From Phlebopus portentosus (Eukaryota > Basidiomycota > Agaricomycetes > Boletales > Boletinellaceae), in contig JAYXKI010000004.1 of assembly GCA_037892935.1 (NCBI GenBank), positions 1,984,001 to 2,048,000 on the forward strand: DNA of 64,000 bases, written 5' to 3'. Shown here one piece after another: positions 1 through 64,000 of this stretch. The position numbers and the translations under genes are program-made. Under the pieces are notes generated by a model. It was not told the origin of the DNA, made no database searches, and saw only the letters and a program-made list of their open reading frames with translations. Within the stretch, counting starts at the first letter, position 1; each line of letters opens with the position of its first letter.

Positions 1-90
1 ATATGTTCATCGCATGGCGATGTTCCCGCGTCGACTGGGAGCGTTAAATAGCCATCTCGGAGGTGGTATCCAGTTGCAGTCTAGCCAGCA

Positions 91-2268
91 ATGAACACCG
101 TTACTATAGCCGTGCTTTGCGGTTTCCTTGCTATCATCATCACATCAGTCTCCCGGAGACAGAGCAATGCAAACCTACCTCCTGGTCCTAAAGGCAACTG
201 GATATTCGGGAATTTAGGTGACTTAATTTCACAGTACCAGTGGAAAAGGTTTGCTGCCTGGTCCAAGACGTATGGTGCGTAAGGGATTGGCAGTTATTCA
301 GTGATTCTAGATATAAACGAATGTCAAGGGGATGTCATTTATTTGACGGTGCTTGGACGGCCTGTTATCGTGTTAAACAAGTTCGAGCACGCTCGCGAGC
401 TGATGGAAAAACGTGGCGCGACGTATTCTGATCGGCCCCGCATGCCTTACATCACTGACCTGTATGTTTTCTGCCATTCTCGGATGGTAATGAACTAAAA
501 GGTCTACTCAGAGTACGGATCCGTTCCGCTACTTTCATGCCTTATGGAGAAAAATGGAGGAGCCATCGACGACTCCTACAGCAATACTTGAATCCTCGCG
601 CTGTAGCCCAGTTTCGTCCAATTCAAACGAAATGCGTACGAAGTCTGCTCAACGACCTTCTCACTGATCCGGACGACTTCTGGAAGCATGTCAGACAGTG
701 CGCGCAAACGTGGTCTCGCATCTACAGCAGAGTTTGATATATTATGTGCGGTGAACCAGGTTCGCAGCGTCGACCGTCCTTTCCGCCACGTATGGCTACA
801 CGCCTGCGCGTAAAGAGGATCCACTCATCATGTTAAACAATCATTCTGAGAGCGCAATCATCAAGCCCGGTCCCCCTGGGGCGACTATGGTCGATCTCTT
901 TCCAATGCGTACGCCTTACTTTCGTAATCTTCACCCTAAAAAAAATTGAGTATTTTCAGTTCGTTTTATCCCAACTATTCTTCCATGGACATCTTTCAAG
1001 AAAGCTGCACTAGAGGCACGAGATGCCTTGGATGAAATGTCTGCCAGACCATTCAAGATGGTAAAGGAGCAGCGAGTAGGTCATTGCTTACTAATGTGCT
1101 ATGTGCTTCTGGAATAGAGCTTGCGTATTAGGCATCAGGTATAGTGGTGCCCTCGTTGTTGACGCATATGCTGGACGACCTAGAGCGCCAGGGTGTTGAC
1201 GATGAGACAAGATTTGAGGTAGTGAAGGACGTATGTGGTTCCACGTATCGAGGTGAAGCGACGAACCGTTTTGTTGTAGCGCTCACTAACTCAGTTCTAT
1301 CCTCAGCTGGAGTTGCGACGGTGAGTATCTCAGTCGCGAGCGAAAACTCCGTTGTCTTATCTGCATTAGACCATGGCGACACTCTACACATTCATATTGG
1401 CTATGGTGCTTAACCCGGAGGTCGCTAAGAAAGCTCAGGAGGAGTTGGACTCTGTCTCAGATGGCGAACGTTTACCAACTTTTGATGACCAGGAATCATT
1501 GCCGTATATTACTTGCATCATGAAAGAGTGTCTAAGGTGAGTTAACGTGTCGCTTCACGTTCCTGTTGCTGATACGAAAGAAGATGGGGGCCTCCAACTC
1601 CACTTGGTGAGGCGAGTCACGCTCTAAAGCCGCTCGTAAGCTGACTTCTTTCTTCAAGGCATATCACACCGAGCGATGGAGGAAGGAGAACTGGACGGAA
1701 AGTTCATTCCGAAGGACTCCATGATAGTGCCGAATCTATGGTATATAGCTTTGGTTATTGTCTCTGTCATAATGTTCATCAGCGTGCCGTCTCCCAGGTA
1801 TATGACGCATGATGAACGAAACTACGCTGATCCGAATAGGTTCAACCCTGATCGTTTTGCAAGGGCGGGAGAATCTGAAGCCACTATACTTGATCCGTCA
1901 GCAATTGTTTTTGGCTTTGGGAGAAGGTGGGACTGTGTTTAGTGTTTAAAAATAGTAGAACCCGGTTAAACTATGTTCATTAGAATTTGCCCCGGGAGAC
2001 ACTTTGCGGAAGCGGACCTTTGGTTAGCTATAGCCAACATTCTCGCAGTATTTGATATCCTGCCAACAAAGGATCAAAATGGTGCCGACATTCTCCCCAA
2101 GGTGGAGTTCACTCCGGGTTTGAACAGGTGAGGCAACTGAACGCTCTGAGAATCCAGTCTGACTTCACACCGGCTGACCCTGTAATTAGTTGGCCCAAGG
2201 AGTTCAAATGTCGATTTATTCCTCGACGCGAGAAAACGGCAGCGCTTGCGAAGAGCGCTCACGCATAG
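91..2268 (+). CDS. Cytochrome P450 monooxygenase, copy 1
   Basis: Membrane-anchored haem monooxygenase with about a dozen exons. The ATG at 91 gives a hydrophobic N-terminal anchor followed by the proline hinge LPPGPKG. The first intron is 275-328. Joining exons gives, in order: an I-helix AGVAT motif near 1309, the ExxR motif as ECLR before the donor near 1537, NPDRF near 1850, and the haem-binding FGFGRR / ICPGRHFAEADLW split by an intron around 1925-1985 (C is the haem ligand). The last acceptor near 2194 is supported by the paralogue at 5788, which has the same S-x-P-K-E reading. All junctions I tried keep frame, so the gene looks intact. It resembles fungal P450s annotated as O-methylsterigmatocystin-oxidoreductase-like, but the substrate cannot be inferred. 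Stop TAG 2266-2268. Confidence 0.9.
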
Positions 2269-3201
2269 GGACAGCGAATCGCTCAGCTTTATCACCTTCC
2301 ACACCTTCAGACAGACAGACATGTTATTTCATTCTGCTCTCCGTCAACTTTTCTGTCCTACATGATTGCTTCGCGTGGAGTTCATACATCTTGCCCCACA
2401 TGTACTACGTCACGATGATTACGCACATGCGATGATTACGCACATGTTTCGTTTCAAGCGCCAGAAACCATGCACTCTTATTCTTGGTTAAAGGGATCGA
2501 AGCGCAAACGAGAATTAGTCATCAATGACGGCTGTCACGAATCGGATTGTTACCTACGTTTGCTGGCCTCTGGTCCGATTACACTCGTAGTTGGTGACCA
2601 TTCTGTCTAATCGCGACAATCTGATCTTCTGAAATAGCGTCTCAAAGAATGGTGATCACAAGTCCGGTGATGATGAATTGGACGATCCGGTAGCTATTAT
2701 CCTGCGCTGTCTCTATGGCCCGTCGGCCTTTCACTTGGACCCTAGTCAGCAGCTCTGTCGAGCCGATTTGCGTAGTTGCGCCTTCAGAATAAGCACGACT
2801 TATATAGTATTGGAGGTCGGCGAATTCCATTCTCTATGCCGAGGTCTTGCAGCGACATCGTGGCTGTCCATTGTAAGATATTCCGAGTCCATGCAACGGA
2901 ACGTCGCACCTAGAACTCCTCAAGATACAATGAAATTATACTTACTTTAGAAAGAACCATGATACCAGCCCGCTTGCCATTCTTTCGTAGCTCCGGTGCC
3001 CGTGGTAATGGTCCAGTTTACCCTTCGCTGCAAAATTAAAACGATCGGTAGTGCGATATCTCCTCGATTGAGTTGACTGCATAAGTCCTGTTGACATGTT
3101 CAAGGTCTCCATGCAGCTTGTTCTTTTCAAGCAAAGTCGACACCTATCTCAGTCAATTTGGATAGACAGATCGAGTAAACGTTTAAAAAGACGTTGTCCT
3201 A
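2269..3201. other. Intergenic, no gene recognised
   Basis: About 0.9 kb between P450 copy 1 and the DUF6533-type gene. Only short unconvincing open frames on both strands. No repeat, tRNA or transposon ends noticed. It probably holds the P450 3' end and the promoter of the next gene. Confidence 0.5.
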
Positions 3202-4860
3202 ATGAGCCATTCTAATCCAGCTTCGTTGAGCCCTTCTCTTGCATTACCTTCGTTACTTCCGCTCGAAATGTTCGCTCCGAATCCTGACTCCGTCGCAGAC
3301 CTTCTCTCCAGCAAATATATATCGCAATATTGTCAGATAGCTCTTCTCACCGTCTTGACGTATGATATCTGTATGTAATTTCTCTTCGACATTCACTACC
3401 ACCCATGTTTATCCATTCGGATGGCCTAGCAATTACAATGGAAGCAGAAGTAAGTATATGTCCAGTACTTTCATTCCATCGCGCTTATGATTAATGTCTT
3501 TACCAGGTGAAATATTTCTGGGTAACTGGAATAACTTCGAGGCTTGCAAGAATAGTGTCTGACTTGTATAAAGAGGAACCCTCGTAAATTCATCAGCATC
3601 ATCTACTTCGCAGTAAGGAATACAGTCTTCATCACGTCGAATAGCTTACTGACAGAATGCTGGGCTTCCACAGAATCGCTACATCGGACTTTTCGGAGGA
3701 ATCTGTGGGGTAGCATGTCAGTCGAGAATCCACGTTTCAGTCGTACAGATGAAAACAAAGAACTGATTCTTCAATATAGCTAAGGCTCTTAGTGTCAATC
3801 AAACCATGTGAGTTCACCATTGCTTTGTTGAAAAGCTAATTCTCAGTTCTTTAAAGTTGTAGGTATTCAGAACTTTCTGAGTCCAATGACTAAAGGTATC
3901 CTTGCAAGGCTCATTCAGCAAGTGGTCAGAATTGCTCGCCGGTGAGTCGGCTCTGCTACTTTCTGTTGATTCTCCTGTACTCATCCCCATCCAGATTGGG
4001 CGACCTTCATTCTGATTGAATGTATTTAGATCTTGCACTTGAAACAACTTGTTATCATAACTAACCATCTACAGATGTTCTCCTCATGAGGGTCCTAGCC
4101 TTGTACTCTCGAGGTATTATCACCGAGGCGGAATTCTGAATACGTAATTAAGTTGTTTTGTTTTAGGCAAAACAACGACTCTATGCCTGAGAGCATTATT
4201 TGCTCTGGAAGCAACTTATACTCTGGCCCTTTTGGTATATGTTGTCGTCTACGAAAAAGGTACGATTCATTCTAAAAGCAAGGAGCTTTTTTAGTGACTC
4301 ATCAAGTCAGTGGGCGTCCTGCATATCTCCGATGGATTATCGCTTTGTGGAGGTGTCGGGGATATCAAAGTTATTCCGAAGACATATGCTGCAGCCTGGT
4401 AAGTGCATGACTTAGGTAAATGAATCGCTTTTTCAATTATCGTCTAATCACCTTGGACAGGATCCCGCCAATGATGTATGACCTCATACTCATGACTTTA
4501 TCACTCTACAAAGCCGTGCAGTTCTGGAGAGAGTCCCCGGGCTCGACAGCAGTCGACCTCGTGAAGGTTCTCATACAAGACCAGGCAATGTATTTTGTCC
4601 TGTACGTAAGATTTTTCTCATTGAATCGGTTTATTTATGATGTGCTTTCAAGCCTTATCGTCAATACCTCAGCTCAAATTTTATCGGAAGTCCTGAAATC
4701 ATCTACGCTGACGGATTTCCTGGGCGTATTGGGCAATCCTTTAATGCTTTGTGTATTAGGAAGTCGTCTTGTCGTCAATATGAAGGAGGCAGGTGAGAAA
4801 GGGGAAAACGGAGGGTCAAACAGAAGCATCGATACAGTCAGCGACATACAGTTTTCTTGA
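3202..4860 (+). CDS. DUF6533-type multi-pass membrane protein
   Basis: Basidiomycete integral membrane protein of unknown function. The ATG at 3202 leads into a hydrophobic segment ending YCQIALLTVLTYDI. Splicing at 3371 gives YDISITMEAEVKYFW, matching the family's YDxxLTxxxEVxxxW signature. Further family-like pieces are IIYFAVRN (~3608), DVLLMRVLALYSR (~4076), a membrane helix ALFALEATYTLALLVYVVVYE (4192-4254, split here as ALFALEATYT and LALLVYVVVYE), the segment IPPMMYDLILMTLSLYKAVQFW (4461 on, quoted as IPPMMYDLIL then MTLSLYKAVQFW), and GNPLMLCVLGSRLVVNMKEAG near the C-terminus. The tail is hydrophilic and ends at 4858-4860. The exon near 3530-3610 could not be resolved cleanly, so partial decay there is possible. 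It lies between two P450s on the same strand, but a shared pathway is not shown. Confidence 0.65.
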
Positions 4861-5787
4861 GTTGGCTTGAGCAGCTCGGCTAAGCTGAGCACGTATTCCG
4901 TGTCTAATAGTTCATGTTTCGTTATTCTAGAAAGTGTCTTTTTTACGTACAACGAGCTGTCCCCTCACGATTTGACAGCTCATCGCGAAATCCTCTGAAG
5001 CTATACGGGATCAACCTGCAAATCCTCAGCACAAGCCAATACAGAGATACACGTAGTGGATGAAGAGAAGTCTGACTGGATACGCTTAGTAGAATGGGGT
5101 GTAAATAAGAAGTTATCGCTGACGACAGCCTTACGTCTGTCGGGCCTACAGTCGGCTGACACTCCACGCTCACGTTCTTTCAAGTGGTATCAATGTCTCG
5201 CGCGAGTATGGTGCCAGTTTTTGTGTGGCGTTATAGACTGTGCAGTTGCATGCATCACGCTTTTTCACAGAATTACGGGATCAATTTCAAGTTGGACCAA
5301 CAGCTAACATAGTAACGTAACATTCTTATTTTCTGCAGTGAGCAAATATAAATTCAAAGTTCACATGATAGCTTCTGAAAGTTTTATAAAACAGTTGCTG
5401 TAATCGGCTATCTTCTGATCAAAACTCTGAATCTAGCAACGCAACTTCAGAATTTATATGCGACCATTCATCATTCGTCTGTGACTTTCTTGACTTGACA
5501 GACGATTCACGGTGGAGTGGACAAGCATGCCAAAAATGTCAGTAATCATGATGATGATTTTCTGCTCCGATTGTCGCATAAAGCTATTACTGGTACGATT
5601 GGACTGACGGGCCATCTCGTTCACGGAAGTATTGTTTTGCAGAAGCCATGCTCAGCGAATCTGAATGCATTTTCCTCTCATGCCCGTGCTTCCGTGCTCT
5701 TCAGTCTCACGCTCCCTGAAGGTTCTGGGGCGAAGCATATAAGAACGAATGGTATCGGAAGGGGATCTGTCCAACAATCCCTCTACC
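4861..5787. other. Intergenic, no gene recognised
   Basis: Region between the DUF6533-type gene and P450 copy 2. A plus-strand open frame (5517-6074) runs across it, but it overlaps the P450 first exon in another frame and has no recognisable features. I treat it as a chance frame. Confidence 0.45.
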
Positions 5788-7932
5788 ATGATTGTCCAAA
5801 GCGGACTCGTTGCGTGCATTGCGCTCACCTTCGTTGTTTATTACCTGAAGAACTCGCGCTCAAAGCGTTTCGAGCTTCCTCCTGGTCCCAAGGGCAAGTG
5901 GATAATGGGGAATGCGGGCGATTTTTTTGCACCTTACCAATGGATAAAGTTCACGAGCTGGTCGAAAATATTCGGTATGTGGATATTTCTCACTATTGGT
6001 GCTATCTTGATTGTATATTGCCTCAGGAGATATTATATATTTCACGGTTCTTGGAAGACCGATTATCATTTTAAATAAATTTGAAGACGCACGAGAATTG
6101 ATGGACAGGCGAGGTGCTCTTTACTCCGACCGTCCGCGAATGACGTATATCGTCGATATGTGAGACTCCTGTTAGTCTAGACAGCATGCAAGCCAACCGT
6201 ATCACAGGTTGAAAGTTCGTTCTCCCACGTTCATGCCATACGGAGATGACTGGAGGGCCCACCGTAGGCTAATGCAGCAATACCTTAACGTGCGATCTGT
6301 CGTTGCATTCCGTTCACTTCAAACCCGATGTGTTCATGAGCTGCTGGAGGACCTCGCTGCGCAGCCAGATGCTTTCTGGAAACATGTGAAGCGGTACGAG
6401 TTAATATCTTCCTTGCTTCGTTCTTGACCAAATCGCATGTAACAGATTCGCAGCATCCGCGATTCTATCAGCCACATATGGGTACAGAGTCGCTCGTGGA
6501 GATGATCCCCTCATGAAGCTAAACACACACTCTGAGAGAGCTATAATCGCAATGGGACCTCCAGGAGCAACTTTAGTGGATTTTTTCCCATTCTGTCAGT
6601 GTCCTCCTTCTTATCTCGAATCTTCTATGCTAATTCATTCGCCCAGTACGCTATTTTCCTTCTTTCATCCCTGGTGTGTCGTTCAAAAAGGTTGCTGATG
6701 CGGCTCGTGTAGCATTGCGCAATATGTGTGATCTTCCGTATGAAATGGTCAAAGAGCAGCGGGTTCGCTTTCTAATTGTTTGATCTGCAGGCTTGTATCT
6801 AATACTACGTCACGATCAGGCAGCAGGCACCGCAGAGTCGTCGCTGCTGTCTAGGATGCTAGATGATGCAGAACGACAGGGTGCTCAAGATGAAACTCGC
6901 TTCGAAGTCATCAAGGACGTCTGCGGCGCGATGTATCGGGGTGAGCGAACATAATTGAGCAAAAGAGAATCATGCTTACGCGTCGCTCTTGTCGTATAGC
7001 TGGCGTGGCTACGGTAAGCTGCGAAATCCTTGTGGACACTTAAGAGCACCTCTTATAAGGTATAGACATCGGCGACGCTTTACGTGTTCATTCTTGCAAT
7101 GGTGCGGCATCCGGATGTGATTCGGAAGGCCCAACAGCAGATAGATTCTATTACCGGTGGTGAACGTCTTCCGGCCTTCGAAGACCAGGATTCGCTTCCT
7201 TATATCACCTGCATCATGAAGGAGTGTCTGAGGTTAGCAGAACGTTAATGTTATAATTCTACATTCCAATTCATGAATGACCGAACAGGTGGGCCCCTCC
7301 GTTCCCCCTGGGGTTGGCGCACCGTGTCATGGAGGACAATGATTTTGAGGGAAAGTTCATTCCAAAGGGCTCGATTATCATGCCGAATATCTGGTTGGTT
7401 GCTTAATGCTGTGCTCTGATTCTTCGCGGATTAACTACTCCGATGATAACAGGAAAATGATGCATGACGAGAGGAACTATTCAAATCCTGAAAAATTCTA
7501 TCCAGATCGCTTCATGAAACCTTCTTCGCAAGTTCTTGACCCGGCAGCGGCTGTGTTTGGTTTTGGAAGACGGTAAGTTGCTCGGGGCGCTTGATCAGGC
7601 ATCATCTCATTTATTCTATTTTATTTTATTTTCGTTTCTAGTATCTGCCCCGGGCGACACTTTGCGGAAGCTGATCTTTGGTTAGCCATGGCCAGTATTC
7701 TTGCAGTCTTCGACATTCTTCCTGCAGTGGACGAGAGAGGAACCGAAATTCTGCCAAAGGTAGAATTCGTTCCTGGCATTAACAGGTAGGCCATACGTTT
7801 CTTTCCTTCATATGAAAATTTTGACTTTCAGTTAGCTCTCCGAAGGAATATACGTGCAGATTCGTTCCTCGTAGTGCTCAGGCCGCCTCACTTGTTGATA
7901 GGACGGAAGAGAAATCTGCTTCATATGCTTAG
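5788..7932 (+). CDS. Cytochrome P450 monooxygenase, copy 2
   Basis: Paralogue of the P450 at 91 with the same intron positions. I chose the ATG at 5788, which gives a short lumenal end, a hydrophobic anchor (VACIALTFVVYYL) and the LPPGPKG hinge. An in-frame ATG at 5749 would add 13 residues. Joined exons read through YGDDWRAHRRLMQQYLN, the I-helix AGVAT (~7005), the ExxR motif as ECLR (~7228), YPDRF (~7500) and the haem loop FGFGRR / ICPGRHFAEADLW (intron 7573-7641). The C-terminal acceptor reads SSPKEYTCRFVPRS and stops at 7930-7932. No disruption seen. The pair probably arose by local duplication, with the DUF6533-type gene between the copies. Confidence 0.9.
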
Positions 7933-8235
7933 GTTATTACCTTGTGTATTTCGAAATCCATAAGTGAGAAACGAACGCTATTTGTCTGGTTCTCGAATCC
8001 TCTGGAAGGTTATGAACTGACTCAGACAGAAAGGTAAGTTGAGGGCTGGCGTATCGGATGAGGGATGGTCACCGAGTCGAAGTCAGATCGAGTCAGGAGT
8101 GAGTCAAGTACATAAAAATGTACTGCTGAGCTAATGCACGCTCACTAGAGTTGGTATATATACGTTCAAAATTGTGACTCGTGAAGAATAAGACCTGACT
8201 CAAACCCTCCCCAGATTCCTCTCCCCTTGAAGGAT

Positions 8236-10926
8236 ATGTCGACCGAAGCCTTCAGCGAGACTCTTCGTTTCATAACAAACGTCAAGCTCGCCGAGCTAAG
8301 CAAAAAGAACAAGAACTTCTCCGAGCATGCGTCTCGAGTTTTTGACGAGGCTAATTCGCTGACAGACGTCGATGCCATCGCGCGTCTCAAGATACTCGTC
8401 GATGGTCTACGGGCGTGGCCTGGCGCCCGTACAGCTGACTTCAATCTCGAAGACATCGAACGTTTCTTGGAACAAGCGCGCAGAGATCCTGGGTTTCCAC
8501 CCGACGTGATCGACGAGTGGAATCGTCAGGCTAATGCGCAATTCAATAACGAGGGCACACGCTTTGACTTTGCTCGTTTGTTTGGCATGCTCGTGAACGA
8601 CTGGCTCATGTCGAATCCGTTGAAGTCGCTGGATTCATCGATCAATACTAGCGACGGCTCGGATGTGTCTCGAAGGCAATCGTCGTTCCCGGAAGAGTTC
8701 GAAAATGTCAGCACGAAGCAGACGATTGAACATAAAGAAGCATTGGAATCGGTCATATTCGAAGAAAAGAAGATCGATATTGCAGCTCTGGAGAGCTATT
8801 TAGACGGCTTGTTCGAAAGCAAAGAGTCAAAGGAGGAACTGAAAAAAATGCGAGCCCGGATACGCAAATTCGCTTCGAGTTTGAAGGAACGACAAATCTC
8901 GATAGGCGAATTGAAGCAAGTTATACAATCCGTGCTTTGCACGGATGTGCTGTCGGAGGAAAAGCAGGAAACGCTGAAGGAGTTTCTCCTCAACCCGACA
9001 ATCACGCAAGAGTTGGCGAGCGTTCTCAATATGCAGTTATCGACAATCAAGTCGTGGACGTGGCGAGAGGACGGTGTTGCGCTGGGGCCCCAACGTCTCC
9101 TCAATGGACGAACGCGGTTTTATCTGGATGCTGAGATCCTCACGTGCCTCCTTCTGCACTTTCTGGGAGTGCTCTGGTCAGTAGAGTTCAAGCAGAGTCT
9201 CATGCAACTCCTGAAGAGCGCGGCATGGAAGAAGCCGCCGAAGAAGCTGAACCGCGTCGATCATATCCGAAGAGACGTCTTTTATGGCAAGGAGGATGTC
9301 AACACTGACAAGCTTCGCCGACAGTTTGACACGGAGCACTTCTTCATGTGTCAGCTGCCATCGAACTTTGAAATCATTGTCGATCAGTACGAGGAGGACC
9401 CTGGTCGGGGAGGCAATAGGTTTGCATCACTTGGTTCGGTGCTGGATGGCGGCCCTCGCTTCGATACGCCGATCGACCTGAAGCAGTCGCTGTTGCACAT
9501 TCTCTCTGCCGACATTGTCCTCAACAGGGAGTTCCATGGGAAGTGCACGGCTGTGCGCACGGATTTTGAATGGTTCGGTTCTTCGTTGGCGTTCGACACA
9601 ATCACGACGGTCCTCAGGTTCTTTGGAGTGCCAGAAGAGGATGTCGCCTTTATGCAGGCGTTCCTCGCGTGTCCCATCAAGTTCAAGGATGATCCGTCGG
9701 GGCAGGTCCGGATGCGCAAGCGCGGAGTGCCGCTTTCGTACTCGTTTAGTACTCTGTTTGGCGAGTTGGTCATGTTCATAATGGACTTCGCTGTCAATCA
9801 GAAGTCAGACGGGTTGTTCCTCCATCGGATCCATGACGACATCTGGTTCTGCGATCCGGACGAAACGCGTTGCGTCACAGCTTGGAAGGAGATGCAGCGC
9901 TATGCGTCGATTGCTGGTCTGACGTTTAACACGGAGAAGACCGGGTCGGTCACGGTTGGCAAGGATGCGGTGCATGAAGAGTTGCCTCACGGTAACATCC
10001 GCTGGGGATTCTTGGTTATGGACCAAACTTCGAACGGACGGTTCAAAGTCGATCGGGGTATGATCGACAGACATGTTGCGGATCTGCAACGACAATTGGC
10101 ATCAACGTCTTCCGTCTTCGGCTGGATTCAGGCTTATAACAAGTACATGGCGTTCATCGTCCGCAACTGCGGGGAACCCTCGATCGTGTATGGAAAAGAG
10201 CATATTGACGACATTATCGACAATCTCGCGCGCATACAGAAATCCCTTTTTGCCGGAAAAGATGGTCAGGGCAACGGATCTTTTGCCACCGCAATCGCAA
10301 AGATGATCAAGGAAAAGTTCGACATGTCCCTGGAGGACGTCCCACTCGGCTGGTATCTCTGGCCTAACGCGGCGGGCGGACTAGAAATAAAGGATCCGCT
10401 CGTTGACATGTTCCTTTTGCGTGATGGCTACGCTGGACGTTCGGTAGACGAGATCATCAGAAGAGCTCATTCAGGGGACGAACGGGAATACTCCCTAGCG
10501 AAAAAGAGATGGGAGGATGGCGGTTCGGTCGACCGGGTCGAAGGGTACCTGAAAAGATCGAGCAAATATGACGTGGTGTCAACCAGTGACCCATTCTTCT
10601 CATTTGAAGAGTTCACGAAGGGCCGCGAAGAGAGGGGATCGTGGTGGCACTCGGCGTACAAGGAACTACTGAATCGTCCGAAGCAGTGTACAGTCGCGTG
10701 CACACCGCGATTGAAAGCCTCGTTGAAGTTGCTCGATGACAGTATTAGCGCGTTTGAGGGAGCGACGGATGGGCATACATTACTTCCGTATTGGCAGTGG
10801 ATCATTGCGCTCCATCATGACGCGATGGTGAAGAAGTTTGGAAGCTTGGCGGTGGTTGATCCAGCAACTGTTCCTGCAGGCATGGTATCTGTCTTTAAAG
10901 GTTCGCGGATGAAGTGGGAACAGTAG
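8236..10926 (+). CDS. rvt: RVT-type reverse-transcriptase-related cellular gene
   Basis: Intronless 896-codon gene. The open frame extends upstream to a TTG at 8227, but the first ATG is at 8236, so the protein starts MSTEAFSETL. It matches the RVT family described by Gladyshev and Arkhipova: single-copy RT-related genes of fungi and some other eukaryotes that are not part of retrotransposons. N-terminal ~280 residues are charged and helical, with coiled-coil-like stretches. The RT core follows: RTDFEWFGSS (motif A aspartate ~443), RGVPLSYSFSTLFGE (~496) and the catalytic RIHDDIWF (D534, D535). A family-specific C-terminal extension of ~300 residues follows. There is no integrase, RNase H, endonuclease, LTR or target duplication. 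Its cellular role is unsettled; fungal RVT can polymerise nucleotides in vitro. Both catalytic aspartates are present and the frame is intact. Confidence 0.88.
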   Translation: MSTEAFSETLRFITNVKLAELSKKNKNFSEHASRVFDEANSLTDVDAIARLKILVDGLRAWPGARTADFNLEDIERFLEQARRDPGFPPDVIDEWNRQANAQFNNEGTRFDFARLFGMLVNDWLMSNPLKSLDSSINTSDGSDVSRRQSSFPEEFENVSTKQTIEHKEALESVIFEEKKIDIAALESYLDGLFESKESKEELKKMRARIRKFASSLKERQISIGELKQVIQSVLCTDVLSEEKQETLKEFLLNPTITQELASVLNMQLSTIKSWTWREDGVALGPQRLLNGRTRFYLDAEILTCLLLHFLGVLWSVEFKQSLMQLLKSAAWKKPPKKLNRVDHIRRDVFYGKEDVNTDKLRRQFDTEHFFMCQLPSNFEIIVDQYEEDPGRGGNRFASLGSVLDGGPRFDTPIDLKQSLLHILSADIVLNREFHGKCTAVRTDFEWFGSSLAFDTITTVLRFFGVPEEDVAFMQAFLACPIKFKDDPSGQVRMRKRGVPLSYSFSTLFGELVMFIMDFAVNQKSDGLFLHRIHDDIWFCDPDETRCVTAWKEMQRYASIAGLTFNTEKTGSVTVGKDAVHEELPHGNIRWGFLVMDQTSNGRFKVDRGMIDRHVADLQRQLASTSSVFGWIQAYNKYMAFIVRNCGEPSIVYGKEHIDDIIDNLARIQKSLFAGKDGQGNGSFATAIAKMIKEKFDMSLEDVPLGWYLWPNAAGGLEIKDPLVDMFLLRDGYAGRSVDEIIRRAHSGDEREYSLAKKRWEDGGSVDRVEGYLKRSSKYDVVSTSDPFFSFEEFTKGREERGSWWHSAYKELLNRPKQCTVACTPRLKASLKLLDDSISAFEGATDGHTLLPYWQWIIALHHDAMVKKFGSLAVVDPATVPAGMVSVFKGSRMKWEQ

Positions 10927-11100
10927 AAATAAGATGTATAAGAAAAAATGTATTTTAGCTCCGTAATTCAACTGTCGGCATCAGCGTCAAATCAATCTCG
11001 TGTTCATCGAATCGCAAACTGGTACCTAATAAGAAAAGAATGGTCCTCAGGTTCTTTCGTGTATCACGAACCCCATCTCTTCATATTCAAATGGTCCTGC

Positions 11101-13038
11101 TCATAATTTCGCCTTGTGTGAACCAGTCAATATGGACTGTTCCCTCAACATTCGCTCAGCCTCTCTCCATTCCACATTCGGTAAAGCCGACCACTGAATT
11201 TCCCACTTCTTGTATATCTCCCGAGTGAGCTTTCCGAGCTCTATGTCAGAACCAGCGCGAGCACGCCCTTCGTCGATGTCCTCGGGAAGTTCGTTGAATT
11301 CGTAAAGTAGGCCCGTCATGCGTGACCTCTCGACAACATGATTACCGAAAGGTCGACGAATAGCGTCGTATATCTTTAGAACTGAAACCAGGTTTTGCTT
11401 CGTCACGCCCGGTGAAGCGAGCAGCTTCCCGAGGATATAGGAGTCCTTTTTGTTTTGGAGGAAGGTCGGTTACAGGTCACAGTGATTCTACGTAAAGAGC
11501 GCCCTTACCTCAATAGCTTGACTTGCCCCTGCACCAATATGCGTTGTCATTGCATGTGCCTATGGGCTCGGTAGTCAATTCCTCATGATAGGGGACAGAT
11601 ATAAAAACAAAACTTACAGCATCTCCGAGTATGACTACAGGACCATCAGCGTATGTGGGCAAGCCTCGGACCTGGCTAATTGCCCATCTCGACACCTTCT
11701 CGCAGCACTGCACGTTGTCAAAGTATCCATGAGTGAATTGTCAGAGCAAGGAAGCGAGACGACGCACCGCAAGTAGGTTGAGCACCTCCGGCTCCCATCC
11801 TTTGTATTGATCAAGCATTTCCTGCTTAGAAACGTCGACTACGGCAGGTCCATCCAGCTCCTCGCCGTCAGCCCCTGGAACAGTTACAAAAGGTACGAGA
11901 TTGACGACTCGACCTTCAGAAATCGGGTACGAAACGACGTGCTAAATGCAAATTTTGATACTCAATAACTTGTACAGTAATATGGCACCGGTTACGAACT
12001 TTGTTCTTTCCGAAGTACTGTGACCAATTCGAAGCCATTATAACCAATTAAATCATCTAAGTATATCAGTACGCACTATCATTGGGGTGGTCGCGGCCTG
12101 ATGACCCGGAGATTTTCTCAGGAGCGACTCGGACTCCACAAGACCACGATATGCATAAGTCCCTGACCAACTCGACTGAATATGACTTCTCAGCTGCTTC
12201 TTGCGTTCTTCGTCTTCGGTCTTATCCGCAAGCACTGAATACATCGTCGCGCGTGTTGCCGACTTGATCCCGTCTGCACCTGCTAATATGTCCGCTTCCG
12301 CAGAGGTACCGTCTGAAAAGTGCAGAATAACCGAATTGCCTCTTGTCGTATAGGAAACGAGACGCTTGTTGAAGTGGGCACGGAACATGGAGGGTGGTGG
12401 TAAGTTATCCGTGAGCACTTTCAACATGTCTGCCCGATGAAGGGTGATCGAGCCATCTGGAGATCCACGAATGAGATACGCGGTACAGCGGCATGATGAT
12501 TGTCTACTCACAAGGGACAATCATCCTGGCAAAGTTGAAACCTTCCGTCTCCTGGTCGCTCTTTCTGAAGCAGAACCCGGGCCCTAGCATACGGTAAGTA
12601 CATATAACGGAAACGACAGCATGTATCAACACTCACTTAACTCGTCAACGGGAGGTTGTACGGCCATCTTTCCAAGCGTCTCGTCTAGACCGAGCTCCTG
12701 CATGATGAACCATGTCCTCTTCCACACCGAGATACCTGCACCGATCTCAGTTAACTGAGGGAGGGCCTCATATAGGTCAATCCGGATATCATCGCAACGC
12801 TTGCCCAGAACCACTGCAAGGGAAAGGCCGCCAATGCCTCCGCCGCTGAATAACGAAATAGGTTATCAACTGTGCCGGCTATGTTGACAATGGCGAGACG
12901 CACCAGATGGCCAAGTGAATCCGGCGTCGAGACTGCATGAATGACAACAAGGAACTCGTCAATTTGAATTCGGCCCTGAAACGGGCCAATTATATTCACG
13001 TAGTTTCCACGACCAAAGTCCAAGGAAGCGGAGGACAT
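11101..13038 (-). CDS. FAD-dependent monooxygenase, salicylate-hydroxylase-like
   Basis: Group A flavoprotein monooxygenase, minus strand, about eight exons. It starts at the ATG complementary to 13036-13038. Splicing two short introns gives MSSASLDFGRGNY-SRRRIHLAICGGGIGGLSLA, the GxGxxG dinucleotide-binding motif. Then follow GAGISVWKR, the conserved YGSITLHRADML, the DG motif GADGIKSATR (~12260), SGTYAYRGLV, YFGKNK-HVVSYPISEGRVVNLV, and the FAD-ribityl GD motif GDA-AHAMTTHIGAGASQA split by an intron near 11620. The C-terminus ends in SHKAKL with the stop at 11101-11103. A terminal AKL resembles a PTS1-like tripeptide, but this is weak. All joins keep frame. The natural substrate is unknown; hydroxylation of an aromatic acid is typical of the family. 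Confidence 0.88.
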
Positions 13039-15072
13039 GCATCTGGTGACTGAAGGAGTTCACATAGCGTGTAAAATTAGATCTTTGGCTCCTTCAAGTG
13101 GGTTCGACATCGCAGTATATTGGTCTCTGGTGATTGATTATAGTCAGTGTTGTCACAAGTGTCTGAATGTAAAACATGGGCATTGAGCAAGGTTAACTCG
13201 GTGCAACGCCAGAGAAGGAGAAAAACCAAGCTCGAGTGTGGGAAATGCTTACATACTGTACTATAATAGACGACGCGCTCACATCGCGAATCGATTCGCG
13301 CCTTCGATGGGTCACGTCTTTCATCCTTTTGATATTTCAGTATCGTATATTACCTGGACTGCCAGAAATCAAAGAAGCAGTCCAGGATTAAAATTCAAAT
13401 TGTTTTCTAAGAATCAAGGACACAGGACGTACTCGCCTTATCTTGAGAACGCGTCCTGGATTACAGTAATAGAAGATTGTACACTTGCCGGCTCACGCAC
13501 GTAGAATATGCAGCAAACGCTGTCATTACTCCGACCGTCTTGAGCCTGTCCGTTTGTCCTGTGGGATTGCTCAGGAGACAGATGAAAGCGGCAGTCGAAC
13601 AGCGTCGATGAACCTGTCTAGTCTAGAGAACGTTTCCGGCTCCTTTCGGCATACTGGTACGCTACGGGCCCCAACCTTCACGTTGACTGTGACCTTCAAT
13701 TTTTAGACAATAAGAACGCTCTAGTCGAGTCCTCATAATGTCCTTGCATATGCTTTCCAGGGAACAGAACTTCGCCTAGGCCTTTTACCCCACTACTTAC
13801 ATCCAGATTCCAGAGGCCCGTTCTCATATTGTCAAGCACCTCCCAGGATAATCAAAGGGTCCAGATACCCTGATAGATACCACCGCATGGTCAACCAAGG
13901 AGGCCCTCACTACGACGTCAAGGCAAGGGCTTCCGACCAAAGTGTGATTATGTCGTCGCTCCGCATTTGTTCTCTTGATACTGTTGACGATCTCGTCGTC
14001 CCGCGCTTCTCAAATCCCCATGAACATCAAAAAGCTTCGGTTCGGAACCCTTTGAGCTGGAATCGAGTGCATTAAGGCTGGAGTTGAGGTATACCACACT
14101 TGCTTTTCAACCACAACAGACTGTTCATACATCTTCGGTCTCCCATCATGGTACTGAACAAGGGTACATTGGATCTACTTTGAAGAAGCCTCATCTGCAC
14201 CCGCGAAACAATCGCAATAGACTCTTACCGTCTAACGTCACAGCTGTAAATTTTCGATAAATATTTGGTGTCCATCCATGGTGTTTTTTATTCTAAAAAT
14301 AGAATACCCCAATGGTTCCTGTATCCAAATCCAACTGTGACGTTTTAAATTGTTGTCTTGTGCGTGGGCCGCTGACCCGGAATGGAACAACAGCATTTGA
14401 ATTTCCTCCCTCCCCTTTATCGCGACGACAAAAGACAAAAGACCTAGGGACAGGTAAGTGCCATCTCTTAAAGTTCATACAAAACTCTACAGGGATGAGG
14501 GGAAGTCAACAGAAACAATTATGTAGCGATTCATAAATCAATCTGCAAGGGGTTCATTTGAAATCCGTCGTCATCGTTATGTCACTTCTCATGTGCCCTC
14601 AATTATGGATCTGGACGGATCAATCAAGGCCAGCATAAATTCAGATGGAGCGAACCTTCTTATGTAACGTCCATAAAGGCCAAGTAACCGAACGTCTAGA
14701 GGACAAAATATATCGAAACAATAGAAACAGAAGAGTCTGAGTTCCACAGGGTTTAATCAGCCTTTTCTGGAGATTTCATTGCGCATAATCTTTTGGGTGT
14801 GAGTTCCGACTCGGACAAGTCTCAAATGTCTGTCCACCTCAAATGTACATTCAGCAGAGGTGACGGCTGTCAGCCTTTCCAAATCTGATAGAAAATGCCC
14901 TGTTTATGGGAGCCGTTCGGGAAAGTCTGCCGGAACGCACATTCTCAGAATAAAGTTTGCGAGAAATGCAAAATTCATCTTATTGTATCATCTTCCTTGA
15001 ATGCCATTCCGTTTTGATGCTTATGGCCATCAACAATTTCATTCCAAAATCATCCACAAGCACAGTTCTAGT
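13039..15072. other. 2-kb intergenic stretch, no gene recognised
   Basis: Boundary between ordinary metabolic genes and the kinase region. Only short, unrelated open frames on both strands. I saw no coding motif, no inverted termini and no tandem array. Confidence 0.5.
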
Positions 15073-18000
15073 CTACGCATCTAGTTTCTTTAGATACCTG
15101 GACCAATATGCCGTTCCAGAATCTTCTGGACCGGTTGGTGTTGCTGGTAACAGCTGATCGAGAATGTCAAGCACACCCCACGCAACCGTCTTGATGTTAG
15201 AACGCTTGTCCGATGCTTCCCAGCAGCCCTGCATCAACGTCCAATGAGACTCGGACAAGAGGTCAAGATCTTCTTTTCTTGCGGGAGGTTCGCCTATCGA
15301 CTTCGCATATCTAATGTTATATTTCGTTTTGGCGTATGGATCTCTCTCGTAAACAACCTAGACACAGTCAGAAATGAGTTAAAGGACCGGAAAACAGAAC
15401 TTACCTCAAGAAAAACGACTCCAAATGCGTAAATATCTCCCTCCTTCGAAACCCTGGACAACGAGCTTTCTCTAGGAGCTGCCTCGAGAAGCTCAGGAGA
15501 AAGCCACAAGTCACTTGTACATTGATTGACAGAACTGAGATCACGGTGGTCTAGCAACGAGTCGATGTCATCCACATAATGCTCGGCCATGCCGAAGTCG
15601 TTCAGGACCGCGTAACAACTCGGGTCTTGAAACTTTTCGTTTGTCACCAAAACATTAGCCTAGTGAAGCCACGTCAAATCATGACAGCATATGTAGAGAG
15701 CATGAGGTTACCGCTCGCAAGTCTCCATGTGCAATCCCTGAAGCATGCACTTGTAAAATGCCATTGAGCGAGATTATAACTCCATTAAAAGAAGTACATA
15801 CAGAACTCGAGGGCCAGAATGATGTCCCGTAGCTGTTCAGGAGGGAGTCAGATCAATTCGTACTTTATCTGAGGGCGTTCATTTGAGCCTACAAATGCGA
15901 GTTTCTGATCTTTCGTCAGAGCTTGTCCTTCAATCTCGTGTCCACCCCTATATTTATACACCAACCGCTTGAGATCACAGTGGTACGGTTCTGACACCAG
16001 ACATGGTTGAGTCGCCCAGCCCGATGTGAAGCAGACGAAACCCAGAAGCGGCGCAATGTGCTTGTGCTTGACAGTGGCCCATACTCGTGCTTCACGTTCT
16101 ATTCTCTGAATATAATCCGATAAAAATGCATAATAACAGTAAGTGGAGGAGCATCCTTACTTTTGCCGTTCGCGGTTTCGGCTTGTATTTCTTGACTGCG
16201 ACCTATTTCATTCTATACGGTCTAGAAAAAATACTGGTGCAGTATGGTCATACTCACAGGTCTGGATCCCTTGTCCCTTTCCATTCGACAAACTTCTGCA
16301 AATCCCCCGCTACCGAGGAAGACTTCTGATTCATGTCTTATGTCCCTGAACTGCTTGAGCCCAATGGACTCAAGAGCTGAAAGGAGCAAAACAATCAATA
16401 ATGTGTCTCAAGTCAATTTAACTAGAAGAATAACTTCTTACCATTTTTGTCCAGTAAATCGACCTTCGCTTCCGCATCTCTACCTCCTGTTTCTCGGGCA
16501 TGCAAACTGCTGTGAACGTTTTCTCTGACCACAACTTGCTTTTGAGCAATACTACCCACTCGCTTCATATATTCATCGTGGCTCTTTCCGGCAATCAAAG
16601 GATTCAACTGAATGAAACCAGACTTGTTATCGGGATCCTGGTCTACAGCACACCCATTCAGTTTGTCAGTGGTGGGCATGAACAAGGTCATACGGAAAAA
16701 ATGGTAACGAACCAAAGTCAAAGATTCTGCCCTTACTAAAGTCCTCTCGGTATGCCTCTATGTCAAATCCAATCCTGGCCCCAAGGAGCTAATACAAATT
16801 CTAAACGCAGTCGCATTATATAGAAGCCAGCGAGCTCACATAGCACCTATTTCGCACCTCCCTCACTAGAGGATCAAGTCGTTGAAGCTGCTTTTCGGCA
16901 CGATATACTTCAGGGATATCAGCAGCTGAGATGTCTGAAGCTCCGCACACCACATCGCAAACGAGATAAATGATGCTAAATAGTAGTCAAGTCATGAACA
17001 GAGTAAATTGCGTCCTCGCTTACGGGACAGTGTGCTCAAAGAGATCTTGAAGATCCACAATATCGTCCAGTGGCATGTTATAACACAGGATAATCTGGCT
17101 CTCGGCAAATCTCAGCCAGTATCTTCAAGTGCCTGATGTGGTGAAAGTTTTCGAAAGCCTATATATTGTTTAAATGAAAGTAATCGGAAGCAGACAAGAA
17201 GGAATACTCGCTGATGATTGAATTCGCTCCAAAATCTGAATAACGACACGCCGCGCTAGGCGTTTCATATCTGACCACCCATCGGATTCTAAATGCAACG
17301 ATCAGAGAACCATACCTTCCTCCGATATGTGCGTACCTGACGACGACACCAGGCGTTTTGGCCTCCACCACTTTTCGATGCCTTTCTCGTCATACCCGAG
17401 CTCTTTCCAAGTGTCTCCGGAGTTTACGGTCGGTAACCTGAGTACTACAGGAACATGTCAACCTTCGGATGAAAGTCTAACATTGCTCAGCGTACTTCTG
17501 AAACAAAGTTTCCAAATAAAAGAGGGATCGGTACCCCTCACTGAAGAGGAGGACTCTCCATTTTTTGATCGGGCTGCAATGTTGAATGCGTATTTTACAA
17601 CTGTAGAATTCTTCGCTTCGTTGGCACGGTACAGGGACGTGCCCTGCAAATGTATATCAGTCAACCGATGCGAGCGCGGGAGGCTAATACTTGCAGTGTA
17701 TGTTTTAGTTAACTCCGCAACATCTCCTGCAATACCACTTCTTCTCAATAAGGCAGAGTCGTTCGGCAGGCGAGGAATACGTTGCAGAACCTTCACGACA
17801 CGATTTCTTGTTCTCAAAACTTTTTGGATTTCTTTCTCTAGGCTGTTCCGCTTAAGCAAGAGATTTGGAGTCAGGATTAGGTCCTTACGCTGCTCTTCTG
17901 CGCTCAGCCTTCTTGACACTCGGATTCTCGTCGTCAGAGTCATCTAGCATGGAGAAGAGGATGCCGCGTTCTCTCTCGTTAATTCGCCAGTTCTCGGCGA

Positions 18001-18086
18001 GTTTCTCAGCCTGAACTACGGAGTAAGATCACCTTGTCTGGAGAATGGATGGAAGAGCTGCATACTGCTTGGTGGATCGACTGCAT
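15073..18086 (-). CDS. Family B kinase, copy B1 (LDDSDD N-terminus, HGDLR loop)
   Basis: Multi-exon Ser/Thr/Tyr-kinase-fold protein. Proposed start is the ATG complementary to 18084-18086; a ~60-bp intron then joins MQSIHQA to AEKLAENWR. The N-terminal acidic motif SMLDDSDDEN lies near 17925-17955. A helical middle carries the family signature WSDMKRLARRVVIQILERI (~17205-17265). The kinase domain has VAVK (16191-16202), catalytic loop VHASGIAHGDLRA followed by NVLV (~15650-15750), and NDFGMAE (~15600). The activation-segment end is LSPELLE and the C-lobe SKEGDIYAFGVVFLEV. Lys, loop Asp and DFG are all present, so catalysis is plausible, but the loop is HGD rather than HRD (non-RD). It diverges from kinase A1 across 197 bp, the same arrangement as B3/A4 and B4/A7. 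Function unknown; internal exons were not all verified. Confidence 0.8.
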
Positions 18087-18283
18087 GGTAAAGCCGTTCT
18101 GTATCCTGGGGTGTTGTGGAGGTGTTGTAGAGCTGGCCCTGTCCTTGTTTTATTGTTCAAGTCGATTCGTGGGAACATATGCCAATTACGTAGATCTGGC
18201 ATCTCGGTTTCCCAAAAGTTTTTGTCCATCATCTACCAGTCCATCGTCCATGACAGAACACCCTGCTAGCTGACTTTGCTCTT
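18087..18283. promoter_or_regulatory. Divergent promoter region B1/A1
   Basis: 197 bp between the start codons of B1 (minus) and A1 (plus). The same head-to-head spacing (196 and 184 bp) recurs at the two other complete triads, suggesting a shared bidirectional promoter. No TTAGTCAT motif, unlike the other two. Confidence 0.5.
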
Positions 18284-19625
18284 ATGAACCTAAGAGGTCT
18301 TCTTCGCGATATATTCCGCGACGAATCATTCACGATCGACACAAGTCTGTATGAACTGACGGATGACGAGATCTGGTGGAGAGAACGTCACTCACTGTTT
18401 GAATCTCGTGGATATCGCCTCCGAGAACGATTGCAACCAGGATGGACACCTTCTTGGGTATCAAACCCACGGTTACGCCCAGAGGACTGCGAAGATTCCA
18501 TATCCGGCATCGTAAGTCCGCTTATAACGTCTATACTTTCGATGCACTGTTGTTCATAATTTGTAGTACTCTCAGATCACTTATGCTGTCCGCGAGTCCG
18601 ACGGCTCATATGTTATCATTAAGAAGGTGAAGAAAGGGAGCAGAGAAAAGGCTATAGCACTCTTTCTGTCCTCTATAGACGATCCAAGGAATCATTGTGT
18701 ACCCATCGCCGACTCGTTCGCGGACAATTTAGATGAGAAAATCGAATTCTTGGTCATGCCAGTACTGCGCCAATTCGATAACCCTCCATTCCGTGCAGTC
18801 AATGAAGTGATTGACTTCTTGAAACAGACACTTGAGGTTTGCTAGTTCTATTCTGTATTTCGTTACGCAACTAAGGTTCAGTCGAAGGGTATTGCATTCA
18901 TGCATTCAAAGAATGTTGCACATAGGTAAACTTTCTCAGTAGTCGCACAAAGTAAACTGACATTGGTTTCGGCCAGGGACTGTTCGGACCTAAATATCAT
19001 GCTAGATGGCACGTCAATGTACTCCGAGGGCTTTCATCCCATTCGGAATTCCAGGAGTCGTGGCTGGACGACCCTAGCTAAGTTCAGAAGCCGCAGTGAT
19101 AGCCGGGGTGTCAAATACTTTTTCACCGACTTCGGACTTTCGACGCAGTTTGACGATGCTGACGTGCAAAGACTCGTCACTGGTTGTATATGCCAAGTTG
19201 ACGTCCCAGAACTTTCAGATATGGTCCCATATGATCCGTTCGCAGTCGACGTTTATCTACTTGGCGATGTTTATAAGAGAAACTTCATTGAAGTACGATC
19301 GCCAGCGTCCTTTGGTACAGAATTTGACTTTTGCACCCAGAAATACTTAAATGTTCAGTTCCTAACACCTCTTGTGGAATCCATGACCCGAAAGGACCCG
19401 TCTGAACGGCCCAAAACCGACGATGCCCTGAAGCAACTTGATGATATCATTTCTCACTGCTCGAAGTCGTCGCTGCGCTGGAGGCTGATAAAGAACAATA
19501 CAGGACGAGTCTCGCAATTTTTCATTAGCATTAGATGCATCACGCGTGAAGGAGTCAACCTTGCTAAGCGTATGATCGGTGAGTCTCACTCTTCTTATTG
19601 GAGCCTACCTGACAAGAGCTTCTAA
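18284..19625 (+). CDS. Family A kinase, copy A1 (HRDCSDLN loop)
   Basis: Small kinase of a family expanded in agaricomycetes, apparently intact. Exon 1 (18284-18511, 76 codons) carries an N-terminal module with EIWWRERHSLFESRGYRLRE and LQPGWTPSW. Exon 2 begins at 18567 and has GSYVIIKK (candidate ATP-binding Lys). Splicing around 18925-18977 joins GIAFMHSKNVAH to RDCSDLNIMLD, the catalytic loop. Then come FFTDFGLST (DFG), DVPELSDMVPYDPFAVDVYLLGD and, after a further intron, FLTPLVESMTRKDPSERP. The frame ends at 19623-19625. An alternative donor just after the last MIG could lead to another small exon. All catalytic landmarks are present. It lies between divergently transcribed B1 and co-directional pseudokinase C1. 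Confidence 0.82.
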
Positions 19626-20122
19626 AAAGGTATTCGTCTCAGTTGACTGAATCTGCGAACCGCTTAAAATAAACCCTTATGCATTGCTTTGACATCCTCA
19701 CGCATACCTATTGTCTTGTTCGTATCGTCGCTCTTTGGTATCTTAGTACTAAGAATTTCAAATATCGGAGCCTTTTGTTTATCTACATACATGTCGTTTG
19801 GTTACGTGTCGTCAACATTATCATCGGTCGCTATGGTACTTGATTACAAGACCTCCGTTGTTCTGAGCTATGGCCAGCAAGGTCCAAGTCGATGATCCGT
19901 CTCCTTATGTCAGCATTTGAGCAGTATAAGACTGATATCGATATCCTTGCAAGACTTCATCATAAACCGCTCTCCAACTGCTGCTAGCCCTAGCCTTCTC
20001 GATAACACATTGCACAGGCGACGTAAGTCGAAACACGACTCAGTGTTTTGTCCTCAATCGACTATTCTGCACTTTTTATCATTACAATTCGTATATTTGA
20101 GCCAACAAGTCTTGGAATACTC

Positions 20123-20173
20123 GTGAGTTTGAAAAACTGTTGATACAAATCACGTTCTTAACATTTCTATTAG
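20123..20173 (+). other. Predicted 5'-UTR intron of C1
   Basis: GTGAGT donor at 20123 and TTAG acceptor ending 20173, 51 bp long, 16 nt before the C1 ATG. The other two C genes have a GTAAGT...AG intron of the same length in the same place. Confidence 0.6.
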
Positions 20174-20189
20174 GATATCGTAGACGCTC

Positions 20190-22013
20190 ATGACGGACCC
20201 CTTGAGTATCGCTCAGCTCGTTGTCCTAATTCCCGAGGTTATCGACTACTCCGTAAAAGGCGCACGAGTCCTACGACAATACAAGAAAATCAATGGCAAT
20301 CTCCGCTTCTCAATCGAACACGCCGATGATCTGATGTATCGCCTTCGACTATATATTACGATTGTTCAGTGTACGACTCTCCGGCCGGACGTCCGCGCTC
20401 ATCTCGAACGTGCGCTTAGCAGGGCGCACCTTTATTTGTCGAAACTGGCAGGCGACTTGCACAGATGGTCCGCTCTGCTGAGACTTGACCCTGTGGAAGA
20501 CCCCAAGACTGATACCTCAGATGAGGACAAATCCGAAGGCGAGCAGCAGACGCTTACATCGGAAGTAGCCGACTTTGACGAAAAGACCCTCGACGTATCT
20601 GCGACCACCAGAGATTCATCAGACGCAGCCGAGCATGACGAAAAGACTCCCGACGTATCCGCAACTGTCAATAATGAATCGAATTCCGTTCAACAGATTG
20701 AAACGACACCTCCTGGCGAGCGGAAATCTGCGCATTTTCAGCCACTGCTTCTTTTCAACAGGATACGGTACCTGGTGTTAGGCTCCGTCAGCATCCGCGA
20801 ATGCCTCGAGAAACTGGACTTAACTTACAAGACACTCAGCGAGTTCATACCCATCTCCCAACATTTGACCCAGCTGTTTTCGTATAACGAGAAGGTCTAC
20901 ATTTTCACGCAGTTGGCGAGATCAGCGAAGGCCTCGAAATCTTGCGTTATTGATCGAAGTCTAAAATTGACTCTATTGGAGGAGACGAACTCGGATGACC
21001 AGATGTTCTACAAGGTGACGGAAAGGGGAGAGTTTCAGCACTGTATTGTCGAGAAGCGATATGTAAACGACCCGAGACTGTTTGACTCAGAAGAGAAGGA
21101 GACGGAGAGGCTCGCGAAAACGCTTCGAGAAGATAAGCAGTCAGAGTACGGCGTGTCTACGAAAAGTATAGGTATCCTCCGGTGCTGTGGATACATGAGA
21201 CCTGATAAACAAACGTTTGAGGTCATTTATCGCAAACCAAAGGGATACACTGCTCGCACCTTGAGGAAACTTCTCACGACATCAGGTTCCGAGTTCCATC
21301 CCATCGAGAAGCGAGCTGCCTTCGCGTTGCAGCTAGCAAACGCTGTTCATGCCTTTCATTTAATGGGATTCGTCCATAAGGGCATCAGACCAGAGGCAAT
21401 ACTCGTGCTGGAACCCATGAAGGCGTCCCATGTGCCGTTCTACAATATTGGCACGCCGTACCTCGCTGGTTTCAATGCTGCGCGGTATAACGAGTCCTTA
21501 TCAGGCATGTATCGGTTCGACAGGGTGATGAACAAAAAGCTTTACCATGAACCGCGCCACCTGGGGAAGGTTCGACCCCAAAAGTACCTCATGCGCGACG
21601 ACGTCTTCAGTCTCGGTGTCTGTCTGCTCGAAATTGGCTTGTGGAAGTCCGTGTTCAGGTGGAATGACAAGACTAAATTTTATGTCGTCGATGATTGGGC
21701 GAAAGACTTGTTCGCCGATCTTCCTTGGACCGCGGACGGAGAATGTCTCGACTACAACTCTGATGACGAATCGGATTGTGATGAAAACGAATATGCGGTA
21801 GATGCACTACGCAAAAAGAAACTCATCAACATGGCGAAGACCACGCTAAACACAAGGGTAAACAAAGCGTATTGTGATGCGGTGGTGACTTGTCTTACCT
21901 TTGGAGAAGAAGGCGATTTACTGCCTGGAGAGAATGGAAGTTATGCGGGGAGCAGTAAATTTTATGAAAAGGTGCTTTGCCAACTTCATAAGGCCGCCGG
22001 ATCATCTGCGTAG
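20190..22013 (+). CDS. Family C: HeLo-like domain plus pseudokinase (MLKL-like layout), C1
   Basis: Single-exon 607-residue protein. Residues 1-~100 begin MTDPLSIAQLVVLIPEV, resembling the hydrophobic first helix of fungal HeLo/HeLo-like domains, and are predominantly helical. Residues ~103-190 are an acidic linker holding a near-repeat (DFDEKTLDVSATT / EHDEKTPDVSATV). A further helical piece (SIRECLEKL...FIPISQHL, 201-225) follows. The C-terminal kinase fold (~270-600) keeps a candidate Lys (IVEKR, K289), but the catalytic loop is HKGIRPEAIL (396-405; HRD Asp replaced by Gly398) and DFG is AGF (426-428). The C-lobe DDVFSLGVCLLEIG (470-483) is conserved. It is therefore predicted catalytically dead. 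HeLo-like bundle plus pseudokinase parallels MLKL and fungal cell-death executors. The HeLo call is by pattern only and needs profile or structure support. Confidence 0.75.
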   Translation: MTDPLSIAQLVVLIPEVIDYSVKGARVLRQYKKINGNLRFSIEHADDLMYRLRLYITIVQCTTLRPDVRAHLERALSRAHLYLSKLAGDLHRWSALLRLDPVEDPKTDTSDEDKSEGEQQTLTSEVADFDEKTLDVSATTRDSSDAAEHDEKTPDVSATVNNESNSVQQIETTPPGERKSAHFQPLLLFNRIRYLVLGSVSIRECLEKLDLTYKTLSEFIPISQHLTQLFSYNEKVYIFTQLARSAKASKSCVIDRSLKLTLLEETNSDDQMFYKVTERGEFQHCIVEKRYVNDPRLFDSEEKETERLAKTLREDKQSEYGVSTKSIGILRCCGYMRPDKQTFEVIYRKPKGYTARTLRKLLTTSGSEFHPIEKRAAFALQLANAVHAFHLMGFVHKGIRPEAILVLEPMKASHVPFYNIGTPYLAGFNAARYNESLSGMYRFDRVMNKKLYHEPRHLGKVRPQKYLMRDDVFSLGVCLLEIGLWKSVFRWNDKTKFYVVDDWAKDLFADLPWTADGECLDYNSDDESDCDENEYAVDALRKKKLINMAKTTLNTRVNKAYCDAVVTCLTFGEEGDLLPGENGSYAGSSKFYEKVLCQLHKAAGSSA

Positions 22014-23249
22014 CGTTTCAATATAAAAAATTGTTCAGTATCTATTTTACTGTCCAAGATGACAGACTAGCATACCAAATTTTTTTCATGGCATCCCGTG
22101 CTCTTTCTTCTCTTCTTCAGCCAAAATCTAGAGACGAACACGAAACAGCGGCGAGAGATCACGTCGTTTCGGTAGTGAGAGATGACTCATCCATTCCCAC
22201 GATGGTCATCCATATGGCGAGGATTTCAAAAATTGAGTTTTTCGGGATCCTAGTACTCCTGCGCAATATACTGCTGATATCGTTTTGATCTACTGTACAT
22301 GGTCTCATCATCTCTCTGAAAGTTTGCATCTTACGGCTACGTATCCCACCGGAAGGGCCCCACCACTTCCGATCATGTCTGTCGAATAATGGCCTTTATC
22401 TTGAGCGGCAGATGACTGCTTGTAGCAATAGCCCCTACCGAGTCGGTGATGTCGACTGCTCCTAGCGATAACCATGATACGGCGAAGAGAGGACTCATAT
22501 CACTCACCACCCACGACTCGCGTCTAATAGAATCAGGTACGTACGCCAGACCAGATGTTCATGTGTCACATTTACTGATGTCATAAACCGGGTTAATCCA
22601 GTTGCTCACAAAATTTAATAAAGTACTAGCTCTCAGTTGCTCAACGCTAGTCTTTGGAGAGCTGGCTCAGCGTCTGCCGCGGAATAAGGAATACTCAGAA
22701 TCAATTGTTGAGTTTTCTCAGCCGGCAATGCAACTGAACTTCCTGGTCTGGTGTCCAGCAATATTTGTTATCTCTCTGACTTTTTGTGTCGGAAACGCAA
22801 AGCAACAAGGACTTGCTTGATTGACAACCATCAGCTGGAATAGGATTGACGTTGATTCACTTTTGTAATGAACCTAGTTCTTAGTGACGGGTGCATTTGG
22901 TCGTGAATAGAAGAAAACAATTGACAGTACAGTTTCGTCTACGATGTCCTTGTTTCTGCTTGCGGAAATAAAGACGCTTTATTGTTTACACTTTTGCATG
23001 CTGAGCGTGGGAAGCCTGAAGTTGCCACAACTGTAGCTAGTTCAGGATAACAAATATGTCCTTAATTGTTGTTCCTTCTCCCTAAGGCAAATTGATGTAC
23101 CTTGTGTTCTGTTGTAGGTGACTGTTGGTCCTAAGAAGCTGACTCGATTTGAAATCCTTGTGTCTGCGGCGTCTGGTAGGTAGTCCCTCCGTATGACAGT
23201 GCATCCGCATAATTTGCTCTCTCCAACGATCGACTGGGCTTCCACATCC
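22014..23249. other. Intergenic, no gene recognised
   Basis: About 1.2 kb between C1 and the TKL-like kinase. A 72-codon frame at 22602-22820 has a hydrophobic stretch but no homology I recognise. No repeat structure seen. Confidence 0.45.
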
Positions 23250-24632
23250 ATGACGACCGCAAGACCTCTTGAAGAAATCGCTACAGAAATAGTCCAAAGT
23301 GAGTATTGCGAATGACAGGAAGCATTCCAGTATTTATTTCACTGCTAGGATTAAGGAGTAGGAAAATCCCTGAATATCAGAGACAGCATCTGGAACAGGG
23401 ACAACCTTACGGAGGAGGAGGCTGGGGATCGAGGGCAATCGTATACTGGAGGCGGCTGGACAATGGCGAGGTTCGCAAATGAGAGTTATGGCAGCAATGC
23501 CTCTTTCTAAAGCAGGCTCATTTGTTTTCAAGCTTGTGGCAGTCAAGTGCCTCTCGAAAACGCTCGTGGAATTCATAAAAGATGCTGACGGCAAGGATGC
23601 TGAAGCGAGGAAGGAGAGGCTATTCCAGGTAATTGTAGTTTCAGCCCTGACAAGACGTTCTAGCATCTCTTATGCTTTTCCCTTGGAGTACTTCGAGAGA
23701 GAATGTGTATTGTGGTATTCAGGATCAAGACAGACCGAAGATCCACGGTGCTCGAATATTGTACGGCTTCTTGGCTTCGCGACGAATTATGAAAATTGTA
23801 TATTTCCATCTCTCGTGCTTGAATTGTATCCAGAAGGCGATCTCCGTGAATTCGTATCAAGTAACAAACAGCTGAGCGAAAAGATAAAATTAAAGTTGGT
23901 GAGCTTGCTACGCCATTTTTGCCAGGGGATCATCATTTGAAATCGCATGCTCCCAAGCTCTGCGACGTTGCCGCTGGACTCGCTTATTGTATGTACCATT
24001 TTTTAGTAACTTTGCCATTTTATTCATGCTTTCCCAGTGCACGAACCGCGCCTCATGATTGTACATCGTGACATAAATGGTGTAGGTGTCGATACGACAA
24101 TATCTCTTGGCATTTGTTCATTCATTTACAGAGAAACATCATGGTTCGGAGACACCCAGGGGGAACATTCTCTGCAGCGATCGGTGATTTTGGGTCCGCA
24201 AAATTGACAGACCCAGGAGCCTTTCCCATCATCAATTCGTCAACGAGTCCATCATTAGCTTGGACACCACCCGATTACTTTGAGAATGGTAGAGAAATTT
24301 ATTCCAACCCGACGATATTCGGCGATGTTTGGTCTTTTGCATGCACTGTGATTGAGGTACCCACTGCACCCATTCAATCCCTTGGATGACTTACTCATTA
24401 TATGCTTCTTCAACAGATCATGTCGGACTCAGATCCCTGGACGGGCATCTATGATTTCCCCTTATGCTTGGCTAAAGAGAAACAACCGCTTCATCCCCCG
24501 ATACCAAAACGATATAAAAAAGACCCGGAATTCCGGTCATTCGCTCGTTCATGCTTTTTTCCTACCCCTGACTCGCGTCCAGTAGGTCGCCTCTTGGAGA
24601 AAAGGTTGCAGGTCTGGTACGAGAGGATCTAG
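23250..24632 (+). CDS. TKL-like protein kinase, canonical active-site motifs
   Basis: Separate kinase type, not A, B, C or D. Model: ATG at 23250 (MTTARPLEEIATEIVQ), then exons giving a glycine-rich stretch GQPYGGGGWGSRAIVYW (P-loop region), LVAVKCLSK (~23533), YFERECVLW (αC-like), NIVRLLGFATN, LELYPEGDLREFV, LCDVAAGLAYLHEP, the catalytic loop VHRDINGRNIMV (split by an intron near 24080-24131), AAIGDFGSAKL (~24177), GDVWSFACTVIE (~24322) and, after a last intron, a C-lobe ending at 24630-24632. Every splice I tried keeps frame using GT-AG sites, though some acceptors (for example CCCAAG) are atypical. VAVK, HRD and DFG are all present, so it is predicted active. It sits between C1 and the minus-strand B2, breaking the triad pattern. 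Confidence 0.75.
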
Positions 24633-24841
24633 TCTCTTCAATGAGCAGATAAGGCTTCAAGTTTTTCTTGCAATCGGACTCAGAGATTTGTACCATGCAT
24701 ATATCAACTTTAGAACGTTCAAAAGAGGGCTTTTGCCGACATCATTTCATTCTATGTATTGTACTGTATGTATTCCTGATGACCTGTGGTTGTCAAATAC
24801 TTTGTGTTCCCATGCTTTGGGGTTATTTATCCATTGGGCTT

Positions 24842-27350
24842 TTATGAAATTGGCTTCTTTAAGTACTTCGACCAGTAAGCAAGCTCCGGACCTTCAAGCT
24901 CGTCAAAATTGGTTGGAGTCGGCGTAATCAGCTGATCCAAGATATCGAGTACATCCCACGCCACTTTCAATATCCCTAAGCGCTTGTCCGGCGTTTCCCA
25001 GCATCCTTGCATGAGCGGCCAGTGGGACTCGGCTAGCAGGTTTAGCTCTTCCTGTTTAGCAGGCAACTGCATTGTGGACTTGGCGTCAGAAACGCTAATC
25101 ATTAGACCCTCATACGGATCTCTCTCGTAGACGACCTATAATTCATTCGTATTCAAGGCAGCTGAATCTCCACCAGGTTATTGTCACGCACCTCCAGGAA
25201 GACCACGCCAAATGAGTATATGTCGCCCTTCTTCGAGGCTTTAGGTAGCGATCCATGTTCGAGAGCCTCGTCAATTAATTCAGGGGCTATCCAGTAGCCT
25301 CTTGTTCGGGTAGTGGATGCAAGACCCAGGTAATCGTCTACCCGACTGATGTTGCTGTAGCGATGTTCGGCCAAGCCGAAATCATTCAGGACCGCATAGC
25401 AGCTCGTATCATCTAAAAGTTCGTTTGTGACGAGAACGTTCTCCTACAGAAGCATCTTAGTGGCAGAAGTGCATAAAATTTACACCGCAGAATGCGTACC
25501 GCTCTCAAGTCTCCGTGCGCAATCCCGGAAGCGTGCACTTGTATACCTTCACTTAGCAAGGGTTATTGTCACGGACAGACTGACAGATGCACATACAGAA
25601 CTCTAGTGCCAGGATGACGTCCCGCAGCTGGGAGATGCTATGTCAGATCAGACCAGCGTCCTTAAACAGCGATTGTGCTTACAAACTCGAGTTTACGCTC
25701 ATCGTTCAGGGCTTTGCTATCGGAATTTTGACCATTCGTCCCGTAGTCCTTCACGATCTTCTTGAGATCAGTATGGTACGAGTTTGAGACCAGACATAGC
25801 TGAGGCGTGAATGTCGAATCAAAGCAAACAAAGCCGAGAAGTGGTGCGATGCGCGCATGCTTGACTGTCATCCAGATTTGCGATTCTCGAAGCAGCCGCT
25901 AGATTTGGCTTTGAGATAAGATGCTCGTAATCGATTATAGGAGGCTTCTTGCCTTGGCATATGTGTTTGTCTTATATATTTTCACAGCAACCTATTTTTT
26001 ATTTGTCAATAGGAGTTTGCCTCAAGCTTTCTAACTTACAGTGCCCAAGCCTTTCTCACGTTGCATTTCAAAGACGTCTGCATACTTGCCATCACCTTTC
26101 CACTTCTTCGACTCGTAAACAACGTGCTTTAATTGCTTCAATCCAATTTCCTCAAGGACTGAAAGAACAAGGCATACGCAAGATATCACGAACTTAAATC
26201 GCATGGGTGCTCACCTCTCGTTTCCAATTTCTTGACATAGTGAAACGCATCCGCCGAAAGCTTCTTCCCGATATCCGAGGCACTTTGCGAGGGCTCGGAT
26301 TCACTTTGAGGACACAGTTCTGTGTGCTTTCCAATGCTATCCTCTTCGTGATTCTCTGCCTTCTGTAAGACTAATCCATCCTTCTCTCCAGAGGAATAGC
26401 TTCCAGCAACGTCTGCGCGCGATCAATGTTGGGATACGAAACAATGTTTGACGGCAAAAATGACGTACCAAAGTCAAAAACCGAGCTCGCTTTCAGCTGT
26501 TCTATGAATTGGTTTACATCGAAGCTGACTTCATTTCCGAGTAGCTTGGTGCATAGTCAGCGATTACATCCCGCTCAGCTGCTAGGCAAGCTTACATAGC
26601 ATTTTCCAAGAAGTCCGATAAGGAGATGATCGAGTTTCTGGCAATGTACTATCCCAGAAGTTTCATCAAATTCATGTAGCGAGTCCGTAGAACATGCTTG
26701 GACGAGTTTGGAGACGACGTATACAATTCTAAAGGGTAGTCAAGCAAAAGTAGCATCATCTAATGAGTATTCTACTTACGGTACTGTCTGTTCAAAGAGT
26801 TCTTGCAGAAAATTCGCGTTTTTCGAAGGAAGGTTATAGCATAGGACGATGTGATAAAGCAGCACATCTCTGCATCTCTCGGCGATCACTTTCAGACGCT
26901 CCGTGATTGGGCATTCTTCCTTGATCTACAATATAGGATTAACGGCGAAACTGTGGGAAGCACTACCATTCTTACCGCTATGAGTTGAACTTTCTCCAGG
27001 ACTTGAATGACAACTCGCCTCGCAAGACGTTGCATGTCCGACCATGATTTGGTATCTGGGAAAGACGGTCAGGCAAGTAAAGATCTGAGGAATGACAGGG
27101 ACTTGCTTCGAAGGGGAGAGTCTGTGTGTCTTCGCTGCCACCATTCCAGAAAACTCGCATCATCAAAAGCCAGGCCCTGCCATATAGCCTCTTTCGGCAA
27201 TGTTGCAACTTCAAGTTCTGGGGAAAAAGATCAGTTACTTAGGGACTTAGATAGGAAGCGGACCGACGCTTAAAGTTTAGCTTCCAAGAAGCAGGAAGAT
27301 GTACACGTTGTGCAAGTTGTTCCGGGCTTGTCATTGTCACCTGTTCCATG
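24842..27350 (-). CDS. Family B kinase, copy B2, apparently N-terminally truncated
   Basis: Paralogue of B1 with the same C-terminal end (stop at 24842-24844). The kinase domain has VAVKIYK (~25980), loop VHASGIAHGDLRA followed by ENVLV (~25430-25540), NDFGLAEH (~25370) and WIAPELIDEALE. The middle signature is WSDMQRLARRVVIQVLEKV (~27000-27055). The most upstream coding piece found reads MEQVTMTSPEQLAQRVHLPASWKLNFK (first 10 residues MEQVTMTSPE) from the ATG complementary to 27348-27350, joined by an intron to QLEVATLPKEA. The acidic LDDSDD exon present in B1, B3 and B4 was not found upstream. The partner A2 starts 2 kb away instead of ~190 bp and is a pseudogene. This copy may be non-functional or have a different N-terminus. 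Confidence 0.65.
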
Positions 27351-29391
27351 TTGAATGGAGTAATTAACCAGTGGTTGCTTCGGAACAGGAAGAAAGGCGC
27401 CTTTTATGTCGATGGTTCACCTGGATCGCCACACATAGCGTTCCCTTGGCCAGGGCGATATCTTGTAACCATTCTTGTGCTAGGGCCTCTAGGCGAGATT
27501 TGGAACAGAACAGAACAAGAGGTTTGTTCACACCCTTCTGGGATGTCAAAAATCCTATCTTATGTCATCTCCGGAAATACCCGTCGAGTCGCGTAACGTA
27601 AACAAGAGCAACCACAACGGAAGCTCTAGCCGTTAATTCATTTGGTTTATTGTGTCGCTGGGAACAAAATTTGAGTAAATTATATTTTTTCTTGACGAGT
27701 TCGATTGTTTAGTGAGTGAGTTGCGGATCCGGAGCCTCCGGATGACTTCCGCAGCGAACCACTGCCGCGAATCATCCATCACGAAATTTCATAGGAAATC
27801 AAAGCCAATTAATGGACAATACATTCTTAAATCTTCTCTCTCTGTCCTGATTGGACTTACTCTTTAAATGACTATGTGGACTGAAACTACGAAGCATTCT
27901 CGTCAGTAGTTGCAAGTCTCCAGAAGTATCCGGTTTGTTTACTTTGTGGACATCCTTATGATTAAAAGGAGGGAATTCACTGTATCTTTAATTGTGGGAA
28001 TCGTTCTGCCCAGAATTCCGGAGTCCTGCATATCTTCAGAGAGCTGCGCGACCTAATGAGCCCAGACACGATGTTTTCTGAATGAAATAGGCAGCCGCTG
28101 ACACTGGGAAGAACCTTCCTGAATGTTTATGTATATTGTATAAGATAAATAACTCAATGTGACATTAGGCACTCTTATTTTGATGTCACGCATGTAAGTA
28201 CTTTTTTATTAGTCCATCTGTTTTCAGGTTATAGAGAAGTGAGGGGCCGAAGACTTGTGAGATACGATCAAAACCTGATGAGGTCGTAAACGAGCTTCTT
28301 TTTCTCATACCATGCTTAGACGAAATTCTCTTTGAATGGAAGTAACCACTTGGCGAGAGCATTTTGCAGTGCGATGATAGAACAATGCCAACAATGGGAG
28401 CGTATTACTTTTGATCGGATAGTTCCTAGCTTTTGTGCGTATGTTGTTTGAATGGATAAGATGGGCATCGAGCAAGCAACTCAAAGGGCATTCGTGACAA
28501 TAAATCAAGAGGAAAAGGTTGAGAATGTGGGAAACGCTTGCATGACATCACAATTGTCGCGTCCAAGTCGATCGAATCAAATCAGTCAACAATCTGAGAC
28601 GTGCTCAGGGCTTCAAAACAAGATCGCTTCCTACTGAGGATCGTTGCAAGACGTAAGTACAATATACAGTACCGAGGCGTGGAATGCGTTCTGAATTCGA
28701 AGACCACATCCGTCCCTTTCAGATATTCCCCATCTCCACTAATATCCGCAGACTAGACTCGAAGAAGCCTGTTCTTCATACTGTGTCAATATTTCAGAGG
28801 TGAACGGACGCCTTGACGCTTCTCGCTGCATCATGCTTTCTACTAGAGGTACCGTGTATCCCATGTTGAAAAGCTAGCCAGAGACAGTAGAAACGACCTC
28901 GCTTATTGTGATGAACTTCCATTTGAACATTTTTGGAAGTATCTACTGGAAAAGGATGGCTCGGGCTGAGCCTCCGCAATTCCTTCATTCCCTGGTCAAG
29001 GCCGTCATGGCCTATTATTTCTCCTTCTTAAAACTGACATCGTATTCCGAAGTCCGCGAACAACTGGCTTATGGGATGGACACACCTACAATGCAGGCAG
29101 TCAGGCGCAAGGACAGTTACCCTCTCACGAGCGGAGCGAGAAGCTGACAGGATTTGTTTGCTTCAGAAGAGACCATGACGATAATAGTGTGGATAATGAG
29201 GGAATAGATCCAGATGAACCCTTGCTGTGTCGTATTTTGCCTCTTGGCACAGTTGAACAAGCTGGCCCTGGACTTTGTTGTATTAATTGCCTTTAAACCT
29301 CATGGACAATTGTCTCCATTCTTAATCAGCCCGACCTCTCTTGTACTCTCCCGCCATCCATCGCGACACTTCCTCGCCCCATCGAAACCTC
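27351..29391. other. 2-kb spacer replacing the compact B/A promoter
   Basis: In intact triads B and A are separated by ~190 bp; here B2 and A2 are 2 kb apart. No complete gene recognised. Weakly coding-like frames exist (CDELPFEHFWKYLLEK near 28907; an acidic stretch near 29175) but they do not join into a known protein. It could be an insertion or a rearranged remnant that removed the B2 N-terminal exons. Confidence 0.45.
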
Positions 29392-30712
29392 ATGAATCTC
29401 AAGAAAATACGCCACCAACTGCTTTTCAGTGAACCACTCAAAGTAAACTGGAGTTTATATGAGCTAGCTGAAGACGAAATCTGGTGGAGAGATCGTTATT
29501 CGCTGTTTGAATCTCGTGGTTACCGTCTGCGCGATCGACTACGACCGGGATGGGTACCTTCATGGAAATCAAACCCGAAGAGACACCCGGAGGACCACGA
29601 GGACACCGCTTCTAGCCATGTACGCATGCTGCTCGTGTTTTAGTTGTCTTTGTCTTTATCAAACGTCCTAGCATCCTCTTTCACGCATGCTGCTCTTGTC
29701 TCCGACGGGTCGAATGTCATCATTAAGAAAATCAAGAGAAACAACGATGAAAAGTCGATAGCAGTCTTCCTATCTTCTCTGAAGGACCAGAAGAACCATT
29801 GTGTGCCGATCATTGACTCATTCCCGGACGAAGCAGAAGATGATATCGAGTTTCTCGTCATGCCGTTATTGCGCAGATTCAATAATCCTTCGTTCCGTGC
29901 AGTCAATGAAGTCATTGACTTCGTGAAACAGACACTCGAGGTTCGTCACCTGTACATTCACTAACGATATGCTTACAAGAACCATCCCAAGGGAGTTGCC
30001 TTCATACATTCTAAGAACATCGCGCATAGGTATGAGGGACTCGTCGACTGCTGATAGCATTTACTAACATCGAGTACTGTCAGAGATTGTTCAGATTTGA
30101 ATATTATGTTAGATGGAACATCGATGTTTCCAGAGGGCTTTCATCCTGTCCGTCAAATCATGGACAGGAGTTCTACAAAGCTTGCAAAGTACAGAAGTCG
30201 ATGTAATAGCCCAGGCGTGAAGTATTACTTCACGGACTTTGGGCTGTCTTCGTGATTTGATGATATGGACTCAGGGCATCTCGTAACCGGTCGCAGATGC
30301 CAGGTTTATGTCCCGGAACTCTCAGATACGATTCCCTATGATCCATTCGCAGTGGATATTTATCTACTTGGAGATGTTTACAAGAAGAATTTCGTTGAAG
30401 TATGTTTGCTCACTTATCGCTACTCAGTCCATAGCTTAACATTTTCATCAGAAATATTCGAATGCTCAGTTTCTGAAACCTCTCGTGGAATCCATGACGC
30501 AAATGGTCCCTTTTGAGCGCCCCAGAGCTAAAGCCGCTTTGAAACAACTTGAAAATCCCGTTCCTCTCATGCCGAAGTCATCGCTGCGATGGAGGCTGAT
30601 AAAGAACAACGTAGGACGAGCATCTCATTTCCTCCTCAACATCAGTTGTACCACCCGCGAGGGAGTTTTTGTCGTTAGGCGTATGATCAATAAGCAATAC
30701 ACGCGAGCTTGA
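29392..30712 (+). pseudogene. Family A kinase pseudogene A2
   Basis: Clear A-family copy: MNLKKIRHQLLFSEP start at 29392, GYRLRDRLRPGWVPSW, SNVIIKKIK (Lys), loop RDCSDLNIMLD (~30093) and FTDFGLSS. Two lesions are visible. The start of exon 2 (29669 on) is one base shorter than in A5/A6, shifting the frame. A TGA at 30253-30255 sits directly after DFGLSS, where A5 and A6 have CGA (Arg). The C-terminal exon (KYSNAQFLKPLVESM to stop 30712) is otherwise open. The nearest intact relatives are A5 and A6. It is paired with the truncated B2 and has no C gene behind it, so this looks like a dying triad. Confidence 0.8.
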
Positions 30713-31222
30713 TGAATATATCCTAAAGGTATTATTTAAACTTGCGAGTGAACTGAATCGACAATTCTCAGTGCCAGAAAGTGCACATCTAACATCGGTC
30801 ATAGATGCCGCAGAATGCAATTTGTCCGTTGCATGATATTGTTTCTTGTCCTTATCATTCTCCAGCCGTTGTAGAATCAACGACAATAAAATCACCTCAT
30901 CAGGTTCTTGTTTATCAAGAGCAGTCTTTTTTATCCGGAACCAATATTTATGAGAGAACTCATAACATTAGGTAACACTCGAAGTAGCGGGACTCATACC
31001 GAACATAGTGTACCCAGATGAAGCTCCCAAACTGTGTCGGATACCCTTCTGTTCATCTCACTTGGGCTCTTTATGCGAATACCCTAAAGTCTCATGATTC
31101 ATTTTCAACACTAGATGCTTCCTACTTATCATTACACATGCTGACAAAAGAACGGATCTGTTGTTCCAGTAGTGCTTGAGCATTTTCTGTTTTCAGGTTC
31201 GCGATATGTACAGTATAAAGTG
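30713..31222. other. Intergenic between convergent A2 pseudogene and D1
   Basis: About 0.5 kb between tail-to-tail genes, presumably holding both 3' ends. Nothing else seen. Confidence 0.4.
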
Positions 31223-32644
31223 TCAAAGCAGAAAATTACATGCACTGAGTACGGGTCTCACGGCGAGAATGAATTCTCTTCCAAAAGAGCGAATGTCGTG
31301 CAAAAATGATTCTATCTTCCCATTTCCTGCCTCTTTCAACCGTTGTCTACGGGAGTATCCCGAAAGGGAAGAAACGAGCTCCATGTATTTTTCCAAGGCC
31401 TCAGAGGCGGATGGACGCTTTGTCGGTTCCTCTTGCGTCATAATATCGGCAAGAGGTGTTATGAATTGCACGTTAGTATATTTCTTTCATGGAATGCAAT
31501 GCGTCGGTAAAAGAACAACAGGGCAATAGAAAGGCAGAATAACTGCGTACCGCTACGAAGTTCCGTTTGAAGACGTTTCCGAGTATGAAGATGTCTACCG
31601 GAAATGGATCATAACTATCGACGGTTGAGAGTTCTGGTACATCTTTGTCGAGACCAGCTTTACCCATCACCAGTCGGGTTTCTCCTTCCAGAAAATGACT
31701 CGAGATGCCAAAATCTGTGAAAAAGTATTTCACTCCCAGTCCATCACTGCGCCGAAGAGGACGTGCCCGTTTGCCGTTCGCATCCAAATCCCAATAACTT
31801 GGATGAAAACCTTTCGGATACATCCCAGCTGCATCAAACATTATGTTCTTGTCGGAGCAATCCCTTTAGAAGTTTAGGTATCAGATGTTGCTTGTCTGAA
31901 TTGTTGATGATCTTCTGACCTGTGCGCAACCCCGAGTGTATGCATAAATGTCAGTCCCTGTAAATACAAAGTTAGTAAGACCAATGTATTTGAAGTCACG
32001 GTGTCGGCTTACTAACCTCCAAAGTCTGCTTCATGAAATCAAGCACCTCTTCGACGTTGAAGAAGGGTGGTTCATCGAATGGTCGGAGTAAGGGCATCAC
32101 GAGGAATTCTACGCATGGCTCTGACTGGTCCCTGATAACATCAATAATCGGTACACAATGATTCCTAGGGTCGTTCGAGTGATCGGCGGACGAAAGGTAA
32201 ACGGCAATTCTTGATTCTGTCGAATTTCGATCTACAGTCTTGAGCATGACTTTCAGTCCGTCCGACATGCGTTCTGCATCAATCAAGGAAGGTAGCTACT
32301 TTGAGGTCAGTCGGAGCTGACGCAGAGCAACCGGTAAATGAGAATAAGAAACGAACCGGGTTAAAAAGAGAATCTTCACAGAGCAATGGATCTTTAGACG
32401 TATTCAGCCAAGAGGGAACCCAGTCAACTCTGAAGCGCGGACGAAGGAGATAACCACGTCTTTCGAGCTTTTTCTGTCGACTTCTCCATATCAGCTCACC
32501 GCGAGAGAGATCGTATTTGATGGTTGTTTTTTCTCTGCGCCATGCAGGAAGGTGCTCTGACATTTGAAGATCTGGAAGCATAGTGAATGTGATCGCGTGC
32601 AGGTGGAGGGTATCGACAGCGCGTTTTGAGGCTGAGGACGCCAC
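31223..32644 (-). CDS. Family D kinase, copy D1 (intact)
   Basis: Relative of family A on the minus strand. The start is the ATG complementary to 32642-32644; an in-frame internal ATG near 32581 is an alternative. The N-terminal module is LPAWRREKTTIKYDLSRGE, then LERRGYLLRPRFRVDWVPSW. After an intron, phase-0 splicing at a TAG gives LPSLIDAERMSDGLKVMLK (Lys), NDPRNHCVPIIDVI, LVMPLLRPFDEPPF and VEEVLDFMKQTLE. Then come GLTFMHTLGVAH-RDCSDKNIMFD (catalytic loop split by an intron), FFTDFGISSHF and DVPELSTVDSYDPFPVDIFIL, with MTQEEPTKRPSASEALEKY in the C-lobe, stop 31223-31225. HRD and DFG are intact. This is the only undamaged D gene in the window; D2, D3 and D4 are its broken relatives. Confidence 0.8.
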
Positions 32645-32920
32645 AGCCCTTCGCGCAGTCCGAAAGATTCGTGTATCAGGACAGAGAAGCTATACCAGGT
32701 TCACACCTTGAGCTCTTGTCGTCTGAATGCCTTCTTTTTATTCATTTTGATTCTTGTTGTGGACAAGAGCCGATCGTAGCGACGGAAGAAACAATAGCCA
32801 GTAGGTCAGTTGCACGCAACCAAAGAGCACCTTGGAACCATTCGACATTACATAATATAAGCCTAGGTACAATTTGATTCTCTGCCAAGATTGTAAGCGC
32901 GTGCATTGGCTATCTCGTCT

Positions 32921-34447
32921 CCACTTATTTACATACAGTACTTACTGCAACATCAGGTAAAGGACCTTTCGAAGATTTGTCAGGATACTGTATCCTGAAG
33001 AAATGTAACTCCTATGAAATTGCAGAGGATTCATCTAGAGATGGGTCAACAGGAGATTCATGTGATGAGACTCCAAAGTTGCACGCATTGAACATCGAAC
33101 AAAAAAAAGGCATTCTCTTCTGAGCGATCCAATATCTTGCAATAGTGGCACAAGCTTCCCTTTCCCGATCTTCTACAAGCGTCGCCTACGGACATACCGG
33201 GAAGAGCAGAAGCGATCTCTTCGTATCGTATCAAGGCTTCGGAGGCAGAGGGGCGTCATTGCTTCGACGAGCGGAGCCATGAGTTGCATGTTAATGTGTT
33301 TCTTTACGTAGGTTGGTGAGTCAGCAACGTTCAGTATATATTCAGAAAAGAAGCAGATTTAAAGTGCACAGAGGTGAAGTTTCGCTTGAAGATGTTTCCT
33401 AGAACGAAGACGTCTACAGGAAAGAAATGGTATAAGTTAAAGCCGGAAAGCTCTGGAATATCTCGGTCGGGGCCATTTAAACCGATCACCATTCTGTTTC
33501 ACCCTCCAGAAATCGACTCGAGATGCCGAAATCCGTGAAGAAATACTCAACTCTCGGAACGTCACTACCCCGAATTGTCGGTTTGCCACCTGCATCCAAA
33601 TCCCTGAAACCCTTTCGAAAACATTCCAAATGCATCAAACATTGTGTTATTGCCTAAGCAGTCTCTGCAAGAGGAAAGTAAATGGTATCATCCTGCAATT
33701 AATAACCACGATTCACTGGCCTGTGCGCGACGCCAAATTTATGCATGAAAACCAGTCCCTAACAGTGATAAGCAGTGTCGTCCGTTGTATGCAAGGCTGG
33801 ACTGGAAAGCTTACCTGTGATGTCTGCTTCATAAAATCGAGAACTTCTTCAACGTTGTAGAAGGGTGGATGGTCGAAGGGTCGGAGTACAGGCATTACAA
33901 GGAATTCTACGTTTGGTTCCGATTCGATTCGTCTCTAATGATATCGAGAATGGCAACACAATGATTTGTGGGATCCTTCGCATGAACTTGCGAAGATAGA
34001 TAAGTGCCGATTTGCGCTTCTTTCGAGTCCCGGTCTACGATATTTAGCATGATCTTCATTCCATCGGAGAGGCGCTCTGCATCGACTATGAAAGGCAGCT
34101 ATTTCAAGTTCAGTGGACGTTGGGCTGAGAGCAGCAAATCAGAACAAACCGGGTTAAAGAGTCCATCTTCGCAGAGCAAGGGCTTCTTTGTTGTATTCAA
34201 CCAGGAAGGGACCCAATCAGGCCTGAAACGCGGACGAAGGAGATACCTATGTTGTTCAAGCATCCTCTGTCGATCTCTCCAAACCCTTTCACCAGGAGAG
34301 ATCGAATTCGATTTGAATATTTTCTTTACGCCAAACGGGAAGTTCCTCAGACATTTGAAGATCGGAAAGAGAGTGCGGTTGCATGTAGGTGACGGAACAA
34401 TATATGGTAACTTGTGTTGAGGCCGAGGACGCCAGTAAGTAGAATCG
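32921..34447. repeat. 1.5-kb direct repeat, copy 1 (kinase D2)
   Basis: Begins CACTTATTTACATACAGTAC and ends at ...AGTAGAATCGAG. Closely similar along its length, in the same orientation, to 36714-38232. The two copies flank the serine-protease gene. Part of the block recurs at 51132-52226. Confidence 0.8.
33090..34420 (-). pseudogene. Family D kinase pseudogene D2
   Basis: Recognisable from MLEQHRYLLRPRFRPDWVPSW (N-terminal, ~34200-34270), LVMPVLRPFDHPPF, VEEVLDFMKQT, RDCLGNNTMFDAFGM and YFFTDFGISSRF. Several frame breaks show against its sister copies. There is a 2-base loss near 34287 (GGAGAGATCG against GGAGAGAGATCG), a 5-base GATTC duplication near 33930, and a 1-base loss near 33493. 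It also shares with D3 a deletion in the C-lobe (EAMT followed directly by RPSASEAL, out of frame, ~33255). The catalytic loop Ser of RDCS is Leu here. It cannot encode a full kinase. Confidence 0.8.
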
Positions 34448-34489
34448 AGACAGAAGGTAAATAAGGAGTCGACGGTGGTGTTTTTGCGT

Positions 34490-36249
34490 TCAGAAGCTTT
34501 CGCGATTGAAGTCGGCATGCGGGTACTGAGCCATGAGCTGCTCAAGGGCCCACCAGGCGGGAGTCGCGTAGGAGACGTGGCTGTTGCCACCTTTGGCCAA
34601 GTCGGAATGAAGGATACCGACCATCTTGCCCTGGCCGTCGAAGACGAGCGAGCCGGAGTCGCCCTTGGCGGAGAAGGGCCCAGACTGCTTGTCGTAGTTG
34701 TAGATGGCAAGCTCGACGGACTCGACACCGAGATCGTCGCAGGTGTAGGCCTCGAGGCCGGCGTAGCGTCCGACGGTGAGGTCGGTGGTGTTGCCGTCCT
34801 TCATGACGACGATGCAGGGCTCGCCGTTGCTGTCGAAGGTGTCGGGATTGGCCAGGAGCTCGCGCGTGACGCAGCCGTTGATCCGGAGCTGGCGATTGGC
34901 GGGGAACTTGAAGACAGTCCTGCCGTTGCTGTGAGGGTAGAACTTGTCGACGAGTTGCTGCGAGGTATATTTGGCCCCTGCAGGTTTTCTCTCATCAGAC
35001 AAGGTGATATCACGAAAAAAAGACGGGGCATGACGCACCTAAATCGACAACGTTACCCTTGAACTGAGCCCTGAACCTCTCCGCATCGACCTCGAAGGTG
35101 CCGATGTCCTTGGTGTAGCTGCGACCGCCGACGTCGACGGAGATCTCGGGGGCCCAGTCGACGTGTCCGATGGTCCGACGCGCGATGTCGGCCCACTTGC
35201 CGTTGACCTCCTTGTAGAAGTTCTCGAGAACGGCGATATCCTTCTCCGTCTTGGCCAACAGCGCCCGCTTAGCGACTAAGGCCTCTAGGGCCTCTTGCGC
35301 CTCCTCCTCATCCTCGATCGGCAGCTTCTCCTCCAACGCCACAATGCCTCGAGCCAGCGTGTCGGCGATGGCGGCCTTGATCTCGTCGAGGCCGCGCTGG
35401 AACCGACGGAAGCCGGCAAGTCGGACGTGCTGCGGAGGGGCGCCGGCACCCTTGAACAGGTACGGGACCGAGGTGTCCTTACGGAGAACGTGGCAGTTGC
35501 TGACGCCGAGGACCTTGTTGCTGGCGTTGCCGTGCCGGTCCTTGTTCATGTGGAAGAAGAAGGCGACGCTGCCCTGGACATAATCGTCCTCCATCTCCGC
35601 CGTGGCGATGGGCATGCCGAGCGCGGCCGTCAGGAAGCGACGAACGTGGTAGGTGGGGTTGGTGTCCTGGGTGACGCGCAGAAGAGCAGGGCCGGACAGC
35701 TTCTCGACGGCTCCCTCGAACCACTCTACGACGGCGCCGTGCACTCCGTTGGCCTCGAGAAGAGCGAGAATGTCGGGGGAAGCGAGGTGCGCGTCGTCGG
35801 CCGTCGTGCTGGCGGGATGGGTCGCGATCCAGACGACCACGGGACCGAGGGTGTCCTTTCCGTCCTCGCCGTGCGTTACGAAACGAGCTGCGTGGATGGC
35901 TGAGTAACGAATCTTGCGGTCTTTGAGCATGTCCCGGATCTTGGGCGCGACGGTGTGCCAGACGGCGTTGAGCGGCGTGTTGAAGACGCCGTGGGCGGTC
36001 TTGGTAGGGATGTGCTGAATGCGGCCCGTAGGAAGGGGGAAGGGATTCTCGAGGTAGTCCGAACGGTAGAGGAGCTCGGGAGGGTCGACAGAGACGCCGT
36101 GGTAGTACGTGACCTTCTCAAACTCGGTGAGACCGGCCTCCCTCAGTTCCTCTGGTGTGACTGTAGGAGCTACGAAAAGAAAAGTGAGCGTGGGATAGAC
36201 GAGGGAAAAGGCGGGCGATGGCACTCACAGCAGCTGCAACTGGGTTCCA

Positions 36250-36250
<1 letters not shown>
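34490..36250 (-). CDS. Trypsin-like (S1-fold) serine protease-like protein
   Basis: Three exons (36250-36229, 36169-35039, 34977-34490) giving ~546 residues. I chose the ATG complementary to 36248-36250 (MEPSCSC) because its phase fits the acceptor; the longer upstream ATG at 36327 does not. The C-terminal half has a trypsin-fold active site: SNCHVL (His ~234), the GNTTDLTVGRY pattern typical of trypsin-fold proteins, and the nucleophile motif GDSGSLVFDGQGKMVGI (Ser ~492). The Asp member of the triad was not assigned. Residues 1-~200 are unrecognised and have no signal peptide. A charged helical insert (~250-370, EEKLPIEDEEEAQEALEAL) lies between His and Ser. The gene is strikingly GC-rich compared with its surroundings and is flanked by direct repeats. 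The role is unknown; an intracellular protease is suggested by the lack of a leader. Confidence 0.8.

Positions 36251-36279
<29 letters not shown>
36250..36279. repeat. CGT/ACG trinucleotide microsatellite
   Basis: About ten uninterrupted CGT units abut the proposed start codon of the protease gene, placing the repeat in its 5' UTR. If the upstream ATG at 36327 were used it would encode a poly-arginine run, but that frame does not match the acceptor phase. Confidence 0.85.
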
Positions 36280-36282
<3 letters not shown>

Positions 36283-36329
36283 GCGATGAGAGGGTGTAGA
36301 AAGATCCACAGCGGGCAAACATGCCATGA

Positions 36330-36713
36330 TGACTAACTCACGTGACTAGCATGTCACGTGAGGCTGCCTTTGGATGTCGGAAATTGGAATAAGAGAAATA
36401 TCTGAGCCTCTGATACTTTTCTGGATATATGCTCTTATATTTGTAATTTCCAAAAATATATTGGAGGCTCAGATAGTTCTATTATCCTGTCCATTGATAT
36501 AGATGGAAATATTTAATAATATCCAACAGCACAATAGTGGCTCAGATATCTTAACTATCCCTACCTCTGTTATGGATTAGCATACTTATAATACATGAGC
36601 CTCAGATATCTCATCAGATAGTATAATTATTCCATGTTCCGATATGGCTAAGAATATTATTAATATCATTTATGTTATCTGTCACGCGAATACCCATTTT
36701 TGCCCCTAGTGCA
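36330..36713. repeat. AT-rich spacer with repeated GAGCCTCAGATA motifs
   Basis: Low-GC stretch next to the GC-rich protease gene. The motif GAGCC(T)CAGATA(TCT) or its complement occurs about four times, near 36404, 36468, 36538 and 36598, in both orientations. A CACGTGAC...GTCACGTGA inverted pair lies at 36340-36361. No coding potential. It may be a non-autonomous element remnant or a regulatory spacer. Confidence 0.5.
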
Positions 36714-38232
36714 CTTATTTACATACAGTACTTTCTGCAACGTCAGGTAAAGGAAACCTTTCGAAGTTTCGTCAGGATACTGTATCCTGGAGAAATGCAA
36801 CTCCTATGAAATTGCAGAGGATTCATCTAGAGACGGGTCAACAGGAGATCCATGTGATGAGACTCCAAAGTTGCACGCATTGAACATCGAACAAAAAAAA
36901 GGCATTCTCTTCTGAGCCATCCAATATCTTGCAATAGCGACGCAAGCTTCCCTTTCTCGATCTTCTACAAGCGTCGTCTACGGACATACCAGGAAGAGCA
37001 GAAGCGATCTCTTCGTATCGTATCAAGGCTTCGGAGGCAGAGGGGCGTCATTGCTTCGACGAGCGGAGCCATGAGTTGCATGTTAATGTGTTTCTTTACG
37101 TAGGTTGGTGAGTCAGCAATGTATATGTTCAGAAAAAAAGCAGAATTAAAGCGCACACAGGTGAAGTTTCGCTTGAAGACGTTTCCTAGAACGAAGACGT
37201 CTACTGGAAGGGGATCGTATAAGTTAAAGCCGGAAAGCTCTGGAACATCTCGGTCGAGGCCATTTAAACCGAGTACCATTCTAGTTTCACCCTCCAGAAA
37301 TCGACTCGAGATACCGAAATCCGTGAAGAAATACTCAACTCTCGGAACATCACTGCCCCGAAACGGGATTGTCGGCTTGCCACCTGCATCCAGATCCCAG
37401 GAACACGGATGAAACCCTTTCGAAAACATTCCAAATGCATCAAACATTGTGTTATTGCCTGAGCAGTCTCTGCAGGAGGAAGGTAAGCGGTGTCATCCTG
37501 CAATTAATAACCACGATTCACTGGCCTGTGCGCGACGCCAAGTTTATGCATGAAAACCAGTCCCTAACAGTGATAAGCAGTGTCGTCCGCTGTATGCAAA
37601 GCTGGCAATGTCTGCTTCGTGAATTCGAGAACTTCTTCAACGTTGAAGAAGGGCGGGTGGTCGAAGGGTCGGAATGCGGGCATTATAAGGAGTTCTACGC
37701 TTGTCTCCGATTCGTCCCTAATGATATCGAGAATAGGGACACAATGACTGTGGGATCCTTCGCATGATCTTGCGAAGATAGATAAGTGCCGATTTGCGCT
37801 TCTTTCGAGTCCCGGTCTACAGTCTTTAGCATGACCTTCATTCCATCGGAGAGGCGCTCTGCATCGACTATGAAAGGCAGCTATTTCAAGTTCAGTGGAC
37901 GTTGGCTGAGAGCAGCAAACCAGAACGAACCGGGTTGAAGAGTCCATCTTCGCAGAGCAAGGGCTTCTTTGTTGTATTCAACCAGGAAGGGACCCAATCA
38001 GGCCTGAAACGCGGACGAAGGAGATACCTATGTTGTTCAAGCATCCTCTGTCGATCTCTCCAAACCCTTTCACCGGGAGAGAGATCGAATTCGATTTGAA
38101 TATTTTCTTTACGCCAAACGGGAAGTTCCTCAGGCATTTGAAGATCGGAAAGAGAGTGCGGTTGCATGTAGGTGACGGAACAATATATGGTAACTTGTGT
38201 TGAGGCCGAGGACGCCAGTAAGTAGAATCGAG
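36714..38232. repeat. 1.5-kb direct repeat, copy 2 (kinase D3)
   Basis: Second copy of the block at 32921-34447, same orientation, ending at the same AGTAGAATCGAG sequence. From about 37134 rightwards it also belongs to the larger segmental duplication with 51132 onward. Confidence 0.8.
36838..38167 (-). pseudogene. Family D kinase pseudogene D3
   Basis: Start region MQPHSLSDLQMPEELPVW near 38167, then MLEQHRYLLRPRFRPDWVPSW. A 1-base loss near 37750 (CCCACAGTCATTG against CCCACAAATCATTG) breaks the frame before HCVPILD. The intron donor and neighbouring ~20 bases after VEEVLEFTKQT are deleted relative to D2 and D4. The C-lobe has the same deletion and frameshift as D2 (PLVEAMT then RPSASEALIRYEE out of frame, ~37045). 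RDCSGNNTMFDAFGM and YFFTDFGISSRF remain readable. No product with a complete kinase fold is expected. Confidence 0.8.
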
Positions 38233-38669
38233 TATCAGAACCAATACCAGAATCGTTGGCATTCTGGCTTTTATTGAATGTCCCTCTTTATCCGGCTTCA
38301 TTTTGACGCTGGACAAGAACAAGTATGGTGGCGGAAGAAACAAAACCCAGATAGTGAATAGCATGCAACCGAAGAGTCCGTGTGATAACCGATCAGTATT
38401 GGGCCCAGGCTCAATCCATTCCAAGTGACTGATAGTTGACTTGGACTGCGATTTTTCGTATATATATCCGAGAATCTATATGAATAGCTTCGGGATCTAG
38501 ACGATATCGAGAATAGGGACGCACTTCTTCCTTGGTATGCTCCTCGGTCGAAAACGGTTGACTGTAAGAGACTTTAGGATGTTAGGATGTCACGACTAGC
38601 GACCTCAAGGACGACCTGCGACTCTTCAAAGAAAAGCTATTGAAAGCGGTCGTCCAAGAGATTAAAAGC

Positions 38670-38970
38670 CATGAATGAGAACAGAAGATATACTACGAAC
38701 GGGATTCGAGATCGACTCTTTACAGAGCAACACCTCTTCGCAGGATGCAAAAACCATACCATAATCGGGGACGAAGGAGCTTCCTCTGACGCTCAAACAT
38801 CTTTACTGATATCACCAAAAACGCTCTCTAGTAAAGGGATCAAGCTCAAATAAGGCATTTCTCTGTGCCATGCGGGAACGTCGTGGGCTGTAGAGAGTGA
38901 ATTCAAGTTCAGTTATGGCGGAACACTTGAGACTCACCAAAATTAGACTTTTTAACCTTCAACCCTTGTT
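38670..38970 (-). pseudogene. Kinase family D relic (N-terminal piece)
   Basis: On the minus strand, frames read VPAWHREMPYLSLIPLLE and, after a frame change, ERQRKLLRPRL, reminiscent of the D-family N-terminal module (LPxWRxE ... LExxxYLLRPRFRPDW). Stops and frame shifts intervene and no kinase core follows. Duplicated at 52740-53020. Confidence 0.45.
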
Positions 38971-40045
38971 TGCAGTCATGTAGCAAAACACATCTACCAA
39001 TATCCGGTCTGCCTTAAAAGTGGTCCTAATGATCTTGGATTCTATGATTACGATCTGATCCACGGCTTAATGGTAGGATGTGTCTCTTCCGTGGCCGAGA
39101 CCTTCGCCTGAATGCACTGCTGTTCGGTTTGCTGATGAGCAGTTCAATCTAGGATGAGATGAGATGAGCCAAACAAGGTGAGAAGATGCAGCTCACACGT
39201 GTCCGGACAAAGGCCTGCCGCTGAGAACCACAACCATTTCATGCCTTAATCCAACAAAGCGTTAGCAATGCCAAGCTAACCTCGATGTGTCCTGTGAGGC
39301 CGAAAAAAAAGGATCGTATAAAGAAGATGAGACGGCCTAGCGAGGTAGCAGTGAGGGCCATGACAGACCATCGCCCTCTTGGTTTCATCTCTGTTTCGAT
39401 GGCTTGACGACGGTCATGCACAATATGCCAGCTGTGCACGCAGCGGAGTACGGGTTAAAATTTACTCCCTATTATCATACGTTGGATCTGTTTTTGGAGT
39501 GATATCCTTCAGACACACCAGCAGATCGATAGACGATATGCGCGCAAGAAGAGCTACAAATGACACGGGGAAAATGCTTGCATTGCTCAAAGAGACACAG
39601 AGAGGAAGTCGAATGAGATTTACCGACGACGTGAGTGGATGGAGATTCGGCTTCTTCCGTGGACTGGCCTGCGAGGCTCGGGATGGTACCGCATAATTGT
39701 CAGGGGCACTTACTGAATCATCTTCTTCTCTTCCTTATTCCTGGTACAGGCCTATCATCATTGGCAACAACTGGCATGGATAAGATGACGTTCGTTGTCC
39801 ATCGATTGCTTTACTGCCTCTTGGGACTTTCTTGTCTTTACACTAAATATTTCCTAACTGAACAATCAAGCATAGTGGCTCGTATTTGGGTCTGCTGGGT
39901 GAGTCAGCTTTACACCCTGGTCCTTGTCGTCTTATTGTTGCTGAATCGCGCGAACATTTATTGTTCTAGTGTTCTTGATCGGCGCGACCCCTTCTTGTAC
40001 TCTCCCGTCATCGTTGCAGCACTTCCTCCACCTCGCTGACCTCCT
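38971..40045. other. Intergenic upstream of A5
   Basis: About 1.1 kb without a recognised gene, duplicated at ~53020-54149. A 66-codon minus frame (39239-39439) is preserved identically in both copies, but this is expected of a recent duplication. Confidence 0.45.
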
Positions 40046-41358
40046 ATGAACCTGAAGAAAATTCATCACAGGCTATTTTTCAGCGAACCGTTCCAAATTG
40101 ACTGGAGCTTGTATGACCTAGCAGGATACGAAATCTGGTGGAGAGATCGTTATTCATTGTTTGAATCTCAAGGCTATCGTCTCCGTGATCGATTGCGACC
40201 AGGATGGATACCTTCATGGGCTTCAAATCCGAAGAGGCATCCGGAGGACCACGAGGACACCGCCTCCAGTGATGTACGTTGGCTGCACATTCTTAGCTAT
40301 TCATGCTGTTTATCGTATTTGTTAGCACCCTTTCATCACTGAAGCTACTCGTATCTCCGATGGCTCATACGTCATCATTAAGAGGATTAAGAAAAACAGT
40401 GATGAAAAGTCACTAGCAACCTATCTATCTTCTTTGAAGGACCCGAGGAACCATTGTGTGCCAATCATCGACTCATTTCCAGATGAAACAGAAGATGGCA
40501 TCGAATTCCTCGTCATGCCATTGTTGCGCATGTTCAATTGTCCTTCCTTCCATTCCGTCAATGAAGTCGTGGGCTTTATAAAGCAGACTCTCGAGGTTTT
40601 CCAGCTACTGTACATCTTCCATCTTTATACACTAACAAACACCAATGTAGGGAATCTCTTTTATGCATTCTAAAAACGTCGCGCATAGGTATGAGCGCTC
40701 AACGGCTGCCCAAAGGACTTTCTGACTTCAAGTTCTATCAGAGACTGTTCGGATTTGAATATCATGCTCGATGGAATGACAATGTTTCCAGAGGGCTTTC
40801 ATCCTATCCGCCAAATTATGAACAGGAGCTCCACGACACTGGCAAGGTACAAAAGTCGAAGTAATAGCTCAGGCGTGGAGTACTACTTCATCGATTTCGG
40901 GCTATCTACACGATTTGATGACACAGATGGAGTTCGGTCGGTGACTGGTCGCAGGTGCCAAGTTCAAGTCCCGGAACTCTCAGATAAGGTCCCTTATGAT
41001 CCATTCGCGGTGGACATATATCTGCTCGGCGACGCCTATATGAAGAATTTTATCGAAGTACGCCTTCCGACTGTTTCTGTCCTCACAGAACTTGACTGGC
41101 TTCCGTCAGAAATATTCGAACGTCCAGTTTCTGAAGCCCCTTGTGGAGTCCATGACGCGAAAGGACCCATCTAAACGCCCCAGAGCCGATGATACCTTGA
41201 AAAAACTCGAACATATCATTCCTCAGAAATCGAAGTCATCTCTGCGTTGGAGATTGATAAAGAGCAATGTAGAAGGAACATCGCATTTCTTCCTCAACGT
41301 CAGTTGTATCATCCGCGAAGGAATCGTTGTCGTTAAGCGTATGATTGGTGCGAATTAA
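40046..41358 (+). CDS. Family A kinase, copy A5 (intact)
   Basis: Exon 1 (40046-40273) encodes 76 residues with YEIWWRDRYSLFESQGYRLRD and LRPGWIPSW. Exon 2 after TTAG at ~40325 reads HPFITEATRISDGSYVIIKR (Lys). Then DPRNHCVPIIDSFPDE and LVMPLLRMFNCPSF follow, and after two short introns GISFMHSKNVAH-RDCSDLNIMLD. YFIDFGLSTRFDD holds DFG, followed by VPELSDKVPYDPFAVDIYLLGD. A last intron joins to KYSNVQFLKPLVESMTRKDPS, stop at 41356-41358. All junctions keep frame. It lies upstream of, and convergent with, B3, so it is an extra A gene outside the B-A-C triad. Nearly identical to A6. Confidence 0.83.
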
Positions 41359-42174
41359 TCTTAATCAAGTCATCCTTTCAAGGAATCCGTAGTGATATTT
41401 GTTGCAATCGACCGGAAAACTTTGGGGCCAGCAGCCATCATTTCTAGCTTAATGTCGATAGCAGTTTTTGAAGGTCGGTATGACGTGGTGAAACAACATC
41501 GAAGGGACCAGGACGCGCCATCACTCTCCAGACTATTGACCCATTCCGCTTCCTGCTAACACATTTCGACTTGATAATGGTCATACATGATACACCACCT
41601 ATGCACACGGAGGGACGAGATAGTCATGGATCTGGTGGTATTTGCAAGGGTTATCTAGGTTATGGAGCAAGTTCTTGCTCAACACCTGGGGAGTTGAAAT
41701 TGATTATATAGAGACTTGATCGTCGTGATTTCCGTTTCATGATCTAGACTGTTTCCTTTTCTGTTCTCTTTATATCTCGTCAGCCACTCGATATTACACC
41801 TCAGTCTACCGCTATCATTTCTATAGACTGAGGTGAGATGTTTCCGTTTATTTTACATTATTTCCTAGTCTCACATTCCTTTGCAGCACAATCTATTTAG
41901 GTACAGGCAATAGTCTTCTATCATTTTTATAGACTGAGTACAATCTCTTTAGATTAGATTCGCATAGCAACTGTTAGCAAGATATCAACCTCGCTTTCGC
42001 AGCAAAGCCTTATATATCTGATCAATGATGTTTGAAGTGGCTTCGAGTGGTCCATTTTCCTTGAGTTTAGCATCACCGGTAAAGTGGACACGAGTTAATC
42101 ATTGTATTTCACGAATACTAGCTACATGTGCGAAGAGGGAAATGCGGAACGTAAAACAGACGAGCTTTCACAAT
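41359..42174. other. Intergenic between convergent A5 and B3
   Basis: About 0.8 kb without a gene. A short sequence like TATCATTT(C/T)TATAGACTGAG occurs twice (~41812 and ~41917), and CCTCAGTCTA near 41801 is complementary to TAGACTGAGG near 41825, so a small hairpin is possible. Confidence 0.45.
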
Positions 42175-45100
42175 CTAGATCGTGTGACGTACAGGAGATG
42201 GTGGCGGCGATTTGAACATTATATCCAGATGCTTCTTTCCGATCTCCACAATGCTCGGTCGCTTGTCAACACTGTTCCAACATGCTTCCATTAATGTCCA
42301 ATGAAGCTCGTCTCGTATGTCTAGATCTTCTTTTTGGACAGGCGGCTCTCCGATTGACTTCGCACGTTCAATGCTAGATGATCCTTTGTAGGGGACTCTT
42401 TCGTAAATCACCTAATTCAAACTTATCACATCCGTTCCGCACCGAAAGAGTCACACATACCTCTAGGAAAACAGCTCCGAAAGCGTATACATCCCCTTCT
42501 TTCGAGACTCTCGCTGGAGAGTTCTGTCGCGGGGCATTTTGGAACAGCTCTGGAGCAAGCCAAGGGAGGCTCGTCTGCATGTTGACTGAGCTGAGGCTCA
42601 GAATATGATCGATGTCGTCTTCGTAGAGTTCGGTCATGCCGAAGTCATTCAGGACTGCATAGCAGCTCGGATCGTCTAAGGACTCGTTCGTGATCAAAAC
42701 GTTTGCCTATACGATCGAATTAGTCCTCCGTGAATTAGTTCGTAGGATATTTTGACAGTCCCACAGCTCGTAGATCTCCGTGCACAATATCTGATGCATG
42801 AACTGGAAATTGGATTCTCATGAGTATCGAGTCAGATTGAAGGAGAGTGAAGACGCACGATAATCAAGGGCGAAAGTAATATCACGTAACTGATGGATAA
42901 GCCGGATTTCCGATCAGTTCAAATGAGTTTCTCGTCGATATCCAACAGAGGCTTACAAACTTGAGTTTACGTTCTTCTGATAATACGTGTCTCACAGATT
43001 CATGAGCGCCGTTCCCATATTTCATAACAAGTTTCTTAAGATCAGTATGATATAACTCCGACACTAAACATGGTTGACTTGAAAGAGAAAAGTCGAAACA
43101 GACAAAACCCAGAAGTGGTGCGATGTGCTTATGCCGGAGCTGATTCCAAATTCGAGCCTCGCGTTTGATTCTCTACATGATGTGAGAACACGGACAAAAG
43201 TTAATAATTGTGTTGTCGTGAAATCTAAGAACAGGCATTTACCTTTGCAGATTTTGGACCTGGTCTGCATATCTTGACAGCAACCTATAAGATAATAAGC
43301 GTCACCGGAAGAACAATAATCAGATTTCCTCACAGGCTTCTTTCCTCCTTGACACTGCATCTCGTAAACATCGGCATACCCACCACCTCCCTTCCATGCC
43401 TGGGTGTCATAAGCGATATCGGTGAATCGCTCCAGTCCCAGGTCCTCGAGTTCTATAAGGTGATTAATTAGCGGAGCGGGCCAAAATGTATGAGGAAGAA
43501 CCACTACATGCCCTGACTGTCCAATCTTATGATCTCATTCATTGAACCAGAATCCTTTCTTTCTCGTTCAGTGCCATGCTGTAAGCTTTGTGAGACCAAC
43601 AGCTGCCTTTGCCCAATGCCGTCCAGCCGTCTCGCGAACTCGTCCCTTGTTTTACCAGCTAAACGATTATCCATTTCGATAAACCCGCTCTTGCTTGAGT
43701 ATGAGGGACTTTCGTCTGCATTTGAGTCGCCATAAGGAAATTGACAAATGCAGTAATAGTATGGAATACCATAGTCAAAGATTTTTCCCGCATAGAACTG
43801 ATCACGGTATTTCTCTACGTCGAAGCCAACTTTTTGCCCGAATAGCTGAATTCAATTTAACACATTGCATTGGAAGCGGTTGATCACGACTCACATAACA
43901 AGTTTTCAAAAGGGACCTCAAGTAAGGTCCAAGTTTTGTAAGCTGCCTCTCGAGACGATGACTCTCCGCGATTGCAACGGTAGTTATATCCTTCGATGAA
44001 TTAACTACTTGTGACACGAGGTATATAATCCTGTGCAAATATCAGAAAAGTAAGAATTCGTTTGGCTCTACTTACGGAACTGTATATTGAAAGATCTCCT
44101 GTAGCTCTGATCCTGGTATATTTTCAGGTAGAATGCTGAAACAAACTATAATCTGATAAAGCACTATCTCTCGGCATTCTTCCGCGACCATTTGAAGGCG
44201 CTTGATGTGTGGAGAACGCTGTGATTGAATGTATGTGGTCAAATTAGCTTCGCTATCTATTTTGCAGGTTATTTCTCACCGCTTGTTCAAGCTTCTCCAG
44301 AATCCGAATGGAAACTCGTCTTGCCAGCCGCTTCATGTCTGACCACCCATGAGACTCTGTTCATGATAGTGAGTAATTGACTAGTCCTATGGAAAATGAC
44401 CTCACCCAATGACTCGGGGTTAGGATATTTTGGGCGCCACCATGATCGGAGCTTGGCTTCAGTGAAACGAAGCTCGGACCATATGTCCCCTTCATACGAG
44501 CTCGTAACTTCAAGTTCTATTCGACGCGGTCAAGTATTTTGGACAGGGCATATACTATAACACCTTCTGTACTTACGCTTGAAGTGCAGCTCCCATAGGA
44601 AATCAGGTACTCTCTTGCTATCAGCTTCAGTTGTTTTCGACATGTCATGAAGAATCGATGTGTTGAAAGCATATTTTGCCATGCTACAAGTCTCCGCCTT
44701 TTGTGCTCGCTGCTCAGAAGTCCGCTTTGCATGACAGTCAACAGAAGTCCAACAGAGCCAGGGACTTGCTGCTCTCACCTTGTACGAGGTACAGTTATTC
44801 AGGAGATCTTCTCGGAGCATCACTCTTCTGCGTATTGGTCGAGAGTGTTTATCACGAGGAAATCGTTGAAGGAGTGTTGGGATAAAGTCTCTTTTCCTCA
44901 GTGCACGCTTAAGGCGGTCCTGAGCGCTTTCAAGTCATTGTGATATCTAGTAGTCTTATGTAACAAGATGGACTCACTTTGATCTTTTCTCTTCTGCGCG
45001 CATCACTTCGGGGTTATCATCATCTGAGTCATCTAGCATGGAGAATAGAATGCAGCGCTGTCGTTCACTTAGCTCCCAAAGAGCTTTCAACATCTCATTC

Positions 45101-45175
45101 TAAGTGAAATAACAGTAAGACTGACCGAGAAGACAAGCAGGATGCTAGACTTACCTCCTCTTCAACAGTCGGCAT
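42175..45175 (-). CDS. Family B kinase, copy B3
   Basis: Starts at the ATG complementary to 45173-45175 (MPTVEEE), then an intron, then NEMLKALWELSERQRCILFS and the acidic MLDDSDDDNPEV (~45005-45045). Next come a basic helical segment (DRLKRALRKRDFIPTLLQRF, 44850-44920), FLWELHFKR, the signature WSDMKRLARRVSIRILEKL (~44290-44350), VGFDVEKYRDQF (~43810) and FTDIAYDTQAWKGGGGYADVYEM (glycine-rich loop near 43365-43430). The kinase core has VAVKICRPGPKSAK (~43250-43285), HGDLRA (~42770), NVLITNE, NDFGMTE (~42635) and LAPELFQNAP. The stop is at 42175-42177. Catalytic Lys, Asp and DFG are present and the loop is non-RD. It is divergent from A4 across 196 bp. Counterpart B4 is clearly diverged although the flanking duplicated blocks are nearly identical. 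Confidence 0.8.
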
Positions 45176-45371
45176 GGCTAACAATGGGAGATTACGCAGA
45201 GCTGAGGCAGAGAACAAGCCCAACTTAAAGAAAGAGCGTGCGAATCCGGACGACACAAAAAGCATTGGATGGTCTTAGTCATCGTCTCACGTCCGACCCT
45301 GGTAACATTGTACTTTTGTTTCGACAGACTAACTACTTCCCTTCCACGTCCCTTCCACCACTCACGAGTTC
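45176..45371. promoter_or_regulatory. Divergent promoter region B3/A4
   Basis: 196 bp between opposing start codons. It contains TTAGTCAT at 45275-45282 (complement ATGACTAA, resembling AP-1/Gcn4-type bZIP sites), 90 bp from the A4 ATG. The same octamer occurs in the B4/A7 promoter in the same orientation. Confidence 0.5.
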
Positions 45372-46728
45372 ATGAATCTGAAGAAGGCTATCCGAAGAAT
45401 CTTTGTTGGCGAAACTGGCGCTGTAGATGGTGCTCTTTTTAGGTTAACTGATGAAGAAAAGTGGTGGAGGGACCGTTATGCACACCTGGAATCTCATGGG
45501 TATCGGCTTCGGGAAAGATTGCAGCCGGGGTGGATGCCTTCATGGGAGAAAAATCCAGAGTTGCGTCCTGAGGATTGTGAGGATTCGGTGTCTAGCGCAG
45601 TGAGTCTCCTTTTCTCCCCTATTCTCTTTAGCTCCATGCTTCATGCTCTGCAAAAGTATACCCACATTGCTCCAGTCACCCGTATCTCCGACGGATTGGA
45701 CGTAGTTATCAAGAGGCTTTCAAAAGGCACGGACGAGAGGTCAATAGCCGTTCTCCTTTCGGAGCAAGAAGACGAAAGAAATCATTGCGTTCCGATAATT
45801 GATACCTTCGCCGACGAATTAGATGACAAGATCGAATATATCGTCATGCCGTTATTGAGAGAGTTTTATCTACCTCCCTTTTATGCAGTCGAAGAGGTGA
45901 TAGATTTTCTGAGGCAAACCCTAGAGGTACGAGAGCTTCTGCCCTTTACTTTCCTCCCTTCTCAGACGCGGGTTGAAGGGCATAGTATTTATGCACGATA
46001 AGGACGTCGCGCACAGGTAGGATATCATCATTACTATAATTTGTATACACAACCTAACAACAATTACGAAAGAGATTGCTCAGATTTGAATATCATGATG
46101 GAAGGCAGGTCTCTATATCCTGATGGCTTTCACCCTATTTACCGAAACATGGATCGCCAATTGAGGGGAGAGGCCAGGTTCAAGAATCGACGCGATACGA
46201 AAGGAGTCAAGTATTATTTTACCGATTTTGGGATGTCCACTCGATTTGATGAATCGGATGGCTCACGCCTCGTCACCGGAAGCATCTGTGCTGCTGATGT
46301 ACCAGAACTCTCAGATTCCGTGCCTTATAACCCCTTCGCGATTGACATCTATCTGCTGGGGGATGTCTATCAGAGATACTTCATTGAAGTGAGTTCAAGC
46401 AATGCTTTTGCGCATTTCGTCCTAACTGTTCTTATAGCAGTTTCGTAATGTTCAATTTCTGAAGCCCCTTGTCGAATCCATGTTGCAACGCGATCCATCT
46501 TGCCGTCTACGTGGACATGACGCTCTGAAGCGATTGGAGAGCCTAGTCTCTCAACGACCTGGTTATATCCTACGGTGGAGACTGTTAAGACACAACTCCG
46601 GGCGTATTTCTCGATTTTTCATCAATATGAATTGTACCTGTCGTGAAGGTATCTTTGTTGCTCGAAAACTCGTCGGTGCGTATTGTTCTTTGATGGTGCG
46701 CACTGCGCCGACAATAACTTTCATCTAG
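45372..46728 (+). CDS. Family A kinase, copy A4 (triad 2)
   Basis: MNLKKAIRRIFVGETG start, DEEKWWRDRYAHLESHGYRL and LQPGWMPSW in exon 1. Exon 2 (YTHIAPVTRISDGLDVVIKR) has the candidate Lys. The third exon starts at a GAAG acceptor matching A5 phase and reads GIVFMHDKDVAH, then RDCSDLNIMMEG (~46075). YYFTDFGMSTRFDE contains DFG, and VPELSDSVPYNPFAIDIYLLGD follows. A final exon begins QFRNVQFLKPLVESM and ends with GREGIF-like residues (CREGIFVARKLVG) and a stop at 46726-46728. A donor-like GGTGCGTATT just before the end leaves open a further small exon. No lesion found. Its partner in the other duplication arm, A7, shares only part of the sequence. Confidence 0.8.
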
Positions 46729-47210
46729 GGGTTCCTCATCTCGTAGAAAGGAAAAACAAGGCGTAGAATACTGTTTCCGGACTTCTTACAGTGCATCTTC
46801 CCTTATCACACAGCTGGCCTCGGCACTTTCGTGGATTATTGTGTTGTTTCCGTATTTTTCATGATTGGCCCTGAATTTCGGCGTGTTGTTCGTCGCCGAT
46901 CAATCGATTCTTTTTGTATTCCAAAATGTCAAGCGGTCGTCAACTGATTTGATCCACGTTCACGGCGCTTTTGTGACGTTCACTGGCGTTGTATTTGCTG
47001 TTACGACTTGGCCCGGATGTATAGTCTTGGGTTGTTCCACCGTATTGTATAAGAGTCGCTTCAGAGCAATCTTGTGTTATCTCTCTTCACGAAACTTTCA
47101 AACTCTGCTCTCCGCAAAGGTTAGATGCCATGTACATGTGTGATGGCTTGTTTACGACTTTATCGCAGGGTTTGATCCCATTCGTCCATAACTTGCTCGT
47201 TTGCATCCAT

Positions 47211-47261
47211 GTAAGTATTCGAACTCGATTTTATTGACATACAAGGTAATCATATTTGCAG
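47211..47261 (+). other. Predicted 5'-UTR intron of C2
   Basis: GTAAGT at 47211 and TTGCAG ending 47261, 51 bp, 20 nt before the C2 ATG. Same length and position as in C1 and C3. Confidence 0.6.
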
Positions 47262-47281
47262 TCGATTTATCGACGCGAACG

Positions 47282-49000
47282 ATGACCGATCCCCTCAGTC
47301 TCGCGCAGCTTATATTTGCCATTCCGCAGCTCATCGATGGCTGCGTAAGCAGTGCCCGAACGTTCCGAAGTTTCCTCAAAGTCGAGGGAAATTACCGTTT
47401 CGAATTCGAGCATGCCGAAAGCCAGATGTTCCAGCTTCGTGAATATGTGATTATTGTCCAATGCACAGCTCTGAAAGAGGACACTCGAAACCATCTCGAG
47501 AAGGTCCTCCGTAGGGCCCATCATTACGTGGACAAGCTAACCGCTATATTCAAGAAGTGGTCCATTCGACTAGGACACGCATGCCTAGACCCGCCCGAAG
47601 CTGACGGTCCAGACCCGGGCACATCAGAACTTGAGGCAACCCCTTCAGAGGCCAAACTCCTTAACGAGAAGGAGTCCGGTTCTTCCTCTGATGTCGGTAG
47701 TACGCATGCATCTGATCGAGGAAAGCGCAGAACATCCGTCCTCCGATCGCTTCGCTTCGGGTTGAACAAGTTGTGGTACCTATCACTCGGCTGCATCAGC
47801 ATACGCGAGGCACTTGATAAATTAGAGGCTACGAACAGAATACTCAGCGAGTTCATACCCATCTCGCAGCACATGGATCACCTCCTGTCCCATAACGAGG
47901 ATGCCAAGAAATTCACCATACTAGCCAAAAGGAGCGATAAGGACGAAAGCTGTCTCATTCCCGAGAACCTTAAAATCAAAGAGCTCGAGGAGGTGGAGGA
48001 TCCGATCTTCTTCAAGGTGGTAGAACCGGGCGAATATCACGGATGCATTGTCGAACAACGATATGTGAATGTCCCAGGAGATCGGCCAGGCGAGCTCAAG
48101 GAAACGGAACGCCTGGCAAGAGTGCTCCGCGAAGATAAGCAAGCAAGGGACGGCATCACCGATCCAAATGTCGGAATCCTCAGGTGTTGCGGATACATGC
48201 TACCCCACTCTTCTGAACATCTCCTTGTATTTCGCCTTCCGCAATTCCATCGAGCACGAACGCTACGCACCGTCCTGCTATCCCCAGAAACGGAGAACCA
48301 CATCTTCGAAGATCGCATAGACTTCGCACTGAAGCTCGCAACAGCTGTCCATGTCTTCCACTCTATAGGTTTCGTCCATAAGGGCATCAAACCGGAGGCG
48401 ATACTTGTCGCGGAACACATACTGCCACCTTCCAGTGACGTGTATCAACTCGGCACGCCGTACCTCGCCGGTTTCAATATCGCACGCTACAACGAGTCGG
48501 ACTCGGGCATGTACAAATTTGATAGGGTGATGAACAAGAAGCTTTACCATCATCCTCGACAGCTCGGGAAGCGTCGACCTCAGAAATACCAGATGGATGA
48601 CGACATTTACAGCCTGGGCGTATGCTTGCTCGAGATTGGCTTTTGGAAGTCGGCATTCAAGTGGGATGATACGAAGAAGATTTATCGTGTGAACGATTGG
48701 GCTAGGCACTTGTTCGCTGATCTACCACGGAGTCCGGAAGGCTATGTTATAAATTTCGAGCTACGAGAGGAGGAAAATGAGAACGACTACCCGGTGGACA
48801 TCGCGCGCAAAAGGAGGCTGACTCATATGGCAGAGTCGATGCTGAACACGAAGGTGAACAAGGCATACTGCAGGGCGGTAGTGGCTTGTCTTACCTTTGG
48901 TGAGCAAACTCGGCTGACCAAGCAAAATGAAAGTTACATTGGCAGTCAAGAATTTTACGAAAAGGTCATCTGTGAGCTCCGTCGAGCGAAAGGGTATTGA
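47282..49000 (+). CDS. Family C: HeLo-like domain plus pseudokinase, C2
   Basis: 572 residues from the ATG at 47282; the frame is open further upstream but only from a TTG inside the UTR intron region. N-terminus MTDPLSLAQLIFAIPQLIDG is followed by helical segments, a Ser/Glu-rich linker (~103-150) and SIREALDKLEATNRILSEF with IPISQH (~173-197). The pseudokinase differs from C1: the Lys position reads IVEQR (Gln259), the loop is HKGIKPEAIL (Gly368) and DFG is AGF (396-398). All three catalytic landmarks are therefore lost. DDIYSLGVCLLEIG is kept. It is almost identical to C3: I noticed only E116D and R150K among amino acids. It sits downstream of A4 and is followed 11 bp after its stop by the foldback element. 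Confidence 0.78.
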   Translation: MTDPLSLAQLIFAIPQLIDGCVSSARTFRSFLKVEGNYRFEFEHAESQMFQLREYVIIVQCTALKEDTRNHLEKVLRRAHHYVDKLTAIFKKWSIRLGHACLDPPEADGPDPGTSELEATPSEAKLLNEKESGSSSDVGSTHASDRGKRRTSVLRSLRFGLNKLWYLSLGCISIREALDKLEATNRILSEFIPISQHMDHLLSHNEDAKKFTILAKRSDKDESCLIPENLKIKELEEVEDPIFFKVVEPGEYHGCIVEQRYVNVPGDRPGELKETERLARVLREDKQARDGITDPNVGILRCCGYMLPHSSEHLLVFRLPQFHRARTLRTVLLSPETENHIFEDRIDFALKLATAVHVFHSIGFVHKGIKPEAILVAEHILPPSSDVYQLGTPYLAGFNIARYNESDSGMYKFDRVMNKKLYHHPRQLGKRRPQKYQMDDDIYSLGVCLLEIGFWKSAFKWDDTKKIYRVNDWARHLFADLPRSPEGYVINFELREEENENDYPVDIARKRRLTHMAESMLNTKVNKAYCRAVVACLTFGEQTRLTKQNESYIGSQEFYEKVICELRRAKGY

Positions 49001-49011
49001 CATAGAACCAT

Positions 49012-50390
49012 CACAGGGGGCAGAACCTTATTTTATAGGCTCAGAAATTTGATCCAGAATAGGAATGTAGAATAAAATCTTTTGAAACCCATTTTTAATC
49101 ATAAAGAATTAGAAATATTTGAGATACAAAAATAGGATTCAGAAGATTATTTTCTAATTCCTATATTTTAAGTATTAAGAATTATAAGTTTTTAAAATTA
49201 CTTTTTTTAACTTTTTAAGCCTTGCATATTCTATTAAGTTTTATAAATTCACATAGTATCGAAATAGATATAAATATTTTATATACTTGATAGTGTTTTC
49301 TAGGATAAATTATTTAAAATAAAAATCAGTCTGAAATATGTTTGAGAATATCATAAATAGGAGGAGTTTAAACTTATAATTTTCTATACTGTTTTTCAAG
49401 CAAAGAAATTCTTATAAATATTTTAAATAAAAAAAGCTATAAAATGCATTACTAATTTATAAGTTCTAAAGGGTTTTGAATATAATACAAAATTATAAGT
49501 TAAGTCGGCTATAGAATAACATATTTTGCAACCTTTAGAATATACTGTTCTGAAGGCAATAGAATTTACAATTCTTTAGACATAAGAACTTGTTTTAGAT
49601 TAAAAAATTTTATGCATGTTATAATTTAAAATATGATTTGATACAAAAAGTTTAAGTTTTTGAGCTATAAAAATAGAAAATGTGCTAGAAATTTATATTT
49701 TAGAGTATCCTAAGTTATATAAAATCAGTTTATGTAACTCAAAAACTTAAACTTTTTGTATCAAATCGTATTTTAAATTATAACATACATAAAATTTATT
49801 AATCTAAAACAAATTCTTATGTCTAAAGAATTGTAAATTCTATTGCCTTCAGAACAGTATATTCTAAAGGTTGCAAAATATGTTATTCTATAGCCGACTT
49901 AACTTATAATTTTGTATTATATTCAAAACCCTTTAGAACTTATAAATTAGTAATGCATTTTATAGCTTTTTTTATTTAAAATATTTATAAGAATTTCTTT
50001 GCTTGAAAAACAGTATAGAAAATTATAAGTTTAAACTCCTCCTATTTATGATATTCTCAAACATATTTCAGACTGATTTTTATTTTAAATAATTTATCCT
50101 AGAAAACACTATCAAGTATATAAAATATTTATATCTATTTCAATACTATGTGAATTTATAAAACTCAATAGAATATGCAAGGCTTAAAAAGTTAAAAAAA
50201 GTAATTTTAAAAACTTATAATTCTTAATACTTAAAATATAGGAATTAGAAAATAATCTTCTGAATCCTATTTTTGTATCTCAAATATTTCTAATTCTTTA
50301 TGATTAAAAATGGGTTTCAAAAGATTTTATTCTACATTCCTATTCTGGATCAAATTTCTAAGCCTATAAAATAAGGTTCTGCCCCCTGTG
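49012..50390. mobile_element. 1,379-bp AT-rich foldback element with 3-bp target duplication
   Basis: Two ~653-bp arms (49012-49664 and 49738-50390) are near-perfect reverse complements around a ~73-bp loop. Termini are CACAGGGGGCAGAACC and its complement. The element is flanked by CAT (49009-49011) and CAT (50391-50393). The same flank after C3 reads uninterrupted, AGAACCATGCAATTATG at ~63204, which is the empty site. No open frame of note, so it is non-autonomous. CAC-type ends plus a 3-bp duplication recall CACTA/CMC-like transposons, but that class assignment is tentative. Confidence 0.88.
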
Positions 50391-50548
50391 CATGCAATTA
50401 TGCATTCGACTCTTAGACAGAATAGACTAAAAGAACATGGTCGTGCCGTGTAATTGTATTTCAGTCTCGGCACTCACGCTTAATGAAGCATGCACTCACC
50501 AATGAACAAATCCGAAGCAAAATGTAGGCTTGAAATTGATGAACCTAA

Positions 50549-51131
50549 GCAACACTTAGATTGTGGCGAGAGACCGATGAGCTAAGCGATCAGCACTGAT
50601 CGTTGCTTGGACCCTGGCTGCCGAGCGGCACCCCACATGGCCCCATGCAGCCGCTCCCAATTTGGGGGCCCCTCTCGGTCACACTCACTCAATCAATGCA
50701 CATGTGCAGCCACCATTTTTTTCTTCAATTCTTTCCCCCTCGTCCTGAAAAAAAAAATTATTTTTGCTCAGTAAACAATACACTATTCTGAATGCATTCC
50801 TTTGCTCCTTCGTGCCTCTCTTTGCTGGCTCTAATCTAATCTTTCTGGCTTGCACAACTTGAAAACTAAGCACAAATCTGAAGAAAGTCTCACTGGATGG
50901 ATTCTTGGGCTATGGGGGCAGCATCTCATCATTGCTCTCTCATGATTCTGTTGAGAATGCACTCCTGGATGCAGCCGGATGGTATTTACAAGTATTACAA
51001 GCCTACAGGACTTGGAGCTGCTGGTCCTTCTCAAGGACCGGCAGGTCGGCTAGGTTTTGATGCTGATGGGCTCATTTCGTAAGTTCTCTTCCAAATTCCC
51101 ACCCATTAGCCGGTCTCTCGACAAAAATCTG
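50549..51131. other. Unique ~580-bp segment at the duplication junction
   Basis: Left-arm similarity (to the region after C3) ends near 50548 and the next duplicated block begins near 51132. The DNA between is not matched elsewhere in the window. It starts GC-rich (CCGAGCGGCACCCCACATGG) and includes an A-run near 50748. The frame around 50897-51082 (MDSWAMGAASHHCSLMILLR) has no recognised homology. Confidence 0.6.
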
Positions 51132-52164
51132 CAGATTTAAAGCGCACACAGGTGAAGTTTCGCTTGAAGACATTTCCTAGAACGAAGACGTCTACTGGAA
51201 AGGGATCGTATAAGTTAAAGCTGGAAAGCTCTGGAACATCTCGGTCGAGGCTACTTACAGTAAACCGAGTACCATTCTAGTTTCACCCTCCAGAAATCGA
51301 CTCGAGATACCGAAATCCGTGAAGAAATACTCAACTCTCGGAACGTCACTGCCCCGAATTGTCGGTTTGCCACCTGCATCCAAATCCCTGAAACCCTTTC
51401 GAAAACATTCCAAATGCATCAAACATTGTGTTATTGCCTGAGCAGTCTCTGCAAGAGGAAAGTAAATGGTATCATCCTGCAATTAATAACCACGATTCAC
51501 TGGCCTGTGCGCGACGCCAAATTTATGCATGAAAACCAGTCCCTACCACTGATAAGCAGTGTCGTCCGTTGTATGCAAGGCTGGACTGGAAAGCTTACCT
51601 GTGATGTCTGCTTCATGAAATCGAGAACTTCTTCAACGTTGTAGAAGGGTGGATGGTCGAAGGGTCGAAGTACAGGCACTACAAGGAGTTATACGCTTGA
51701 CTCCGATTCGTCCCTAATGATATCGAGAATGGTAACACAATGATTTGTGGGATCCTTCGCATGATCTTGCGAAGATAGATAAGTGCCGATCTGCACTTCT
51801 TTCGAGTCCCGGTCTACGGTCTTTAGCATGACCTTCATTCCATCGGAGAGGCGCTCTGCATCGACTATGAAAGGCAGCTATTTCAAGTTCAGTGGACGTT
51901 GGCTGAGAGCAGCAAACCAGAACGAACCGGGTTGAAGAGTCCATCTTCGCAGAGCAAGGGCTTCTTTGTTGTATTCAACCAGGAAGGGACCCAATCAGGC
52001 CTGAAACGCGGACGAAGGAGATACCTATGTTGTTCAAGCATCCTCTGTCGATCTCTCCAAACCCTTTCACCGGGAGAGAGATCGAATTCGATTTGAATAT
52101 TTTCTTTACGCCAAACGGGAAGTTCCTCAGACATTTGAAGATCGGAAACAGAGTGCGGTTGCAT
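51132..52164 (-). pseudogene. Family D kinase pseudogene D4, 3'-truncated
   Basis: Copy of D3/D2 cut off at 51132, so the C-lobe exon is missing. It retains MLEQHRYLLRPRFRPDWVPSW, LVMP-like RPFDHPPFYNVEEVLDFMKQT and YFFTDFGISSRF. Additional lesions are an in-frame TAA in the minus-strand reading near 51692 (where D3 reads VELLIMP) and a 5-base net gain near 51252. It lacks the 2-base loss of D2 and the donor deletion of D3, so the three copies decayed partly independently. Confidence 0.8.
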
Positions 52165-52739
52165 GTAGGTGACGGGAACAATGGTAACTCGTTTTGAGGC
52201 CGAGGACGCCAGTAAGTAGAATCGAGTATCAGAACCAATACCAGAATCGTTGGCATTCTGGCTTTTATTGAATGTCCCTCTTTATCCGGCTTCATTTTGA
52301 TGCGAACAGGTATGGTGACGGAAGAAACAAAACCCAGACAGTGAATAGCATGCAACCGAAGAGCCCGTGTGATAACCGATCAATATTGGGCCCAGGCTCA
52401 ATCCATTCTTCTCAACATTAGATACAGCATTTATAGCATCCGTTGTCAAGATTCAAAAAGTTTTCACAGACGTCAACTTTATCTGAATCAAATTCCAAGT
52501 AACTGATAGTTGACTTGAGCTGCGATTCTTCGTATACATGACGAGAATCTATATGAATAGCTTCGGGATCTAGACGATATCGAGAATAGGGACGCACTTG
52601 TTCCTTGGTATGCTCCTCGGTCGAAAACAGTTGACTGTAAGGAACTTTAAGATGTTAGGATGTCACGACTAGCGACCTCAAGGACGACCTGCGACTCTTC
52701 AAAGAAAAGCTATTGAAAGCGGTCGTCCAAGAGATTAAA

Positions 52740-53020
52740 GCCATGAATGAGAACAGAAGATATACTACGAACGGGATTCAAGAGATCGACTCTTTACAGA
52801 GCAACACCTCTTCGCAGGATGCAAAAACCATACCATAATCGGGGACGAAGGAGCTTCCTCTGACGCTCAAACATCTTTACTGATGTTACCAAAAACACTC
52901 TCTAGTAATAGGATCAAGCTCAAATAAGGCATTTCTCTGCGCCATGCGGGAACGTCGTGGGCTGTAGAGAGTGAACTCAAGTTCAGTTATGGCGGAACAC
53001 TTGAGACTCACCAAAATTAG
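52740..53020 (-). pseudogene. Kinase family D relic, duplicate
   Basis: Second copy of the relic at 38670-38970, with the same broken N-terminal module and a few substitutions. Confidence 0.45.
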
Positions 53021-54149
53021 ACTTTTTAACCTTCAACCCTTGTTTGCAGTCATGTAGCAAAACACATCTACCAATATCCGGTCTGCTTTAAAAGTGGTCC
53101 TAATGATCTTGGATTCTATGATTACGATCTGATCCACGGCTTAATGGTAGGATGTGTCTCTTCCGTGGCCGAGACCTTCGCCTGAATGCACTGCTGTTCG
53201 GTTTGCTGATGACCAGTTGAATCTAGGATGAGATGAGATGAGCCAAACTAGGCGACAAGATGCAGCTCACATGTGTCCGGACAAAGGCCTTCCGCTGAGA
53301 ACCACAACCATTTCATGCCTTAATCCAACAAAGCGTTAGCAATGCCAAGCTAACCTCGATGTGTCCTGTGAGGCCGAAAAAAAAGGATCGTATAAAGAAG
53401 ATGAGACGGCCTAGCGAGGTAGCAGTGAGGGCCATGACAGACCATCGCCCTCTTGGTTTCATCTCTGTTTCGATGGCTTGACGACGGTCATGCACAATAT
53501 GCCAGCTGTGCACGCAGCGGAGAGCGGATTAAAATGTACTCCCTATTATCATACGTTGGATCTGTTTTTGGAGTGATATCCTTCAGACACGCCAGCAGAT
53601 CGATAGACGATATGCGCGCAAGAAGAGCTACAAATGACACGGGGAAAATGCTTGCATTGCCTAAAGAGACAGAGAGGAAGTCGAATGAGATTTACCGACG
53701 ACGTGAGTGGATGGAGATTCGGCTTCTTCCGTGGACTGGCCTGCGAGGCTCGGAATGGCACCGCATAATTGTCACGGACACTTACTGAATCATCTTCTTC
53801 TCTTCCTTATTGCTGGTACAGGCCTATCATCATTGGCATCAACTGGCATGGATAAGATGACGTTCGTCGTCCATCGACTGCTTTACTGCCTCTTGGGACT
53901 TTCTTGTCTTTACACTAAATATTTCCTAACTGAATAATCAAGAGACGTCATGCTTATCGCTTCTCGAACTAACGGCATAGTGGCTCGTATTTGAGTCTGC
54001 TGGATGAGTCGGCTTTACACCCTGGTCCTTGTTGTCTTATTGTTGCTGAATCGCACGAGCATTTATTGTTCTAGTGTTCTTGATCAGCACGACTCTTCTT
54101 GTACTCTCCCGCCATCGTTGCAGCACTTCCTCCACCTCGCTGACCTCCT
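53021..54149. other. Intergenic upstream of A6
   Basis: Duplicate of 38971-40045. No gene recognised; about 35 extra bases near 53943 distinguish it from the left copy. Confidence 0.45.
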
Positions 54150-55457
54150 ATGAACCTGAAGAAAATTCATCACAGGCTATTTTTCAGCGAACCGTTCCAA
54201 ATTGACTGGAGCTTGTATGACCTAGCAGGATACGAAATCTGGTGGAGAGATCGTTATTCATTGTTTGAATCTCAAGGCTATCGTCTCCGTGATCGATTGC
54301 GACCAGGATGGATACCTTCATGGGCTTCAAATCCGAAGAGGCATCCGGAGGACCACGAGGACACCGCCTCCAGTGATGTACGTTGGCTGCACATTCTTAG
54401 CTATTCATGCTGTTTATCGTATTTGCTAGCTCCCTTTCATCACTGAAGCTACTCGTATCTCTGATGGCTCATACGTCATCATTAAGAGAATTAAGAAAAA
54501 CAGTGATGAAAAGTCAATAGCAACCTATCTATCTTCTTTGAAGGACCCGAGGAACCATTGTGTGCCAATCATCGACTCATTTCCAGATGAAACAGAAGAT
54601 GGCACCGCATTCCTCGTCATGCCGCTGTTGCGCATGTTCAATTGTCCTTCCTTCCATTCCGTCAATGAAGTCGTGGACTTATTAAAGCAGACTCTCGAGG
54701 TTTGCCAGCTACATCTTCCATCTTTATACACTAACAAACACCAATGTAGGGAATCTCTTTCATGCAATATAAAAACGTCGCGCATAGGTATGAGTGCTCA
54801 ACGGCTGCCCAAAGGACTTTCTGACTTCAAGTTCTATCAGAGACTGTTCGGATTTGAATATCATGCTCGATGGAACGGCAATGTTTCCAGAGGGCTTTCA
54901 TCCTATCCGCCAAATTATGAACAGGAGCTCCACGACACTGGCAAGGTACAAAAGTCGAAGTAATAGCTCAGGCGTGAAGTACTACTTCATCGATTTCGGG
55001 CTATCTACACGATTTGATGACACAGATGGAGTTCGGTCGGTGACTGGTTGCAGGTGCCAAGTTCAGGTCCCGGAGCTTTCAGATAAGGTCCCTTATGATC
55101 CATTCGCGGTGGACATATATCTGCTCGGCGACGCCTATATGAAGAATTTTATCGAAGTACGCCTTCCGACTGTTTCTGTCCTCACAGAACTTGACTGGCT
55201 TCCGTCAGAAATATTCGAACGTCCAGTTTCTGAAGCCCCTTGTGGAGTCCATGACGCGAAAGGACCCATCTAAACGCCCCAAAGCCGATGACGCCTTGAA
55301 AAAACTCGAACATATCATTCCTCAGAAATCGAAGTCATCGCTGCGTCGGAGATTGATAAAGAGCAATGTAGGAGGAACATCGCATTTCTTCCTCAACGTT
55401 AGTTGTATCATCCGCGAAGGAATCGTTGTTACCAAGCGTATGACTGGTACGAACTAA
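54150..55457 (+). CDS. Family A kinase, copy A6 (intact)
   Basis: Near-identical to A5. Exon 1 encodes the same 76 residues. Exon 2 begins LPFITEATRISDGSYVIIKR. Later exons give GISFMQYKNVAH, then RDCSDLNIMLDG, YYFIDFGLSTRFDD, VPELSDKVPYDPFAVDIYLL and KYSNVQFLKPLVESMTRKD, stop 55455-55457. Differences from A5 include HS to QY in the segment before the catalytic loop and W to R in SSLRRRL near the C-terminus. HRD, DFG and the candidate Lys are unchanged. It is upstream of and convergent with B4, mirroring A5/B3. Confidence 0.83.
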
Positions 55458-56354
55458 CCCTACAAGAACCCATAAAGGTATCCGTTACGACTGACCGGAT
55501 ACCGACATTCCCTGGTACTCAAGAGGCAAATATCGTATCCGAAGGAAGCTTTAAAGCCAATTTCATATGAATAATGATAGATGGCTGTTCGTCCATGACT
55601 CCTTATCTCTTTCCCTACCATTGTGAGGTGTGTCTGAGAATTGTGTTTGAAAATTGTCAAAAAATCAAACTACTTTCCCTTGGTCTAGTTCGATCAATTG
55701 ATTCAAATGCTATTTCCGATGTAGCAAGGACTCTTGAGCCGAAATCACCTTCAAGATTTGAGGAGGCGGTAAAGATTTCTCGCCTCTCGCTTTCATCTCG
55801 GCAGTGCGCCATCATGCAGATACTATTGACGCGTGAGCGGTGAATTACCTTTCCTCATGAGCGCAGAAGATGTGCGGTCGATGATAAATTCGTCAAAATG
55901 TGTTTTGACTATTGCAGCCTTATTGTTCTTCAACTTACGCTTGTTCAAGCTGGTAAATGAAATACAAGGCACTTGCAAATCCCTACAGACAAAGGGAGGC
56001 CGAAGGCTATAAGCTCTTGTCCGAACTCAAATTCATTTAGTTCACATGGCAACTCTTTTCCACTGTGTGCTGCAATGTCGTAACCCTTCGCCGCTTCTTC
56101 GAGTCTTACTAACTCAGCCCATCATACTAGAGGGCATCGTATCGTCCATTCGGAATATAGTTTATTACACACATCGAGCATGTACACGATGCCGCTTATG
56201 CACAATCGAGCTTCGTATCAGAAGTAAACAACTGTATAAACTAACAAGGCCGCTTGCGAAAATGTACAGACACAACTAAAACAAATTCCGTGGCGTGCGC
56301 AAGACACATTGCAGAAATTACAGAAATCATGAAAGCGAAGATGCTTGCAGCATT
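55458..56354. other. Intergenic between convergent A6 and B4
   Basis: About 0.9 kb, not recognisably similar to the corresponding A5/B3 spacer. No gene seen. Identity between the duplication arms drops sharply here. Confidence 0.45.
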
Positions 56355-59300
56355 CTAAATAGCGTGACGGACCGGTTTTTCTGGAGGAAATTTGAAAATT
56401 ATGTCGAGATGCTGCTTTCCGATTTCTACCATGCTAGGTCGCTTCTCGACACTTTCCCAGCATGCTTCCATCAACCACCAATGTAATTCGTCCCGAATCT
56501 CCAGGTCTTCTTTTCGAGCGGGCAACTCTCCGATAGACTTGGCATGCTCGATACTGTATGGTGATCCTTGATATGGATCTCTCTCGTATACGACCTTAAA
56601 TCAAATCCATCAATAGTTCTCGAACCCGACCAATTGCACACACCTCAAGGAAAACTGCTCCAAACGCGTATACATCTCCCTCTTTTGATACTCTGGCTAG
56701 TGAGTTCCACCTTGGAGCAATTTCAAATAGCTCTGGTGCGAGCCATGGAGCGCTCGTCTGCATGTTGACGGAGCTGAGGCGCTGGATCTGATCAATATCA
56801 TCGTCATAATATTCAGCCATGCCGAAGTCGTTCAGGACCGCGTAGCAGCTCGGATCGTCCAGTGACTCGTTCGTCACTAGAATATTAGCCTGAAGGACTG
56901 TTTTAGCTGCTCATGTACATGCCTATTTGCTGATAGAATAACCATACAGCTCTTAAGTCTCCATGAACCGTGTTTGATGCATGCACTACGAAACAATGAG
57001 CTATTAAGCAGAGGCCACTCCATGAAAGAATAAAGAATCTTACTGAATTCAAGAGCATAGGAAATATCTCGTAACTATTGACAGAAAGCTGCTCATGAGT
57101 ATGATTTCATCCTTTCTTATGTGCACCGCATAATTTAGCTCACAAATTTGAGTTTCCGCTCTTCTGTCAATACATAACTGCTATGTTCAAGAGGACTCCC
57201 GGCAGATTTCCCATATTTCCAGACAAGCTTCTTCAGATCAGTGTGATACAGCTCTGAGACTAAGCATGGCTGAAGAGATAGAGATACATCGAAACACACA
57301 AAACCAAGCAGTGGCGCGATATGTTTGTGATGAAGCCCGATCCAGTTTCGGGCTTCGCGTTCCACCCTCTAATCAGTGGCGTAATAAGGTAAACATATAT
57401 AGTAAATATATAATCGCATTTGGTTGAGAGCGTATTCTTACCTTAGCAGATTTTGGACCAGGTTTGCATCTTTTAACTGCGACCTATTCCGTATTAAGAG
57501 AAGGCGGAGGACTGCAGATGAAATTTCCGCTTACAGGTTTCATCTCTCCATTACGTTTCATCTCGTAAACGTCTGCATAAGCGCCTTCTCCCTTATGATT
57601 TTGTGTATCGTACATAATATCAGTGAATTGCTGAAGTCCCATGTCCAGAAGAACTGTACAAATAGGTAAGACCTTTCCGTGTATGTATAGGAAATCGGAC
57701 CTTGCCTTTACTGTCAAGTCTTACGATCGCATCAATTGCCTTGGACAATTCCTTAACACGTTCAGAACTGCGTCCGTAGACGATGCTATCAAGAGTCTGG
57801 CTCTGAATGACACCTCTGACCGGTCTTCCAGTCTCTTCCTTCACGTCGCTATGACTAAGATTGAGATGGTGCGAAGAAAGGGTGCCCACTCCTTAATTTG
57901 TTTGAAGGAGATGAAGGGAATTGTTGGCAGATAAATCAAGGATGTTGGAAACGTATGACATACTTGCATTCGGTATTGCGCCAGCCATGAAATCATTCCA
58001 ATATTTACGCACGTCAAAACCAACGCTTTGCCCAAATCTCTAAATACAAAATTAAGTCAGGTCTCTCTTTATAAATGCTTTCCACGACTCACAAAGCATC
58101 TATCACGAAGTTCCAGCACATATGGACTTAGCTTCTGAATCTGTGCTTCGACGCGATAGTTCCCCGCAATACCAAGATTCTGATGCATAACGCTCCAAGC
58201 AAGTTGGATAACCTCCGAAGCAAGATACACGATTCTATACATGATGAAAATGTTTAGGAATGATCAATTTGCACACAACACTTACGGAACTGTATATTCT
58301 ACAGTCTCCTGAAACGCCTCAACATCTTTCTGTCGGATATTGAAGCAGAAGATATCCTGGTAAAGCACTGTCTCTCGACAGATTTCAGCGATATTTTCGA
58401 GATGCTGTATGTGCGGGGACTTTTGAAAATCCTATACATATTCCTGACCTAAGAGAAGTGCAAAAGCTCAGAGAAGACGTACGCACGGCCTTCTCAATTC
58501 TCTCCAGTATTTGAATAACGACACGCCTTGAAAGGCGCTTCATATCTTTCCAGCCCTCGGAACCTAGATTCAATAATTAGACTATATAAGTCAATCAGAT
58601 TTATCGCACCATCAGGGGACTCAGAAGTCCGATTGCGTCTCCACCACTTCTGAAGATTTTCTTCGTTGAAATCAAGCTCATCCCAGATGTTTTCCGCAGT
58701 CTCGTCCGATAAAGATAGTTCTGCAGCTTATGTCAGAGACGACATTCTGTTCGCAGTAAATTTTGCACTCACGTCTAAAACAAAGCCTCCAGCGGAATTG
58801 AGGGTATTCACCTTTTATGAAAGAGCTTGAGGAGAGGACGTCTGAGAGGTGTGAGGTGTTGAATGCATGCCGTGAAAGATCAGAAGTATTCGCAGAACTC
58901 TTTCGAGAACCCATTGTGACCTACAGGCAGTGTAAGATAAAGAAGAACTCGAATAAGCTTTAAATATCCTCACAGCGTACACCTTTGTATGGTTCTGTAA
59001 ATGATCCTTGGTAGTCTTTCTAGCATTGATAGCTGATCTGGCTTCTGTCAAAGGGATCCTATCGCCGAGTTTTGCAAAAATATTCTTTGGCCTCTGCAAA
59101 AAGTTTCTGACGGACAATTCTAACCTAGCGAAATTCAGGGCTTTGAAACTGAGCAATTACTCTGACTTACTTCGGTTTTTCCGCCTCCGCTAGTATAACG
59201 AGCGGGTCGTCATCGTCTGAATCATCCAAAATAGCGAAATGCTCCTGACGAGTCAGCTCATAACGTTCCCAAGCCTTAGACAAATCTTTATTCTATCGCA

Positions 59301-59370
59301 GAATTTTACTCGCATTTGAGCGTCAAAGGATCAAAGGCTGTATACTTACTGCTTCTTTTACCGACAACAT
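56355..59370 (-). CDS. Family B kinase, copy B4
   Basis: Starts at the ATG complementary to 59368-59370 (MLSVKEA), then an intron and NKDLSKAWERYELTRQEHFA followed by the acidic ILDDSDDDDPLV (~59201-59235). The middle signature is WKDMKRLSRRVVIQILERI (~58500-58560). FTDIMYDTQNHKGEGAYADV (~57570) is the glycine-loop region. The kinase core has VAVKRCKPGPKSAK (~57440-57483), HKHIAPLLGFVCF, loop VHASNTVHGDLRA (~56960), NILVTNE, NDFGMAE (~56815) and WLAPELFEIAP. After the last intron it reads VVYERDPYQGSPYS and ends at KPVRHAI with stop 56355-56357. It keeps Lys, Asp and DFG with a non-RD loop. It is divergent from A7 across 184 bp. Confidence 0.8.
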
Positions 59371-59554
59371 GAATCCTGCGTGACGAAGTTTTAGACTGAA
59401 TGATGTGGGGATGAGGGGAAGCATTGAGATGAGGGCCGATATTTGTTCACCGAACGTGAGAACAAGTATCAAATATGGAAGTTTAGTCATAATCCGTTTG
59501 TTCTCTTTGTGTCAATGCGTCGTGAAGCATATCCCTTCTCATCTTCTCCTTGTC
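59371..59554. promoter_or_regulatory. Divergent promoter region B4/A7
   Basis: 184 bp between opposing start codons, with TTAGTCAT at 59483-59490, 65 bp from the A7 ATG, same orientation as in the B3/A4 promoter. The rest of the spacer is not obviously conserved, which makes the shared octamer more notable, though one octamer could recur by chance. Confidence 0.5.
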
Positions 59555-60877
59555 ATGGGCTTCAGGGACTTTCTGTTTGACTTGCTTTTCACAGAGACGG
59601 GTTTCATCGATAGGAGTCTATTTGATTTGACCGAGGGCGAGAAATGGTGGGGAACTCGTTTCTCGATGCTCGAGTCTCGTGGATACCGTCTGCGTGAGCG
59701 ACTTCGACCCGGATGGGTTCCTCCTTGGATAACGGACCCTAACTTGGCTCCGGAGAGCTGCGAGGACTCAGCGCGTAATCTTGTGCGTTTCTATGCCGAT
59801 ACTGCTGTATTGCTAATATCATCCCCGCACAGTTTCCACAAATAACTGACGCAACTCGTGTTGTCGACGGCTCATGCGTCATGATTAAGAAGATTTCGAA
59901 GGGAAGCAATGAGAAGTCCATAGCAGTATTTCTTTCGTCTACAAAGGACGAAAAGAATCATTGTGTCCCTATCATTGACGCATTTCCTGATGATACAGAC
60001 GACGACATCGAATATATCGTCATGCCATTACTACGGGCCTTCAACAGTCCGCCGTTTATGATCGTCAGTGAAGTCGTCGATTTCTTCCGACAAACTTTAG
60101 AGGTAAGGATGTCTTTTGCGCATTCCACTATCCTGGTTTGAAACACTCCCAAAGGGTATCGCCTTCTTACACAGCTTGAACGTCGCTCACCGGTAACTCG
60201 TATCTCCAGCCGTTTTTTTCCTTGACTAACGTGAGCACAAACCAGGGATTGCTCAGATGCTAACATCATGTTAGATGGAACATCGTTATACCCTCATGGG
60301 TTTCATCCGATCTTTCAAGACCGGAGCCGTGATTGGATGGGCCGTGCAAAATTCGTTAACCGATACAATTCCCCTGGAGTCAAGTACTACTTTACAGACT
60401 TCGGGATCTCCACACGATTCAATGAGTCGGACAAAGACCGCCTCGTGACTGGTTGCATCTGCCAAGTTGATGTTCCGGAGCTCTCAGATACAGTCCCCTA
60501 TGATCCATTTCTGGTAGATATCTACTTGATTGGTGATGTCTATAAGAGACATTTCATCACGGTATGGTCGACTTCGACGATACGGCCTTTAATTTCTGAC
60601 TGCTCTTCAGCAATACTCCAACCTCCAGTTTCTGCGACCTCTAGTTGACGTAATGGTGGAGGTCGATCCTTCCCGCCGTCCCAAAGCCGGTGATGCTCTG
60701 GAGCTTTTCGAGCGCCTTGTATCGCAGAAATCGGGCTACTATCTACGCTGGAAGCTCCTAGAAATCAACTCGGGACGTATTTCTCGGTATCTCATCAATT
60801 TTAAATGTGCCGGTCGTGAAGGAATTTTTGTAGCTAGCAGGCTCATCGGTAGGCATTGTACTTTCGCATTGTACTAA
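59555..60877 (+). CDS. Family A kinase, copy A7 (triad 3)
   Basis: MGFRDFLFDLLFTETGFIDR start, EKWWGTRFSMLESRGYRLRE and LRPGWVPPW in exon 1. Exon 2 reads FPQITDATRVVDGSCVMIKK (Lys). Further exons give GIAFLHSLNVAH joined to RDCSDANIMLDG (~60246), YYFTDFGISTRFNE, VPELSDTVPYDPFLVDIYLIGD, and after the last intron QYSNLQFLRPLVDVMVEVD. The stop is at 60875-60877. Catalytic motifs are complete and all introns keep frame. It is the A partner of B4 and lies upstream of C3. It differs widely from A4, although C2 and C3 next door are nearly identical. Confidence 0.82.
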
Positions 60878-61419
60878 GCTCACAACAGCTATCGTGCAGG
60901 ATTTCGCCGTAGCTATTCGCGTACAGCGAAACAAGGGACACTTCGCTCAGAGTCTTAATTGTACTGTTTGGATACCTCGCTTAACGTATTCTCTTCTACT
61001 TGCATATTGGCTGCGGCACCTTTGCGATTTTATTGTATCATCGTCGTGTTCATCCTATATGGATTAGTATTTCGGTTCCTGTTTCTTGCCGATCAATCGA
61101 TGCATCTTTTTATTTCGAAGCGTCAGACGGTCGCTAAGTCGCTTGATTCGCGTGCATGATGGACTTCTGTCGACAATAAGCCTTGTGTTTCTTGTAATAA
61201 CTTGTCCTTGATGCATGGCCTTAGCTGCATGTATCTGATTAATTACTAATTTGTATAAGAAACTCATCAAAACGCTGCCATTTATCCCTTTTCACGGACT
61301 CTCCGAATCCCGCGCTCGCACGAAGGGTAGGTACCGCATGCATTTGTTATGGATTGCTTCTTATACCCTGTTCGCAGCTTTCGATCCCTTTCGATCGCAA
61401 CTTGCTCATTCGCACTCGA

Positions 61420-61470
61420 GTAAGTATTCGTACTCAGTTTTATTGACATAGGAACTAATCATGATTGTAG
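61420..61470 (+). other. Predicted 5'-UTR intron of C3
   Basis: GTAAGT at 61420 and TTGTAG ending 61470, 51 bp, 9 nt before the C3 ATG. Sequence diverged from the C2 intron but with the same length. Confidence 0.6.
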
Positions 61471-61479
61471 TTGCGAACA

Positions 61480-63198
61480 ATGACCGACCCACTCAGTCTA
61501 GCGCAACTCATATTTGCCATTCCGCAGCTCATCGATGGCTGCGTAAGCAGTGCCCGAACGTTCCGAAGTTTCCTCAAAGTCGAGGGAAATTACCGTTTCG
61601 AATTCGAGCATGCCGAAAGCCAGATGTTCCAACTTCGTGAATATGTGATTATTGTCCAATGCACAGCTCTGAAAGAGGACACTCGAAACCATCTCGAGAA
61701 GGTCCTCCGTAGGGCCCATCATTACGTGGACAAGCTAACCGCTATATTCAAGAAGTGGTCCATTCGACTAGGACACGCATGCCTAGACCCGCCCGAAGCT
61801 GACGGTCCAGACCCGGGCACATCAGACCTTGAGGCAACCCCTTCAGAGGCCAAACTCCTTAACGAGAAGGAGTCCGGTTCTTCCTCTGATGTCGGTAGTA
61901 CGCATGCATCTGATCGAGGAAAGCGCAAAACATCCGTCCTCCGATCGCTTCGCTTCGGGCTCAACAAGTTGTGGTACCTATCACTCGGCTGCATCAGCAT
62001 ACGCGAGGCACTTGATAAATTGGAGGCTACGAACAGAATACTCAGCGAGTTCATACCCATCTCGCAGCACATGGATCACCTCCTGTCCCATAACGAGGAT
62101 GCCAAGAAATTCACCATACTAGCCAAAAGGAGCGATAAGGACGAAAGCTGTCTCATTCCCGAGAACCTTAAAATCAAAGAGCTCGAGGAGGTGGAGGATC
62201 CGATCTTCTTCAAGGTGGTAGAACCGGGCGAATATCACGGATGCATTGTCGAACAACGATATGTGAATGTCCCAGGAGATCGGCCAGGCGAGCTCAAGGA
62301 AACGGAACGCCTGGCAAGAGTGCTCCGCGAAGATAAGCAAGCAAGGGACGGCATCACCGATCCAAATGTCGGAATCCTCAGGTGTTGCGGATACATGCTA
62401 CCCCACTCTTCTGAACATCTCCTTGTATTTCGCCTTCCGCAATTCCATCGAGCACGAACGCTACGCACCGTCCTGCTATCCCCAGAAACGGAGAACCACA
62501 TCTTCGAAGATCGCATAGACTTCGCACTGAAGCTCGCAACAGCTGTCCATGTCTTCCACTCTATAGGTTTCGTCCATAAGGGCATCAAACCGGAGGCGAT
62601 ACTTGTCGCGGAACACATACTGCCACCTTCCAGTGACGTGTATCAACTCGGCACGCCGTACCTCGCCGGTTTCAATATCGCACGCTACAACGAGTCGGAC
62701 TCGGGCATGTACAAATTTGATAGGGTGATGAACAAGAAGCTTTACCATCATCCTCGACAGCTCGGGAAGCGTCGACCTCAGAAATACCAGATGGATGACG
62801 ACATTTACAGCCTGGGCGTATGCTTGCTCGAGATTGGCTTTTGGAAGTCGGCATTCAAGTGGGATGATACGAAGAAGATTTATCGTGTGAACGATTGGGC
62901 TAGGCACTTGTTCGCTGATCTACCACGGAGTCCGGAAGGCTATGTTATAAATTTCGAGCTACGAGAGGAGGAAAATGAGAACGACTACCCGGTGGACATC
63001 GCGCGCAAAAGGAGGCTGACTCATATGGCAGAGTCGATGCTGAACACGAAGGTGAACAAGGCATACTGCAGGGCGGTAGTGGCTTGTCTTACCTTTGGTG
63101 AGCAAACTCGGCTGACCAAGCAAAATGAAAGTTACATTGGCAGTCAAGAATTTTACGAAAAGGTCATCTGTGAGCTCCGTCGAGCGAAAGGGTATTGA
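61480..63198 (+). CDS. Family C: HeLo-like domain plus pseudokinase, C3
   Basis: 572 residues from the ATG at 61480. The architecture and dead kinase motifs are those of C2: IVEQR with Gln259, HKGIKPEAIL with Gly368, and AGF at 396-398. The first ~30 coding bases differ from C2 at five synonymous positions. From ATATTTGCC at 61510 onward, only about six differences were noticed over nearly 1.7 kb. The region after the stop keeps the uninserted version of the site occupied by the foldback element near C2. It lies downstream of A7 in triad 3. Confidence 0.78.
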   Translation: MTDPLSLAQLIFAIPQLIDGCVSSARTFRSFLKVEGNYRFEFEHAESQMFQLREYVIIVQCTALKEDTRNHLEKVLRRAHHYVDKLTAIFKKWSIRLGHACLDPPEADGPDPGTSDLEATPSEAKLLNEKESGSSSDVGSTHASDRGKRKTSVLRSLRFGLNKLWYLSLGCISIREALDKLEATNRILSEFIPISQHMDHLLSHNEDAKKFTILAKRSDKDESCLIPENLKIKELEEVEDPIFFKVVEPGEYHGCIVEQRYVNVPGDRPGELKETERLARVLREDKQARDGITDPNVGILRCCGYMLPHSSEHLLVFRLPQFHRARTLRTVLLSPETENHIFEDRIDFALKLATAVHVFHSIGFVHKGIKPEAILVAEHILPPSSDVYQLGTPYLAGFNIARYNESDSGMYKFDRVMNKKLYHHPRQLGKRRPQKYQMDDDIYSLGVCLLEIGFWKSAFKWDDTKKIYRVNDWARHLFADLPRSPEGYVINFELREEENENDYPVDIARKRRLTHMAESMLNTKVNKAYCRAVVACLTFGEQTRLTKQNESYIGSQEFYEKVICELRRAKGY

Positions 63199-64000
63199 CA
63201 TAGAACCATGCAATTATGCATTCGACTCTTAGACAGAATAGGCTAGAAGAACATGGTCATGGCGTGTAATTGTATTTCAGTCACGGCACTCACGCTTAAT
63301 GAAGCATGCACTCACCAATGAACGAAGCAAAATGTAGACTTGAAATCGATGAACCTAAGCCTGGTCAGTTTATGAGCCATAACACAGCGTTACGCTGGCG
63401 GTCGTAATCTACAGGCGGTTGATCAGCGCAATGCTTGATAAGATTCCTGGTCTCGACTTACCTATATCTGTCCTGAGAAGCCGCTTTGTATCGGCTGTAT
63501 TCGATGGTCGCAGACACGGTAAAAGAAGACTGTGTAACTATGCAGCATGAACATGGACGGGCTGCTACTTGCTATGGGCGGTAGGTGCTGAAGACGAGAC
63601 TATTGGCAGCACATAGCTCCAACGATCCACGAGCCGACTTTGATAAATGTGATAACTAGTGATGCGAGAGCTTCGATCCAATACCGATGAAGAAGGGTTG
63701 GTGCCAAAATGATGAGAACGAGACAAAAAAAAACTTCAAATTTCACTTCAGCGCGTCCAAGAATCGACAGCGGGAACCGATCTTCATCCATGGGATACAG
63801 CTTTCGGCGTTTGTGACTTCAGTGACTCATTCTTGAGCGCCATATATCAGTATTGCAACAGATTCTCTGCGCATTGAAGGGTAGAGATGGCGGTAAACAA
63901 TGAAGAAAACCTCTCGGGCTGGCTGGAAGCGCGGACTAACACCCGCGAAGGAAGTGGGCCCGTGACCCTGAGATCCAAATGTGGCAGCATTTGCAGTCGC
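63199..64000. other. Region after C3, no gene recognised
   Basis: The first ~150 bp match the flank beyond the foldback element after C2 (to ~50548), then similarity ends near 63360. A 63-codon minus frame (63600-63791) has a hydrophobic middle and is unrecognised; it might be the first exon of a gene running out of the window, but nothing supports that. Confidence 0.45.

What the first reader, a model, noticed from the sequence alone, without database searches (positions are those of the whole stretch)
15073..63198. Tandem three-gene module: divergent kinase pair plus MLKL-like HeLo-pseudokinase
Seen: the order B(-), A(+), C(+) repeats at 15.1-22.0, 42.2-49.0 and 56.4-63.2 kb, with B and A head-to-head and C downstream of A. 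B and A keep catalytic Lys, Asp and DFG; C lacks the HRD and DFG aspartates. Known: MLKL pairs an N-terminal four-helix bundle with a pseudokinase and is switched on by a kinase. Fungal HeLo and HeLo-like domains kill cells by membrane disruption. Inference: B and/or A phosphorylate or release C, which acts as a membrane-active executor in defence or allorecognition. I know of no described fungal system with this layout.
Basis: partly seen in the sequence, partly recalled or inferred. Interest (0 to 1): 0.9.

Follow-up and report, generated by a model that had tools for sequence, protein, structure and literature searches.

The report
Variable kinase pairs beside an MLKL-like pseudokinase
A medicinal mushroom carries a long tandem array in which two head-to-head kinase genes, strikingly variable where they face each other, sit beside a much less variable pseudokinase gene related to the animal cell-death protein MLKL, which looks like a self/non-self recognition locus of a kind not yet described in mushrooms.

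Summary
The window is Sanghuangporus (Hymenochaetales): B2 and B3 are 100% identical to S. sanghuang proteins where aligned. B(-)A(+)C(+) occurs three times in the window; over 264 kb, 9 of 11 C loci sit in a B<-A->C trio (0 of 20,000 label shuffles). Locus tags indicate the trio in S. weigelae, S. vaninii and S. baumii. A and B keep kinase catalytic residues; C is a pseudokinase with an N-terminal helical bundle. A 61-sequence C-family profile finds full-length MLKL first in the PDB (E 2.6e-12); seven Sanghuangporus paralogues alone do not show the N-terminal link.

New finding: in 4 of 7 module pairs compared, DNA beside the B-A core (C, or the other flank) is 91-100% identical, but the core only 47-88%, non-coding parts included. 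Module 1's B has a 3' end matching S. sanghuang (100%) and an N-terminus 92-99% identical to S. vaninii but 56-60% to S. sanghuang. HD mating-type pairs also vary at their N-termini.

I propose a non-self recognition locus: B-A sets specificity, C executes. Killing, phosphorylation and allorecognition are untested. HeLo-type pseudokinases are already described; I found no report of the kinase-pair locus.

The parts
15076..18086 (-). B1: TKL-like kinase, 712 aa, about 400-aa N-terminal region with no Pfam hit plus kinase domain
   Evidence: spliced to S. vaninii P0122; Pfam kinase E 4e-21 on the first, shorter gene model
18087..18283 (.). 197-bp region between B1 and A1 start codons
18284..19625 (+). 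A1: agaricomycete-type kinase with HRD and DFG, about 380 aa
   Evidence: relatives in many agaricomycetes
20190..22013 (+). C1: MLKL-like pseudokinase, 607 aa, one open frame, helical N-terminus
42178..45175 (-). B2 kinase, 704 aa, 100% identical to S. sanghuang ACEPAF_139 (P0121)
45176..45371 (.). 196-bp region between B2 and A4 start codons
45372..46728 (+). A4 kinase; 3' end uncertain (model ends at 46677, next stop in frame ends at 46728)
47282..49000 (+). C2 pseudokinase, 572 aa
56358..59424 (-). B3 kinase, 100% identical to S. sanghuang ACEPAF_138 (P0127) over 672 aligned residues; a start at 59370 is also possible
59371..59554 (.). 184-bp region between B3 (second Met) and A6 start codons
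59555..60877 (+). A6 kinase
61480..63198 (+). C3 pseudokinase, 99.7% identical to C2
41358..47163 (.). divergent B2-A4 core lying between near-identical duplicated flanks; counterpart 55457-61372 (B3-A6)
24845..27349 (-). B4 kinase without a C, shorter N-terminus in my model
29392..30712 (+). A2 kinase copy with one in-frame stop, head to head with B4
40046..41358 (+). A3 kinase copy outside a trio; 39870-41358 is 96.4% identical to the A5 stretch
54150..55457 (+). A5 kinase copy outside a trio

Best explanation
B-A-C is a tandemly repeated self/non-self recognition module, most likely for somatic incompatibility. The two kinases B and A, whose start codons are about 200 bp apart, are probably made together and act as a matched pair whose specificity lies in their divergent N-terminal halves. 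The pair controls C, an MLKL-like executor whose dead kinase domain is the receiver and whose N-terminal helical bundle attacks membranes. When cytoplasms with different B-A haplotypes mix, the mismatch leaves C wrongly phosphorylated (or without its protective mark) and the fusion cell dies. Shown: gene content, catalytic residues, co-location, cross-species trio by locus tags, kinase fold, family link to MLKL through HET-s/LopB-type relatives, and the divergent core beside homogeneous DNA. Inferred: co-expression, phosphorylation of C, membrane killing, and the recognition role.
Against: No expression, biochemical or phenotypic data. Seven Sanghuangporus C paralogues alone reach MLKL only in the kinase domain, behind other kinases, and an N-terminus-only profile finds nothing; the fold matches of the helical bundle include unrelated proteins with higher Z and Foldseek gave no match at E<=0.001. 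C itself has no Pfam HeLo hit. In 3 of 7 module pairs everything is diverged, C too. In S. vaninii A is more conserved (94.7%) than C (88.3%). Within-species allele sampling is absent: the other S. sanghuang assembly is known here only through protein records, and ACEPAF_152 may be a paralogue. B1 was spliced with the S. vaninii protein as guide. Gene conversion alone might homogenise flanks without selection on the core, and introgression might explain the S. vaninii-like core.
Confidence: 0.43

Rival explanations
1. Pathogen or virus sensing: B-A pairs diversify as sensors in the way plant resistance genes do, and C kills the infected cell. No conspecific recognition is involved.
For: The tandem array, copy-number changes and divergent N-terminal regions fit a sensor family; fungal cell-death executors of this kind are discussed as immune effectors (PMC12881547, passages).
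Against: Divergence of a whole two-gene head-to-head core beside near-identical DNA resembles a matched specificity pair more than a single sensor.
Confidence: 0.22
2. Ordinary birth-and-death expansion of lineage-specific kinases. Trios are copied as blocks, and gene conversion homogenises flanks by chance; C is a scaffold and kills nothing.
For: Family A is widespread in agaricomycetes (195 hits at E<=1e-30, 120 listed); several copies in the window are decayed or lack C; order is inherited by block duplication, so module copies are not independent; 3 of 7 module pairs are diverged throughout.
Against: The core/flank contrast recurs in 4 of 7 pairs and includes non-coding DNA; A3/A5, outside a trio, are 96.4% identical in the same duplication; the nine genes of the three window trios have no internal stop.
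Confidence: 0.25
3. Selfish killer: C is the poison and the linked kinases the antidote, spread by meiotic drive.
For: Tight linkage of a putative killer with putative modifiers; lineage-restricted B (12 hits at E<=1e-10, 11 of them Sanghuangporus).
Against: Many coexisting modules and trios in four species would be unusual for a driver, and a driver does not need old divergent cores beside near-identical DNA.
Confidence: 0.07

Closest known systems
MLKL (animal necroptosis executor), with plant MLKLs
   Same: N-terminal helical bundle followed by a kinase-fold domain lacking HRD and DFG aspartates; the C-family profile aligns to mouse MLKL from residue 12 to 398
   Different: No RIPK3-like partner identified; flanked by a hypervariable kinase pair; fungal; killing untested
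Ascomycete HET-s/LopB (HeLo/HELL) kinase-pseudokinase proteins, DUF7580 (PF24476)
   Same: Same two-domain architecture, shared HK[G/N] and GF motifs in place of HRD and DFG, related N-termini
   Different: I know of no B-A pair beside them (not searched); C1 is just below the DUF7580 cut-off
Podospora het-V (PaMt1/PaMt2)
   Same: Linked modifying enzyme plus MLKL-domain executor with recognition by a post-translational mark (PMC8229728, passages)
   Different: Methyltransferase and Tudor domains there; two kinases and a pseudokinase here
Basidiomycete HD1-HD2 mating-type pairs
   Same: Divergently transcribed pair; N-terminal part much more divergent than C-terminal part, as for HD2 in tetrapolar species (PMC4915694, passages)
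   Different: Kinases, not homeodomain factors; homeobox genes lie on contigs C1 and C14
het-S/NWD2 and HELLP/PNT1 clusters
   Same: Small gene cluster with a HeLo-type executor (PMC12881547, passages)
   Different: NLR and amyloid signalling there; I did not scan here for NLRs or amyloid motifs

Membership tests
MLKL-like executor | helical bundle N-terminal to a kinase-fold domain | tested here: met
MLKL-like executor | catalytically dead kinase domain | tested here: met
   HRD position lacks Asp in 59 of 61 family members, and none of 61 has DFG in the aligned columns (two read TDW, perhaps misaligned)
MLKL-like executor | N-terminal domain homologous to the MLKL four-helix bundle | tested here: inconclusive
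MLKL-like executor | activated by an upstream kinase; permeabilises membranes | not testable with these tools
   needs biochemistry
HeLo domain (PF14479) | match to the Pfam model | tested here: not met
   no hit for C1-C3; 1 of 61 family members hits
DUF7580 (PF24476) | match above the curated cut-off | tested here: inconclusive
   C1 26.3 bits, cut-off 27; 26 of 61 members at E<=0.01; listed as precomputed for P0001
het-V type reader/writer | methyltransferase and Tudor domains | tested here: not met
   Pfam gives kinase-type domains and DUF7580 plus weak chance hits for the C1-C3, A1, B1 and B2 models scanned
HD mating-type locus | homeodomain genes | tested here: not met
   homeobox hits lie on C1 and C14 only
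HD-like hypervariable head-to-head pair | variable facing 5' halves, more conserved 3' ends | tested here: met
   A of the window pair 2/3 is only mildly graded
NLR/amyloid executor cluster | linked NLR and amyloid motif | not tested
   no NLR or amyloid-motif scan was made

The most novel reading that the evidence does not exclude
A tandem multi-copy allorecognition locus of a mushroom, built like a mating-type HD locus but from kinases: matched hypervariable kinase pairs read or write a phospho-mark on a conserved MLKL-like pseudokinase that kills mismatched fusion cells. It would be a basidiomycete counterpart of necroptosis, and a first molecular candidate for the post-translational reader/writer model of basidiomycete somatic incompatibility.
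Probability: 0.37. Interest if true: 0.95.

Novelty: new variant of a known kind. Interest (0 to 1): 0.86.

Why it matters
The mechanisms of somatic incompatibility in basidiomycetes are described as completely unknown, with 3-5 loci indicated by limited genetics (PMC8229728, passages). This locus offers named genes, testable haplotypes and an executor with a necroptosis-like architecture. If true, kinase-to-pseudokinase control of an MLKL-like killer also operates in mushrooms, and a recognition locus would have taken an HD-like layout (head-to-head pair with variable facing halves) with unrelated proteins.

Tried and rejected
Considered and rejected: (1) linkage to mating type as the cause of the polymorphism: three homeobox hits with a Peptidase_M3 (MIP-like) neighbour are on contig C1 near 1.07 Mb, a fourth on C14, and STE3 receptors on C9 and C6; a second Peptidase_M3 gene is on C4 at 1.76 Mb, but no homeobox hit is beside it. 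(2) The three modules as three independent duplications: C2/C3 and the left flank are 93-100% identical, so modules 2 and 3 share a recent duplication or homogenisation. (3) Family A as the distinctive part: it is found in many agaricomycetes. (4) Protein selection alone as the cause of the divergent core: in the four pairs the non-coding core DNA is 46, 62, 76 and 68% identical, exons 62, 76, 76 and 78%.

Led nowhere: the search of the genome for DUF7580 found nothing, also in the control genomes, so it says nothing; whole-model Foldseek listed only kinases in its top 50; Foldseek with the N-terminal model gave no match at E<=0.001; the paper search on DUF7580 gave none, and the one on FunK1/AgaK1 gave nothing that I used. 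My first gene models were wrong at several exons, and my first spliced aligner had a bug; both were replaced, but rest on the first models or on alignments and profiles made from them. Synteny outside Sanghuangporus was not tested: the genome collections offered here hold prokaryotes and viruses.

Limits of the counts: the 57 loci include weak fragments (C at 2062529, E 7e-3; C at 2075332, E 2e-3); shuffles ignore that blocks duplicate together. Module pairs: six were compared and the window pair; I profiled those with long near-identical stretches (three), and pairs 2072/2079 and 2079/2086 share a module. In pair 2218/2229 only the C side is near-identical (beyond B 84.5% over 536 bp; the truncated C ends there); in 2079/2086 only the B side. 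Protein searches scored a word-limited candidate list. Contig identity across species rests on equal contig lengths and running locus tags, not on seen coordinates.
Full report
Where it is. The window is G000:C4:1984001-2048000 of a 38.4-Mb, 23-contig genome. B2 and B3 are 100% identical, where aligned, to S. sanghuang ACEPAF_139 and _138, so the genome is S. sanghuang or very close; taxonomy.

The trio. Spliced models give three B-A-C modules without internal stops; the 3' end of A4 is uncertain. B is a 704-724-aa TKL-like kinase with an unknown N-terminal region of about 400 aa; A is a kinase with relatives in many agaricomycetes; C is a single open frame of 572-607 aa. B and A start 184-197 bp apart, head to head. 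B and A keep catalytic Lys, Asp and DFG; C1-C3 have HKG and AGF.

The array. Profiles of A, B and C run over 264 kb found 58 loci; 57 were used: 28 A, 18 B, 11 C, fragments included. Ten of 11 C have a same-strand A next upstream, 9 of 11 are B<-A->C; no label shuffle of 20,000 reached either number, maxima 9 and 5. Thirteen of 18 B have a head-to-head A as the next locus. In the genome-wide search with C1, all 13 matches (11 genes, three of them outside the 264 kb) lie on contig C4; of 126 A matches the weak ones (47 bits or less) include other contigs, the strong ones are on C4; with the N-terminal part of B, all 14 matches lie in and just beside the window. Two outliers: at 1.69 Mb A and C are neighbours on one strand, no B seen in the 8.5 kb fetched; at 1.20 Mb A(-), weak B-like exons(+) and C(+) stand together in another order. 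Seven remote B genes, by rough models, also have a long N-terminus.

Other species. S. weigelae ACEPAI_4403, 4404, 4405 are B, A and C. S. vaninii ACEPAH_4139 is B and 4140 an A+C record. S. baumii ACEPAG_3789 is A+C and 3790 B. Pairs A/B: S. sanghuang ACEPAF_146/147, S. baumii A7U60_g2001/g2002. Each set shares one contig length. The B search gave 12 hits at E<=1e-10, 11 Sanghuangporus and one Rickenella kinase.

The divergent core. Modules 2 and 3 lie in a duplicated block. Its left flank (D3, A3) is 93-98% and C 99-100% identical, apart from the bins at the edges, yet the B-A core between falls to 47-70%. C2 and C3 differ at 11 nucleotides; A4/A6 are 60% and B2/B3 55% identical proteins. 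Of six further module pairs compared, three show the same contrast: 2218/2229 (A-C spacer and first part of C 98-100%, core 61-77%; no near-identical B side), 2072/2079 (both sides 96-100%, core 68-88%), 2079/2086 (B side 91-99%, core 65-80%; the C side is a fragment, 91 then 68%). The other three (2105/2187, module 1 with 2 and with 3) are diverged throughout, C at 67-70% where aligned; in 2105/2187 a stretch of 326 bp after C reaches 84%. Non-coding core DNA is as divergent as exons or more in all four contrasting pairs (46/62, 62/76, 76/76, 68/78%). A3/A5, outside trios, are 96.4% identical.

Across species the core and the flanks also disagree. By eighths from C- to N-terminus, B1 is 100, 96, 93, 79, 85, 70, 56, 60% identical to S. 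sanghuang ACEPAF_152 and 90, 97, 93, 88, 97, 83, 92, 99% to S. vaninii. Against S. weigelae, B1 reads 92, 97, 93, 80, 89, 66, 43, 47 and A1 by sixths from its N-terminus 65, 61, 73, 58, 75, 97, while C is 95%. By C, S. sanghuang is closest to S. weigelae (95%) and S. vaninii to S. baumii (96%); by A and B, module 1 is closest to S. vaninii (A 94.7%, C 88.3%). Old shared haplotypes or introgression fit; ACEPAF_152 might be a paralogue rather than an allele, and B1 was spliced with the S. vaninii protein as guide.

Interpretation. [quoted passage not shown] Non-self genes of ascomycetes generally show trans-species polymorphism (PMC8229728, passages). The same paper proposes a post-translational reader/writer locus for basidiomycetes, drawing on het-V with its MLKL-domain executor; the words kinase and phosphorylat- do not occur in its main text. 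The array here has the expected parts: two enzymes with variable regions and a more conserved executor. Homeobox and STE3 genes are on other contigs. I therefore favour a non-self recognition module (0.43) over neutral expansion (0.25), pathogen sensing (0.22) or drive (0.07). No step of the mechanism has been tested.

Known and new. A HELL-kinase/pseudokinase architecture is noted in PMC12881547 (section 18 and passages read). I found no description of a head-to-head kinase pair with such a protein, nor of the core/flank pattern, in the listings, which cover open-licence papers only.

Noticed in passing
49012-50390: Fold-back element with 662-nt arms (98% complementary, 55-nt loop) directly after C2; copy 3 lacks it and the site shows a CAT duplication, so it probably inserted after the module 2/3 duplication.
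   Followed up: partly
P0002, P0003, P0004 (S. baumii, S. vaninii): Annotators joined A and C into single proteins of 955-1022 aa; this may be a prediction artefact or a real read-through transcript.
   Followed up: no
22449-24652: A further kinase-like gene (+) between C1 and B4 in a rough model; its 23374-23937 frame has a weak kinase hit.
   Followed up: no
29392-30712; 33254-34305; 36807-38137; 50817-52134: A2 has an in-frame stop; D2 and D4 (A-like, minus strand) read HRP at HRD and D4 has a stop; D3 ends off-frame. The nine trio genes have no internal stop.
   Followed up: partly
8185-10923: 913-aa open frame with a weak reverse-transcriptase match (E 8e-5), in a region where my rough gene models look to me like cytochrome P450 genes.
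   Followed up: no
S. sanghuang ACEPAF_138/139 (P0127, P0121) against window 42178-59424: B3 and B2 have neighbouring tags in that assembly although several genes lie between them here, and no S. sanghuang B4 counterpart was listed: possible structural variation within the species.
   Followed up: no
C family: Named relatives of C outside Sanghuangporus are, to my knowledge, ascomycetes: horizontal transfer, loss in most basidiomycetes, or a limit of the word-based search.
   Followed up: no
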